Position numbers and translations under genes: made by a program
The notes under the pieces: model-generated
Told to the model about the DNA's origin: nothing
Databases searched by the model: none
Seen by the model: the letters and a program-made list of their open reading frames with translations, nothing else
Shown: positions 1 to 64,000 of the stretch, piece after piece
Layout of the letters: each line of letters starts with the position of its first letter
How positions within the stretch are numbered: position 1 is the stretch's first letter
Source of the DNA: Enoplolaimus lenunculus
Lineage: Eukaryota; Nematoda; Enoplea; Enoplida; Thoracostomopsidae
Length of the DNA: 64,000 nt
Reading direction: 5' to 3'
Assembly (NCBI GenBank): GCA_030248215.1
Contig: JASANG010000455.1
Location: forward strand, 55,402-119,401

Positions 1-98
1 ACATAAAACAGTAACAAAACAATATTGCGATACTAGTGTACGACACTATACATTAACTTCCCACACTTCATCGCGTATAACGCGAAAACCAATATCCT

Positions 99-430
99 GC
101 AGGGTACAACCGGAGGGCTGCCTCCGGCTCCGGCAGAAAATCAGCCCCCTACACAGCTCCGGTAGAATTTTTGCCTCAGGTTCCGCAATTTCGGTAGCAA
201 AATTTTGCACAATTTTGCGAAAGTTATCTGTTCAGCGCGTTTCGTTTTACTTTTGTCACAATTTTCAGAAAAGATTTCCGAAATTTCGCAGAAAATTAAC
301 GTAAAACCAAACAACTTAACAACATATTGCAGAGATATTGGCTAAAATTAACTAATTAATCATTATTTTTACTGCAAAGGTTCGCCTTACCTCTGGCTCC
401 GGCAAGTTTCGTTGACTTCCGGCTCCAGTA
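99..430 (-). mobile_element. CCGGCTCCGG-rich element (TIR CAGGGTGCAACCGGA family), copy
   Basis: Starts at agggtacaaccgga and continues with repeated ccggctccgg-type words, a central AT-rich part with ttttgcacaattttgcg, and closes near 430. The layout matches the better-preserved copies at 26465-26789 and 51759-52090. It has no coding capacity and is probably a MITE. Confidence 0.6.
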
Positions 431-576
431 TTTTCACTTCCGGTGGCACTCTGATATCCTGAGTAGCTCTACTTCATACCAACTAATCTCGACCAAAAGC
501 ATGAGAAGTTTTTGGTCGCGATTAGTTGGCATGAAGTAGAGCTACTCAGGATATCAGTGTGCCACCGGAAGTGAAA
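431..576. repeat. Long near-perfect palindrome (hairpin)
   Basis: The left arm 431-498 is repeated inverted at 509-576 with only a few differences; the spacer is about 10 bases (gcatgagaag). The arm reads through ctgatatcctgagtagctct. It would fold into a hairpin with arms of about 68 bp. Confidence 0.9.
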
Positions 577-636
577 CTCTGATATCCTGAGTAGCTCTAC
601 TTCATACCAACTAATCTCGACCAAAAGCATGAGAAG
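577..636 (+). repeat. Direct duplicate of the left palindrome arm
   Basis: Repeats positions about 450-508 almost exactly (ctctgatatcctgagtagct onward to gcatgagaag), directly after the palindrome, so three copies of the arm lie side by side in +,-,+ order. Confidence 0.9.
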
Positions 637-761
637 CGTTTGGTCTAATACTGAACGATTCTTTTCGAAGAAAAAATTTCAACAAAAACCATCAACGATT
701 ACTTGTGTAACACAAAATACGAAGCACACTTAAGACATAACTGTAAAATCAGATCTAGTCT

Positions 762-5720
<4,959 letters not shown>

Positions 5721-5749
5721 AGGAAATCCACCTCCACGTCCTCGACCAC

Positions 5750-7670
5750 TAAAATAAGAAATGAATCATGAAGTTCAAAAATAAAGTAAAAATATTTGTT
5801 TGAAAATTCATTTAATTTTGAAACTGAAACTTACAATCTTATGCAAGGTGCTTGCAAGATGCAAATTATAATAGGGATACGAAAGCATAATACCAAAAAG
5901 TATATGTTATTTTTTAACAGATCGAAAGATAATATGTAACTGACAACCTTGTGCTACAGGGACATGCTAACCGGTACAGAATCCTCGTTCGAGTAAAACG
6001 CAAATAATACCGAGCAGAACTCACCGAAACATTGCGCTAAACTCAGTAATCTATATTAAACTCGTCAAATTGTTTAGAAAACTAATATAAAATTAACATT
6101 AACTGTTAAGAAATGAAGTTTAACAAGAATACAGTTTTAAAAAGAACGACGCATCTGTATGCTTTGGGGACGCAAATACCGTTTAATCATTCGCAGGTTA
6201 CGTTGAAATTGACTTATACTTAACATTGTCAACTGTAATTACTAGCTTAGTAAAATTTTTGAGAACAATTCGCTTCTTGAGTGGTGTGAAAAGAGTTGAA
6301 CTGCAGGAGGTTAGTGTCGTAGTGCTCTGTTACTGTCCTCGGAGCGGTAAACTATGCTTGAAAAATCTGGCTGTGTTAGGCTGTAAAACAATCGTATGTA
6401 TTTCTGACGTTGATTCTGCGTAAGAACGTTTGATCTTAATCTTCCTTAACAACGACAATTCCCTCGAATAAAAAGTGGTTGTGGTTACTGTCTGCGTCAA
6501 GGCCTAATAAAGTACAAACGATTCAGTTTCTGGTTTATGTGCATATACGAGCCGAAATTTTACTTTCTATATGCGAGTCGATATTTTAATCTCGGTAATC
6601 TCTTGATATTTTGTTTGTGAGCCATAAAAAGACCGTTTCCAAGTGTTTTCATATCACGATTTGTTTAACAAATATGGTGCTGGCAGGTCAGAAATAAGAT
6701 ATTATTTCAACACCAGTTCATCGTACAGGATACCGAATTTTTTTCTCCGACAAACAGAACGTTTTAGTAAAATTGTTATTTCGGACCTATTTCCGCAGCA
6801 GCATAAAAGCTGACTCCCAATTTTGTTCCAATCTCAACAAGTTCATTCCTGAGGCATTTTAGAGCAGCTTGTGCGTCATTGGCTTAAAAAGAAGCCGCTT
6901 TTAGTGTTTTGACTGCATGTGATTTTATAATTTTATAGTGGACAATAAATGGCAGACTTTGAAAACGGTAAAAAGTGTACCGTCCGAAGCAACCGTAAAA
7001 ACTGTTCGCAGCTTTCAGCTATTTGCATAGCAGCATTTTTTTGTTTCAATTCTGTATTTTTAGCTTAAGTGGAATAGTTTCAGGCTAGAAACATTGCACG
7101 CTTGCCAAATAGCACTAATGTACTGATTGGCACTGGAATTCTATATTTAGTTGAAACTTTGAGATTACGAAATGGAACATACAGACGGATTCTTCACAAG
7201 CTTTAGTATTTATTAATTTTGTGGGCCGTAGGCTATTTGGAGTGGAATGATGCTAAGCTTTAGTTAAATTATATAGCTCGCGACAAATGTTACTTTTAAG
7301 GGCGGTCCGCTCCCGTCCTCCTGGTGCTACAGACAAAATAAATTGACTTAAAATTTCAAGACTCATACTTTCTTAAATTTTTATGACATAAATGTGTTGT
7401 ATTTCAGACATTAATAGCCTTAAACAGCTTCATAAATGCCTTATATTCAAGAAATTGCTATTGCAAATTAAAGAATTAATTTCTTTTTTTCAAGAAATAG
7501 TTGTCTTTATATTCAAGAATTTATTTCCATATTTTTATGTATGTATGAAAAGGGTGCTCCGGTTATAAACACAGTGTATAAATCATTGAATTTCAAAAAT
7601 ATTTTGGGTTGAGCTCAGGCTCCCCCCAACCTATAAGTATACGTCGTTGTCGTGTCTTAGATTGTACAAT
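5750..7670. other. Upstream/intergenic region with no gene recognised
   Basis: AT-rich sequence upstream of the ILF2 acceptor at 5748. Its short open frames lack family similarity and splice support. A partial relative of the GTTACTTT-type element end lies near 7288-7325. No promoter motif is clear enough to call. Confidence 0.5.
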
Positions 7671-7677
7671 TTAGGGG

Positions 7678-7893
7678 GGCCATGTATAGAACAGGCCCGG
7701 GTCGTTTTCCAGCGGGGCTGTATTATAGCGTTAGTTTAAGCTTTAGACTAACTTTTCTGCTCAGGATTAGGCTATGCTTAATATAGGCATAAGGTTAAGA
7801 ATAGGCTCATCCTTATACGCTTAGGCTTAAGTTTAGGCCTAGGCTTAGGAATATGCTTATACCACTTTTCCGGCCTTGTTCTATGCGTGGGCC
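7678..7893 (+). mobile_element. TTAGGC-family MITE, copy
   Basis: Left end ggccatgtatagaacagg and right end cttgttctatgcgtgggcc are inverted repeats. Inside are gtttaagctttagactaact, then cttagg words and aatatgcttatacc. It has no coding potential. Confidence 0.75.
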
Positions 7894-8479
7894 GGTTAGA
7901 GTATTTGTTTGAGCTTTAGCCCGACCATTTTGGAGTTGGTTTCCTAGTAAATATTTGTCTTATACTGTAGACATACTTATGTACCTTAATTTCACAAATA
8001 TTTTTCTTAATCGGTTATAAAACAAAGTCATAAGACATTTAAGTATAATAAATTTTAGACCAATATTTCTGATAAATTTAAGAAATAAAAGTCTTGAATT
8101 CGAGACATATATGTCTAGAGACTGTATCAAGACATAATTGACTTAAATTTCAGAGCAAATGCATAAAAATCTGCACGCAAATTTCTTTTCACAAAACAAT
8201 ATATTACTTCTAACAAAATATTGTAAACAAAGTAATGCTGGAACGTTGCCCAAAATACAAAATACGTATGTGAGGCGTTCCAGCTTTAAATATAAATGTA
8301 TAGTTCCTGCCGAAAGTAACATTGATCGCGATGGACGTGTATTAAAGCTCGCTGAAACTTGATTTTCAATTTTAAGAACAGATACAACTAAACTTTCAAA
8401 CAGACGCGATTTTTGGTAAATCACGGGACAGTAAATATGGTTCATATGTATATATATCTACTTAGGTAAGTGTACAGAG

Positions 8480-8550
8480 TCAAGGAATTTGAAAAATAGT
8501 ACGTAAAATGTTGTATATCTAACATTTTACCTATTTTTCAAATTCCTTGA
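8480..8550. repeat. Short perfect-stem hairpin
   Basis: tcaaggaatttgaaaaatag at 8480 is mirrored by ctatttttcaaattccttga ending at 8550, and gtaaaatgtt pairs with aacattttac. This gives a 30-bp stem with one 3-nt bulge and an 8-nt loop. It could be a collapsed inverted-repeat element or a hairpin RNA. Confidence 0.8.
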
Positions 8551-9530
8551 TTCGGTATACCCACCGAAGTATATGACACCAGCTGGTACAACCACCAACA
8601 ACGCAATGAATTTTGTTTATAAAAAAGCCTAAAGTTTAGCCGAGAATGGCTAAACGCCAAAAATAGAATGGCGTTAATCACATGGTTCTTTCTTGGTTTT
8701 TGATAAAATGCGTAATTTGTTCGTTTTCGGCCGAGGCTGACGCTGGACAAAAGCGTTAAACTAAAATATTAAGTGTCATTTTTGTGTCTTGTGACAGAAA
8801 ATCCGCACCAAAAATACCGACGCCCAATTAGTCGATATTCATATAAAGAGCCACGGTATTTTTTAAAGACGTCAAGATTGACTGGGGCGCAGGAAGTCTC
8901 AAACCATTTTGAGTTCGTGACGTACGCCGCCAATATTTTTCACGGGATTGGGCTACAAAAACCCTTGTGAATTTGGAATGAATGATTTGAATATCAAATT
9001 CGCCTCAACACAACAAAGCCGGCACGCTATCCATTCCTCATCTTCCCTGTAAACCAGCACAAGGTGAAGGTGACAACGGGAGACAGGCGGGCGCAGCGAC
9101 CGAGACACCGTATTTTCGGTATTGATTCCGTTTGTTTGGAGTGGACCATTTTGAGAGAATTGGTACTAAAATTCAAAGAGCGAAGCGAGCGAGAAAGCAA
9201 TCGATAATTTGAAATTAAAATTTTAATGCAAAAAATATTGATTTTAAAATTTAGCCAAGGGTCGCTTAAGCATGAGGGGTCCCTATTTGAGTAGCGTATG
9301 GCGGGCGCTAAGTGCGGCACTGGTTGAGCATTCAGCCATGTAACTTGGAATTGTTATGAAGGCCCATATTCTCAAAGTTTTCAAACTGTCCAACGTCTGC
9401 AGTTGCAGATCTCAAAATTGATACAAAAGTAGGGCGAAATTCGTAAGCTGAAGTAAATCCCCTATGGTCGCTTACTTCCGCGTCACTTGCGACACTGACA
9501 AAGCAATAGGCTACAATAATCTCTAGCTTG

Positions 9531-10415
9531 GGCCAATAAAGAACTGGGGCGAAACAGTATTATAAGCATATTCCTAAGCCTAAGCCTAAGCCTAAGCGTA
9601 AGCCCTAAGCCTAAGCGTAAGAATGAGCATATTCCTAAGCCTAAGCCTAAGCGTAAGCCTAAGCGTAAGAATGAGCATATTCCTAAGCCTAAGCGTAACC
9701 CTTAGCCTAAGCGTCAGAATGAGCATATTCCTAAGCCTAAGCCTAAGCGTAAGCCTAAGCGTAAGAATGAGCATATTCCTAAGCCTAAGCGTAACCCTTA
9801 GCCTAAGCGTCAGAATGAGCATATTCCTAAGCCTAAGCCTAAGCGTAAGCCTAAGCCTAAGCATAAGAATGAGCATATTCCTAAACCTAAGTCTAAGCGT
9901 AAGCCAAAGCCTAAGCCTAAAAATGAGCATATTCCTAAACCTAAGCCCAAGCCTAAGCCTAAGCCTAAAAGCGTAAGAATGAGCATATTCCTAAACCTAA
10001 GCCCAAGCCTAAGCCTAAGCCTAAAAGCGTAAGAATGAGCATATTCCTAAGCCTAAGCGTAAGAATGAGCATATTCCTAAGCCTAAGCCTAAGCCTAAGC
10101 GTAAGCCTAAGTGTAAGAATGAGCATATTCCTAAGCCTAAGCCTACGTGTAAGCCTAAGCCTAAGCGTAAGAATGAGCATATTCCTAAGCCTAAGCCTAA
10201 GCCTAAGCGTAAGAATGAGAATATTCCTAAGCCTAAGCGTAAGAATGAGCATATTCCTAAGCCTAAGAACAAAGCCTGAGCGTAAAAATGAGCATATTCC
10301 TAAGCCTAAGTTTACGCGTAAGCCTAAGTAAATTAAAAAAATTCAGTCTAAAGCGTACGCTTACACTTTTCTCGTCCCACAGAAAAACTTTACGCCCCTG
10401 ATCTGTACATGGGCC
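9531..10415 (-). mobile_element. TTAGGC-family MITE with greatly expanded internal array
   Basis: Ends are ggccaataaagaactggggc and its inverted counterpart gcccctgatctgtacatggg. The interior, about 9571-10330, is an array of cctaag and cgtaag hexamers punctuated by gaatgagcatattcctaag, giving a higher-order unit of roughly 30-50 bp. Long open frames on both strands come only from the six-base periodicity. Confidence 0.85.
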
Positions 10416-10639
10416 CTTGGTATGTTTGAAGGCTCGCCAATTTTAGGAACACCATATGTGCTGTTGTTTGACCTCATCAAATTGTTAGAATTAACGCGTT
10501 CTTACTATCCCAAACGGGTCGTTGGGAGTTTGTTCTATAAAACGGAATTGAAAATAGAATTGAAAACAAACACTTGTTTTGGTTTTGTTTGCATTTTCGG
10601 CTATATTCGCAACATTTGCTAAAATACAGCACCCACGTT

Positions 10640-10750
10640 TTACTGCTGGACCGCCATCTAAAAGCAAAAGCCTAAACGTAAGGCTTAACGGTATGCCTAA
10701 ATATAAGCCTAATCCTAAGTCCAAGTCTAATCCTAAGATTAATACAAAAA
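10640..10750 (-). repeat. Fragment of TTAGGC-type array
   Basis: Degenerate cctaa words (gcctaaacgtaag, gcctaatcctaagtccaag) without recognisable ends. Confidence 0.5.
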
Positions 10751-11552
10751 GTCTCGAAGCCTGTAGTCCCGGGTCTGCCTGTTTTCAGCGGGTAAGCGCT
10801 ATATTCAACATCGGCCAATGACAGTAAATATCAAGAAACAAGATTGAGGGGCGAATTCGATTTGGTTTACGAGACTTTTTCGTTGTTCCACCAGCCCGCG
10901 TTTGGCCAAAAATGGTTCGATTCTGAACATTTTTGCTTATTTAAGCTTCTCAGAACCTCCCATGAACATGCCACGCCTACATTTAAATTTGTTGACAAAT
11001 TCAATTTTTAATGTCCGTGAGATTTTAAAAAAAATCGAATTTTTCATATATCAAATTTAGACGTGGAACGATCATGAAGGGTCATGAGAAACTCAAAAAT
11101 GCAAAAAAAATTAAAATCCAACGATTTTCGGGTAAACGCGAGTTCGGGGGGATAACGGAAAAGATCCTGTTTTAGATCCTGTGCCGCAGAAGCCGACCCC
11201 TTCTGTAATATTTCGCAAGAATTATATTCCTTAATTGACGTACTTAAGCTTAGTTCTGAATACTCCAAAATCTTTGTTAAGATTCAAAGTTTTTTTCGCT
11301 GATTTCCGACAAATTTCGCAGACGTAGTTTAGCCTTATCAAAGACAGCAGCTAATGAGGTGATTATTTTTCAGACCTGATTATGTTAAAAACTAGAAACA
11401 TTCATTAAAATTCAAAACTGAGGCTTACATTGGTCATATTAAATGCCCAGGTTTTATATGTTCTAGAAATCCACTTTAAAGCTTAAACTCGAAAATGTAG
11501 AATAGAATTTGATTTAGAATAAGTACTACATTCGGGATAGCTTCATGCCTGT

Positions 11553-11706
11553 ACCCAGTCCACCTTGCTAGGGGAGCTAAAAAGTTTTCAGGAGGGGCAT
11601 TCAAGAGCTGTCAATGTGTTACAACCAAAGTTGAAAACTTTCTAGGGGGGCATAGTTTTCCAGGGAAGCAGAGCTCCCCCCTGGCCCCCCTTGGCTACGG
11701 GCCCGG
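11553..11706 (+). mobile_element. GC-ended repeat family (gggcccgtagcc type), copy
   Basis: Contains ccaccttgctaggggagct, ggaggggcattcaag, and closes with cccccttggctacgggccc. The same ordered blocks recur at 13824-13972, 17683-17833, 43800-43933 and, inverted, 52488-52645. Confidence 0.7.
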
Positions 11707-12367
11707 ATATCTTAGTCCTCCGACTCGTTGAAACAACAGCAGGGGTCATAGACGGACGACGTATTCGCTGAAATACGAGTTGATGTTAAAGTTTTACTGG
11801 TCAAAAATGATCATAAACACCTGTTTTAGGAATTGGATCAATCTTAAACACAGTAACATATAAACGCCCATCGTGTTTCAAACAGCATCTTTCAAAACAT
11901 TTTTTTGTAATGGGGTGAAATAATATGAGAAATGTGAATACGCAGTGTAACTAAACTGCTATTTTAAGAAGAAGTCAACGTGGTTTCATATTTGCAATCC
12001 TACAGATAAGAATTTCTCTCGAAAATTTTTTACCCCCGTCTAAAAATATCGCAATAGTTTTCTTACATTTGGTATGACTTTGCATAACTTTTGCTTCTTT
12101 AACACACATTATGTTTGTTAGTTTTCAAACTGTGTATATGTGTTTTATATTTGTTCTATGCAACAACAGCGGCAATGCTGCTCAAAATACGTATGTGGAG
12201 CGTTTCAGCTTTAATAATATGGATATACACGCAAACGCTTTTTACAGTTTGTTCAAACGTTCTTTTCTTATCTCTAAACTCGAAAAGTGATTCTGCATAT
12301 TTGATACGATTTCTTAACGCATTTTAGAAAATCAAAAGATTACGCGTCATGTTTCGATCCTGAGTGT

Positions 12368-12573
12368 GGTCCATGTAAAGATCAGAGGCGGAACGTTTTT
12401 CTCTGAGACTAGAATAGAGTAAGCTTACGCTTTAGACTATTTTTTACTTGGCTTAAGATTTAAGGCTTAGGCTTAGGCTTAGCAATAAACTCAATCTAAC
12501 GCCTATAGGCTTAGGCTTAGGCTTAGAAATATGCTTGTAATACTGTTCCCCCGCCTGATCTTTACATTGTCCC
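12368..12573 (+). mobile_element. TTAGGC-family MITE, copy
   Basis: Left end ggtccatgtaaagatcagag, internal agtaagcttacgctttagac, several ttaggc units, aatatgcttgtaatactgtt, and right end gatctttacattgtcc. The ends are inverted repeats. Confidence 0.75.
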
Positions 12574-13823
12574 TGAACGTTGATACTTCTCAATCCCCCG
12601 CTGATAAACTATATTGCCTTGACTATCGTTTACCGTATTTCAAGGCGTTATTATAAAGTGTGAAAATTATTGACACCCTTATATTTTAAGGTCTCACCAA
12701 AAAAAATGGTTTGTCCCTCAAAGTAACATTGGCCAAATGTTTTAATCAACAACTACTGCTGCTTTGCCAAAATCATATCGTTCAAAGGCATTGATTAATT
12801 TATGAAAAAGCATACTATATATTTGCTACCGTAGTTACCGTCGCTACCCGCAATCAGTGCCGAAGCAGACAGAGGTGAGGACTCACGACAATCTCCAGGG
12901 TGGAGACAAGCGAGCGAGAAGCCAGACACATTTTAAAATTTCGGCGGTGTTTGTTTTATCTGTTTAGGGTGGGGGTCGCTTTAGGTGTGGGGGGACAGCA
13001 TCACAAATGTGGGCGGTATGGGGGTGGCTGCTCCGGCCCTGCCTGCAATATAAACCGTGTGTTTGCGATCTTGTGACGATACCTGGAACTCGCAGATAGC
13101 ATTAAAATCACTGAAGCCATAAGAATAATTTTATGAATGAACCTTTATATGCCACTTTTATTAATGAAATATAGATCGGAAATGAAAGCAGGTTGCATGA
13201 ATTATTACGGTGGAGCAGCAAGCACGTTGTGGGCCATCTTGTGGACTGGGGTTGAAAATTTCTAAAGTCAAATAAGAAATTGTTTCAAGTAATTTTACTA
13301 ACAGTGAGTAGCCAGATTTGTTCCCGTTGTCACGGAACAGATTTCACCCCCAATGTGATGCCCCATCTGGAGTCGTGACGTCAGCCGTATCAACTCGTTT
13401 TGTGCCCGTAATGAAACAAATTTAAAAGCTTTGATTTAGACGCAATCTGAGACTTACACTTTGATCTGAATCTCATTGTAGCTTCGGGTTCAAATTTGGT
13501 CTTCAGGATTATAGGTTTGGAGCTTGGTCCACTCTGTCACATACACCGTTGGGGTTGACGGAAGCGTTTTCTTAGAGTCAGGATATATTTGAATTTAATT
13601 CTGGATAATGTTTAGGTTTTGAAAGAACTGAACTTGCAAATGGCTTGGATTTTAAATTTGACAAAGTTGAACACAGTAAGAACTAAATTTTTAACCTGTC
13701 TATTGAATTGATGGATTTTAACAAAAGTAAACAACGCGTTCAACTGGTGATAGTTGCTACACACATTTGAGAATATACTGTCCAGAGTTCTAGGTTGTCG
13801 CATTTTTACACTTTATAACTCAC

Positions 13824-13972
13824 CTTAAGCCAGCTCACATTGCTAAGGAGGCTAAAAAGGCTTCCGGATGGGCATAAATAGTTTCCATGACAAGCAATGT
13901 TAAACATTTTTAGGGGGACAAAACTTTCCAGTGGGGGCTGAGCCCCCTGGCCAACCTCTTAGCTACGGGTTC
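13824..13972 (+). mobile_element. GC-ended repeat family, copy
   Basis: Blocks agccagctcacattgctaag, gatgggcataaatag and gctacgggtt are in the same order as the copy at 11553-11706, with more substitutions. Confidence 0.6.
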
Positions 13973-14613
13973 GTTTTCCAGAGAACAGACCCGGAACTAA
14001 AATAGCTGGCATTTTAAAGATATTTCACATCAGATTCAAACCATCTGCCGGAACAAAAAGCTATGAAGTATACTAAGTAATGGGAAAATCTTTAAAATCC
14101 TTCTTAACTTTAAAATACGTAAGCTGAATAATTCAGTAGCTGGTGGCCAGTTAGGCTTATTTTTCCCATGATAACCACACCGATTAGCCCCTGCTTTGAA
14201 AACCGTCTAAGCAGAATTTCATACAGGGGTATGTCTTAGGAAATATACAGCACCCCTGTTCAATATTAAGACCGAAACAGGGAAGTAATAATATATTTTC
14301 TCACGCTGCTAAATTGGACGAGTTTAGAGCCACGATAATGTCCCTGGTTTGCCTGGCAATTTCGGTTGCATCTCCTTGTATTCGCCAATTTTTTAAGCAC
14401 ATGAAACACCGTTGTTTGTCATTTTTAAGATAAATTGAAGCCTAAATCATAAATCTTTTAGCATTTGTTAAGCTTAAGTCTAAACCAAAGTCTAAGCCAA
14501 AGCCTAAGCCTAAGCCTAATCCTAAGCCTAAGCCTAAGTCTACATCGCTCAGTGTCACTGCCTTATATTGGAGAGATCTTTGGCCGAGTTTGTGACTGAA
14601 AGCTGTGAAGTGA

Positions 14614-14910
14614 AAATCACACACGTGCAAGTTTTTGCAGCGAGAACTCGCAACTGCAACTTGCACGAAATACTTGCAGCTGTAAGTATTTTCAATGGAA
14701 CATTCTAATTAACCAATCAAACTGCAGGTGCAAGAAATTCAAGCGAATTGCAACTGCGATCACAAGTGCAAATTAAATTAAAACAGCATGAATTCCTGTG
14801 AATGAAATTTTCCCCTGAAACAACTTCAAAGCTGCATTGTGACCAAACTTGCACATGAAAGTTGCACGTGCAAGTTGTTTGCTGGCAAAAACTTGCACGT
14901 GTGAATAGGG
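14614..14910. mobile_element. Inverted-repeat element rich in ttgcacgtgcaa words
   Basis: cacacgtgcaagtttttgca at the left recurs inverted at the right (caaaaacttgcacgtgtg, ending about 14904). The interior repeats gcaagt/acttgc words. It is non-coding and probably a foldback or MITE. Confidence 0.6.
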
Positions 14911-15772
14911 TTTTAGTTTAAGATACAAATGTTATTAAATTTTACTAAAAAATCTAGCGAATTGATGAATATTTGATAACTGTCATAATTGTCTCAAGCA
15001 ATTATTAATCTCTTGTAACTCGTTTATAGAATTGCTTCTACCTGTTGTACGTCCAAACTAGCAAACTTCGCTATTTTACCGTAATATTTAGACAAAATGC
15101 TTGTTTCTGTCGGTCCATGGCTACTTTTGCGCTGGCCTGTTTTCTGGTACGACTGCAAAAGAGAACGCTTAGATTTTAGGCGATATTTTTGCTTAGGTTT
15201 AGACTTAAAAATATGTTTGTTACGGTCAATAAAGCAATGTTGGTCGGTTCGGATAAGGCAGGACTGATACGATGAATCACAAGACACTTAATCTCGCTAA
15301 TTAAGCCAGCGAACTTCTGAGGTGATTTTCTGAGGTCCAAGTGTTATCTAACACTGATTGGCGCTTTTCGCCAACCAATCAAGGGCGTACAGTTTCCCAA
15401 TGTGTCTTCTTTGATTTGCCGCCGCCGAAACGATTTGATACATTGGGCTACTAGGGCACGACTGGAAGTCTGCTTCCGGCTCCGACTCCGGTTGAAAATC
15501 AACTTCCGGTTCCGACTCTGGTAGAATGTTTGCTGGAGTGATGAGTAAGTTCGGTAGTGGAAATTTTGCACGTTGCGCCATAGCAGTTCTGGCGTACAGT
15601 AAATGTGTTTCTAATTTTTGGACAACTTTAAGGCGTTCGAATTGTCGGAATTTATTCATAAAGTCTTGCTAAACAATTTTTAGCAACAGTTTATTAATGT
15701 TTTTGTTGAAATTAGGTGAATGTAAACGTGACAGTGGCTACAGATATAACAGATCGAATATCAATCGCATTT

Positions 15773-15925
15773 TAGATTAAAATTTAATTTTCAAATTAAA
15801 ATTTAATTTTTTCAAATTAAAGTTAATTTTTCCAAATTAAAATTTAATTTTTTCAAATTAAAATTTAATTTTTTCAAATTAAACTTTAATTTTTTCAAAT
15901 TAAAATTTAATTTTTTCAATTCTTA
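15773..15925. repeat. AT-rich tandem repeat
   Basis: About six copies of a roughly 24-bp unit built on tttcaaattaaaatttaatt. Confidence 0.85.
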
Positions 15926-15988
15926 GTCAAATGTCGATTCATTTGAACACCAATCCCTAGGCTCTTAAATATTGTTAAAAACCAAAAT

Positions 15989-16185
15989 GGCCCATGTGTA
16001 GAACAGGGCCGGAAAGTTTTCCGGAGGGGCTGCAACAGAGCCAGTTTAAGCTTTATACTAAAAATTTTTTGCTTAGGCTTAGGCTCTTAGAAATAGGCTT
16101 ATCCTGACGCTTGGCTTAGGTTTATTCTTTAGGCTTAGGAATATGCTTATACTACTGTTCCGGCGCTGTTCCATACATCTGGGCC
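15989..16185 (+). mobile_element. TTAGGC-family MITE, copy
   Basis: Left ggcccatgtgtagaacaggg, right ctgttccatacatctgggcc, with the usual gtttaagctttatact block and cttagg words inside. Confidence 0.75.
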
Positions 16186-16558
16186 ATCAAAATTATCAGT
16201 TAAGGAACGTACTGGCAAACTTTTCGTCTAAAATTTTTAGTTCCGCCGTTGAGTTTTAGCTGTCATACAGCATGAGGCTGTTTGTTGTCTATTTTTGGTT
16301 TACAAAAACGTTTCAACGTTCACAGTTCAACTGAAGTTTCAATTAAAGTTTTTGAAATTTGAAATTTTAAAACCCGTTATTAGATATTAAAATTCCTAAA
16401 ATCAAAAACCAAGGTTTACTGAAAATATTAATTTTTAACTCACGCAACCATCAGGGGCAAATTAATTAGAGTTTGGTTATCATTTCCGTGTCAGCGACAG
16501 CGTTTAATATGATTACGTTTTAACATATACTATCTCTTTAATGAAAATTTTTTTCAAT

Positions 16559-16680
16559 TACTGTATTGACCCGAATAAGAGGGGGTAATAAGAGGGGGGT
16601 CCCTATTTTGAGTTCCAATCAATAGGAGTCCGTAACCCTAATAAAAGTCCGTCATCGGATAGAGACCTTAAACGCTAATT
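16559..16680 (+). mobile_element. TACTGTA..CCGAATAAG element family, 5' part
   Basis: Begins actgtattgacccgaataag and continues with ggtccctattttgag and agtccataga-type words. The same start is seen at 30432. The 3' half is replaced by a TTAGGC-type fragment (16690-16810). Confidence 0.6.
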
Positions 16681-17267
16681 AGAGTCCATAGAGCCTAAGC
16701 CTAAACTTATGCCTAAGCTTAAGCCAAAGCCAAGCAAAAATAATTAGTCTAAAACTTAAGCTTGCTCTCTATTACAGTGTTGCCGGAAAACGTTCCACCA
16801 CTGTTATGGGCCGAGTTTTTTATAACACGAAGTATACAATAGAATTAATATATACATATTTCTTATTGCGAAAGCACTTAAAATAAGTGGATTTATTTGA
16901 TAATACTTTATATTTAATTAATGATGCCTCAAATATGCACAGTGGCTGAGCCAGGATTTCATATCTGTGGGTATAACCGATTGAAACTTTGATGCGAGCG
17001 ACAGGTGACAATTTTTCGCTTAAGCAAAAAAATATTTAGAAGCTTTTCCTAAAGCCTAAAATGCATATTTCTTGTCTCGACGTAAATTATTGCCGACCAC
17101 ACAAACCTTTATACCGATTGTTGAACAAAACAACTCAACCGGTGTTTGCCGAGTCAAATCGAGTTCAATTAATGTTTTTTATGAATGAATCAAATTAAAC
17201 GATGCGTGAAGGTTTTAGGGCTCAAATTTTGGGTTATTAAGCTAATTACGTCATAATAAATAATACG

Positions 17268-17590
17268 TTCTATCAAGAGTGCATGATACAAGAGTGAGCA
17301 ACTCTTTGGATTTCGCATGGTACAAAATGTATCACCGGGCGTTGCGTTTTTGGCCGACCCCCCTATGTTTAGAGGGTGTGTCGCTGCTGTCACATGCAAT
17401 AACACTAAATTCCATTGTAAGCAGAGCAGTTTGTTGCCGGAAACATAAAGTGGCATGGTTCGCATAGGTTGTACCCCTTCTAAATAAAATGCGGGGCAGG
17501 GCAAAAACGCAACACGTGCCAAGTACAATCTTTTCTACACAGAATGTACCCAGTTGCATACACTTGTTGAAGTATGCATCATCCACTCGT
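17268..17590 (-). mobile_element. CACACCAAGAGTG inverted-repeat family, copy
   Basis: Shares gttgcgtttttggccgaccc, gcgaaccatgc-type and tctacacagaatgtacccag blocks with the element at 27852-28178, in the opposite orientation. Open frames crossing it are not conserved between the two copies. Confidence 0.6.
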
Positions 17591-17682
17591 GGTTCTATTA
17601 ATAATTCGAGGGAAGTCTTGTCTTTCAACCTACCGTATCTAAAGGCCCAGAACGAAAATCGCAAACCGGGGCAAGAGGCAAG

Positions 17683-17833
17683 GCCCGTAGCCAGCTCACC
17701 TTGCTAGAGGGGGCTAAAAAGTTTTTTGACGGGCATACAAGGGTTTTCGTTGACTTGTAAGCAATGGTTTAACATTCTCTGAAGGGCGAGGACTGAAGCT
17801 TTTCAGGGGGCCCCGCTTTCGCTACGGGCCAAG
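17683..17833 (+). mobile_element. GC-ended repeat family, copy
   Basis: Runs from cccgtagccagctcaccttg to ccgctttcgctacgggcc. Internal gacttgtaagcaatggttt matches the other copies. Confidence 0.65.
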
Positions 17834-19041
17834 TGCCGACACCAGGATCAGCCTGGATACGTCTTTGCCGGTGGGAAGATTCTCATTTGTAATGTCTCCT
17901 AAATCCGTCTTTGTTAGAAACGGAATGAAAAAAATATAAAATCTTAGATTTTTTCGAACTTTAATGATTTTAAATTAATACGTTCACCAGTGTTTTAGCC
18001 AGATCCTTAAGATTTTAATCCAATGGAGAGGCCCCTAAAAACTTTGGCCCTTGTAGAAAAGTATAAGATTTCTTGGTACGAAATTCCCGGACACTCCGGT
18101 TGATTTTTTTGGACCTGTACAGCACGACAGGCTGGTTTGCGTTCAGTGCCGTCTTGAATTGCTACTGGATCACCCGTTCGGTTTGTAAACAAAGGATTAA
18201 AAGATCAATGTAAATAAACTTTTAACTCATTTTTTTAATATTCAAATTTGTTCGAGTCATATTTCGTTCTGTTTAACTAAACTAGAATACATCAACTACA
18301 TTGAGGATCGGCGACATGTCTTCTGCTACAGGAACCACTGCACACAGTGCGTTATAGCACTGCTGTTATAACCATATGAACCGTAGTACAACTATTAGCT
18401 ATTTTAGTATCGTACGCCTGTCTGCTTAAGTTTCATTCATATATTGACAGCATTCAGTATCTATTTTTGCAACCGTTTATTAATGAAGTTTACAATCTCA
18501 ACCACCCGTCAGCTACAAATATTTTCAGGTTTCATTCATAAAAAATTGAAATATCAGCTGAAACTCTACTCATATTTATAATTGAACGCTCGACTGTGCA
18601 TTTTGCGTTTTGTACTTTCGCTTAGTCAGTCGAAACGATGAACAGCGAAACCTTACAGAGGTTCAGTTGAAACGATACTCAATTTACGTATGGTAGGCGT
18701 TCTAGCTGATTACAGCATTTATGACATACACTGTAAATTCCAGTGAGTTGATTTTAACTCAGAAACAGTTGAATCACTCAGTCTGAGTTAGAGTAGATTT
18801 ATATTCTTGATTACATTTTTTATTTAGGCTTAGGCTTAGGCCTAGGCCTAAGCTTAGTCTTAGGTACTTGTTACTGTATTTTTTGGAAGATTTGAACTAA
18901 ATTTCGAATCATGCATATTTGACCAAGTTCTTAACCATATCAGTCTATAAATATTACAAATGCCACTGATTGCTTGTTGTGATCGCAGAGTTTAGACCTA
19001 AATTATGTAGAATCTAATGACAATTTTGTAATACTTACAGA

Positions 19042-19241
19042 ATGGAACTATATTTACCGTTCGGCGCCGTCTGTTACCGTTCGTCACTATCCGTAAATAG
19101 TACAGTATTCTACGGGAGTACTTCGTGTACGGTCAATTTTACTAGACATAGCGCCTGTGCACCCTTACAAATTGGCATGTGGCGCTATCCGGAACCAGAC
19201 GGTGATTTAAGTGCAATGCCGCGCTATGCCATAAATGCATA
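19042..19241 (+). other. Unassigned open stretch preceded by an acceptor-like site
   Basis: The frame opens at 19042 directly after taatacttacag, is locally less AT-rich, and encodes a Cys-containing stretch (MELYLPFGAVCYRSS; CTVNFTRHSACAPL; MWRYPEP). It runs into a transposable element at 19242. I do not recognise a family, and it may be an exon fragment or chance. Confidence 0.15.
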
Positions 19242-19499
19242 CACTGCAAATTGCAATGAGTTGACTAATCAATTCATCTCGCGAGTTGGTTATTTCTGAA
19301 TTATTATCAGTAAACATTAACTCACTCTGAGTTGCGTTGATTCTCACTCTGGAATCGAGTTGAATCTGGAGGAGTTGATTAAATAACTCAGAATGAACTG
19401 AATCAACTCAAAATTCTGAGTTCTGAGCGTCCTAACTCAGACTGAGTGATTCAACTCATTCTGAGTTAAAATGAACTCACTGAAATTTACAGTGTATAA
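19242..19499 (+). mobile_element. CACTGTAAATT..TGAGTTGATT MITE, full copy
   Basis: Begins acactgcaaattgcaatgag and ends aactcactgaaatttacagt, an inverted pair. The interior is made of gagttgatt/aatcaactc words. Other copies or parts: 18727-18795, 26036-26288, 41990-42242, 43038-43196, 43570-43790, 47641-47902, 48150-48400, 50443-50695. Confidence 0.85.
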
Positions 19500-19754
19500 T
19501 CCACACCAGAATGTATTCAAATGTTCCACAAGCGCAATGCCACTAGGATGGCCCCCTCGTTTATTATACCTACAACCAAGCGGTCGGAACCTGTTTGATG
19601 CCGGAATTAAATGTTTAAATTTCATTTCAGATATGTTTTCTGCTGATGGATTTTTTCAAATATGCGCAGTCATATATTTTAATTATTTTATGTCTTTAAA
19701 ATGATAAATTGAGTGAATTTTCTCTCAAGGGACAAGATGTATTGTTTATTTATA

Positions 19755-19756
<2 letters not shown>

Positions 19757-19804
<48 letters not shown>
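19757..19804. repeat. (AT)n microsatellite
   Basis: An uninterrupted run of about 24 ta dinucleotides. Confidence 0.95.
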
Positions 19805-19809
<5 letters not shown>

Positions 19810-20234
19810 CATATTTGCCGTCTCAGCCGCCTATTGGGACAGGATTTTGTTTTTCGTTGGCTTATGTTGAGTTTGTTATTTGTCCTTATGACAACAATAC
19901 TATTAATTATTATCATTATTATAATTATTCTTCAAATTAATCCACAGTTTGAGTTAATAGTTCTTGTTGAAATATATCAATGTTTCCAGTGCCCCAATCT
20001 TGAGCAATCGTCAAATTTGAGGTCTTTTTTTACTTTTCGGCGTTCTTCGTTTTTACGCTGCAGTGTTAAAACTAGTGTAAAAGCTTTTTAGGTTTTGATT
20101 AATGTTTGCGGTTTGTAGGCTTGCTTAAGGGTCTGTCTTAAGCTTAGATTTAGGCTTATGAGTTACGCTAAATGTTAGGCTTAAAATGTTTACGGATTTA
20201 GGTTAAGGATAAGATTAAGACTTTTGGTGCACTC

Positions 20235-20490
20235 AGGGATAAGCTAAGTTTTAGAGTTGTCTTAGGTTTAGGCTAAGTTTCAGAGTTGTCTTAGACTTTA
20301 GGCTAAGGTTTAGAGTTGTCTTTAGGTTCAGGCTAAGTTTCAGAGTTGTATTAGGTTTAGGCTAAGTTTTAGAGTTGTCTTTGGTTCAGGCTAAGTTTCA
20401 GAGTTGTCTTAGGTTTAGGCTAAGTTTTAGAGTTGTCTTAGGTTCAGGCTAAGTTTCTGAGTTTTCTTAGGTTTAGGCTAAGTTTCAGGT
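20235..20490 (+). repeat. 29-30 bp minisatellite related to the TTAGGC family
   Basis: About eight tandem units built on ggctaagtttcagagttgtc followed by ttaggtttag-type words. It is flanked at 20120-20230 by degenerate cttagg sequence, so it probably grew from one such element. Confidence 0.85.
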
Positions 20491-21320
20491 AATAAACTTA
20501 CTTTTGACCCGCACACAAACCACGAATTAATGTCATAAAATTGCTATATAATTTTTGTCGAGATGCTGTTGGGGGGCCACGGCCGGGGTGGCCCCCCCTG
20601 GATTCGCCATTGGACTCATACAAAATGTGCCAGATTAGGTTTAAACAACAAAAAACGGTCCGATTTTACTAATTTGACCAAAAATTGTGGTAACGGCACC
20701 TGATTTTGACATTCATTTTATCAAATTATCAGCTAATTTACGTGCTGGTATAATTTTTATAGAATCGTTATCACTTGTTCACTCGAACCGTCATTAAAAT
20801 AAAGATTAATTTAAATAATATTTACAAGACAGAAAATAGCTGCAACTCGATTACTTTATAATCTTTAACTAAATTAAGTATCTTAAAAATTCCTGCGGCC
20901 GTTTGGCAGTCCAAGACATTTGGACTGGATGCGGGGCAGGGGGTCCCGGTACCTTAGAATACCGACTAAAAGATTTGATTTGAAATTTAGAAATTTTGCT
21001 TAGCAATTTTTCACTACCACTAATACCTCAGCTGGACAAGAGCGAATAATCGTTAATGATTGGTTACTTTTAGTTTCAAAACTATAATCGCTGCGCTTGC
21101 TGCACTTCTGTTACTAGTTCGGCATGTGACAATATAGAAAATATTATTGGATAAAATCAATTGCTGCCTCACGTGGCGTTTTCTGATAGGTTCAATTAAA
21201 GATTTGAAGGCGATCGGATTTCCATTAATTTTCAGGGCAGAAAACCCATGATTTCGGTTCATAATGCGGCTAATTAAGATGTTTTAAGCATAAGCTGATT
21301 GAGGCAGATGATGGAAGCAT

Positions 21321-21895
21321 GGACCCATGTAAAGATCAGGGACGGAGAGTTTTTTGTATGGACTGCAATATAGTAAGCTTAAAGGTTTAGACTAATTTTT
21401 TGGCTTGGCATGGGCTTAGGAATACGCTTATTCTTACGCTTCAGTTTAGGCTTAGGCTTAGGCTTAGGAATATGCTCATTCTTACGCTTAAGTTTAGGCT
21501 TAGGCTTAGGCTTAGGAATATGCTCATTCTTACGCTTAAGTTTAGGCTTAGGCTTAGGTTTAGGAATATGCTCATTCTTACGCTTAAGTTTAGGCTTAGG
21601 ATTAGGTTTAGGAATATGCTCATTCTTACGCTTAAGTTTAGGCATAGGCTTAGGTTTAGGAATATGCTTATTCTTACGCTTAAGTTTTATCTTAGGCTTA
21701 GGCTTAGGAATACGCTTATTCTTACGCTTCAGTTTAGGCTTAGGCTTAGGCTCAGGAATATGCTCATTCTTACGCTTAGGCTTATGCTTAGGCTTAGGTT
21801 TAGGAATATGCTCATTCTTACGCTTTGGTTTAGGCTTAGGCTGAGGCTTACGAATATGACTATAATACTGTTCCGCCCCTGTTTTTACATTGGCC
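21321..21895 (+). mobile_element. TTAGGC-family MITE with expanded internal array
   Basis: Left ggacccatgtaaagatcagg, right cgcccctgtttttacattgg. Internal repeats at 21400-21850 of gcttaggaatatgctcattc plus ttacgcttaagtttaggc give a unit of about 60 bp. The apparent long open frames on both strands follow from this periodicity. Confidence 0.85.
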
Positions 21896-22764
21896 CAAAC
21901 TCGTTACACCGCCTCCCGTGTCACTGGTTATCACCGAGATAATTTCAAGCAGATTTTAAAACAAATCCCCACTCCACAAATTGTATACATTCTACAATTT
22001 TAAGCTAAACATCGCTTTTAAGAAAATGATTTTTCCGCGTTTTTTCAACTGTAAACAAACCAAAATTCAAATCCGAAACCAAGTTTGAAATTGAAGACGT
22101 TTCCAAGTACAGAAATCGTTTTGAAATGTGCCATCCCGATAAGGCGATTAGGCATTTTATTTTTCTAGAAAAATGTCGCTAACAGTGCAACTTTGTGCCA
22201 AACATTTTTCTTCAGCTCATTCGTATTTTGCGATTCGTTCGAGATTGCTTGAATGCTTAATATTTCGGTTGAGGGAAAAAAATTTGAAAATCCAACTTTT
22301 AAAACTGACCAATCAGTTTACTGTGAAGCTTACAAATTAGCCTTAGTAATTTTAACTATTAACTACATAGCTAATAAAATTAAGTTCAATTAGCTAAACA
22401 TTCAAAATTGATAATTCAACTCAACATCGAGTGACAATGTCACTGAAGTGTAGGCTCGTATTCTCAAATGTGTGTAGCATCTATCATCAGACGGAATGAT
22501 TGAAGTTTGAATTGCAGTGCCGTTTTAGCATTAATTTATATTGCTACTGTGCAATTTTTGAGATTCGCAATTGCAGGAGTTCGCCACTTTAGCGCAAAGT
22601 ATGGACAGATGACCTTCTACGCCCTAAAGGTTAAAATTTTTTGGCCGAGATATTAATACCGGCCTGAAATCAAAGCCGGACTACGCTTCTGGACGATGGA
22701 CCGCCACATTCAGTCCATGGCCGTGATTTTGGCATAGTCTTTATTTCAGGCTGTTGCTATTTTT

Positions 22765-22925
22765 GGCCCAAGTAAAGATCACGGGCGGAACGTTTTTTGT
22801 TGGCTTAATGTAAGCTTATACTTTAGGCTAATTTTTTTGTTTATGTTTTGGCTTAGTCCTACGCTTAGGCTTCAGTTTGGCAATATACGTATACTACTGT
22901 CCTGGCCCTGTTCTAAATATTGGCC
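22765..22925 (+). mobile_element. TTAGGC-family MITE, short copy
   Basis: Left ggcccaagtaaagatcacgg, right ggccctgttctaaatattgg, with little internal array. Confidence 0.7.
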
Positions 22926-24055
22926 GTATTTTTCTTTATTTACTAATAAACCCCTGTAAATAAAAATGTTTCATTTACAGGCTGTTACGTAACAGAAATA
23001 TCATAACTAATCTGTGGACAATAATTGTAAGTCCAACAATTCGAGCAGATTCTACCTACAGACAATGATATGAATTTGGGTATAATTTATATTTTCGGCC
23101 AAAATTTGCTCTTGAGACCATTTACAATTACCATACGCCTATTGGCCGGTCGAGTACGCAGAATTTAATTTCGTTAAAAATAACCTCAGCTAAAAGTTTA
23201 TTACACGCGAGACTTGCGTACCTGAACGAATATTCATTTTTTAACATTCCGTACTCAGAAAGTTATTCAAACCGTCTGTCAAAAGTTGCGTTTTTGTGTT
23301 TTTTCAAAAAAACATTAAAGTTATATACACTAATTCATATATACATATATATCCGGGTGCAACCGGATATCTGGCCCCGGCAACGGCTGGATATTACAGT
23401 ATCCGGCTCTGGCTGCGTCACTTTTTAGTATCCGGTTGTAGCCTTAGCCGCCAACTTGTTGTATATCTGTGATGTTTAATAGAGGCACACTTTAGTTAAC
23501 TCGAAATATAATCAAATAACGAGATGCGAGCGAGATATTAGACTTTTCTTAGAAATTATTAATATTTGGTGGCTGCAAAAATTGAAGATGTCATTTCTTG
23601 GCTATTTTTTTCATTTGGTTTTCTTTAATGAGTTTTCGTTGCGGCGGGCAAAGATTGATTGTTACGGTAGAGGTTACACAGAACTTGCAAGAAATGCTAT
23701 CCGCTAAGTTAATATGGAACGCCAGTTAATTACGGAAGGAACCAGAGGGAATACGCGTCATCGTTTTCGTCGTGGTACCTTCGTCCCGACCCATAGGACG
23801 TTTCCATGAGCGTTAAAGTAAAACACCCAAGTCTTGGTGACCACTCTATTAATTCCTAGTTGCTGGGTTTACGAAATTGTATTGCCTGAATTGGCAAACA
23901 ACCAGAGAGAAAAGGGGGTCCAATAGTATCGTGTGGAACCCCCCTGACCTGGTTGGTCAAAAGTTTAATTGAACCATACGAAATTTAATATTATTTTGAA
24001 ATAGATTTTTGAATAATTAACATTTTTGAAACATATTTTCTGATGCTCTTGGACC

Positions 24056-24272
24056 GTATTCTCAAATGTGTGTAGCACCTGTCACAAGATTAGTGATAAA
24101 TCTTGGTATTAACTTTCGAACCAATGTTAACGCTTAAAATTCAACACATTTTGCGCGTATCATATGCTCAAATGCTGTACAAGTTTTGAGTTCAGCAACT
24201 GCAATAGTTAGTGAGTTTGAAAACCTATTACTAACTGATGATTAAGTTGCTATACACGTTCGAGAATGTGGG
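24056..24272 (+). mobile_element. ATTCTCAAATGTGTGTAGCACC inverted-repeat family, full copy
   Basis: Starts cgtattctcaaatgtgtgta and ends near acgttcgagaatgtgg, its inverted counterpart. The interior carries aactttcgaac and ttttgagttcagcaactgca blocks seen in the other copies (44306-44507, 61748-61966). Isolated ends occur near 1130, 13745, 22455, 26398, 36322 and 37047. Confidence 0.7.
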
Positions 24273-24916
24273 CTTAAATAACTACCTAAACTTTACTCTC
24301 GATATATTAAAATAAGGTGCAAAAAAACGCAACGTAAGCCAATATTGAGTCAAAAATGTAAATTTGTCCATCCATTCACAAATTCAGGTTGTCAATTCGA
24401 ATAAAGTTTTATTTAAAATTTGAAATCAAAAAAGTTTACACTTCTGGCCGCGGTTTAAATGCGGTTATAGTATTTCTTGAAAAACCTGCCTTTAAAGGAA
24501 CCGGTCGACGTCTTTGAGTATACCCATACACCTACGTAAACAAGTGTTGCGTTTCATAAATTGGGATCGGCCGGCCATAAACGTAGACGTGACAAAATGG
24601 GACCAACGCGATCCCATCTCCATATTCCAAATATGTTCTCATGGACCAATGGTAACTTTTAGATACGTAACAATAGATTAAACATATGCCTAAACCTAAG
24701 CGTTGAAAAAAGTGTATTCCTGAACCTAAGCCAAAGCAAAAAATATGGTCTCAAATCTAAGCCTTAAGTACTCAGTTACAATTCCACCAAAAAGTAGTAG
24801 GGTCCTAAATATAATATGAGCCATGCCATAAACACTGGAAGAATAATACTTAACAATGTGGCCAGCCAAGATGTAAGTCCGTTTAATTGGTGCCAGCCCA
24901 TAGCTGTTCAAACATT

Positions 24917-25152
24917 GGCCAATGTAAAGAACAGAGACGGAACTGTATTATAAGCATATTTCTAAGCCTAAGCCTAAGTCTAAACGTAAGAATGAGCATA
25001 TTCCTAAACTTAAGCCTAAGACTAAAGCTAAGCCTAAGCCTATGCCTAAGCCTAAGCCAAGCAAAAAAATAAAAAAAATTAGTCTAAAGCTTAAGCTTAC
25101 TCTTTTCTAGTCCCACAGAAAAACGTTTCGCCCGTGATCTTTACATGGGCCC
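24917..25152 (-). mobile_element. TTAGGC-family MITE, copy
   Basis: ggccaatgtaaagaacagag at the left; acagaaaaacgtttcgcccg then tgatctttacatgggccc at the right; cctaag array and gtctaaagcttaagcttact inside. Confidence 0.8.
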
Positions 25153-25319
25153 AAACATCTTAGAGAACCTTATTTCACTCGTATCCTGCTGATCGTTTGG
25201 AGCATAAATAAAGTACCGAAACCCCACTCATGTTTGTCCAAAAAGCTACTGAACATACTCAGCGAATCAAAAGTACCCAGGTGAAATTGTAAGGATGCAA
25301 GCCCTGACAAATAATTGTT

Positions 25320-25525
25320 AACCTAAAGGCGGAACGTTTTTCTGTGAGACCGCAATAGAGTAAACTTAAGCTTCTTAGGCTCAAGTTTAGGCTTAGGCTT
25401 AGGTTTAGGCTCAAGTTTAGGCTTAGGCTTGGGTTTAAGCTCATTCTTACGCTTAATGTTAAGCTCAGATTTAATAGCAATATGCTTATACTACTGTTAC
25501 AGCCCTGTTCTATACATTGGTCACC
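25320..25525 (+). mobile_element. TTAGGC-family MITE, copy with decayed left end
   Basis: aggcggaacgtttttctgtg, then array words, aatatgcttatactactgtt and ccctgttctatacattgg. Confidence 0.7.
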
Positions 25526-25821
25526 CCTGTTAACAATGTTCAGCGTGACTGTGCGCCTGGACTTGAAAATGGTCTTAGGGCACGTAAACAGTTGTTGGTG
25601 TTTTTTCCGTTTCCGGTCTCAAGCAGATGATTGTCAATGGTTCGAGTTTTTCTATTCCGGAAACAGTGATTTAAAGTAATATCACCGAGTCAACTGTTTA
25701 TACGGTTCAAAAAGTTTATATGCTGATATTTAAAGCTAAAATCAATTGAAACCCGTTGCGACGTGGCAACGGTTTCCGATAGGGACGGTGCCACCTGCAG
25801 GAGATAAATTTTTGGACCACA

Positions 25822-26010
25822 AGGATCTTTAAGGTTCTTCAGGATCTTTAAGGTTCTTCAGGATCTTTAAGGTTCTTCAGGATCTTTAAGGTTCTTCAGG
25901 ATCTTTAAGGTTCTTCAGGATCTTTAAGGTTCTTCAGGATCTTTAAGGTTCTTCAGTATCTTTAAGGTTCTTCAGGATCTTTAAGGTTGTTCAGGATCTT
26001 TAAGGTTATT
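25822..26010 (+). repeat. 19-bp minisatellite
   Basis: About ten tandem copies of aggatctttaaggttcttc, nearly identical; the last few diverge. Confidence 0.95.
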
Positions 26011-26035
26011 CTAAATCAGTTGGTAGTGTTTTTGT

Positions 26036-26288
26036 TAACTGTAATTTTCGATGCGTTGATTTATCAACTCAGATAGAGAATTAGTTATTATTGGCCTTTT
26101 TTGTGGTAATAAAGAGTAAACATTAACTCACACTGAGCTGATGTAATTCCGGCTGAGTTGATTAATTAACTTAGAATAAGTTAAATCAATTAAGAATTCG
26201 GAGTTCAGAAAGACGTAATTCACAGCTCAGACGTTTGATTGGATTCAACTCATTCTGAGTTAAAATCAACTCACTGAAATTTACAGTA
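26036..26288 (+). mobile_element. TGAGTTGATT MITE, copy
   Basis: Has ttgatttatcaactcagata on the left, gagttgattaattaactta inside, and aactcactgaaatttacagt on the right. Confidence 0.75.
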
Positions 26289-26464
26289 TTGTTTTTCCAG
26301 AAATTTCGACATGGATATATTTTATGCTTTGGATATTCTAAGTGGAAGCATGTACTTTAAGCATATTAATTTTACATTTGTGGCAAGGATTGCTCGTCTT
26401 CTCAAATGTGTGTAACACCTATAATCAGTGCGGAATCATCTGAACTATTTAATTGGTATCAGGC

Positions 26465-26789
26465 AGGGTGCAACCGGAGGTGAAAAATACCGGAGCCGGA
26501 ACCGGAAGTCAACCAAACTTGCCGGAGCCGGCGGTGAGGCGAAATTAAGTAGTAAAAATGATGGTTAATTAGTTAATTTTAGCTCATATCTGCAAAATGT
26601 TGTTAAGTTGTTTGGTTTACGCTAATTTACTGCGAAAAGTAAAACAAAAGGCACTAAACAGATGAATTTTGCAAAATTATGCAAAATTTTACTGCCGAAA
26701 TTGCCGGAACGTCCGGCAAAAATTATACCGGAGCCGGAGGCAGATTTTATGCCGGAGCCGGAGGCAGACGTCCGGTTGTATCCTGGTAT
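26465..26789 (+). mobile_element. CAGGGTGCAACCGGA element, best-preserved copy
   Basis: Left cagggtgcaaccggaggtga and right gtccggttgtatcctg form an inverted pair. Ccggagccgg words cluster at both ends around an AT-rich core. A related copy is at 51759-52090, and shorter relatives are at 23350-23450 and 27273-27394. Confidence 0.8.
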
Positions 26790-27272
26790 CACGTCTTGTA
26801 ACTTTCTAACCATGTGAATGGTCGTTTGTTAACCAGTCATATTTGGTTCATTTTTTGCGTTTGATTTGCCAGAAAATAGCGATTTCAAAATACCTAACTT
26901 CTCACATAGTCATTTTATCTTTTTGTTTTGACCGAAAAATGGTACAAAATTCAACTCGCAAACACGTAGAATTAAACTTGGACACATTTCAAATTTTGCT
27001 TTTAATAGAACGCATGTTTACATTTTCAAACAACCATTTCTTAGAAGACGAACTCTCATGCGGGTCAATCACCCCAGGAGGTTGATCCGGTCGAGAAATC
27101 TATACGCCAAGCCGACGACAGGTTTGTGTCTTGTTCGTTTGAAATTGATAGCAATTTTAACAAAAACCTTTTTTTATTTCAAATTTTAAGTTTAAGTGGC
27201 ATTCGCTTACTTTAATTAAATTCTTAATTTAGAATTGTTTTCAAAATCTTCGGCTCATGTATATAATATACA

Positions 27273-27394
27273 TTAGGGTGGAACCGAATATCCGGCTCCG
27301 GCTCCTCCGCGGCAAAAAGTCGACATCCGGTTCCGGCCGGATCCTAGATTATCCGGCTCCGGTGCCGTCAGTTTTTGGTATCCGGTTGCACCCT
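27273..27394 (+). mobile_element. Short relative of the CAGGGTGCAACCGG family
   Basis: Left agggtggaaccgaatatccg is mirrored by tatccggttgcaccctga at the right; the centre is gc-rich ccggctccgg words. Confidence 0.7.
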
Positions 27395-27851
27395 GATATA
27401 TATATTTATGGACGGCTTACTTTTCGAACATCTGATGTTGTTTTCACATTACCAAACAAATTGCTATTTTAAGATATTTCAAATTTTATAAATATTACTA
27501 AAATTATACACCGCCTCAACGTGGTAACCGCGTTTGAAACTGAACAATCTTTCGTAGAAATCAATTGATTTGGGTTTCACATTTAAATTCTGTGCGACAG
27601 CTGGTTGAAATTTGTAAGCTTAGCTAATAGTAATTTGTCACTTTTGCCGCAGTAAAAGCGAAATGGGATACGAAGACCTCAGCGTCCCGGTAGAATTATT
27701 TAGTTTATCGTTGGAAATCGTCTATACATCGGTTGTAAATGGTAACTTTGAATCTAAAGTATGCCTAATATGTAATTTTGGATACTTTTTAAGATGTTGA
27801 ACCGACTCCAGGTTTGTTCAACTCGAACGAAGCCAGGGGTTTAATTTGTGA

Positions 27852-28178
27852 GCGAGTCACACCAAGAGTTGATAATGACTTTTTACAAGAGTGTGCAACT
27901 GGACACATTCTGTGTAGAAAACTGTTTACTCGGCACGCGTTGCGTTTTCGCCCTACCCCCCTCATTTAGATGGGGGTACAACCGGTGCGAACCATGGCAC
28001 TTAATGGACGGGGCATCACATATGCTACCCTTATAGTTTAATTTAGGGGGTATTCATGTGATAGCGACCCCCTCTTAACAAGGGGGTCGGCCAAAAACGC
28101 AACATTCGGTGGTACATTTTGTACTCTGCGCAATCCCAAGACTTGTACTCTTTTGCATGATACACTCTTGGTCACACT
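27852..28178 (+). mobile_element. CACACCAAGAGTG inverted-repeat family, full copy
   Basis: Left gtcacaccaagagttgataa and right tgatacactcttggtcacac are imperfect inverted repeats. Internal blocks include acattctgtgtagaaaactg and ggccaaaaacgcaac. Confidence 0.7.
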
Positions 28179-28312
28179 AATTATATAATTTGTTTCAATT
28201 AATGTATATTTATGGGCAGAATTAAATTTTTCATTGCCATTACAATAGCGATGGACCCACAAGGAACACTGGTTTGACATATATCTTGTTGTTTACCGTG
28301 CACAAAGGAAAT

Positions 28313-28550
28313 GAAATTTAAACAAACACAACAAATAATTCTATTTTGTAAATTATATAAATAAATAAATAAATAAATTACTAAATAAATAAATAAATAA
28401 ATAAATAAAAATATATACATACATAGGAAGGATTTGAAATTTAAAACAAACACAACAAATAATTCTATTTTGTAATTTATATAAATAAATAACTAAATAA
28501 CTAAATAAACAAATAAATAAATAAGTAAATAAATAAATATACATAGGATT
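28313..28550. repeat. Duplicated (AAAT)n microsatellite block
   Basis: The segment aaacacaacaaataattctatt plus an aaataaataaat run occurs twice in tandem (about 28313-28436 and 28437-28550). Confidence 0.85.
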
Positions 28551-29076
28551 GTTCACAATATTTTGAATTATTGTAATATATTTCGATTTAGCAAATATAG
28601 TTTGGCTGGATTTGGTAAATAAAGTACGAAACAGAAAATATTTTCTTCACAAATTTCATTCTGAATATTTACTATTCATTTTATACCTGCTTTCACGGTC
28701 TCAAAGGAAGGATTTGGTCTATATTTTTCAGGTAAAATACCTAATTCTTTAAGACTCCGATGTTATCGTTGTTTATACCTGTAAGGTACTTCCCCCCGAA
28801 ACTTTTTATTTTATGCTAATTGCGAGCTTTGCGGGTTTGGCTTACCCCCTCTCATTGTGAGAGGGTTTAACGTTATTTAACTGAAGAGAATTTGTCTTAA
28901 ATTGCAAGTGTCTGTAAATACTTTGGTTGAAACGATTTGTTCAGAACTGTATGCTTACTGAGTGTAACAATTGACCCCCCTAAAATGTCGGGGTCAGATA
29001 TGACAAGAGTGGTACATTTTGTACCGTGGTAAATTTCATAAGTATCCAACTTTGGCCTACGTAATCAGCCAATCGT

Positions 29077-29271
29077 GCGCCCATGTAAATATCAGCGGCG
29101 GAACGTTTTTCTGCGGGACTGCAATAGAGCAAGCTTAAACTTTCGGTTATTTTTCGCTTAGGTTTAGCCTAAAAGTTTAGGCTTAGAACTCATTCTTTAG
29201 GCTTTGGCTTCGGCTTAGGATTAGGAATATGCTTATACTACTGTTACGGCCCTGGTTTTATGCATTGATCC
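29077..29271 (+). mobile_element. TTAGGC-family MITE, copy
   Basis: Left cgcccatgtaaatatcagcg, right ggccctggttttatgcattg. The interior is shortened. Confidence 0.7.
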
Positions 29272-29516
29272 AGTCTTGCCGCAATGCGTTCTGGTCCATA
29301 TCATTCAAACCTAATCAAAATTCTATAGACAATTGGACGTATCAGGTTCCTTGTCGCTGTTAGGTTGGGTTTAACCAAAAAAATGAACAGAACCTTTGTT
29401 GATACATTTTTTGCCTAGTTTTTACTTCAGTTCTGCTTGTTCTACTCCAGCGGCAGGAGAGTTTATTTTTAGACCCATAATCAAAAAATATTAGCACTGT
29501 CTGATTGGCCCAAGGG

Positions 29517-29689
29517 GCGTCCAGGTTTCTGGTGGTCCTATAAAAGAGTAGGTTTAGATTCTGGATTATATTTTTTTGCTTTGACTTAGGTTTAGGCTTA
29601 GGCTTAGGAACTCATTTTTGCAAAGCTTAGGCTTAGGCTTAGGAATACGATTAATCTACTGTTAGGCTCCTTAAAGTAACATTAACCGT
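29517..29689 (+). mobile_element. TTAGGC-family MITE, GTTACTTT-ended subfamily
   Basis: Left ggcccaaggggcgtccaggt, right ccttaaagtaacattaacc. Same layout as 54620-54850 but with different terminal words from the main family. Confidence 0.65.
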
Positions 29690-30431
29690 CTGATTTGCAC
29701 ATGGGATAGCTATGTAATTTTCGACATTGTTCAAAGGAAGACGAAAAGTAGCCGATGGCTATCTGTCGAGTTTGCAAGTTACTCGCTGCGGTCAAAAAGG
29801 TTTTCGGATCGCTGTGCTCGATTGCAGTAAACCATTTCGACCAATACCCTCTTGAAATGGAATTCTGGCAAAGTTCAAGCCAACTGCTATACCAACATAA
29901 TTGTGTTTACCTTTGTTTTTAGGTTAAAATTGTACTGTAGTAACCTGATCCTTTGCATGCTTCAGTATAAACAAGGAATGTGGGGTTTCGAAATATTGCA
30001 GAATTTGGCGTTGACGCTGAAATTGCAGGAAACAAAACGGTGAAAAATAGATTATACCTTACACTCAAGTGAATGTTGTGGTACAAACTGATACAGAGTC
30101 TACCGTGCGGTAGTTTTGATGTTTGTGTAAATATTATTTTATAAAATTGCGTTTGGCTTCTTGTTCGCTTCGCTCGTGACGTTTGATTCACTTTACATGA
30201 ATATTGTTCCTGTATCTATGGTACTTATTAAGTTTTCAATCACAGTATATGGTTTCAACAATTTTAACTATTTTTTATGAAACTAATTTTCAGAAAGCTT
30301 ATCTGGTTTAGACCTAATCCATTTCTGCTTCGAAGCTTCCTATTCGTCAGCAGAGTCTTCCAATGTGTTGTATAAATTTCGATTTATCCAGTTTTAAGAC
30401 TGTATTCTCAACACTGTATAGCTTCTATAAT

Positions 30432-30735
30432 TACTGTAGTGATCCGAATAAGGTGGTAATAAGAGGAGGTCCCTATTGTGAGTCCCAATCAATATAAGTA
30501 AGTATTCCTAATTAGAGTCCGTAAGCTGATAGAGTCCCTAAACCCCAATTAGAGTCCATAAACGTCAATTATCCCTAAATGTAACGCATAAATGACTCCA
30601 GGACCAAATAATTTGAGTTTGAAGCTTTAAAGCGTACTTAAATTTTGAAAGTTACATTCCAAAGTATAACCTTGCATTATCGCTCAAGCTATTGACATAA
30701 GACAGATAAACGTTTAATTCAACTAATAATTCATC
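30432..30735 (+). mobile_element. TACTGTA..CCGAATAAG element, 5' two thirds
   Basis: Starts tactgtagtgatccgaataa, then ggtccctattgtgagtccc, ttagagtccataaacgtcaa and gcattatcgctcaagctatt. Matching downstream parts occur at 37325-37676, 51000-51325 and 55860-56190. Confidence 0.65.
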
Positions 30736-31355
30736 CTACTTAGGATCCACTAGAGACGTTTAGACGTTTTAAGGGGTGGATAATCAGACACGAGGCGGGT
30801 TGGACCACCGTCGCTCGCGTTATCCGTTGGACGACTGTGCAGCTCTGTGATTTATTTTGAATTCACCTCAGTTTAGTTGTACCCAACACCATTTTGTTTT
30901 AACTGATTTGCTCCGAAGCTTTTGTGTCGAAAACTACAGTCAGATCCCACCTCGTAATTGCAAAAATTTAAGGATGCATTTTGTGCGAAACCGCTGTGGA
31001 ATACCTTTACCAGTTTTAGTTTAACCATATTTCAATGTTGGCAAAAAATAACCGTTGAAAACCGATCACGGTTGCTTTGATTTGCCGCATACGGCGTGGC
31101 ACCCAGAATATAGCCGGTGACATTTGATATGTTTAATATTGAAATGAAATGAGTGAAAAATAATAAAATTGGTTGCGAAAAAAGCCATTCAAACCTCAAA
31201 AAATACAAAGATTCTAGTGAAAATAGCAGCGGTGTAACCAGATATGAAATCTGGGAGGGTTACCAGAAAAACGACTAAAGCTTTGGTTCTCTGATTGTCA
31301 AATTATCAATGATTAATCGATAGGCAGTGCTTGGGGGACAAAGAAAATTCATTTC

Positions 31356-31715
31356 GACGACCCCTAGGTATTTTCTCTGGGTAGACCTCCTGGATATATT
31401 TTGACGACCCCTAGGTATTTTCTCTGGGTAACCTCATGAATATTTTTCGACGACCCCTAGGCAGTATCTCTGGGTAACCTCATAGATATTTTTCGACGAC
31501 CTCTAGGCAGTATCTCTGGGTAACCTCATGGATATTTTTCGACGACCCCTAGGCAGTATCTCTGGGTAACCTCATGGATATTTTTCGACGACCCCTAGGC
31601 AGTATTTCTGGGTAACCTCATGGATATTTTTCGACGACCCCTAGGCAGTATCTTTGGGTAACCTCATGGATATTTTTGACGACCCCTAGGCATTTTCTCA
31701 GAGCAAGCTCTTGGA
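31356..31715 (+). repeat. 46-bp minisatellite
   Basis: Eight tandem units starting gacgacccctaggcagtatc and continuing tctgggtaacctcatggat. Spacing between unit starts is 45-47 bp. Confidence 0.95.
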
Positions 31716-32818
31716 TATTTTATGCTGATACAGACCACCATCTGCTTTTTTTCTAAAATTTTGTGGTATATTTTCTAATTTCCGGCTATTAATCGTATTT
31801 GCTTTTTTTCTATTTCCTGTTTTCGTTTTCTTAATTTTCAGCATTTTGATTGGTCGTTTTAATGTTTAAACCGAACTGAGGAGCGGTGATTGGTGCTAAA
31901 ATTAGTTTTCATGAGTCGAACGATGAGTTTTTTAAAGCGACTGGATTTCACCGATGAGACGCTATTATGATTGTAAAAAAGTAGGTGGTAACCGGAAAGT
32001 AAAAATAACAGAAGCGGAAACGGATATCAAGTTTTACCGGAAACTGAAACGGAAACGGATACCCGCGCTACACTCCGCTTAAATCGAAATTTATAGCATG
32101 TTATAGCTCTTGTTGTTGAATCGTATAGTCAGCTAAACGTATTAGGGAGTGCTGAAAAATTTTTAAGAATGGGCATAACAAGGGTTTTCGTTGACTTACA
32201 AGCAAGGTTGAAAATTAAGGGGGGATGAATTTTTCGACGGGGGGGGGGGGCAAAGTCCTCGAGCGAGGTCCCCTTTGTCTAGGAACCCGCCTTGTTGAAG
32301 TGAAATATATCTCTTATAATTGCAATATTTGATATCACACAGTGAAGCTAAGCTACGTTGGATTTCCAACTTCTGTATTCGCCTTGGTTTAGGCCAAGGC
32401 TTGGTTTAATCTTTTCTTTTACGCTGATGTTTTGGCTTTGGCTTAGGAAAATGCTTATGCTACTATTACAGCTCTAATCTATGCATGGATCGAAAGAATT
32501 TGCTTTAACCATTGCTAACCAGTTTTACATTTTACCTCGGTAACAAGAGAAATTTGTGAACATTTAAACATTTAAAATGTAGAGCTCCCAAAAATTTTTT
32601 GAAGAACCTAAAAGGCGTGAAAATTTAACCATAACAGATTTTTACGGCTATAAAGGACTGGCACTCACTAAAATTGGAAACAGGGGGTCGCTGCTTCCGA
32701 CACACGCCTACAGTAACCGAATTATCTATCGTTAATAATTAAATTTTTTTCAGAATTTAATAACCAATTGTTTCTAAACAAATATTAATTTGAAAAAAAT
32801 TTATTTATTAATAAAATT

Positions 32819-35800
32819 ATGCCAAGTAAAAAACGACCGAGTTACGATGAAAATTTTGCCACTCGGACTTTGCCTGCTGACGAACTAAAAATGGCAGTAC
32901 TGGGTTACGTCCGTGTCGGAAAGACAGCGATTGTCAATCAATATCTACACAAGTAAACGTTGTTGACTATTGTGCGGGCCCATGTAAAAATCAGGGGCGG
33001 AACGTTTTTCTGTGGGACGAGAAAAGAGTAAGCTTAAGCTTTAGACTAATTTTTTTGCTTGGCTTAGGCTTAGGCTCAGGCTTAGGAATACCCTCATTCT
33101 GACGCTTAGGCTTAGTCTTAGGTTTAAGCTTAGGCTAAGGTTTAAGCTTAGGCTTAGGTTTATGCTTAGGCTAAGGTTTAAGCTTAGGCTAAGGTTTAAG
33201 CTTAGGCTTAGGTTTATGCTTAGGCTAAGGTTTAAGCTTAGGCTAAGGTTTAAGCTTAGGCTTAGGTTTAAGCTTAGACTAAGGTTTAAGCTTAAGCTTA
33301 GGTTTAAGCTTAGACTTAGGAATATGCTCATAATACTGTTCCGCCCGGGTTCTATACATTGGCCATTGTATGTATATTCCTGGGTTTAATGGTTGCGCTA
33401 TACTTTTCTGTGTCGCGTGCCGTCGACCAACGCTACCACACGATTGATATAAATTTTAATATGAATCATAGCGGCGTCCATCTCCGGGATGCAAACACAC
33501 CGCTACCCTAAGTTGGCTTAAAACGCGACTTCCATAAATCACGCTCACTAGCCAATACTGAACTCAATGAGCTCCAGTGAGCAACCTACTACAAGCGTGT
33601 GAGAGCATCTTCGGACTCGAGCGTCAACTGGTTGATAGTCAAGCTATTACAGTAAACGTTTTTCGCAAAACTTAATGATTAGGTAAAAATAGCTGAAAAT
33701 TCCCTTCAGCCATTTTTTGGCAAGTTTTCTAAAAAACAGTAATTCGGTGATGAAAATTATTTCAAATTCCCGTTCGTGTTCGTGTTCCGGTTCCGGCACA
33801 AAAATTCAATTTCGGTTTCTGTTCCTGATTAGGTAAAAATAGCTGAAAATTCCCTTCAGCCATTTTTTGGCAAGTTTTCTAAAAACAGTAATTCGGTGAT
33901 GAAAATTATTTCAAATTCCCGTTCGTGTTCGTGTTCCGGTTCCTGCACAAAAATTCAATTTCGGTTTCTGTTCCTCTTCCGGCAAAATTTAGTTCCTGAT
34001 GCAAGCCTGGTGCCATATACAGATGAAATAGAAAATATTCATGTGAGAAACGATTAACGACTGAATCAATGTTGTCCAACGCTTTTTTAGAACATTTCTC
34101 GCGCACTACAAACCGACCGTTGAAGATTTCAGTTGGGTTGAATACGAGTCCGATGACGGCCGGACGGTTGTTGTCAAAATTGTTGACCATTCGGGAAGCA
34201 ATGAATTTGCTGCAATGCGAGATTTATGCGTCAATACTGCATCTGCATTTTTGCTCGTCTGTTCATTGGACAGCAAAGAATCGGTGCACGAAGTTGAACG
34301 TTTAACGCAAGCGATTCGTGCGAATAATACAAAGGTAAATTTTGGCCCATGTCAACTATAGGGGCTTGCTTGCTGGGAGACAGGCTGACTGGGAGACAGG
34401 GAGACTGGTAGACTTCGAGACTCAAAAGGGTAGGCTGAGGATTGAGATGTATAGTTTGTGTTTAGGCTGAGGCTTAGGTTTTGGCTTAGAATTAAGCTTA
34501 AATTTAGACTCACCCTAGGTAGGCAGCGACTTATGGCTTAAATTTGCTGCAATTTTAACCTTTTATGAAACGAAAGTGTTTATCTTAGTATACAGAGTGG
34601 ATGTCGTGTCCTAAACAAGTATTTGTTTCGCTTGTAACCAGAATGTAAACCAATATTAATAATAACGGAACCGGACACTGATTTTCAGCGGATACGGAAC
34701 CGGATATTCGGTTGCTAGTGTTGTGCACCGGCAACGTCCCGGCCGGCCGGCCAGTAATTGCTTATCACAGAAAAAGATAAAAAATTGTGACATATAACTT
34801 AATTTATTATTTTTAATCATATTTAGATTTCGATTCTAAAACTTTTAGTTGAAATCTGAAATGTTGTTTACTGTTAGCACTACGGTCAATATTAAAATTT
34901 AATCACTAGTTGAAACTACTTTGGTTGCAGTTGTATTCTAGACAACTCGTGGTCGAATATAGCGCTTCAGATGATCTGCGTTCGATTGCCGTTTAGAGAA
35001 ATACAATGAAATCTTTCATTGTGGAGTTTATGCAAATATTTTTGACAATAATAACGGGAATAATAATGTAAACGGATTCAATCAACCAAAATTTTCTCAC
35101 TGATCAATAAATCTTTTGAAAAGCAAAAGCTTTTATAGCTATATGAAGAAATAGAAAAATCTGAAATAGATATAGCAATCATTTAAAACTAAAGATGTCT
35201 ATAGTAGCATGGATACATGTGAAATTCCGGTTTGATTAATAGGAAACCATTTGTATAGCATATTTTTAGCACCGTAGGTCTGCTGAACCGATAGGAAACA
35301 CAACTCTACTTACCCTGCATCAATCTCTGAGGAACCGCCGTAGCTTTAGTAAAGTGCCGTTGAATTTATAACCTGTGAACCTGTGTTTTCCTGGTCTTTC
35401 CAGAAGTTTACGCATGTATCCAACTATTCTTCCTACTGGCGGATCCAGTACGACGAACCAAAATTTTGTATTTAATGGTTTAGCACTGAAATGGCATTTG
35501 GGGTTGTGGCTCGCTTCGCTTGCGAGTGCTTCCACTACTTCTCGTGAGGTCCCTCAGTTTAGAGTTTCTTTGATACGCCACTTCCTCAGTAAACAAACCT
35601 TCGCGACGACGGGAGCGTGTGAAAAACTAATTTCTCGCCGTTTCTGCGATGTTTGTGTCGCTGGTTTGCGAGAAAGTGCATATTGGCAGCCTTGACTTTA
35701 AGCTTATGCTTCCTGATACGGGTGTTGCAAATGATGCAACCACGTTGACTAAGTATTTTTCAAAGTTGTGTGCCTTTTTTCAGCAACCAAGCATAGCGTT

Positions 35801-36302
35801 AGTTGTCAACAAAATGGATCTACTCGAATTCGACCCTGGCGGTGGCGAACGACACCCAGGCTCACCACTCCGTCCCAGCGGCTTAATATCCGGTTCCGGG
35901 TTCAGCGCGTATCCGGTACGCCCGGTATCACCGCAATCAAACGCGTCGTATCAACAAGCAATACTCGTCCGAATATCTGAGTTTGCGCAACGGTCAAATT
36001 TACCCTGTTACGCGTGTTGCGCCCACAACTATGAAGATGTGGACGCAGCGTTCAGCGATATACTAAAACAACAAATGTCCGCTCGATCCTCAAATTACCA
36101 GTTTGAATCAAATATCACCCCAGGCGGCACCAGATGGATCCCCCCGTTAGCGGCGTCTAATACCGTGATAGGTCCGGTTTCGACCCAGCAACAACCGTTA
36201 CCGGATACAAATTGGCGACGCAGACGACAGTCGGCACCCTTGTTTCAACCGTTGCGACCGCCGGAGAAAGAAAAGCGATCGCATAGCTGTGTAATTTCAT
36301 GA
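32819..36302 (+). CDS. RASD: Ras-superfamily small GTPase, RASD/Dexras-like, 3 exons
   Basis: A membrane-anchored GTP-binding signalling protein. Exons 32819-32952, 34091-34334 and 35784-36302 give 298 aa, with junction phases 2 and 0. Visible motifs: P-loop GYVRVGKTA at 29-37, followed by IVNQYL as in RASD proteins; switch I YKPTVEDF at 51-58; switch II DHSGSNEFAAMRDL at 77-90, with Ser where Ras has catalytic Gln61; G4 NKMD at 135-138; degenerate G5 CAH near 205-207 in place of SAK; a long polar C-terminal tail with a basic RRRR stretch; and a terminal CAAX box CVIS, which implies prenylation. The DxSGxxxFxAMR pattern, the extended tail and the CVIS ending fit Dexras1/RASD better than classical Ras; the DIRAS group is the alternative. 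About 35-40 extra Pro/Gly/Ser-rich residues lie between G4 and G5. Both introns contain repeats. Ras-superfamily membership is certain; the RASD placement is inference. Confidence 0.86.
32976..33364 (+). mobile_element. TTAGGC-family MITE in RASD-like intron 1
   Basis: Begins gggcccatgtaaaaatcagg only about two dozen bases after the exon 1 donor and ends ccgggttctatacattggcc. The internal array is ggcttaggtttaagcttagg-type. Confidence 0.85.
33677..33976 (+). repeat. 150-bp tandem duplication in RASD-like intron 1
   Basis: gattaggtaaaaatagctga at 33677 recurs at 33827, and the whole 150-bp unit matches except for one missing A and a few substitutions. Confidence 0.9.
35649..35783 (+). other. 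Open frame continuous with RASD-like exon 3
   Basis: The frame of exon 3 stays open upstream to an ATG at 35649, adding 45 residues before the acceptor at 35783. The acceptor tttttttcag is strong and the GTPase core continues cleanly across it, so this is most likely intron, but an alternative 5' exon is possible. Confidence 0.3.
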
Positions 36303-36801
36303 TTCTGTGATCACAACTTGTACATTCTCAAATGCGTATAGCACCTATTTTTAGTTGGTTAAAGGTCTTGTAACTTTCCGATGTAAATCAACACATCGTT
36401 AAACTGCACTAGCGCAGGGATGGATAGTTTGAACAATTTGGTGCCTACCAAAACATGGGCCAAAAAATTTTCAAAGGATCGAAAAAAATTGATTTAGAGG
36501 GTCGCATCCATGTGGTCAAAATACAAAACAAACCAAGTACAGTTTACTGACTTTGAAGTAGTTTCCACGACAAAATATTGTTTAATAGTCTACTTGGTAG
36601 TTTTTTGTGATTTTTAATAATTTATCTAAATCTAAATTGTCCATTGATAGGTGAATAGCTGATTTAAGTATTGCTGTTACGCAGCAACATTTAGACTTTG
36701 ACAAAATATATTTTGTTTACTTTGATCTGGGCTTGTTTGGCTTCTTTGGACAGCACTCAAAGTCGGCTTGTTTGAAAGATTTCGCTAATTGGTAATAGAT
36801 T

Positions 36802-37043
36802 GGGAACATGTAAAGATCAGGGGCGGAACGTGGTTCTGTGGGACTGCAATAGAGTAAGCTTAAGCTTTACACCAATTTTTTTGCTTCGCTTAGGGATAGT
36901 CTTTTGCTTAGGTTTAGGAATACTACGCTTAGACTTAGGCTTAGGCTTGGGAATATGCTCATTCTTACGTTTAGGCTTAGGCTTAGGCTTAGGCTTAGAA
37001 ATATGCTTATAACACTGTTCCGCCCCTGTTGGTTACATTGGCC
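36802..37043 (+). mobile_element. TTAGGC-family MITE, copy
   Basis: Left gggaacatgtaaagatcagg, right ccgcccctgttggttacatt then ggcc. Inside are cttaagctttacacc and about nine ttaggc-like units. Confidence 0.8.
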
Positions 37044-37324
37044 GATAGGTGCTACATACATTTGAAAATGGAACTCCAGTAAAAATGGTGTTTATATTTT
37101 TGCAGTTTTTACCGTGCGATTTGTAATGTTTGTGATATTTTTGGTCTTTGTGTATTAATGTCACTTGTATTTTTTGTGTGTTCCATGAATGAATTTGCAA
37201 TAAAGTATTTCTAAGCTGTTCGTCTTGAGGTTTACCTGCTAATAATATTTTCGAATGAGCTAAAATCATGGACGTTCGCGTAGAGTTGTGCTCAAGTTGA
37301 AGCTAACGCATAACGGTTGGGTTT

Positions 37325-37676
37325 TTGAAGCGGATAGAGTCCCTAAACCCTACTCAGAGACTATAAATGTCAATTATTCCTAATTGTACCGCATAAACGA
37401 CTCCAGGACCAAATAAAGTTGAGTTCGAAACTTTAAAGCATGCTTAAGGTTTGGAAGTACGTTCATAAATATAACCTTGCATCATCGCTCAAGCTATTGA
37501 CACAAGACAAATAAACCTTTAATTCAACGGATAATTGCAGTACCGGATATATCAGTAACGAACGACGGCGAAAGCGGATTAAAATAAATAACTGTCCGTA
37601 ACCGAAAAACAGGGGGTACCCACAGGAGAGGCCAAGTTAATATTAGTCCCACCCCCTCATTCGGCTTACTACAGTA
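37325..37676 (+). mobile_element. TACTGTA..CCGAATAAG element, 3' two thirds
   Basis: Shares ccataaat-type, gcatcatcgctcaagctatt and tccgtaaccgaaaaacaggg blocks and ends ccctcattcggcttactaca, the inverted form of the family start. Confidence 0.65.
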
Positions 37677-37857
37677 CTAAGCCGTATCTAGTACCCTTGA
37701 TAATACTGAAAATTTTTTCAATAAAGACTAATCATTATCTCTTCTAAAATTTGAATCCCAATCATGTTTCCAACTTCCATTCAACAAAGTTTGAACCTCA
37801 ACTTTCGATTAAGACAACTAAGTCAAATCGGGTCATTGTTGCTAATTAACTTCCTTT

Positions 37858-38069
37858 ACACTGCAAAAAATGGTGAGTCAAATTGACTCTGTCTAAAATA
37901 AACACTACAGGTCTACACAAATTGAGTCAAACTCGATTCCGCCAGAGCCAACTGCAAAAAAGTGTGTCGCACGTTTGAATCTGCGGAGTCGCATTTAAAC
38001 TCAGTTTGTGTAGTCACGTAGATCCTCTTTCGGAGAGATTCAATTTGACTCACCATTTTTTGCAGTGTA
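37858..38069 (+). mobile_element. CACTGCAAAAAATGGTGAGTCA MITE, full copy
   Basis: Left cactgcaaaaaatggtgagt, right actcaccattttttgcagtg: about 30-bp terminal inverted repeats. Other copies are at 45958-46070 and 46404-46520. Confidence 0.85.
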
Positions 38070-38149
38070 ACTTAAAATCTCTTAAGGTTCCGAACACAGT
38101 TACAAACCTTAAGCAACTAACCTTTACGCTCACGCTTGACCTCAGGCAA

Positions 38150-38310
38150 AGGCTTTCGGCTCAATGATGCGGCTGCTGCCAAACCTTAGCCTAAGCCTAA
38201 ACAACCGTAATAGCAAGCCTAGTCTAATCAAAAAATAGTGTGTAAAGCTCAAAGCTTACACTGTTGCAGTCCCGCGGGAAAACGTTCTGTACCTGACCTT
38301 TACAAGGATC
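38150..38310 (-). mobile_element. Partial TTAGGC-family MITE
   Basis: ccttagcctaagcctaaac, then gtgtgtaaagctcaaagctt, cccgcgggaaaacgttctgt and acctgacctttacaagg. The right end is preserved; the left is missing. Confidence 0.6.
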
Positions 38311-38316
38311 TCGTCA

Positions 38317-38527
38317 TTGTAAGCCTAAGCCTGAGCCTAAGCCTAAGCCTAAGAATAAGCCTAACCCTAACCCTAAGCCTAAGCCTAAGCCTAAGCCTAA
38401 CCTAAGCCTAAGCCTAAGCCTAAGCCTAAGCCTAAGCTTAAGCCTAAGCCTAAGCCTAAGCCTAAGCCTAAGCCTAAGCCTAAGCCTAAGCCTAAGCCTG
38501 AGCCTACGCCTAAGCCTAAGCCTAAAG
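38317..38527 (-). repeat. Near-pure (TTAGGC)n interstitial array
   Basis: About 34 tandem cctaag hexamers (TTAGGC on the minus strand) with only scattered variants such as cctaaccctaaccc. It lacks the gaatgagcatatt spacers that break up the arrays inside most elements. Confidence 0.95.
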
Positions 38528-38920
38528 TCTATACATCCTAGTCTCTCCGACCCTCAACATCGCTGTCTCCAATTTACAGGTCCCTGTTTTGGAATGAGCC
38601 GCTTGTTTGATGTCTTATTAAAAAGTATTTTGTTCAACTTCAACGCGTTGCTGTCATCCTCTTATAACTGGCCAATTATCCATATTTGTCATCTACCGGA
38701 AATGTATTTTTTTCGTATTTTGTCACGTTTTTTGCAATATTTCTGCTACGTCTTTGCGTTGAATTTTGCCATCAATTTGTGACAGTTTTGGACTGAAATT
38801 CGCACAGTGAAAAGTCAAGAGAAATAGATTGAAAAGGCTGCTGTGTAAACTTTTAAAATTCACAATTCAATGTTTTATATGCGGATAGAGAGATAATTTT
38901 ATTTACTGGTATTGGTTAAT

Positions 38921-39123
38921 GGGACCATGTAAAGACCAGGGGCGAAACGTTTTTCTGTTGGACTGCAATAGAATAAGCTTAAGCTTTAGATTAATTTTTT
39001 GGCTTTGCTTACGCTTAGGCTTAGGCTTAGGAATAGGCTCACTCTTACGCTTAGGCTTAGGCTTAGGCTTAGGCTTAGGAATATGTGTATAATACTGTTC
39101 CACCCTTGTTCTTTACATTGGCC
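38921..39123 (+). mobile_element. TTAGGC-family MITE, copy
   Basis: Left gggaccatgtaaagaccagg, right cccttgttctttacattggc. Confidence 0.8.
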
Positions 39124-39154
39124 GGTTAATGTATAGAACAAGAACACAGCAGTA

Positions 39155-39355
39155 GTAGAAGCATAAAGAACAGGAACGGAACGGTAGTGGAAGCATATTC
39201 CTAAGTCTAAGCGAAACCAAAGCCTGAGCGAAGAATGAATTTATACCTAAGCCGAAGTCAAAACCCATGCCTAAGCAAAAACAAGTCTTAGCTTAAGAAG
39301 TTACACTACGGCAGTCAGGCAGAAAAACGTTCCGCCCTTGATCTTTACATAGAAC
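39155..39355 (-). mobile_element. TTAGGC-family MITE, copy
   Basis: Left ataaagaacaggaacggaac, right acgttccgcccttgatcttt. It abuts the previous copy almost directly. Confidence 0.7.
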
Positions 39356-39711
39356 CTGGTATTAAAATGTTGCAATTCAACGTTTTAACCTAAGGAGCAA
39401 AAATCACACCGAGTACCAATGGCGCCTCATCGCTGGGGCCATTGAGGGTCTGTGCCCCCCCCAAATTCTGCTGCTGCGCCCCCCCCTCAAATAGATTCGG
39501 TCTATAAGTAAACGATCTTGAATGGCAATTTCACGGGACCCCAAAATTATTCGGCGCCCCCCACCGAATATATTTTTCAGCTGACACCCGTGTCGAGATC
39601 AAATAAACTTCAACTTCAAATCAAATAGAAGCTGAATTGAGCCGAAGCCTAGATCATAATTCTAAGTTTAATTACAACACTGAGTGAACGCCTTAAACGC
39701 ATACGTCTGTA

Positions 39712-40004
39712 GGACCATGTATAGAACAAGGCCGGAACAGTAGTATAAGCATGTTCCTAAGCGTAAGCCTAAGCCTAAGCGTATAGATGAGCATATTCCT
39801 AAGCCTAAGCCTAAGCGTATAGATGAACCTATTCCTAAGCCTAAGCCTAAGCGTATAGATGAACCTATTCCTAAGCCTAAGCCTAAGCGTATAGATGAGC
39901 CTATTCCTAAGCCTAAGCCTAAACAAAAAATTAGTCTAAAGCTTAAACTGACTCGATTATAGCCCCTCTGGAAAACGACCCGGCCCTGTTCTATACATGG
40001 GCCC
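39712..40004 (-). mobile_element. TTAGGC-family MITE upstream of the VWD gene
   Basis: Left ggaccatgtatagaacaagg, right cggccctgttctatacatgg. The interior has four or five ctattcctaagcctaagcc-plus-taagcgtatagatga units. It ends 55 bp before the start codon. Confidence 0.8.
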
Positions 40005-40058
40005 GTCTTTGTTGTATGTTAAAAATATTTTAGTTTTGAAATTGAAATAAAATTCAAA

Positions 40059-43000
40059 ATGAAACGTCGAAAACTGTGGACGAAAGTTAATATTTCAAAC
40101 ATTTTGCTGATCGGTCCAGTTGTGCTCCTGGTGTTTTGTGAAGCGCAAAGTAAAAAACAGTTTATGTGTTTGGATGAAACTGAATAATTTTTCAAATCAG
40201 AATGAAAGAAATTTAAGCTTTCAAAGAAATAAAATTCAACGTTGAATATACAAACATTTCCATACGTTCGAGTACAACGTTGAATAAATCAGAAAATTGT
40301 AGGTGATACATACATATCTGACCCGATGTATAGAACAGGGTTGGAACAGTAGTATAAACATATTGCTAAGCCTTAGCCTAACCCTAAACCTAAGGGTAAG
40401 GATGAGCCTATACATAAGCCTAAGCCTAAGCAAAAAATTTAGTCTAAAGCTTAAGATTACTCTACTACAGTACAGTAGGAAAACGTTCCGGCCCTGTCCC
40501 ATACATAGGTACATATATGTGTAGATATAACACCGAAAATCCATTTTATTAATATTATAAATGAAATCAAAAGTTAATGACACGGGTTCAAACTCGACTT
40601 CAAATATCCAGCATTGATCTGTAGTCCTTTTTTCAATCAAATCCACGGCCAATGTAAAGAACATGGGCGGAACAGTATTATAAGCATATTCCTAAGCCTA
40701 AGCCTAAGCCTAAGCCGAAACCTAAGCGTAGGAATGAATATATTCCTAAGCTCGAGCCTAAGCCTAAGCCGAAACCTAAGTGTAGGAATGAATATATTCA
40801 TAAGCCTAAGCCTAAGCCTAAGCCTTGTCAAGCAAAAAATTAGTTTAAAGCTTTATGCTTAATACTCTATTCCAATCCCACAGAAAAACTTGCCGCCCCT
40901 GATCTTTCGAATAGCGACTTTGAACGTCAGTATTTCAAATTGTATTTGTCGTAGTTCGGCGCCAAATTTTGAGATCCGCAATTGCAGAAATTCGTCCGTT
41001 TGACCAACCTATCGCTAAACAAGAAATAACTGATGTATGCATTTGAGAATATTTGCCCTGTATACCGAAACCTGTTTTATCAGTTTTTAACTAACTTTTT
41101 ACAATTTCAGAAAATGCCCAACAAATTTGCGAACAAAACGATCAGCCGTGCATTGGCGTACGAAATCCGTGTATAAACGGCGGCCGATGTTGCCGTAAAG
41201 CGTCAATGGCAATGGATTTGACCGGAACCGTCAAAAATACCACCGGATATGAAGAAATTTGCGATTGCTCAACCAATCAATTTTACCGAGGGCGATATTG
41301 TCACGGTAAAAGTTGACGTTTAGTTTAATATTAGGTTTGGGTTTAGCATTTGGGATCTGTTATATAAACGTGCTAATAGTTGTTTGAATGCAACTTCAAT
41401 AAGATGTAACGACATGTATTCTTTAACAACTTAAACTTAAATTACAGCTTAACTAAACATGAGCATTAATTTGAGTAAAACTTATAAATGGCTGGACGGA
41501 CTAACCAAACTAGAATTGTAAGTTGAACATTTAGACGAACATATTTTTAAGTTAAACACAAGTTTAAGTAAAACTTATTTTTGGTTTAAGTAACGATTGA
41601 AGCCCAAAGATTAGGTGTATCTGAGAATTCATTAAGTTTTACCTACCACCAGATAACATTGAAACAAACAATTGAAAATGTTACACGCGAGGATTACGTA
41701 GAAATGTCGCACGTATACTTTGCCAAGCTTATGGGCGTAAGCCTATCCTGGCCAACGTGTACAAGAGACGATATTTAACCTGTTTACGGAAGTTACTGGT
41801 GTAATCGTTGTTATCGTTTTGTTCCCACCCAAAATTTTTTGATTTTCGTCTTCTGAAATATGGTTTGATATTTGAAATCTAGTCAAATTACGACCCATGT
41901 ATAGAACAGGGCTGGAAGGCTTTCCTGCATGGCTATAATAGTGTCTGGTTAAGAATTTAAGACTAACTTTTGTGCTTAGGCTTACGCTTACGCTGTAAAT
42001 TCCAACGACTTGATTAATCAACTCAGATAGAGAATTAGCTATTTCGACGTGTTTCTAAGTTAATAACAGTAAATATTAACTCACTCTGAGCTGATTTAAC
42101 TTCGGGTGAGTTGATTCATTAATTAACAATGAGTTCATTCAATTCGGAATTATGCGATCTGAAAAACCTTATTCAGAGCTCAGATTTCTGAGTGCATTCA
42201 ACTCATTTTGAGTTAAAATGAATTTACTGGACATTACAGTGAAGGAATAGGCTCATTTTTACGCTTACATTTAGGCTTAAGCTTAGGCTTAGGCTTAGAA
42301 ATAGGCTTATACCACTGTTCGGGTCCTATTCTGTACATGAGTCGGAGTGGCTGTATTAAAATTGAAAATCAAACAAATGTTAAATATTATTTTAGAGCGA
42401 AATCCGTGCTTCCCAAATCCATGCAACGAAACTGCGTCATGTATTGCGAATCATACTTCATATCGATGTTATACTCAAAGTAAACAGCACAAATATATGT
42501 ATGTTTGTATGTATATATATATATGTCAGGGTGCAACCGGATACTCAAAAACTGCCTGATCCAGAGCCAGAGCTAATGAGAAATTAATATTGTTGAATCA
42601 AGTGAAATGCCTGCTGAAAAAATTTCCCTATGAATCTATGGATTTTCATAGTTACGCAATATTTATTAGCTGGATATTCTGACAGTACACAAAAAAACCA
42701 CGAAAACAACATTTTGAAATGCTTTATTATGAAAATGTTATTTTCGTCGGTGATATGACCGAAAGTTGGCCGATCCCGAGACGTTTCGTTAGTTTCATTT
42801 CGACATCGAATTAGAATCGATGCTTGCATTCTCAACTATGGACAACATTTATTGCCAGTTTGTGGGCAATGCATATTTCTGGACCGTAACAGTAGTATAA
42901 GCATATTCATAAAAGTATTCCTAAAAGCCTAAACCTAAGTCAAAGCATAAAGACAAGCCTATACAGCCAAAGGCAAAAACTTAGTCTAAAGTTTAAATAC

Positions 43001-46000
43001 TATTAGCAGTCCCGTGGAAAAACCATCTGTCCCTGAACATCAACTCACCCTGAGTTGAGTTGACTCTGGGTGAGTTGATTAATTAACTCAAAATGAATTG
43101 AATCAACTTAAAATTGTGAGTTTTGATAGTCCCAACTCAGACTGAGTAATTCAACTCGCTCTGAGTTAAAATTAATTCATTGAAATTTACAGTGCATATG
43201 TGCCTCAATTAGTAGCAAATGCTCTGCCGGTAGACATCGCAATAGTATTTGAACCCTTGGTTTCTGAGATACATGACCATGTAACTTTAAACGGTCAACC
43301 GGTGTTATTCTCAAAGCGAATTGTTGTGTCGTTGAGCAAAATACGAAATTCAACAAAATTAAGCTGAATGCAATATATGATATGTCCCGCTAACCAAGAA
43401 ATCCAAACACACTCAGTATCAGTGAGACGAAACAAAACAACAACAGTAGATGTCCTGTTTGTTGAAAACTGCAGCGACCACAATTTATGCTGATGTCTCA
43501 ATACGCTAGCTACCTATGCAAATTGTTTCACACAATGTGACATATGTGTTTATTTCAGAATCCGGTATAACACTGTAAATTCCAATGAGTTGAATAATTA
43601 TCTCGGAGTGCGGGAGAGCTATTTCTGATTGAAAAATGAACAAATAACTTTGAGTTGCGTTGACTCCGGTTGAGTCGATTAATTATAACGCAGAACAAGT
43701 TGAATCAACTCTTAGAATTGTGATTTCTAACAGTCGTAAGTCAGATTAAGTTGATTCAATTTATTCTGAGCTAAAAACAACTTAATACTCCAATCAGGGC
43801 CGTAGCCGGCTCACCTTGCTAGGTGGGCTAAATGTTCTCCATGAGGGGCATTCAAGGGTATTTAATGACTTACAAGCAAGGTTAAAAATTTTCCAGTGGG
43901 GTGGGCAGCCCTGCCCCCTTGGCTACGGGCCCGACTGGAATTAACAGTGAGGTGCTAGTAGGACTAATGCTAAGGTTAAATAGTAACTGTTTATACGATT
44001 TAAATGTTGTTTAAGGTTTGAACGGCCGATGTTACAACGATCCCCATTGTCGGTCTTTTGATGGAAAATACTTTAACTTTCATTCAACTTGTGACACAAT
44101 AATGACAAAAACGTGTGTCAGTTCCGGTTGGCCCGACGATTTGCCAGTGTTTCAGGTCGTCGCTCATTTCCGGCCTTGTCGCGGATCAAAGCACGCGCCG
44201 CCTTCGTGTATTGACGGCGTTAGCTTTGATGTTGCCGGCAGCGTGTTAACGCTGCATAGAAATATGAGTTTAATGGTAAAGTTTACGTGTAGGCCTGGGC
44301 CCATATTCTCAAATGCGTGTAGCATCTATCGTCAGTTAGTAATAAGCCTTCAAACTAACTGCTGCATTTGCAGGTCTCAAAATTTACACACAAGTAGAAT
44401 ATATCGAATGCCATAAATGTGCTGAATTTCAAATTTCACCATTCCCTGATTCGAAAGTGAGAAAACCTATCACCAACGGGTAACAGGTGCTACAAACATT
44501 TGAGTTTGAGAAGAGTTGATGGTATATATTGCACACGTTCTTTTTTACACAGAATGCACCCAGTTGCATATAAACCCTGATCGAAAAAGTTTCATTCGCA
44601 CACAATAGCGATTCCAAACGGAAGGATACCCCGGTCTAAACCGCCTCAAGACGAATCAAAACCAGGATATTGTAGTAAGATGTATAGCACTAAAATAATG
44701 TCCGGCTTTTACCTCACTTCGCTTGCGCGTTTTTTCTCCCGTTGATATTTCGCCTCACCCCCCTGAAAATTTCTATATCCGTCACTGTTCCACTCTCGCT
44801 AACACTTTTGATTTTTGTCTGGCAGGTCGACAACGAACCCACGGCGCTACCGTACCACTTAGACGATCAACCCGCAACAGGCGACGACTCAACCGCAACA
44901 ACCACCACCGCAACTCCGTTCATCATCGTTCAAGCGAGTCCGTTGAGTCCAACTGATACGCTGGCAATTTCAACCAATTGGGGATTGTCAGTTTCGTTGA
45001 GTCCGAACGAAATTCGCCTCGACGCAAGTCCTGAGTTAAGCCAAGCGATCCGTGGCAAAATTTGTGGTCTCATGGGCAACGGTGACGGAGTGGAAGCGAA
45101 CGATGAACCAAATTCGATTGATGTTACTATGTTACCGTTTACGCCTGACGGGTAAAGTATACGCCATGTTACACTTAGGCTAGGCTAAGGCTAAAACCTA
45201 AACGTGTTTGCCTAACTTTTTGCCTAAACCTGAGATTAACCCCTTCTCACATTAAGTTGCCTGTTGGCAACTCAGCGCAGTGTATATACGTTAAATAGTA
45301 TATATCGCACCGTGTTTAACAATTGCAACACGTATACATAGTACTAAATCAGCACAAGACGTGAGAGCCCCCTCGGGCTCGAGCGTCAAGCTCCTATAGC
45401 TGAGTGGTGATGGTATACGCCTCCCACTCCAGTCACTGGAGTTCCAATCCTAGCATAAAAGTAGCCTTAGGGAAAATAGAAAATATTCATGTGAGAAAGG
45501 GTTAAGCCTACGCCTGAGCCTTAATCTGAAATTTTGATGAGAAGTGTAGAATATCTTTGGCCCATAATGTAACAAGTTTCACACGACTGTCATGTATTTA
45601 GAGTGACCCCCGTGACCATTATAAGACGGAGGGGGATAGATTTTTCAAAATCCGTCACACCCCCTTAAAATTCTATTACCCAGCAAGGAACTAATTTCAG
45701 GCGTTACCTACAGACGGTCGAAAGGCTGTGCCCAAACCAGAACCGGATGTGCAAAACCGGATATCGAAAGAATAAATTCTAGAAACAAACAAAAACATCT
45801 CTCAACAAATAAAAAGTGACACGTTTACGCCCCGGTCCTTAGAAAAGCTACGACTTTTCAAGGTCAAAAATCAACTCCGGTCTGACCACGTTTATGACGT
45901 AGCAGGAGTCGTGTTTGGAGTCTTGGAGAACGGCCACGTAAATTACTAAAGTATATACACTGCAAAAAATGGTGAGTTAATGACTCCAGTAGAGTCTTTG

Positions 46001-49000
46001 ACGCAGTTTGTGTAGTCAGGAAAAGCCTATTTCGGAGAGAGTCAATTTGACTCACTATTTTGTGCTGTGTATGTGTGGTAATAATTGTTAAGTCTATTGG
46101 TTTAAGCTAACATTTAATTATTAACAAAATAAATTTGTCACTCATTGGACGGGACGTATGTCCATCAATGGCCCCTGTGGCTTCGTCTCAGATCGAATAA
46201 TTATATCCATTTTGGTCTTCAGATGTTACGTACCTGGACTTTCGTTCGGAACCGCGAGCAAACCATCTCAAAGTCAGCCTCCTGAGTCGGAAGCGCTTGA
46301 GTCTACAGGTGAAGATGCGACAGTGTCAGAGATTGAAGATAATGCACAAGCTGCCAAACAAAAATGCAATATTATCAATGATCCCAAAGGCCCATTCAAA
46401 GGTACATCGCGAAGTGAGTCAAATTTGACTTCGGTGGAGTCGAATTTGACTCAGTTTGTTTAGACCGGAAAAGCCTATTTCGGACAGAGTCAATTTGACT
46501 CACCATTTTTTGCAGTGTAAAATGTTGGGTGTATCCGGTAGATTTGCACCATTTCGTTTATGTCGAACTTTCCACCTAGGAACATTCGTTTAGGCCCATC
46601 TTTCTCACTCGGAATCATTGGTGACACTGATCTTTGCCACGGAAAGGTACGTTCCGGTGCAGATATTTCCTCCGAAAACATCTGTTAAGTTAATGTGGAT
46701 GTTTTCCCGGAAACACTCGTAAAGGCCGATCCTTCCCCCGGAAACATCCGTTCCGATTAGGCGGATGTTTTTCCGGAAACATTAGTAAAGGCCGATCTTG
46801 TTTCCGGCGGAAATATTCGTTTAAGCCAGGCTCTCGTATCAGAAACAATCGGTTGGGTCGATATTTTCAAAGGTTTAACATAATGAAATCGGCCTGTTAC
46901 ATGCCACCGGTTCGTGTCTGACGAAATATGTGAAGTTCTTTTATTGCTTAGCTTGTAAACTAAAATTTTCTCGCATGAATGTTTTCTATTTTATGCCACT
47001 ACCATAGGCTTTATAGGCTGGCTTCGAAGCGCTTGTTATGCACCCGGTTGCGCATAGTGTTTTACAGGCAAATCTGCTATTCAGGTCAATTTCTAATTGT
47101 ACTTGGCCAATCTGCTATTTCATGTAACAATAGTTTGGCGAAACTATAAGCCGCTATTGAGCTTATGAACCAATCAGATTTAATTATTTGGTCAGACACA
47201 ACACCGATAACCAATCGGCGTTACATCATCTTTGATCAGCTGCAACTCGCAATAGATATTTGGCCTAAAGCAAACTGATATTTGCTGACTCGAGCATATC
47301 GGTCTAGACTAATTAAATTGGCCTGAGTAGCACATTGACCTGCGACATATACGCCAGATTCGAGGAAAGTCTATAATTAATAATTGAAGATTTCCCAGTG
47401 GAAATTATAGTTGGAAATTAGCGTTGCAAATTTTTACACAGCAGGCACAGGATAAAGTGGATGATGTATTAGATGAGATTTGAATGCATTAATGTTTTAG
47501 ACTACTGATGCCAAAATAGCGTTTTGATAAACCCTAAATAGCGATTATTTTAACTTTTAATATCGTTTTGATTTATTCATACATGTTTTGCAGAAATGCG
47601 TTTTGAAGGATGCTGGTTGAAATGCGAAAAGTGTTTAAAATACGCTGTAAATTTCAGGGAGTTGATTTTAACTCAGAATGAGTTGAATCACACTCAGTCA
47701 AAGTTATGATTTTCAGAACTCAGAAATTTGTGTTGATTCAAATCATTCTGAGTTAATTACTCAACTCACCCAGCATCAACTCAAGTCAGAGTTAGAGTCA
47801 GCTCAACTCAGAGTGAGTTGAAATGTTTACTGTGATATTAAGTCAGAAATAACCAACTCGCTAGCTGAACTAATAAATCAACTCATTGGAATTTACAGTG
47901 CATCGTTTTATTTTTCTCACGATTGTTTAAAGTTTTCGATGTTTAAGGTTGTTTAAAGCTGAACGAACAACGACATCAAATGTATGAAGACTGTGTCACA
48001 GACGTCCAAGCTGGTGACGAGTTTTTGTGCCCAAATCTTCAGGGATACGCGTCACATTGTGCCAAAATTGCAAGCGTTGGCAACTGGCGAGCAATTTCTG
48101 GTTGCGGTACGTTTTCAGTCATGATTTTTTCTAAAATTAATTATAAAACATACAACACTGTAAATTTCAATGAGTTAATTAATCAACTCAGACGGAAAGT
48201 TAATTATTTTAATAACGGTAAACTTTAACTCACTCTGATTTGAGTTGATTGTGACTCGGAGTTGAGATGATTTTGGGGGAGTTGATTAATTTAACCGGAA
48301 TGAGTGCAATAAATGCACTCTGATTTGGGTTGATTGTCACTCTGAGTTGAGTTGATTTTGGGGGAGTTGATTAATTTAACCAGAATGAGTGGAATAAACT
48401 CATAAGTCCTGATATTCCTAAATTTCGCAGCCCAAGTTTAAAAACGTACTCGTGATTTAGCAAATGACACAAATGTTAAAATGAAAAATAACAAATTTAT
48501 CTGTTGCCGGAGCCGGTAGCCACCATATCCACATCCTGTTGTACAGTTTCGTGTTTAGAAATTATTTCCAAACTAAAACGCTCTGGTAAACACTTTTTCC
48601 GGTTTAAATCATCGTTTTTCAAAGCGGTTTTTTGTAAAACAATCAGACCTTTTAACTGTAAAATCGGCTCGGGTTATGAGTGGTTTCGAACTACAGCGAC
48701 CTACGGATCCTTGGGCAAACGCTCTACCACTGCGCCACACTGCACGCACACTTTTCCAACTTAAGTTTTTTCGTCGACTATTTAGTGTCGACCGTATGAT
48801 GCAGACAAGCATACTACACAATGTGTATTGCATACATTGCATATGTACCAGGACAAGCATGTCTCGCATGCTTACATGCCGTTTTGAGTTGATTTATCAT
48901 TTTTAAGCTTCAATGTGCCCCGACAGCATGGAGTATATATTCAACGCGCGTGAAGTATGCCGTGAATCATGTTCACAACACTTGGCAAGCACCGACAAAC

Positions 49001-50918
49001 GATTTCGGTACATTTCAAAGCGATGCACTCAAGAAGACGAAGGATGTTTTTGTCGGCCTCATTTGATCTGGGACGAACGATCCGGAAGATGCGTTGAGCC
49101 TGAACGCTGTGGCACTACGCGATACGCGATTCCGATTACATTTGGCGGCATTTGTGAACTGAAATTTGAATCTCCGCTCGCTCCAGGACATATCACGTGT
49201 ATGGGACAGCCGACACCGGATTCGAAAGTAAATCAGTCAGTTGGTCGACGCGGAAAAGTTTGTCTGCTTTATCAGTGAGGGGCGTTATGTAAAGTAGACG
49301 TTCCTCCCAACATCAGCGGATATTGCAACCGAAATTGTTATTTTGGAAAATTAGGATATTACCCGGGATTTTATGATTTTCAAAAATTAGGATATTGGGA
49401 AATTTCTATTTTAGAACATTAAGATGTTATCCGGAAAATTGTAATTTTGGAAAATTTGGATATTACCCGGGATACTGTGATTTTAAAAAATTAGGATATT
49501 GGAAAATTGTATAATTTTGGAAAATTTGGATATTACCCGGGATACTGTGATTTTAAAAAATTAGGATATTGGAAAATTGTATAATTTTGGAAAATTTGGA
49601 TATTACCCGGGATACTGTGATTTTAAAAAATTAGGATATTGGAAAATTGTATAATTTTGGAAAATTTGGATATTACCCGGGATACTGTGATTTTAAAAAA
49701 TTAGGATATTGGAAAATTGTATAATTTTGGAAAATTTGGATATTACCCGGGATACTGTGATTTTAAAAAATTAGGATATTGGAAAATTGTATAATTTTGG
49801 AAAATTAGGATATTATATATCCGGGATGTTACTATTTTAGAAAATTAAGATATTACCCGGAACACTGTAATCTTGTAAATTTAGGATATTATCCGGGATT
49901 TTACGATTTTCAAAAATTAGGATATTGGGAAATTGCTATTTTAGAAAATTAAGGTTTTACCCGGAAAATTGCAATTTTGGAAAATTACAATTTTACCCGG
50001 GATATTGCTATTTTAGGAAACTGGTATATTATCGAGGTAATCGGTAGAGACCTGATCTATGCATGGACCAAGGAGAGTATAAACGGATAGTAAAAATAAT
50101 AAAAACACAAGCGAATAAGAGAAATCCAAAATAACGGACAGGGATAATCGGTGACGTCATACATGACTCTCTGTTGAAACACTGACCATTTCGTATTTGG
50201 CTCCAGGTCCTTGCTTCAAGATGTAAATAAGAGAAGGCGTAGACAGCCTTTAGGATTAGGCCCAAACTTCTTTTTGTACCAAAAGCATTTGTTCCTTTTT
50301 TGTGGTAATTAAATTTAAAATGATCGAATTCTGTGCTAGAATCACAACAGGTATATTGCAAAATGTAGCAATTTCACAAATGGAACATAATTAAGACGCG
50401 TATCATTTTTTCAACTTCGATTTCACTACAAGTTGAAAGATGTACACTGTAAATTCCAGTGAGTTGATTAATCAACTCAGAGAGAAAATTAGCCTTTTCT
50501 GGTTATTTCTGAGTTAATAACAGTAAACATTAAATCACTCTGAGCTGTTTTAATTCCTGGTGAATTGATTAACTCAGATTGGAGTTCAATCAATTCAGAA
50601 TTCCGAGTTCTGAAAGTCCTAATTCAGAGCTCCGATTTCTGACTGGGTTCTACTCATTCTGACTTAAAATCAATTCACTGGAATTTACAGTGCAGGAGTT
50701 CAATTGTTATATTTTTTGATATTTTGGTATTTGTTCTTTAAATTTTATAGGTAATCGAAACACGTCTAGTCAAACTTAGCGTAGACACAGTGAAATATAT
50801 TGAAGATTTTCGGTATCGCTTTCCACAACTACCACTGCCTCACAATTCGCATTTACTTCTTCGCGATCTGAAAGCGTCCGGGCTACAATCAGAAAATGAA
50901 TCGGCAATTGAAAAATAA
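40059..50918 (+). CDS. Secreted EGF-EGF-VWD-C8-TIL protein, 9 exons
   Basis: Predicted extracellular protein of 593 aa. Exons: 40059-40149, 41111-41305, 42396-42479, 44016-44275, 44826-45151, 46223-46401, 47948-48106, 48908-49227, 50751-50918; phases 1,1,1,0,2,1,1,0 all agree. Residues 1-29 form a signal peptide (basic start, then ILLIGPVVLLVF). Cys-rich EGF-like modules span about 36-95 and 96-124. A von Willebrand D domain starts near 128 (DPHCRSFDGKYFNFHSTC) and ends with KICGLMGNGDG near 288-298. A C8-type Cys module spans exons 6-7, and a trypsin-inhibitor-like Cys-rich module spans exon 8 (CPDSMEYIFNAREVCRESC to CVEPERC). VWD-C8-TIL is the block found in BMPER, zonadhesin, mucins and hemolectin; the short architecture does not let me name an orthologue. 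Exon 5 contains a Thr/Ala/Ser-rich insert, possibly O-glycosylated, and exon 6 an acidic Ser/Glu-rich one. The last exon is assigned by phase and open frame only; read-through of exon 8 would instead stop at 49278. Confidence 0.85.
40320..40509 (-). mobile_element. TTAGGC-family MITE, VWD gene intron 1
   Basis: Left cgatgtatagaacagggttg, right ccggccctgtcccatacata. Confidence 0.75.
40647..40908 (-). mobile_element. TTAGGC-family MITE, second copy in VWD gene intron 1
   Basis: Left ggccaatgtaaagaacatgg; right cttgccgcccctgatctttc; the last few bases of the right end are lost. Confidence 0.75.
41891..42343 (+). mobile_element. TTAGGC-family MITE interrupted by another MITE
   Basis: Outer ends acccatgtatagaacagggc and gtcctattctgtacatgagt belong to the TTAGGC family. 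Positions 41990-42242 in the middle are a complete TGAGTTGATT element (ctgtaaattccaacgacttg to actggacattacagtg). Confidence 0.8.
43570..43790 (+). mobile_element. TGAGTTGATT MITE, copy in VWD gene intron 3
   Basis: Starts cactgtaaattccaatgagt; the 3' end is decayed. A second partial copy lies at 43038-43196, ending tgaaatttacagtg. Confidence 0.75.
43800..43933 (+). mobile_element. GC-ended repeat family, copy
   Basis: ggccgtagccggctcaccttg-type start (43799) through ggggcattcaagg to ccccttggctacgggccc. Confidence 0.7.
44306..44507 (+). mobile_element. ATTCTCAAATG element directly after VWD exon 4
   Basis: Begins ccatattctcaaatgcgtgt 31 bp past the exon 4 donor and ends aacaggtgctacaaacattt. 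Confidence 0.7.
45240..45503 (+). mobile_element. TTAA-flanked MITE (piggyBac-like signature) with tRNA-like boxes inside
   Basis: TTAA at 45236-45239 and 45504-45507 flank a 264-bp element whose ends ccccttctcacat and atgtgagaaaggg are inverted repeats. TTAA duplication with CCC-starting ends is characteristic of piggyBac-type elements. Inside, tagctgagtgg (about 45396) fits the tRNA A-box consensus, and gagttccaatcc, about 40 bp on, resembles a B box. Confidence 0.7.
45958..46070 (+). mobile_element. CACTGCAAAAAATGG MITE, short copy
   Basis: Left cactgcaaaaaatggtgagt, right gactcactattttgtgctgtg. Confidence 0.75.
46404..46520 (+). mobile_element. CACTGCAAAAAATGG MITE, right part, adjoining VWD exon 6
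   Basis: gtgagtcaaatttgacttcg to actcaccattttttgcagtg. It begins within a few bases of the exon 6 donor at 46402. Confidence 0.7.
46560..46860. repeat. Imperfect ggaaacattcgtaaaggccg repeats
   Basis: At least five loosely spaced copies of a word close to ccggaaacattcgtaaaggc, with inverted versions between them. It is non-coding. Confidence 0.6.
47641..47902. mobile_element. TGAGTTGATT MITE, copy
   Basis: Left cgctgtaaatttcagggagt, right actcattggaatttacagtg; it ends 46 bp before VWD exon 7. Confidence 0.8.
48150..48400. mobile_element. TGAGTTGATT MITE, rearranged copy
   Basis: Left cactgtaaatttcaatgagt lies 44 bp after the exon 7 donor. An internal segment of about 85 bp (ctctgatttgagttgattgt onward) is duplicated, and the right terminus is missing. 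Confidence 0.7.
48670..48752 (-). repeat. tRNA-like sequence, probable SINE remnant
   Basis: On the minus strand, tggcgcagtggtagagcg matches an A box and D arm, and gtagttcgaaaccac matches a B box with a T-arm stem, at the right spacing. The acceptor and anticodon stems do not pair convincingly, so this looks like a tRNA-derived SINE head and not a functional tRNA. Confidence 0.6.
49315..50040 (+). repeat. 70-bp minisatellite in VWD gene intron 8
   Basis: Units starting gatactgtgattttaaaaaa recur at exactly 70-bp spacing at 49471, 49541, 49611, 49681 and 49751, nearly identical. Older, diverged units (tattacccgggat words) extend on both sides. Confidence 0.95.
50443..50695. mobile_element. 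TGAGTTGATT MITE, best-preserved copy
   Basis: Left cactgtaaattccagtgagt and right attcactggaatttacagtg are inverted repeats. It ends 56 bp before VWD exon 9. Confidence 0.85.
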
Positions 50919-50919
50919 A
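50914..50919 (+). terminator. Polyadenylation signal of the VWD gene, overlapping the stop codon
   Basis: AATAAA spans the last Lys codon, the TAA and one following base. It supports 50751-50918 being a genuine terminal exon. Confidence 0.5.
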
Positions 50920-50999
50920 CACAAAAACGTGCCAAAATTATACATCGGCTCAAAGACAATTTATACTTTAAAAGTGGAAAGATTTTTGTCGTCAAATGC

Positions 51000-51325
51000 G
51001 AAACCCTAATTAGAGTTCATAATTGTCAATTATCTCAAATTGTAGTGAGTAAATAACCCATGGACCAAATAAAAGTGAGTACAAAACTTTAAAGTATACT
51101 TGAGTTTCGAAAGTACATTCGTAAGTATCACCTTGCATTATCGCTCAAGCTATTGACACAAGACAAATAAACGTTTAATTAAACGTAAGCACCAGATATA
51201 TCAGTAACTAAAGGTGGCGGAAGGCGGGTTAAAAATTAATAACAGTCCGTAACCGAATAACAAGAGGTACCCACTGGAGAGCCCAAGTAAATATCATCTC
51301 CCCGTCTGTTCGGATCATTACAGTA
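51000..51325 (+). mobile_element. TACTGTA..CCGAATAAG element, 3' two thirds
   Basis: agagttcataattgtcaatt, gcattatcgctcaagctatt, gtccgtaaccgaataacaag, ending gttcggatcattacagta. Confidence 0.65.
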
Positions 51326-51758
51326 AGCATATTTCTAAGCCTATGCTTAAAGCTTCGGAAGAGCTTTTACACCAAAAATGGGCCAAATCCTCGATGCTTA
51401 GCAGCCTTTACCAGGTATATAAATTGCAAATTCAATCCCCATCGTTGTTTAAAAACCGCACTCATATGCTAGCGTTTCTTTTAGCTAAAACTATAACCCG
51501 TTAATCTGTGCATGATTGGTAAAAATTTTAATGCTTGGCGTCGTTTGCACTCTTGTCATTAATATACACTTTTGGTAAAAGTAATATCGTTCGTTGTTCA
51601 ATTGATTTTTATAGACATCAAAATGCTGGAATACCAATAATGCGTTGAACAAAAGCTCAGCTTTAGTTTCTGTCCGTTTGTTAAAACTGGCTTAGATGGA
51701 AATTTTTCTAATTTTCACCAAAATTAAACTTCTCAACAAGTCTCACGTAATGTACTCG

Positions 51759-52090
51759 GCAGGGTGCAGCCGAGGGTGAAGAATATGGAGCTGGAAATGG
51801 AGGTAAAGCAAAACTTTAGAGCCAGAAGCTAAGCGAATTTATAATTAAAATATCTGTAATTTACTACTTTAGCAAATATGTGTTAGTGTATTCAAATCTT
51901 TTTTAATTAAGTTTTGGATTTCTATTATTTAATAAAAGCAGACAACTCCTTTAATTTGCACTAAAAATTTATAGTAAAGCGCACTGAACGACACAAGAGT
52001 TGTAATACTATGGTTCAGCTCATTGCCGAGATTGCCGAGCCGGAGGTCGAATTTCTGCCGGAGCCGGAAGCAGACCCTGGGTTGTATCCT
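51759..52090 (+). mobile_element. CAGGGTGCAACCGG family, copy
   Basis: Left gcagggtgcagccgagggtg, right agaccctgggttgtatcc, with ggagccgg words near both ends. Confidence 0.7.
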
Positions 52091-52487
52091 TGGACTCGAA
52101 CATGTAAAAAATGCGCAGCGCGGCAGGTGTTGAGACGCACATATTGATCAAAAGAGCAGTAAGTTTCAGGCCTGCTTGATATGTTCTGAATTAATTCTAG
52201 GAATGGCCAAAAAACGTCTTTCAAGGTTTTTCTCGGTCTAAAAAGACCCGTATCAAATATAGCATATCCATTTCTTTTGAAACTGTATAAAATTTTCATT
52301 CTACAGCATGCACAGTTGCTCACAAAAAGAAGTTTAGGATGTTTGTTATTTTTATATTGATGTTTTTCATGGTTGGTATACTGACCACAAATTACTTAGC
52401 TAGTGTTTAGTGTAATCTATAAAAATTCTCCAGCAAGAAAGTGGTCACCATAGCATCAGTGTATACCATTCAATACGTATACATGCC

Positions 52488-52645
52488 CGCAGCTAAGGGG
52501 ATGGGTCAGAGGAGGCTCAGACTCCTGGAGAAATTTTGGCTTTCTTAGAAAATTTTCAACCTTGCTGGTAGGTCATTTGGAATCCTTGTATGCCCCTCCT
52601 GAAATTTTTTTAGCCATCTTAGCAAGGTCAGCTGGCTACGGACCT
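52488..52645 (-). mobile_element. GC-ended repeat family, inverted copy
   Basis: cccgcagctaaggggatggg to agcaaggtcagctggctacg; the internal blocks are the reverse complement of the copy at 11553-11706. Confidence 0.7.
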
Positions 52646-52805
52646 GTACGTATATGAAGAAATATTCTTTATAAGATTTTTTGATGAAGCTCATCGAATG
52701 CTCTAAAATTTACAACCTTGCTAGTAGTTATAGCCCTGGGGCTGTAACTACTCTTGCTTTTTTATTGACAGAAAGCAAACTGAAACAACGCTAAATTGAC
52801 TTATA

Positions 52806-55136
52806 ATGACTCGGCATGGAAAAAATGCAACTGCTAATTCGGTGTACAGCTATCACGAGCGAATTAAGGATGCAAAATTATCAGGTAACGTTACTGTTAA
52901 ATATACTGTTTTAACTGGTAGCTTCCGCTCGATTTAGCTTTGTTATATTGATGGTTGATTAGCCCAATTTTGTTGATTTTCGTCGCGGGTTTGAATTAAA
53001 ATTCAAAGGTTGTTTGGTTAAAGGCTTGAAATTCTAAAACTTTAACCAAAAGTATCAAGTTCTATAACGCGCATATACAAAAATATAATGCGTGTTATGC
53101 ATGTAAATAAAGATATGACGTAAAATTTTGTAATAACCCTGGGCTATCACGAGCTTATTTTGAAAATGACCTCGATATAGCCATGGGCAATAGGAGATTT
53201 TGTGGCAACGTTGACAAAAGTATTGTGAATGTTGCATTATACTGCAGATCATTCACTGAGATTATATCCATTATTAAACAGGTTGGGGAACTCTACGCGA
53301 GCGTCTTGGGAAGGACTCTATCAAAGATTTCGATTGCTGTTCATTAACACTGCAACCATGTAAAGATCCTGTTGTTACGCGCGATGGACATATTTTCGAC
53401 AAGCTTGCAATTCTTGAATACATCGTTCACCAGAAGAAGCAAAACGCGCGAAAGCTGAAAGAATGGGAACGACAGCAAGTGGTATATTTCTATGACGGCT
53501 ATAAAGTTTATAATGGTTATAGATAACCATATTGTCTAATGGATACTTTAGAAAACTTAATTGTAATTTTGAACTTACTGTGTAATATGTTTTTAAGAAG
53601 ACGACGTCAGCGTCAGCGTCTTGTACATTGTAACGTTCGTTCTGATGCCAAATTGCCTGTAAATAAATCAATTATTCAGAACTGGGTTATTTAAGGAAGA
53701 AGCGACCGACAAACAAAAAAGTGAAACTGAATTGCGGATGGAAAAATTGCAAAAATTTATTAATCACGAAGCTACACCAACAGTGAGTCGAAACTATGAT
53801 GCAGATGAGGACGATACACCAACCGATTTAGACCAACGTGAGTACAACAGGCAGCGTTAGAAATTCAAAGTCTGATAACATGCTCCAAATTTCTATTTCT
53901 GTTATTTAACTTAAGTTACAAATAGTGGATGTATAAACGTTAATTCCGGTTTTCGTAACTCTGCAATGAAATGACCTAATAGCTGAAACTATTGCGATGT
54001 TGCAGCTAGTGTGTCAAATATGGCCGGTAAGAAACGTAAAACAATGCCGAGCTTTTGGACGCCTGATCAGGTACCTGCTGCAAAAGCAAGCAAACTTGTT
54101 TCGAAGCCAGATCAGAAGGTACTTGTTGGGACAATAATATGTTTACAAACATTTTTGAAATATTTTTCAGAAAAGACATTACTTTAAAAGTGACTTCGTA
54201 CTAACAGCTTTACGATAATTTTCACTTGTAAAGTATGACGTTGCATATCGTTATTTCGCACAACGGAATTTTAGATCGCATAACATGGCCTACAGGCGTG
54301 CGAAACAACCTAATTGACCACACCTTGTGCGTTGTGAATATTTCTCATTCGATGCATGACATTTAGGTGTATTGCCCAATATCTGGTAAGCCATTGAAAG
54401 TGAAAGATTTGATTCCTGTAAAGTTTACGCCGATGCCTACGGATGATACGCGTTCTGATGTGGCTAAGCAGGTTTGTTTACTGAAAGTTGGTAGTAACTT
54501 CTTTAAGACTTTTGGTCTTACTGAGTATTCGTTTCCAGAAGGGAATATCATTCCACAAAGTCCCATGTTAACCCCTTCAGTCGAAAATTCCCCCTGGTTT
54601 TAAATCACATTGTATATTTGGCCCATGTTACTTTAAGGGGCGTCCAGGTTTCTTGTGGGTCTATAGCGCAGTAGGTTTAGATTCTAGATTAATTTTTTGC
54701 TTAGGCTTACGCTTAGGCTTAGGAACACATTTTTGCAACGCTGAGGTTTAGGCTTAGGCGTATATTTTATGTAATTTGCTCAAATTTTGTCTCGGTTTAT
54801 CCTGACAAATTGCTTAATCTACAGTTACGGCCCTGAAAGTAACATTGGCCATGAATCATACTATATAGTTTACTTTAGGTACGATATATGTGCGCAATTT
54901 CAAGTGATGCATTAACAAACTCAGTGCGTGCAGCGGTGTTGCGGACTTCGGGAACAGTAGTTACACTGGAAGCTGTTGACAAAATTATCAAACGAGATTG
55001 GATAGATCCGGCTAATGGCAAACCTTTGACAGAAAACGATATTATTGAATTAGTTCGCGGTGGAACTGGTTACGCTGTCACTAACCAGAATAAGCTTGAG
55101 TCAAAGGCTGCAGGTCCAACTGCGGCGTGCGCTTAA
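52806..55136 (+). CDS. NOSIP: NOSIP homologue (nitric oxide synthase-interacting protein, U-box type), 6 exons
   Basis: NOSIP is a conserved, mostly nuclear protein with a split U-box/RING-like fold, reported as an E3 ubiquitin ligase and spliceosome-associated factor; in mammals it also binds NO synthases. Exons 52806-52884, 53282-53478, 53696-53837, 54006-54118, 54367-54471 and 54879-55136 give 297 aa (human 301), with all phases matching. Conserved landmarks are MTRHGKN at the start, KDFDCCSLTLQPCKDPVV at 41-58, ILEYIVHQKK, MPSFWTPDQVPAAKASKL, YCPISGKPLKVKDLIPVKFTP (second U-box half), MCAISSDALTN, AVLRTSGTVVTLEAVDKII and RGGTGYA near the C-terminus. A coiled, charged linker separates the two halves. 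Intron 5 carries a TTAGGC-type inverted-repeat element (54620-54850). AATAAA overlaps the stop codon, implying a very short 3' UTR. Confidence 0.97.
54620..54850 (+). mobile_element. TTAGGC-family MITE, GTTACTTT subfamily, in NOSIP intron 5
   Basis: Left ggcccatgttactttaaggg, right cctgaaagtaacattggcc; ttaggc words inside. It ends 28 bp before NOSIP exon 6. Confidence 0.85.
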
Positions 55137-55141
55137 ATAAA
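55136..55141 (+). terminator. Polyadenylation signal of NOSIP, overlapping the stop codon
   Basis: AATAAA begins on the last base of the TAA stop. This hexamer is the canonical metazoan poly(A) signal. Use at this site is inferred. Confidence 0.6.
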
Positions 55142-55859
55142 GCTTTGGTTTCTGTTTTTTGAGCGGATAGTAATATTGTGTCCTACAAATGCTAGATTTA
55201 GGGCTTTAAATATAGATTAAACATATTAAGCCTGAGCTTAAGCAATAAAAAGTGTAAACGTAAGCATAAATGAACCGCACGTTGCATTATTAGAAACTGG
55301 CAAAAGCGCTACCTTTGATGGAACTAGACCTTCAGATGCAGTTTGGAATTAATCAATCGGCCACGTTAATAGTATGAAGTTCCACCCACCGTGCGACTGG
55401 AAAGTTCAGGTTTTAGGCATAAGCTGGTGGAAAGCCACAGATTAATTAGCTAAACTACAGATTTCGGAAACCAGTGCACAAATATTCGCCTGAATTTTTC
55501 AAATTTGAAGGAAAATACTACATGCATTTGATATTTTGTGGACTTCCGATGAGAGCATGAAAAATAACGGAATTTCGGTATTTCTATATCAGAACCGTAT
55601 AGGGATTTTGGCCAATGTTACTTTTAGGGCCGTAACAGTAGATTAAGCGTATTCCTAAGCCTAAGACTAGTGTTGTACAATTACCACTTTTTCTACTGGC
55701 CGGGCAGCCAACGCAACATGGACAGGCCGGCCGGTCATTGGCCGCCAGCCGGCTAATATACAAAGTTTAAAATTAGGCGTTTTAAATGGTGTCAGGGTGC
55801 AACCGGCATTGTGGTTCCTGCATTCTTTCACCTTTCGGTTCCGGTAAATTGTTCCTAAA

Positions 55860-56190
55860 TGCTAATTAGAGTCCATAAGTGTCAACAATCCATAACTGCT
55901 GTGCATGAACGACTGCAAGACCAAATAAAGTTGAGCTCGAAACTTTAAAACATACTTAATATTTGAAAGTATTTTCCTATTAAGTATACTTTGCGTCGTC
56001 GCCTATTAATCTTTTGACACAAATCAAATGAACATTTAATTCAACGGATAGGTGCAATACCGGACATATATTATCGACAAGCGTCGTAGGCCGGCTTAAA
56101 AATAAATAACAGTCCGTATAACAGAATAACAGGAGTTATCTTCTGGAGATGCCAAATAAATATCAGACCCCTCTGATTCGGGTCATTATG
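55860..56190 (+). mobile_element. TACTGTA..CCGAATAAG element, 5'-truncated
   Basis: ctaattagagtccataagtg, ccaaataaagttgagctcga, then acccctctgattcgggtcat at the right. Confidence 0.65.
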
Positions 56191-56588
56191 GTGTAAAAAG
56201 TTTGATAATCGCCGAAAATAAACCATCGAAGGTAGATTTCGCATCCGTCGATAAAGGAAATCTAAAACACAGATGGTACTGCTTAACTTAGACTATCTTC
56301 AACTAAATATTTCACCGATAATACAGCTAAAAATAAAATAAGAATGAATTTTTCGGTGGCATATATGTTTCAGTTTTCGGTCCCAGTCATTTTTCGAAAT
56401 TCCGTTTCGGGCATTTTTTGACTTTCCGGCTTCAATAAATTTTTACCGGAATTAAAAAATCCGGTATTGAATTTTGATAGGTGGATTTTCGTAAAAATCA
56501 CGATTTAAAGATTAAATAGATTTCTTTCGCGCAATTGTCCGAACTAAAACAAAAATGACGATATTCTTTTCTAATCTTACAGAATTAC

Positions 56589-56738
56589 GGCCCATGTAAA
56601 GATCAGGGGCGGAACGCTTTTCTGCGGGACTAGAAAAGCGTTAAGCTTAAGCTTTAGACTATTTTTTCTTGACTTAGGCTTATTAAGATGCCCATTCTTA
56701 CGCTTAGGCTTAGACTTAGGCACAGGTATATGCTTACT
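56589..56738 (+). mobile_element. TTAGGC-family MITE, right end missing
   Basis: ggcccatgtaaagatcaggg, gcggaacgcttttctgcggg, then a short array cut off near 56738. Confidence 0.7.
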
Positions 56739-56833
56739 TTGTGAACTCGCTCGAAACTACATAAAACAACTCTGCCAAGGGTGTGACCGGATATCTGTTT
56801 TTGTTGTTATAAAATATACATCTTTGTACTCGT

Positions 56834-58014
56834 ATTATGGGTCATCCACGTTAAAATGAAGGCACATTTGTAAAAAAATGTCCCTCCCTTTTGGGTGCCC
56901 ACGTTGTGCCTACCCACTCTCATTATACACTGTCTGAGATGTCAACATGTCATTGTCTGAACATTTAGACAATGAATATGCTCTAGGCCTAATGCGGTGT
57001 TCACGTTATAACTGGGGCAGCATGGAACACGTTTTGTCCCTATGGCTATAGCTGGTAACATTTTGTCTGACCGTTTATCCGCTATCAGATTCAAAAAATT
57101 TGAATTGTCTGCTATCCTGATGTGACATCTACAGTTTGTACTGCAATATCATATGATATTCCAAATATTCTCTGTGAGTATCATATGATATGTTTGAAAA
57201 TGTCTGCAAAATTGTGGTAAACTAGCTTGATTGTCCTGTAGAATGTCATATGATACCAAAAATTGAAATCTGAATTATTCGTACTTAGGAGTATATTTTG
57301 GAAAAAATTCAGCGAGAAACAAAAACTTAGAAGCTAATTCAACTTTCGAAATCTTTTAATGCTGCATTATCCGACGTTTCACTGTTTTATAAGCGCGCAC
57401 AAATTCCATTGTCCTGCATAATATCATATGATATTTAGTGGAATTTAGGAATATCATATGATATTCGCAAAAATGTCTCGCAGTGTCATATGACAAATTG
57501 CTACTTGTATACGATGATCGCGTGAGATCAGTGATTTGTAAGTCAATGTCATATGACATTCACATTTTGTCTACATAACCGCTATTCGGATCACAAAATT
57601 TTATGTTGACGTCGAATCAACTTGGACAAAACGTGTTCCAAGCTGCCCCAGTTATAACGTGAACCCCGCATAAATACATACTTGTCCTGACATCATTATC
57701 GGGAACTGTTATTGTCCATAGTCCCTCAGAAGGGACTCAATTTTTTGCGTTGAACGATGGGTGTGAAAATGTGTGCCCAGCGTGTCTTTTTAAATGTGTG
57801 CGCGTGTGTTAACGTAATGTCCTGACATCCTACAAACAACATGTATTTATCCTGAGTCCCTTCCGACAGAGTCTAGACAATTAAAACTATGTAGTACAGC
57901 TATGAAACAATACCTTGCCTCCAGCTAGTATGTGTACTTTGATGTTGTTTCTAATGGGGTGGGTGGAAGATTTATTACATCGGCGCGTGCATTTTAACGT
58001 GGATGACCCATTAT
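56834..58014. mobile_element. Outer inverted-repeat element of a nested pair
   Basis: atgggtcatccacgttaaaa near 56837 is inverted as ttttaacgtggatgacccat near 57992. The roughly 25-bp ends enclose about 1.18 kb, over half of it the inner element at 56993-57669. A related end (cattataacgtggatgctcc) stands alone near 58291. Confidence 0.7.
56993..57669. mobile_element. Inner inverted-repeat element with TCATATGA palindromes
   Basis: gttcacgttataactggggc at the left is inverted as gccccagttataacgtgaac at the right; the arms match over about 46 bp with few differences. The interior holds seven tcatatga words and no credible open frame. Confidence 0.8.
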
Positions 58015-58329
58015 TAGTTGTAAGTTTGTCCGCAGTCTGTCGTAAGGGACTCGGACAAAACACATGGCGTTTTTTGGGCTGTATGGACATTTTAAGGTAT
58101 GTGCAGTAATGCAGATATTGTTATATAGCGTTTTATTTGAAATGTGTGAAGTTTAGTAAATTTGTACACTGTGCATATGGCATAGGGACAAAAAACATGT
58201 TATTGCCGTAAGGTTAAGACAAATATAAGCTTCCAAACTGGCTATGTTTATTGTCGGTACTCTGGAAGGATATGTTTTAACTTTTTCGCGAGCATTATAA
58301 CGTGGATGCTCCATAACAAATTGGGATAG

Positions 58330-58385
58330 TGGAGGCAGTTGGAACAGCGGGACAGTTGGGACACCAGGGACAGCGGGACAGGAAA
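58330..58385 (+). repeat. Small GGGACAG-type repeat
   Basis: Short tandem words around ggaacagcgggacagttggg. The open frame that crosses it has no recognisable product and is not called. Confidence 0.5.
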
Positions 58386-58958
58386 AGCTCCTCCCACATA
58401 GCAAAAAGCTGGTATTCTTTAGCGAATAATGCGAAAAACTCCGACAAGTTTCTGCTCAACTTCGGAACAGTACGTAATGGCAGAGGCCATTCAACGCTGT
58501 GTCCAGGTAACCACCCTGCTGAGCGACAGAGTGCCAGATATTCGTGTAAAATGGCAAACAAAATACAACCATACAAGGCTAAAGTATATGCTGCAAGAAT
58601 TTTTTTGCCATCAAACGCTACGATAGTTTATTGCATGACTTTCAGACGTTTCATTAATATTTTCGCTACACTGTTACAGTGTAGTTTTTGCTCCAGAAGA
58701 CTCATAGCTAGTGGATATTATTGTGTCATTCATGAAATATTTTAGAATATAATTATTTTATTATGGCAAAACTATTACAGTGTTTTATTCTTTTCTAAAT
58801 TGCCCAAAATTCTTGCCCGCTAATCAGCATGTATCCATAGACCTATGTGTTATTGCAACCAAACTATAACGCACAACTTTGAACGACGGTTACCAAAATT
58901 TTAGATCTTTAAATATACAGCATATATAACAGCTTACTTAATTGTGTACATATGTGCT

Positions 58959-61900
58959 ATGTCAGGCGGCAATCCATTTGGAGATAATCCGTTTGCTGTA
59001 AGGACGCTATTTTATTAACGGTTTATGTCTCGTTTTATGCAATTTTTGTTCAAATATTTTTCTTTGTATCGAAATTTGAGGTAAAGCAAATGCAGCTACT
59101 GAACTAACTTGGGTCTTACAACCTTTACTAAAATAAATAAAAAATGCATGCGTACATACGTAAAATATATGTATAGTCATATATAGGTATCTAATATCTA
59201 CACTTACACTTGGTTTTACTGCGTTTTGAGCTCACAGCTGAGATTGTTTGATGTTAGATTCACTAAGACTGAAATGCTTTTGTAGGACCCGAGTGTCCAA
59301 CAGGCAGCGCGCGGTACAGGTGGTACGGCTGGCGGTCCTGGCGCAGGCGGGCTAGATGAGTACAACCCATTTGCCGATCAAAACAGACCGGCTGCAATAT
59401 CAGGGGTAAGTGCAGTGTGTCTGCTTAATACTCGAATTTAGTAGAATAATACAGGAGTTTGGTAGAACTTATACGGGACAGTACATTGATTTGATAACGG
59501 AAATTGAATTCACTACATACACAGTTTTTTCTGACGCTTTCCTGCAACAACTTGCCTATTGCTTGTTAGACTGGTTAGTGTTTTTAGATCAGTATTCCAC
59601 ATAACTAACGTATTTATGGGTTTGGACTGTAGTGATGCGCCGATAGGATAGGTACCAAAATTTTTGCCGTTGGCAATACCCATGCCGATTCAAATTGTAA
59701 CACGCGATGCCTCGGATTCCGAATCCAAACAGCCAATTTCTCCGGAATTCGAACCCGAACTTTTGCTGTCGCTTTGGTTTGGAGCATAGTAGTACTCGAA
59801 ATAGAATCAGAGATGCGCGATGAGACTGTTTAGAATCGAATGGTTTTTAGGGTGCACGTGGGGCAGCAAATCCTATACCGCCAGCGGCATCCGGTTCAAC
59901 GGCGGTTCGACATCCAGAACCGCCTCCTGCGTATACGCCGTCAGCGGGTCAAGACCAGTCCAAAAGAATGACAGCAGGTGCTGGTAATCAACAACCTGTT
60001 CTTACGCAAGCTGAGCTTCTTCGGCGACAAGAAGTGAGATTTGTTTTTGTTCTAAACAATGTGGGAATAAAAACTGGATTTGAATCGAAGAATCTGAATT
60101 CCGCTCACACTTTGCTTTTTAATGAATCTTTTTGCTTGTTGGCCTTTAACGGGTCCCAATTATATGTAGTGCTGACACCGTCTAAGGGTTCCATTTTAAT
60201 TAGCGAGAATATGAATGTATATACGTACATATTTAATAGATAATTTCGTATAATTGATGGACTTGGTGGAAGCTAACTTTTTCGTTTTTAAGGAACTTGA
60301 AAAGAAAGCTGCCGATCTGCAAAGACGTGAAGAAGAAGCCGCGCGAGGCCAAACAAATCGTACGTTATAACATCAATTCCGCACCAAACCTAGCATTGTT
60401 AGTAGAGTGTTAAGAACATTTTCAGACCTGCCAAATTAACATTAAATTCTATCTTCAGTAACAAAATTTTGAGGTATGGGCACCGAAGATTTTCGTTAGG
60501 GAACTGTGGACCCCCATTGCATCGCATCCCCTCGTAGTTACGGGTCAACAACAATTGCATTAAACGTTTTCTGTCTACAGCAAGGTTGAAACTGTCTGTT
60601 GTTGTTGAAGAGCTGGGTTCAAACTGGCCGTTGTTGTTGAAGAGCTGGGTTGAAACCGGCGGTTGTTGTTGTTGTTGAAAGATGACTTGCAGAATCAAGC
60701 GGTTTATTTTAATTTTGGATGCAATTTTCACTTTTGGTTATAATTTGAGTAATTCGCGCAAACATCGGCGCTTTTATTGGAAATGTTTCGAGCATGTATG
60801 TCGAAAACTGATATTTGTATTTTTCTCATTTATCATGAATTGCTTGAGGTATTGTAAATTGGAAATGAAAGATGTTGTGCTATTGTTTGTTTACCAAATT
60901 AAATCAGCGCTATTCGTTTTAGTTCGTACTAATAATTGGCCGCCGTTGCCGTCATGGTTTCCAGTGCAGCCGTGTTTCTATCAAGACATCGGTGTTGATA
61001 TTCCGCAACAATTTCAACGCATTGTCACACTTATTTATTATTTATGGTTAAGTAAGTCGTTATTTATTATTTATTTTACTGTGTAAGTAGCAGTTGAATA
61101 TACTTTATGAAATTTAGACAAACGTGTTTGTGACATTTTGTTCTGCGTAGTACGAATCATATGCATTAGAGAGGTACATGTTTGCTGCAAGAAAAAAGCA
61201 TTTGTCACTGTAAAATAGTATTACGAAGGTTTTCTGGCAGTTTATATGGTGATCGCAAGCAGTATGAAATCTATAAATAATTTGGCTGACTGTCGCAATA
61301 TAAATAATGTGTAGTGAAAGGTCGAAAAAAGTCGTGTTTCTGCAACTCAGCCAATTTAACTTAATTAATAGCATCATATATTGTTTTTAAGTACGTTTGT
61401 ATTAATTGTTTGCAGTGTACGCTGGAACGTTGATTCTGAACTTTATCGGGTCACTCGTCTATTTTATTGCCGGTGGTGACAAAGGGGGCGAACAGTTTGG
61501 CATGTCAATATTGCAATTGATTTTGTTTACACCGTGCTCGTTTTTGTTGTGGTTTCGTCCCGCGTATAAAGCGTTCAGGTACGGTTGTTTGTGTGTTGCT
61601 ATTTTTGTCATTTCTGTGTGATTTGAGAAAACCGGTCACAGCTATTCAAGACTGAGTTGTACATAATTGCTACTTGAAAGCTGCTTGGCATAGATTTGCA
61701 AGATGAAATAGTTAACAAACGGGGAAATGAAAGATTCCACCCGCAGCCGTATTCTCAACTGCGTGTAACACTTATTGCCAGTTAGTTGCAAAACGTTCTT
61801 TTAAACAGAGTTGCAGTGACATCGGGGGATGACGCATTCTGCGCCGTAATTTTGCGTTAATCAATTTCAAGGCATGAGTTAAATTCGAAGCTCACTTTTC

Positions 61901-63189
61901 TTTGATTTGAAGCTTGCTTAACTTATAACAGTGTAAGGTGTCAGGTGCTACACTCATTTGAGAATGCAGGCTCAGAAAAAGACAAACAGGCATTATTGTC
62001 TTGTTTGTTAAATTTGAAAACATTTTGTATTTATTGGTATGATATTGAATTTTAGAAGTGATAGCTCTTTCAATTTTATGGTATTTTTCTTCATTCTGAC
62101 CGCCCAAATCATTACTACTGCGATACAAGCGTTGGGATTTTCGACTTACGGCACTTGGTAAATTTTTGTGTATCCGCCTCTATTGACCATAGGCGGCCCA
62201 ATTGTACACAGTTGATTTGCCGAAAGCATTTATCTTATAGTCGTTGAAGTCAAAATATGGTTTTGATTTAGAAAATTTTCGCAATTTTTTACATTGAATT
62301 TCCTTGAGCGTTTGCTTATCGTTTTTAAGCGTAGCAAAACAAATTTTTACACAATGAAAAATTAAAATTTGCTGATAGTATTAATTCGAATGACTCGCCG
62401 TTTTTGTGCAAGGTTAATGCTTTCACAATCGATATGTGTTTCGAAATCAAAATGTTCACAACTGCAATAAAGTATCCTTGAGATTGGCGGTGTCTGTCTG
62501 TGTATAATTTTCTGGGGGCATTGAAAATGATTTGGTTGCTAGCATTCCGCCAAGCTTGGCGGAAGGATCATTATAATGCTCTACATGGTTTGAAATTCTG
62601 TCCCGGGCTTGCATAGATGTCCCGTTGTCCTTGACATTGATAATGTTGGGTGTGTATCTCTGCCAGGTTTTACTCTAAAGCATGCATGTGATTATCGCTT
62701 GCAGAGACGTACGCCGTAGCGTCCTGCTTCGAGGCGGTACAAGGACAGCGATGGGAATTTTGTGTCGCATTTGGCCGGATCGTATGAAAGATTCTTGTAC
62801 ATTTACGCCCACAGTTAACGTTAAGGCTCAGGCTTAGACACAAGCTTAACTTTGGGTTTTGTCAGGCAGAACCGTATACTTAAGACTTGTCCTGGCCTAA
62901 GCCATGCGTAAGTGTTGGGAAAAGTGCACAAGGGCCGGATAAGATTAGATAATTTTATACTGGGGTGCGGCCAATTCTCGCTACGTACGTCCGCGGTTGC
63001 ATGAAATGCATTGCTTGAAATCGATATTTGCATACGTAGCTATGTGTTCGTGTGTTTGTTTTTAATTTTAATATCTTGATTTTATTACAGAACCGACTCG
63101 TCTCTCAACTTTATGGTGTTTTTCTTCGTATTTTTTGCACAAACAGTATTTTCGGTTGTTGAAACTATCGGGATTCCTGGCTGGAGCTG
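58959..63189 (+). CDS. SCAMP: SCAMP, secretory carrier-associated membrane protein (3' end outside window)
   Basis: Tetraspanning protein of secretory and endocytic vesicles. Exons: 58959-58997, 59286-59405, 59851-60033, 60293-60359, 60923-61051, 61416-61578, then one of two homologous exons (62056-62157 or 63091-63189); all phases agree. The cytosolic N-terminus has three NPF motifs (residues 5-7, 10-12, 40-42) for EH-domain adaptors such as EPS15 and intersectin, a proline-rich stretch ([11 protein letters not shown]), and a coiled coil around 105-132 ([20 protein letters not shown]). The family signature follows: [20 protein letters not shown], then [18 protein letters not shown] into TM1, [38 protein letters not shown], and the TM3-region sequence in the alternative exons. 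The terminal exon (the family's CGWI region, TM4 and C-terminal tail) is not in the window, so the gene is truncated by the window edge. It carries the NPF-bearing N-terminus of the SCAMP1-3 type, not the short SCAMP4/5 form. Confidence 0.96.
61748..61966 (+). mobile_element. ATTCTCAAATG element in SCAMP, between exons 6 and 7a
   Basis: Left cgtattctcaactgcgtgta, right gtgctacactcatttgagaa. Confidence 0.7.
62056..62157 (+). other. SCAMP alternative exon 7a
   Basis: Acceptor AG at 62054-62055 and donor GT at 62158-62159. The exon enters and leaves in phase 2 and encodes [17 protein letters not shown] followed by [17 protein letters not shown], which matches the third transmembrane region of SCAMPs. 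It is homologous to the exon at 63091-63189. Confidence 0.9.
63091..63189 (+). other. SCAMP alternative exon 7b
   Basis: Acceptor AG at 63089-63090 and donor GT at 63190-63191. It has the same entry and exit phases as 7a and encodes [17 protein letters not shown] followed by [16 protein letters not shown]. It shares the (S/T)DSS(F/L)NFMVFFF core with 7a and diverges in the second half of the membrane helix and the following loop. Confidence 0.9.
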
Positions 63190-64000
63190 GTGTGTTTTTT
63201 GTTTAGCATTTTTTGATTAGTTTTTTGAGGTTTGTCGTATGTTGTTTTAACAAATATTTTCTGAAAGGTTTTAACAAATTTCAGACAGTTCTAAAAATAA
63301 TGATTTAGGTATATTAGTGATTTCTCGTTTATTGTCATCGTGAAATATGCACCGAACAGGGCCAAAGTAGAGAGATAGTGTAGCGCTTCAAGTAAAGTTT
63401 TTTAACTGTGGCAGTTGTGGCGTTGGCCAGCGCCGTACTACGAGTATAGCACCATCATTTTTTGCCAGTTCTTGATTTTTCCTAAACAATTTGAAGATTT
63501 AAAGCGGTGTATGAAAATCAATAGTTTTGCGTAGGGCATGGCATGCACCTCTATTGTGTTGTGAAGTGTTTGCTGTCGTGGGGTCTTACTTTTGTTTGTT
63601 TAAGTTTTTTTTATGTTTTGCTGCGATGGCTAGCAAGAGATTAGCGAGTACTATTTGCAAACACTTACTGCTAAATTGTAGACTATTTCGCTTGCGTTGC
63701 GTCTGTTTTCGGCTTAGTTATGTTTTGCTTGCTGGAAACTAAAGTGTAGACGGATATCCGGTACGAAAATGCCAATATCCGGCTTCGATAATTTTTGACA
63801 GTTGGACGAATTTTTGCTGACACTATATGCATGTAGTGCTCGTAGATAGCAGTCGCTATATCTGTTGCAAGGCAGGTAGCTTGGTATCAACCAGGGCGTA
63901 ATCGGATTTTCGGTCCCATGTGAATACTTTAGTGTTTACTTTTTTGTTTCCAAACTGACAAGTTTTTTGTTCGGGAATCCAGTAGATATTTTGCTTTTCA

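Follow-up and report, generated by a model that had tools for sequence, protein, structure and literature searches.

A family of short inverted-repeat transposons with TTAGGC cores in the nematode Enoplolaimus lenunculus

A stretch of 64,000 nucleotides, here called the window, raises the question why TTAGGC, which is the telomere unit of most nematodes (PMC9071541), recurs there between what look like the same terminal inverted repeats. TTAGGC and GCCTAA together occur 226 times in the window, compared with a mean of 32 and a maximum of 40 in 20 first-order Markov simulations. In the whole genome there are 12,534 overlapping matches to (TTAGGC)4 and 5,407 left ends (at most 3 mismatches to a 28-mer), and both patterns, when read backward, have zero matches. 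Pure chance is rejected by these numbers. In our explanation, which we hold with good though not full confidence, the family is a non-autonomous DNA transposon (MITE) with GG-ended terminal inverted repeats (TIRs) and 8-bp target duplications, likely moved by a Merlin transposase, and with a core that would stem from the telomere unit.

The element and its copies

Chaining of profile HMM matches gives 18 two-ended copies, which make up 8.2% of the bases of the window, and 5 separate one-ended copies, since of the 6 single-end matches the one at 39164-39201 falls within a two-ended copy. This accords with the 20 or more copies and fragments claimed in an earlier note on this DNA. In the reversed window, used as a control, the first HMM pair has 0 matches, and in 103 kb of other DNA the MITE fraction is 2.5%. 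The features are:

2040..2173, minus strand: MITE fragment between NF45 exon matches
7677..7893, plus: two-ended copy, subfamily B, 3 TTAGGC
9530..10415, minus: two-ended copy, longest array in the window (9573-10328, 756 bp), 41 TTAGGC
12368..12572, plus: two-ended copy, flanks matching at 6/8
14469..14542, no strand: TTAGGC-type array without MITE ends (strict tract 14490-14543)
15989..16178, plus: two-ended copy, subfamily B
16696..16812, minus: MITE fragment, left end only
18824..18864, no strand: short TTAGGC-type array without MITE ends
21322..21895, plus: two-ended copy, 48-bp units, 19 TTAGGC
22765..22925, plus: two-ended copy, nearly without array, target duplication CTATTTTT/GTATTTTT (7/8)
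24917..25151, minus: two-ended copy, target duplication CAAACATT/CAAACATC (7/8)
25328..25522, plus: two-ended copy, outer left TIR lost
29078..29269, plus: two-ended copy
32977..33364, plus: two-ended copy, 18/54-bp units, 11 TTAGGC
36803..37043, plus: two-ended copy, 6 TTAGGC
38217..38310, minus: MITE, left end only
38322..38525, no strand: stand-alone (GCCTAA)n array, 92% matches, just outside the adjoining MITE left end
38922..39123, plus: two-ended copy, perfect 8-bp target duplication GGTTAATG
39124..39355, minus: two-ended copy, abutting the copy 38922..39123
39712..40003, minus: two-ended copy, subfamily B, 36-bp units, 10 TTAGGC
40321..40511, minus: two-ended copy, subfamily B, target duplication CATATCTG/CATATATG (7/8)
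40647..40916, minus: two-ended copy, 54-bp units, 8 TTAGGC
41892..42341, plus: two-ended copy, subfamily B, containing other DNA
42867..43036, minus: decayed two-ended copy
54620..54850, plus: one-ended copy, subfamily C, TIR GGCCCATGTTACTTTAAGGGGCG, 4 TTAGGC
56589..56740, plus: copy with perfect left TIR and missing right TIR, 3 TTAGGC

Another end of subfamily C is found at 55610. Neither the Rfam nor the tRNA scan gave any match in the window, an 18S pattern had 0 matches, and a protein search with a GTPase-like exon gave none at E 0.001.

The shared TIRs described in the earlier note are recovered in place by pattern and by profile HMMs. They are 26 bp long with GGCC ends, read GGCCCATGTAAAGATCAGGGGCGGAA / GGCCAATGTAAAGAACAGGGGCGGAA, are identical at 24 of 26 positions between the two consensus ends, and have the form GGCC(C/A)ATGTAAAGA. 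Outside the window both ends are present at 61 of the 70 loci tried, and these 61 two-ended copies have a median length of 201 bp, which leaves no room for a transposase (range 128-1010 bp, where the maximum is locus L024 paired with the farther end; its other delimitation gives 182 bp). There are three subfamilies, among them B and the more diverged C.

The target duplications, which the earlier note had proposed as a check, are 8 bp long and match at 7-8 of 8 positions in 28 of these 61 copies, compared with 1.06% in a shuffled control. When only exact abutting repeats are counted, 14 have a length of 8 bp, and all other lengths from 4 to 12 contribute 1 in total, with no exact 9-mer. In the window just 4 of 22 delimited copies have duplications at this level, which counts against the explanation that we favour. 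Empty sites were sought by searching 39 joined flanks in 350 kb: junction-spanning matches elsewhere were found for one, the nested insertion L012, which lies inside another copy and has ungapped empty-site matches in L056, L088 and L103, while L076 matches itself. From the consistent termini, the 8-bp target duplications and the ungapped matches across the joined flanks of L012 follows that this is a real MITE. A lack of consistent termini, which the earlier note would have taken as a refutation, is thus not what is seen.

The TTAGGC core

The TTAGGC core is found in copies of all three subfamilies, and in 57 of the 61 two-ended copies elsewhere it has one and the same orientation, with 236 hexamers in that direction and 8 in the other; the latter are spread over 4 copies, and 5 of them are in L017. 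The interior of TTAGGC hexamers was correctly described before. When two hexamers are not adjacent, the distance between them is usually divisible by 6 (57 of 65 cases in the window, 76 of 96 elsewhere). The core mixes TTAGGC, TTACGC and a spacer, GGAATATGCTCATTCTTACGC, which resembles the MITE's own right end, and the spacer unit is common to 46 of the 61 copies. To exemplify, consider the array of about 760 bp that had been placed at 9531-10415. An array of 756 bp is indeed there, but it is not pure: its 41 exact hexamers are arranged in units of 48-54 bp that include a spacer. At the other extreme are copies with almost no array, as had also been noted and as 22765..22925 exemplifies.

In one copy, L040, the array contains 65 perfect units, while the ends of the copy carry 13 mismatches in 119 positions; its target duplication, AGAACAGG, matches at 8/8 when read by eye. 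Because so perfect an array sits between ends so diverged, it probably grew after insertion. The suggestion that arrays change size after insertion is probably right, as judged from the growth of this one copy and from the spread of core sizes. Over the copies, end divergence and the length of the longest run show no significant correlation (rho -0.16, p 0.20).

TTAGGC may also be the telomere unit of this host. The genome is that of a nematode, it has no (TTAGGG)4, and it contains a gene with a telomerase RNA-binding domain (of 14 control genomes, 0 give a match in the same domain search). For these reasons the likeness of the core to the telomere unit is probably not incidental, in line with the earlier identification of TTAGGC as the nematode telomere repeat. 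At the start of contig C379, 12 other bases precede a telomerically oriented array of about 470 bp, and this junction was found once.

We infer the following course of events. An ancestor of the MITE subfamilies would have gained consecutive TTAGGC telomere units in its core, and transposition would then bring the core to each new site, as the number of copies, their target duplications and the fixed orientation of the core suggest. At its new site the core may expand or contract by slippage or unequal exchange, in steps of whole 6 bp and of larger units that consist of the 24-bp spacer plus hexamers. The outcome would be thousands of short interstitial telomere-type tracts.

The core could instead be an ordinary hexamer minisatellite, born within the MITE, whose identity with the telomere unit is a coincidence. 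Since the spacer, which is mixed with TTAGGC and TTACGC in the core, resembles the right end of the MITE, the element itself can be a source of core units. The unit is, however, identical to the one at most nematode telomeres (PMC9071541), it occurs in a nematode that has a telomerase gene, and it is common to copies of all three subfamilies, while a chance match would be expected for few of all possible hexamer units; we regard a minisatellite origin as unlikely. Far less probable still is a secondary association, in which telomerase or the repair of breaks would have placed TTAGGC independently at numerous sites, MITEs among them. In vertebrates, telomere repeats are known to be inserted at breaks (PMC8537989), and there are stand-alone arrays in this genome (L005, L091, L093, C47, C86 and, in the window, those at 14469, 18824 and 38322), but an orientation fixed in 57 of 61 copies and a spacer common to 46 of 61 already disfavour such an origin for the MITE cores.

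Under a further alternative, the core is retained since it is useful to the element, for instance because telomere proteins bind to it or because it provides subterminal sites for the transposase. All three subfamilies keep it, and the C. elegans proteins DTN-1/2 bind (TTAGGC)15 (PMC7819708). Yet 4 of the 61 two-ended copies are without TTAGGC and 10 have one, from which follows that the core is not needed for insertion; moreover, DTN-1/2 bind 1-3 repeats weakly, and chromosome ends are expected to be preferred over interstitial tracts (PMC7819708). Retention for use is accordingly improbable in our view. It is conceivable, at a rather small probability, that longer cores are bound by host telomere proteins and form a dispersed reserve of telomere seeds, or of templates for recombination-based lengthening or break healing. 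If this were true, telomere DNA would have been made mobile, and a transposon would shape where breaks and fusions are capped.

Relation to Merlin

Merlin elements have TIRs of 24-462 bp with terminal 5'-GG-3' and target duplications of 8 or 9 bp, and they occur in nematodes (PMC8101967). The MITE resembles them by its GG ends, by its TIR of 26 bp, which is near the short limit, and by its 8-bp duplications, and the same genome contains Merlin transposases (PF12762): 15 matches, the best at 3.5e-20, with matches in 1 of 14 control genomes. It differs in that it has no transposase and in that no partner sharing its TIR came to light. Of the 15 Merlin matches, one of which (C1695) lies at a contig start and is readable on one side only, none is bracketed by MITE ends, so that the autonomous relative with matching ends envisaged in the earlier note is absent among them. 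For this reason the family is not filed as a proven Merlin member; it works like a Merlin MITE, and the most likely source of its mobility is a Merlin-type transposase acting in trans.

The Merlin elements of the genome have GG-ended TIRs with 8-bp duplications that are exact in L110, L115 and L120 and match at 7/8 in L111. Their TIRs (GGCGAAGG..., GGTGAAGG...) have only the first bases in common with the MITE. In the 28 MITE target duplications, position 2 is most often A (14/28) and position 7 most often T (19/28); the four clear Merlin duplications also have A at position 2, but only the one of L111 has T at position 7.

The MITE could also belong to another superfamily with 8-bp duplications, such as hAT or P. 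The transposase search covered Merlin, and no Merlin element with the TIR of the MITE was found. hAT elements prefer targets of the form nTnnnnAn, in which position 2 is T and position 7 is A, and the MITE targets have the reverse preference. As, in addition, the TIRs start with GG and Merlin elements with GG ends and 8-bp duplications are present, we consider hAT or P a possible but clearly less favoured assignment than Merlin.

One Merlin locus, L112/L113, was considered as the autonomous partner and rejected, its inverted repeats being TTCCG-type repeats. The hexamers about 1 kb upstream of its transposase are no proof of kinship, because the similarity between the two contigs extends far beyond the transposase gene. 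A search for the MITE TIR with a different inner sequence yields 18 sites, and of the two that were read one is an ordinary copy and the other has about 1 kb of other DNA.

Interstitial tracts inside and outside the element

Many chromosome-internal TTAGGC sites lie inside copies of this MITE. When arrays of at least 4 perfect units were sampled, 16 of 20 were between paired MITE ends, to be compared with the 2.5-8% of the DNA that the MITE makes up. The other four, not between HMM-paired ends, are L087, L091, L093 and L094, and in L094 subfamily C ends are visible on reading. L005, another array on contig C1, is without MITE ends.

MITEs with microsatellites are already known. The lepidopteran (GTCY)n mobile microsatellites and Xenopus miDNA4 are described as microsatellite or minisatellite MITEs (PMC9659126, PMC12628747), tandem-repeat MITEs of Donax are cited in PMC12628747, and a minisatellite MITE is reported from Porphyromonas (PMC4596501). 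Like these, the present family is a short TIR element with a core tandem repeat of variable copy number that is spread by transposition; it differs in that the repeat is the telomere unit of the phylum and in that most sampled internal (TTAGGC)4+ arrays are in the element. In the open-access literature searched, no MITE with a telomere-unit core was found.

In C. elegans, 1,229 degenerate interstitial telomere sequences (PMC9071541) and the TALT templates (PMC4595603) are described, and internal TTAGGC tracts that are mainly short and degenerate are common to both worms. The published descriptions, as far as consulted, mention no transposon origin (PMC9071541, PMC4595603), whereas in the present genome a transposon contains most of the short tracts sampled, which gives their spread a cause. 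TALT-like templates, i.e., paired TTAGGC tracts 100-2000 bp apart, number 0 in the window. Vertebrate interstitial telomere sequences are inserted at double-strand breaks (PMC8537989, PMC2246262) and resemble the stand-alone repeats seen here. For vertebrate TERC-ITSs, transposon spread was rejected by the authors (PMC8537989), whereas here a transposon carries the TTAGGC cores. A genome in which one transposon holds so large a part of the sampled short tracts is suited to comparison between strains or sister species.

The claim that these elements seed interstitial tracts genome-wide is supported by the sampled short arrays, but long clean tracts are often outside them. Of five long arrays read, from those of at least 24 units listed on contigs up to C379 with the C5 array left out, two are inside the MITE, and those on C47 and C86 and the contig-end array of C379 are without MITE ends. 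In the window, TTAGGC tracts are not confined to MITEs: two-ended copies hold 137 of the 226 hexamers and 12 of the 19 perfect runs of at least 3 units, and the tract 14490-14543 has no MITE ends. When (TTAGGC)7 is sought with at most 3 mismatches, the window has 3 tracts, and only 9825-9866 is in a MITE. As two of the three cleanest window tracts (14490-14543 and 38323-38525) and several long arrays are outside MITEs, the share of the MITE falls with array length and purity.

A TTAGGC-bearing element family in the window

The window forms the final 64 kb of contig C808 (119,401 bases) in a genome of 296 Mb and 3,185 contigs. The family of TTAGGC-bearing MITEs that the earlier note described across it is borne out by pattern and HMM searches, which give 18 two-ended copies and six single-end matches, one of the latter lying inside a two-ended copy, so that five separate one-ended copies remain. 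Two-ended copies occupy 8.2% of the window and contain 137 of its 226 TTAGGC/GCCTAA hexamers, while first-order Markov sequence has a mean of 32 such hexamers; the reversed window gives no match to the first HMM pair. The other features of the window are:

801-5765, strand -: NF45/ILF2 exons; between exon matches lies a MITE fragment (2040-2173)
20243-20488: minisatellite, 29-bp unit containing TTAGG
25822-26011: minisatellite, 19-bp unit
31352-31721: minisatellite, 46-bp unit
44015-49278, strand +: exons encoding a von Willebrand type D domain and a TIL-like stretch that narrowly misses its curated cut-off; these may belong to one secreted protein gene
49332-50020: minisatellite, unit of about 70 bp

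The MITE consensus, built from 22 and later from 55 copies, runs from the left end GGCCCATGTAAAGATCAGGGGCGGAAAGTTTTTCTGTGGGACTAGAATAGAGTAAGCTTAAGCTTTAGACTAATT through a core, made up of TTAGGC hexamers and the spacer GGAATATGCTCATTCTTACGC, to the right end GGAATATGCTTATAATACTGTTCCGCCCCTGTTCTTTACATTGGCC. The terminal inverted repeat (TIR) is 26 bp long, with 24 bases identical between both ends. Seventy loci (L009-L038, L046-L085) were picked for a well-preserved left end, which biases the sample to younger copies; no right end was found at nine of them, and the other 61 are two-ended, with a median length of 201 bp and 0 to 16 TTAGGC per copy. A few long end pairs among the 61 may combine the ends of separate copies, and L024 measures 1,010 bp by one pairing and 182 bp, with an exact duplication, by another reading.

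TTAGGC is present in 57 of the 61 copies, in a single orientation relative to the element (236 TTAGGC versus 8 reversed hexamers, five of these in the single copy L017). Non-adjacent hexamers are spaced by a multiple of 6 bp in 57 of 65 cases in the window and in 76 of 96 cases outside it, and the spacer is found at no more than four substitutions in 46 of the 61 copies. From this register and the recurrence of the spacer it follows that the core seems to grow by whole hexamers and by units of TTAGGAATATGCTCATTCTTACGC plus hexamers, in agreement with the periods of 36, 48 and 54 bp. TTAGGC cores are also present in copies that belong to subfamily B (GGCCCATGTATAGAACAGGGCCG) or subfamily C (GGCCCATGTTACTTTTAGGGCCG).

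Transposition and probable array growth after insertion

The MITE has transposed. Target-site duplications, which the earlier note had named as a check, are present and 8 bp long: the 8-bp flanks match at 7 or 8 positions in 28 of the 61 two-ended copies, compared with 1.06% of shuffled flank partners. Fourteen of the abutting 8-mer duplications are exact, and the only other abutting exact repeat of length 4 to 12 is one 5-mer. Position 2 of the target tends to be A and position 7 tends to be T. Among the copies of the window, the duplication is perfect (GGTTAATG) at 38922-39123, and 7 of 8 positions agree in three further copies; the remaining 18 of 22 delimited window copies match worse. When 39 joined flanks were searched against 350 kb of DNA, only those of L012, a copy nested in another copy, had matches at other loci that span the junction; L076 matched itself. 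Genome-wide there are 5,407 left ends at up to three mismatches to a 28-mer, and the reversed 28-mer at the same tolerance has none. At four loci (L009, L027, L038, L052) a larger repeat carries the MITE at one and the same position, with flanks 82-94% identical, so that some copies multiplied as passengers.

That the array grows after insertion, as the earlier note proposed, is supported at one locus. The copy on C81 (L040) has the 8-bp duplication AGAACAGG at both sides, as read by eye; the automated cut lies a few bases off. There are 13 mismatches among 119 aligned bases of its ends and none in its 65 array units, where about 43 changes are expected at the mismatch rate of the ends; on this count, the array appears to be younger than the insertion, or homogenised. 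Among the 61 copies, the longest run is uncorrelated with end divergence (rho -0.16, p 0.20).

The probable telomere unit and the location of its arrays

NF45 was used as marker of the host phylum. In a tree of the host NF45, as read from the window exons (ten peptides, the start of exon 2 missing), with 30 of 922 matches, the host groups with Romanomermis and Plectus, both nematodes, and seven further rows in a set of ten supported at 100/100, and the 21 other rows are separate. A Telomerase_RBD match (1.3e-18; none in 14 control genomes) lies on C1120:

C1120:20514-20876: telomerase RNA-binding domain, within a 729-aa open frame

(TTAGGG)4 is absent from the genome. Contig C379 starts with 12 other bases, after which an array in telomeric orientation extends for about 470 bp; the junction has a single occurrence in the genome when up to three mismatches are allowed. 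This start may represent either a telomere or a break in the assembly. Together, the nematode placement, the telomerase domain, the missing (TTAGGG)4 and the start of C379 make TTAGGC the likely telomere unit of the host, though not one read from a proven chromosome end.

Perfect (TTAGGC)4 has 12,534 overlapping matches genome-wide, and a form anchored at the array start has 1,557, a count biased against MITEs since it misses arrays preceded by a hexamer beginning with T, including the TTACGC of the MITE. When each fifth of the first 100 anchored matches listed is taken (contigs C1-C27, n = 20), 16 arrays lie between MITE ends paired by HMM matches, with one weak end in L099 and in L102. Of the other four, L094 has subfamily C ends on reading, L087 adjoins the remnant of a TIR, and the last two (L091, L093) are stand-alone arrays. 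As background, MITEs make up 8.2% of the window and, across 103 kb of DNA from elsewhere, 2.5%. At further places on C1, L002 and L003/L004 are in MITE copies and L005 is outside.

The longer and cleaner TTAGGC tracts are often outside MITEs. Among the long arrays listed, which cover contigs up to C379, five were read: two are inside MITE copies (C2, 78 units; C81, 65 units) and three are not (those of C47 and C86, and the array at the start of contig C379). In the window, (TTAGGC)7 at up to three mismatches gives three tracts, only one of them within a MITE. Two of the long arrays are:

L041 (C47): long TTAGGC array without MITE ends
L044 (C86:269359-269946): array perfect over 98 units, without MITE ends

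MITEs with microsatellite cores are already known from passages in PMC9659126 and PMC12628747; the likeness is the repeat core, and the telomere-unit core is the feature of the MITE described here. No MITE with such a core is named in the titles or abstract openings of the open literature searched. Passages of PMC6410037 and PMC8621592 consider that interstitial telomere sequences may come from transposition, one of PMC8537989 holds that transposition does not account for vertebrate TERC-ITSs, and one in PMC9071541 terms the abundance of interstitial telomere tracts a mystery. It is on this question that a telomere-unit MITE bears.

Merlin as candidate source of the transposase

Merlin elements are marked, according to a passage in PMC8101967, by GG ends, TIRs of 24-462 bp and 8- or 9-bp duplications. 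The profile of their transposase, PF12762, has 15 matches in the genome (best 3.5e-20) and matches in one of 14 control genomes. Five of the elements (L110, L111, L115, L120, L121) have TIRs of about 295-417 bp that start with GGC(G/A)AAGG or GGTGAAGG. Duplications of 8 bp are exact at L110, L115 and L120 and match at 7 of 8 positions at L111, and L121 gives no clear duplication; the first four share with the MITE targets the A at position 2, and only L111 has the T at position 7. The DNA around all 15 matches was read (C1695 from one side only), and MITE ends bracket none of them, so that the autonomous relative with matching ends sought by the earlier note was not found among them. Shared GG ends, 8-bp duplications and the presence of transposases, yet none within MITE ends, make Merlin the likeliest superfamily of the MITE, not a proven one.

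The MITE TIR is joined to a different inner sequence at 18 sites, in a search designed such that about a quarter of such sites are detected. Two of these were read: L125 is an ordinary MITE copy, and in L126 the MITE ends flank other DNA, about 1 kb long, in which TTTCCCGCCAAAA-type repeats occur. Around a Merlin transposase that has TTAGGC-type hexamers some 1 kb upstream, the contigs at L112 and L113 agree at 98.5% over at least 5.4 kb, and they are perhaps two haplotypes of one place.
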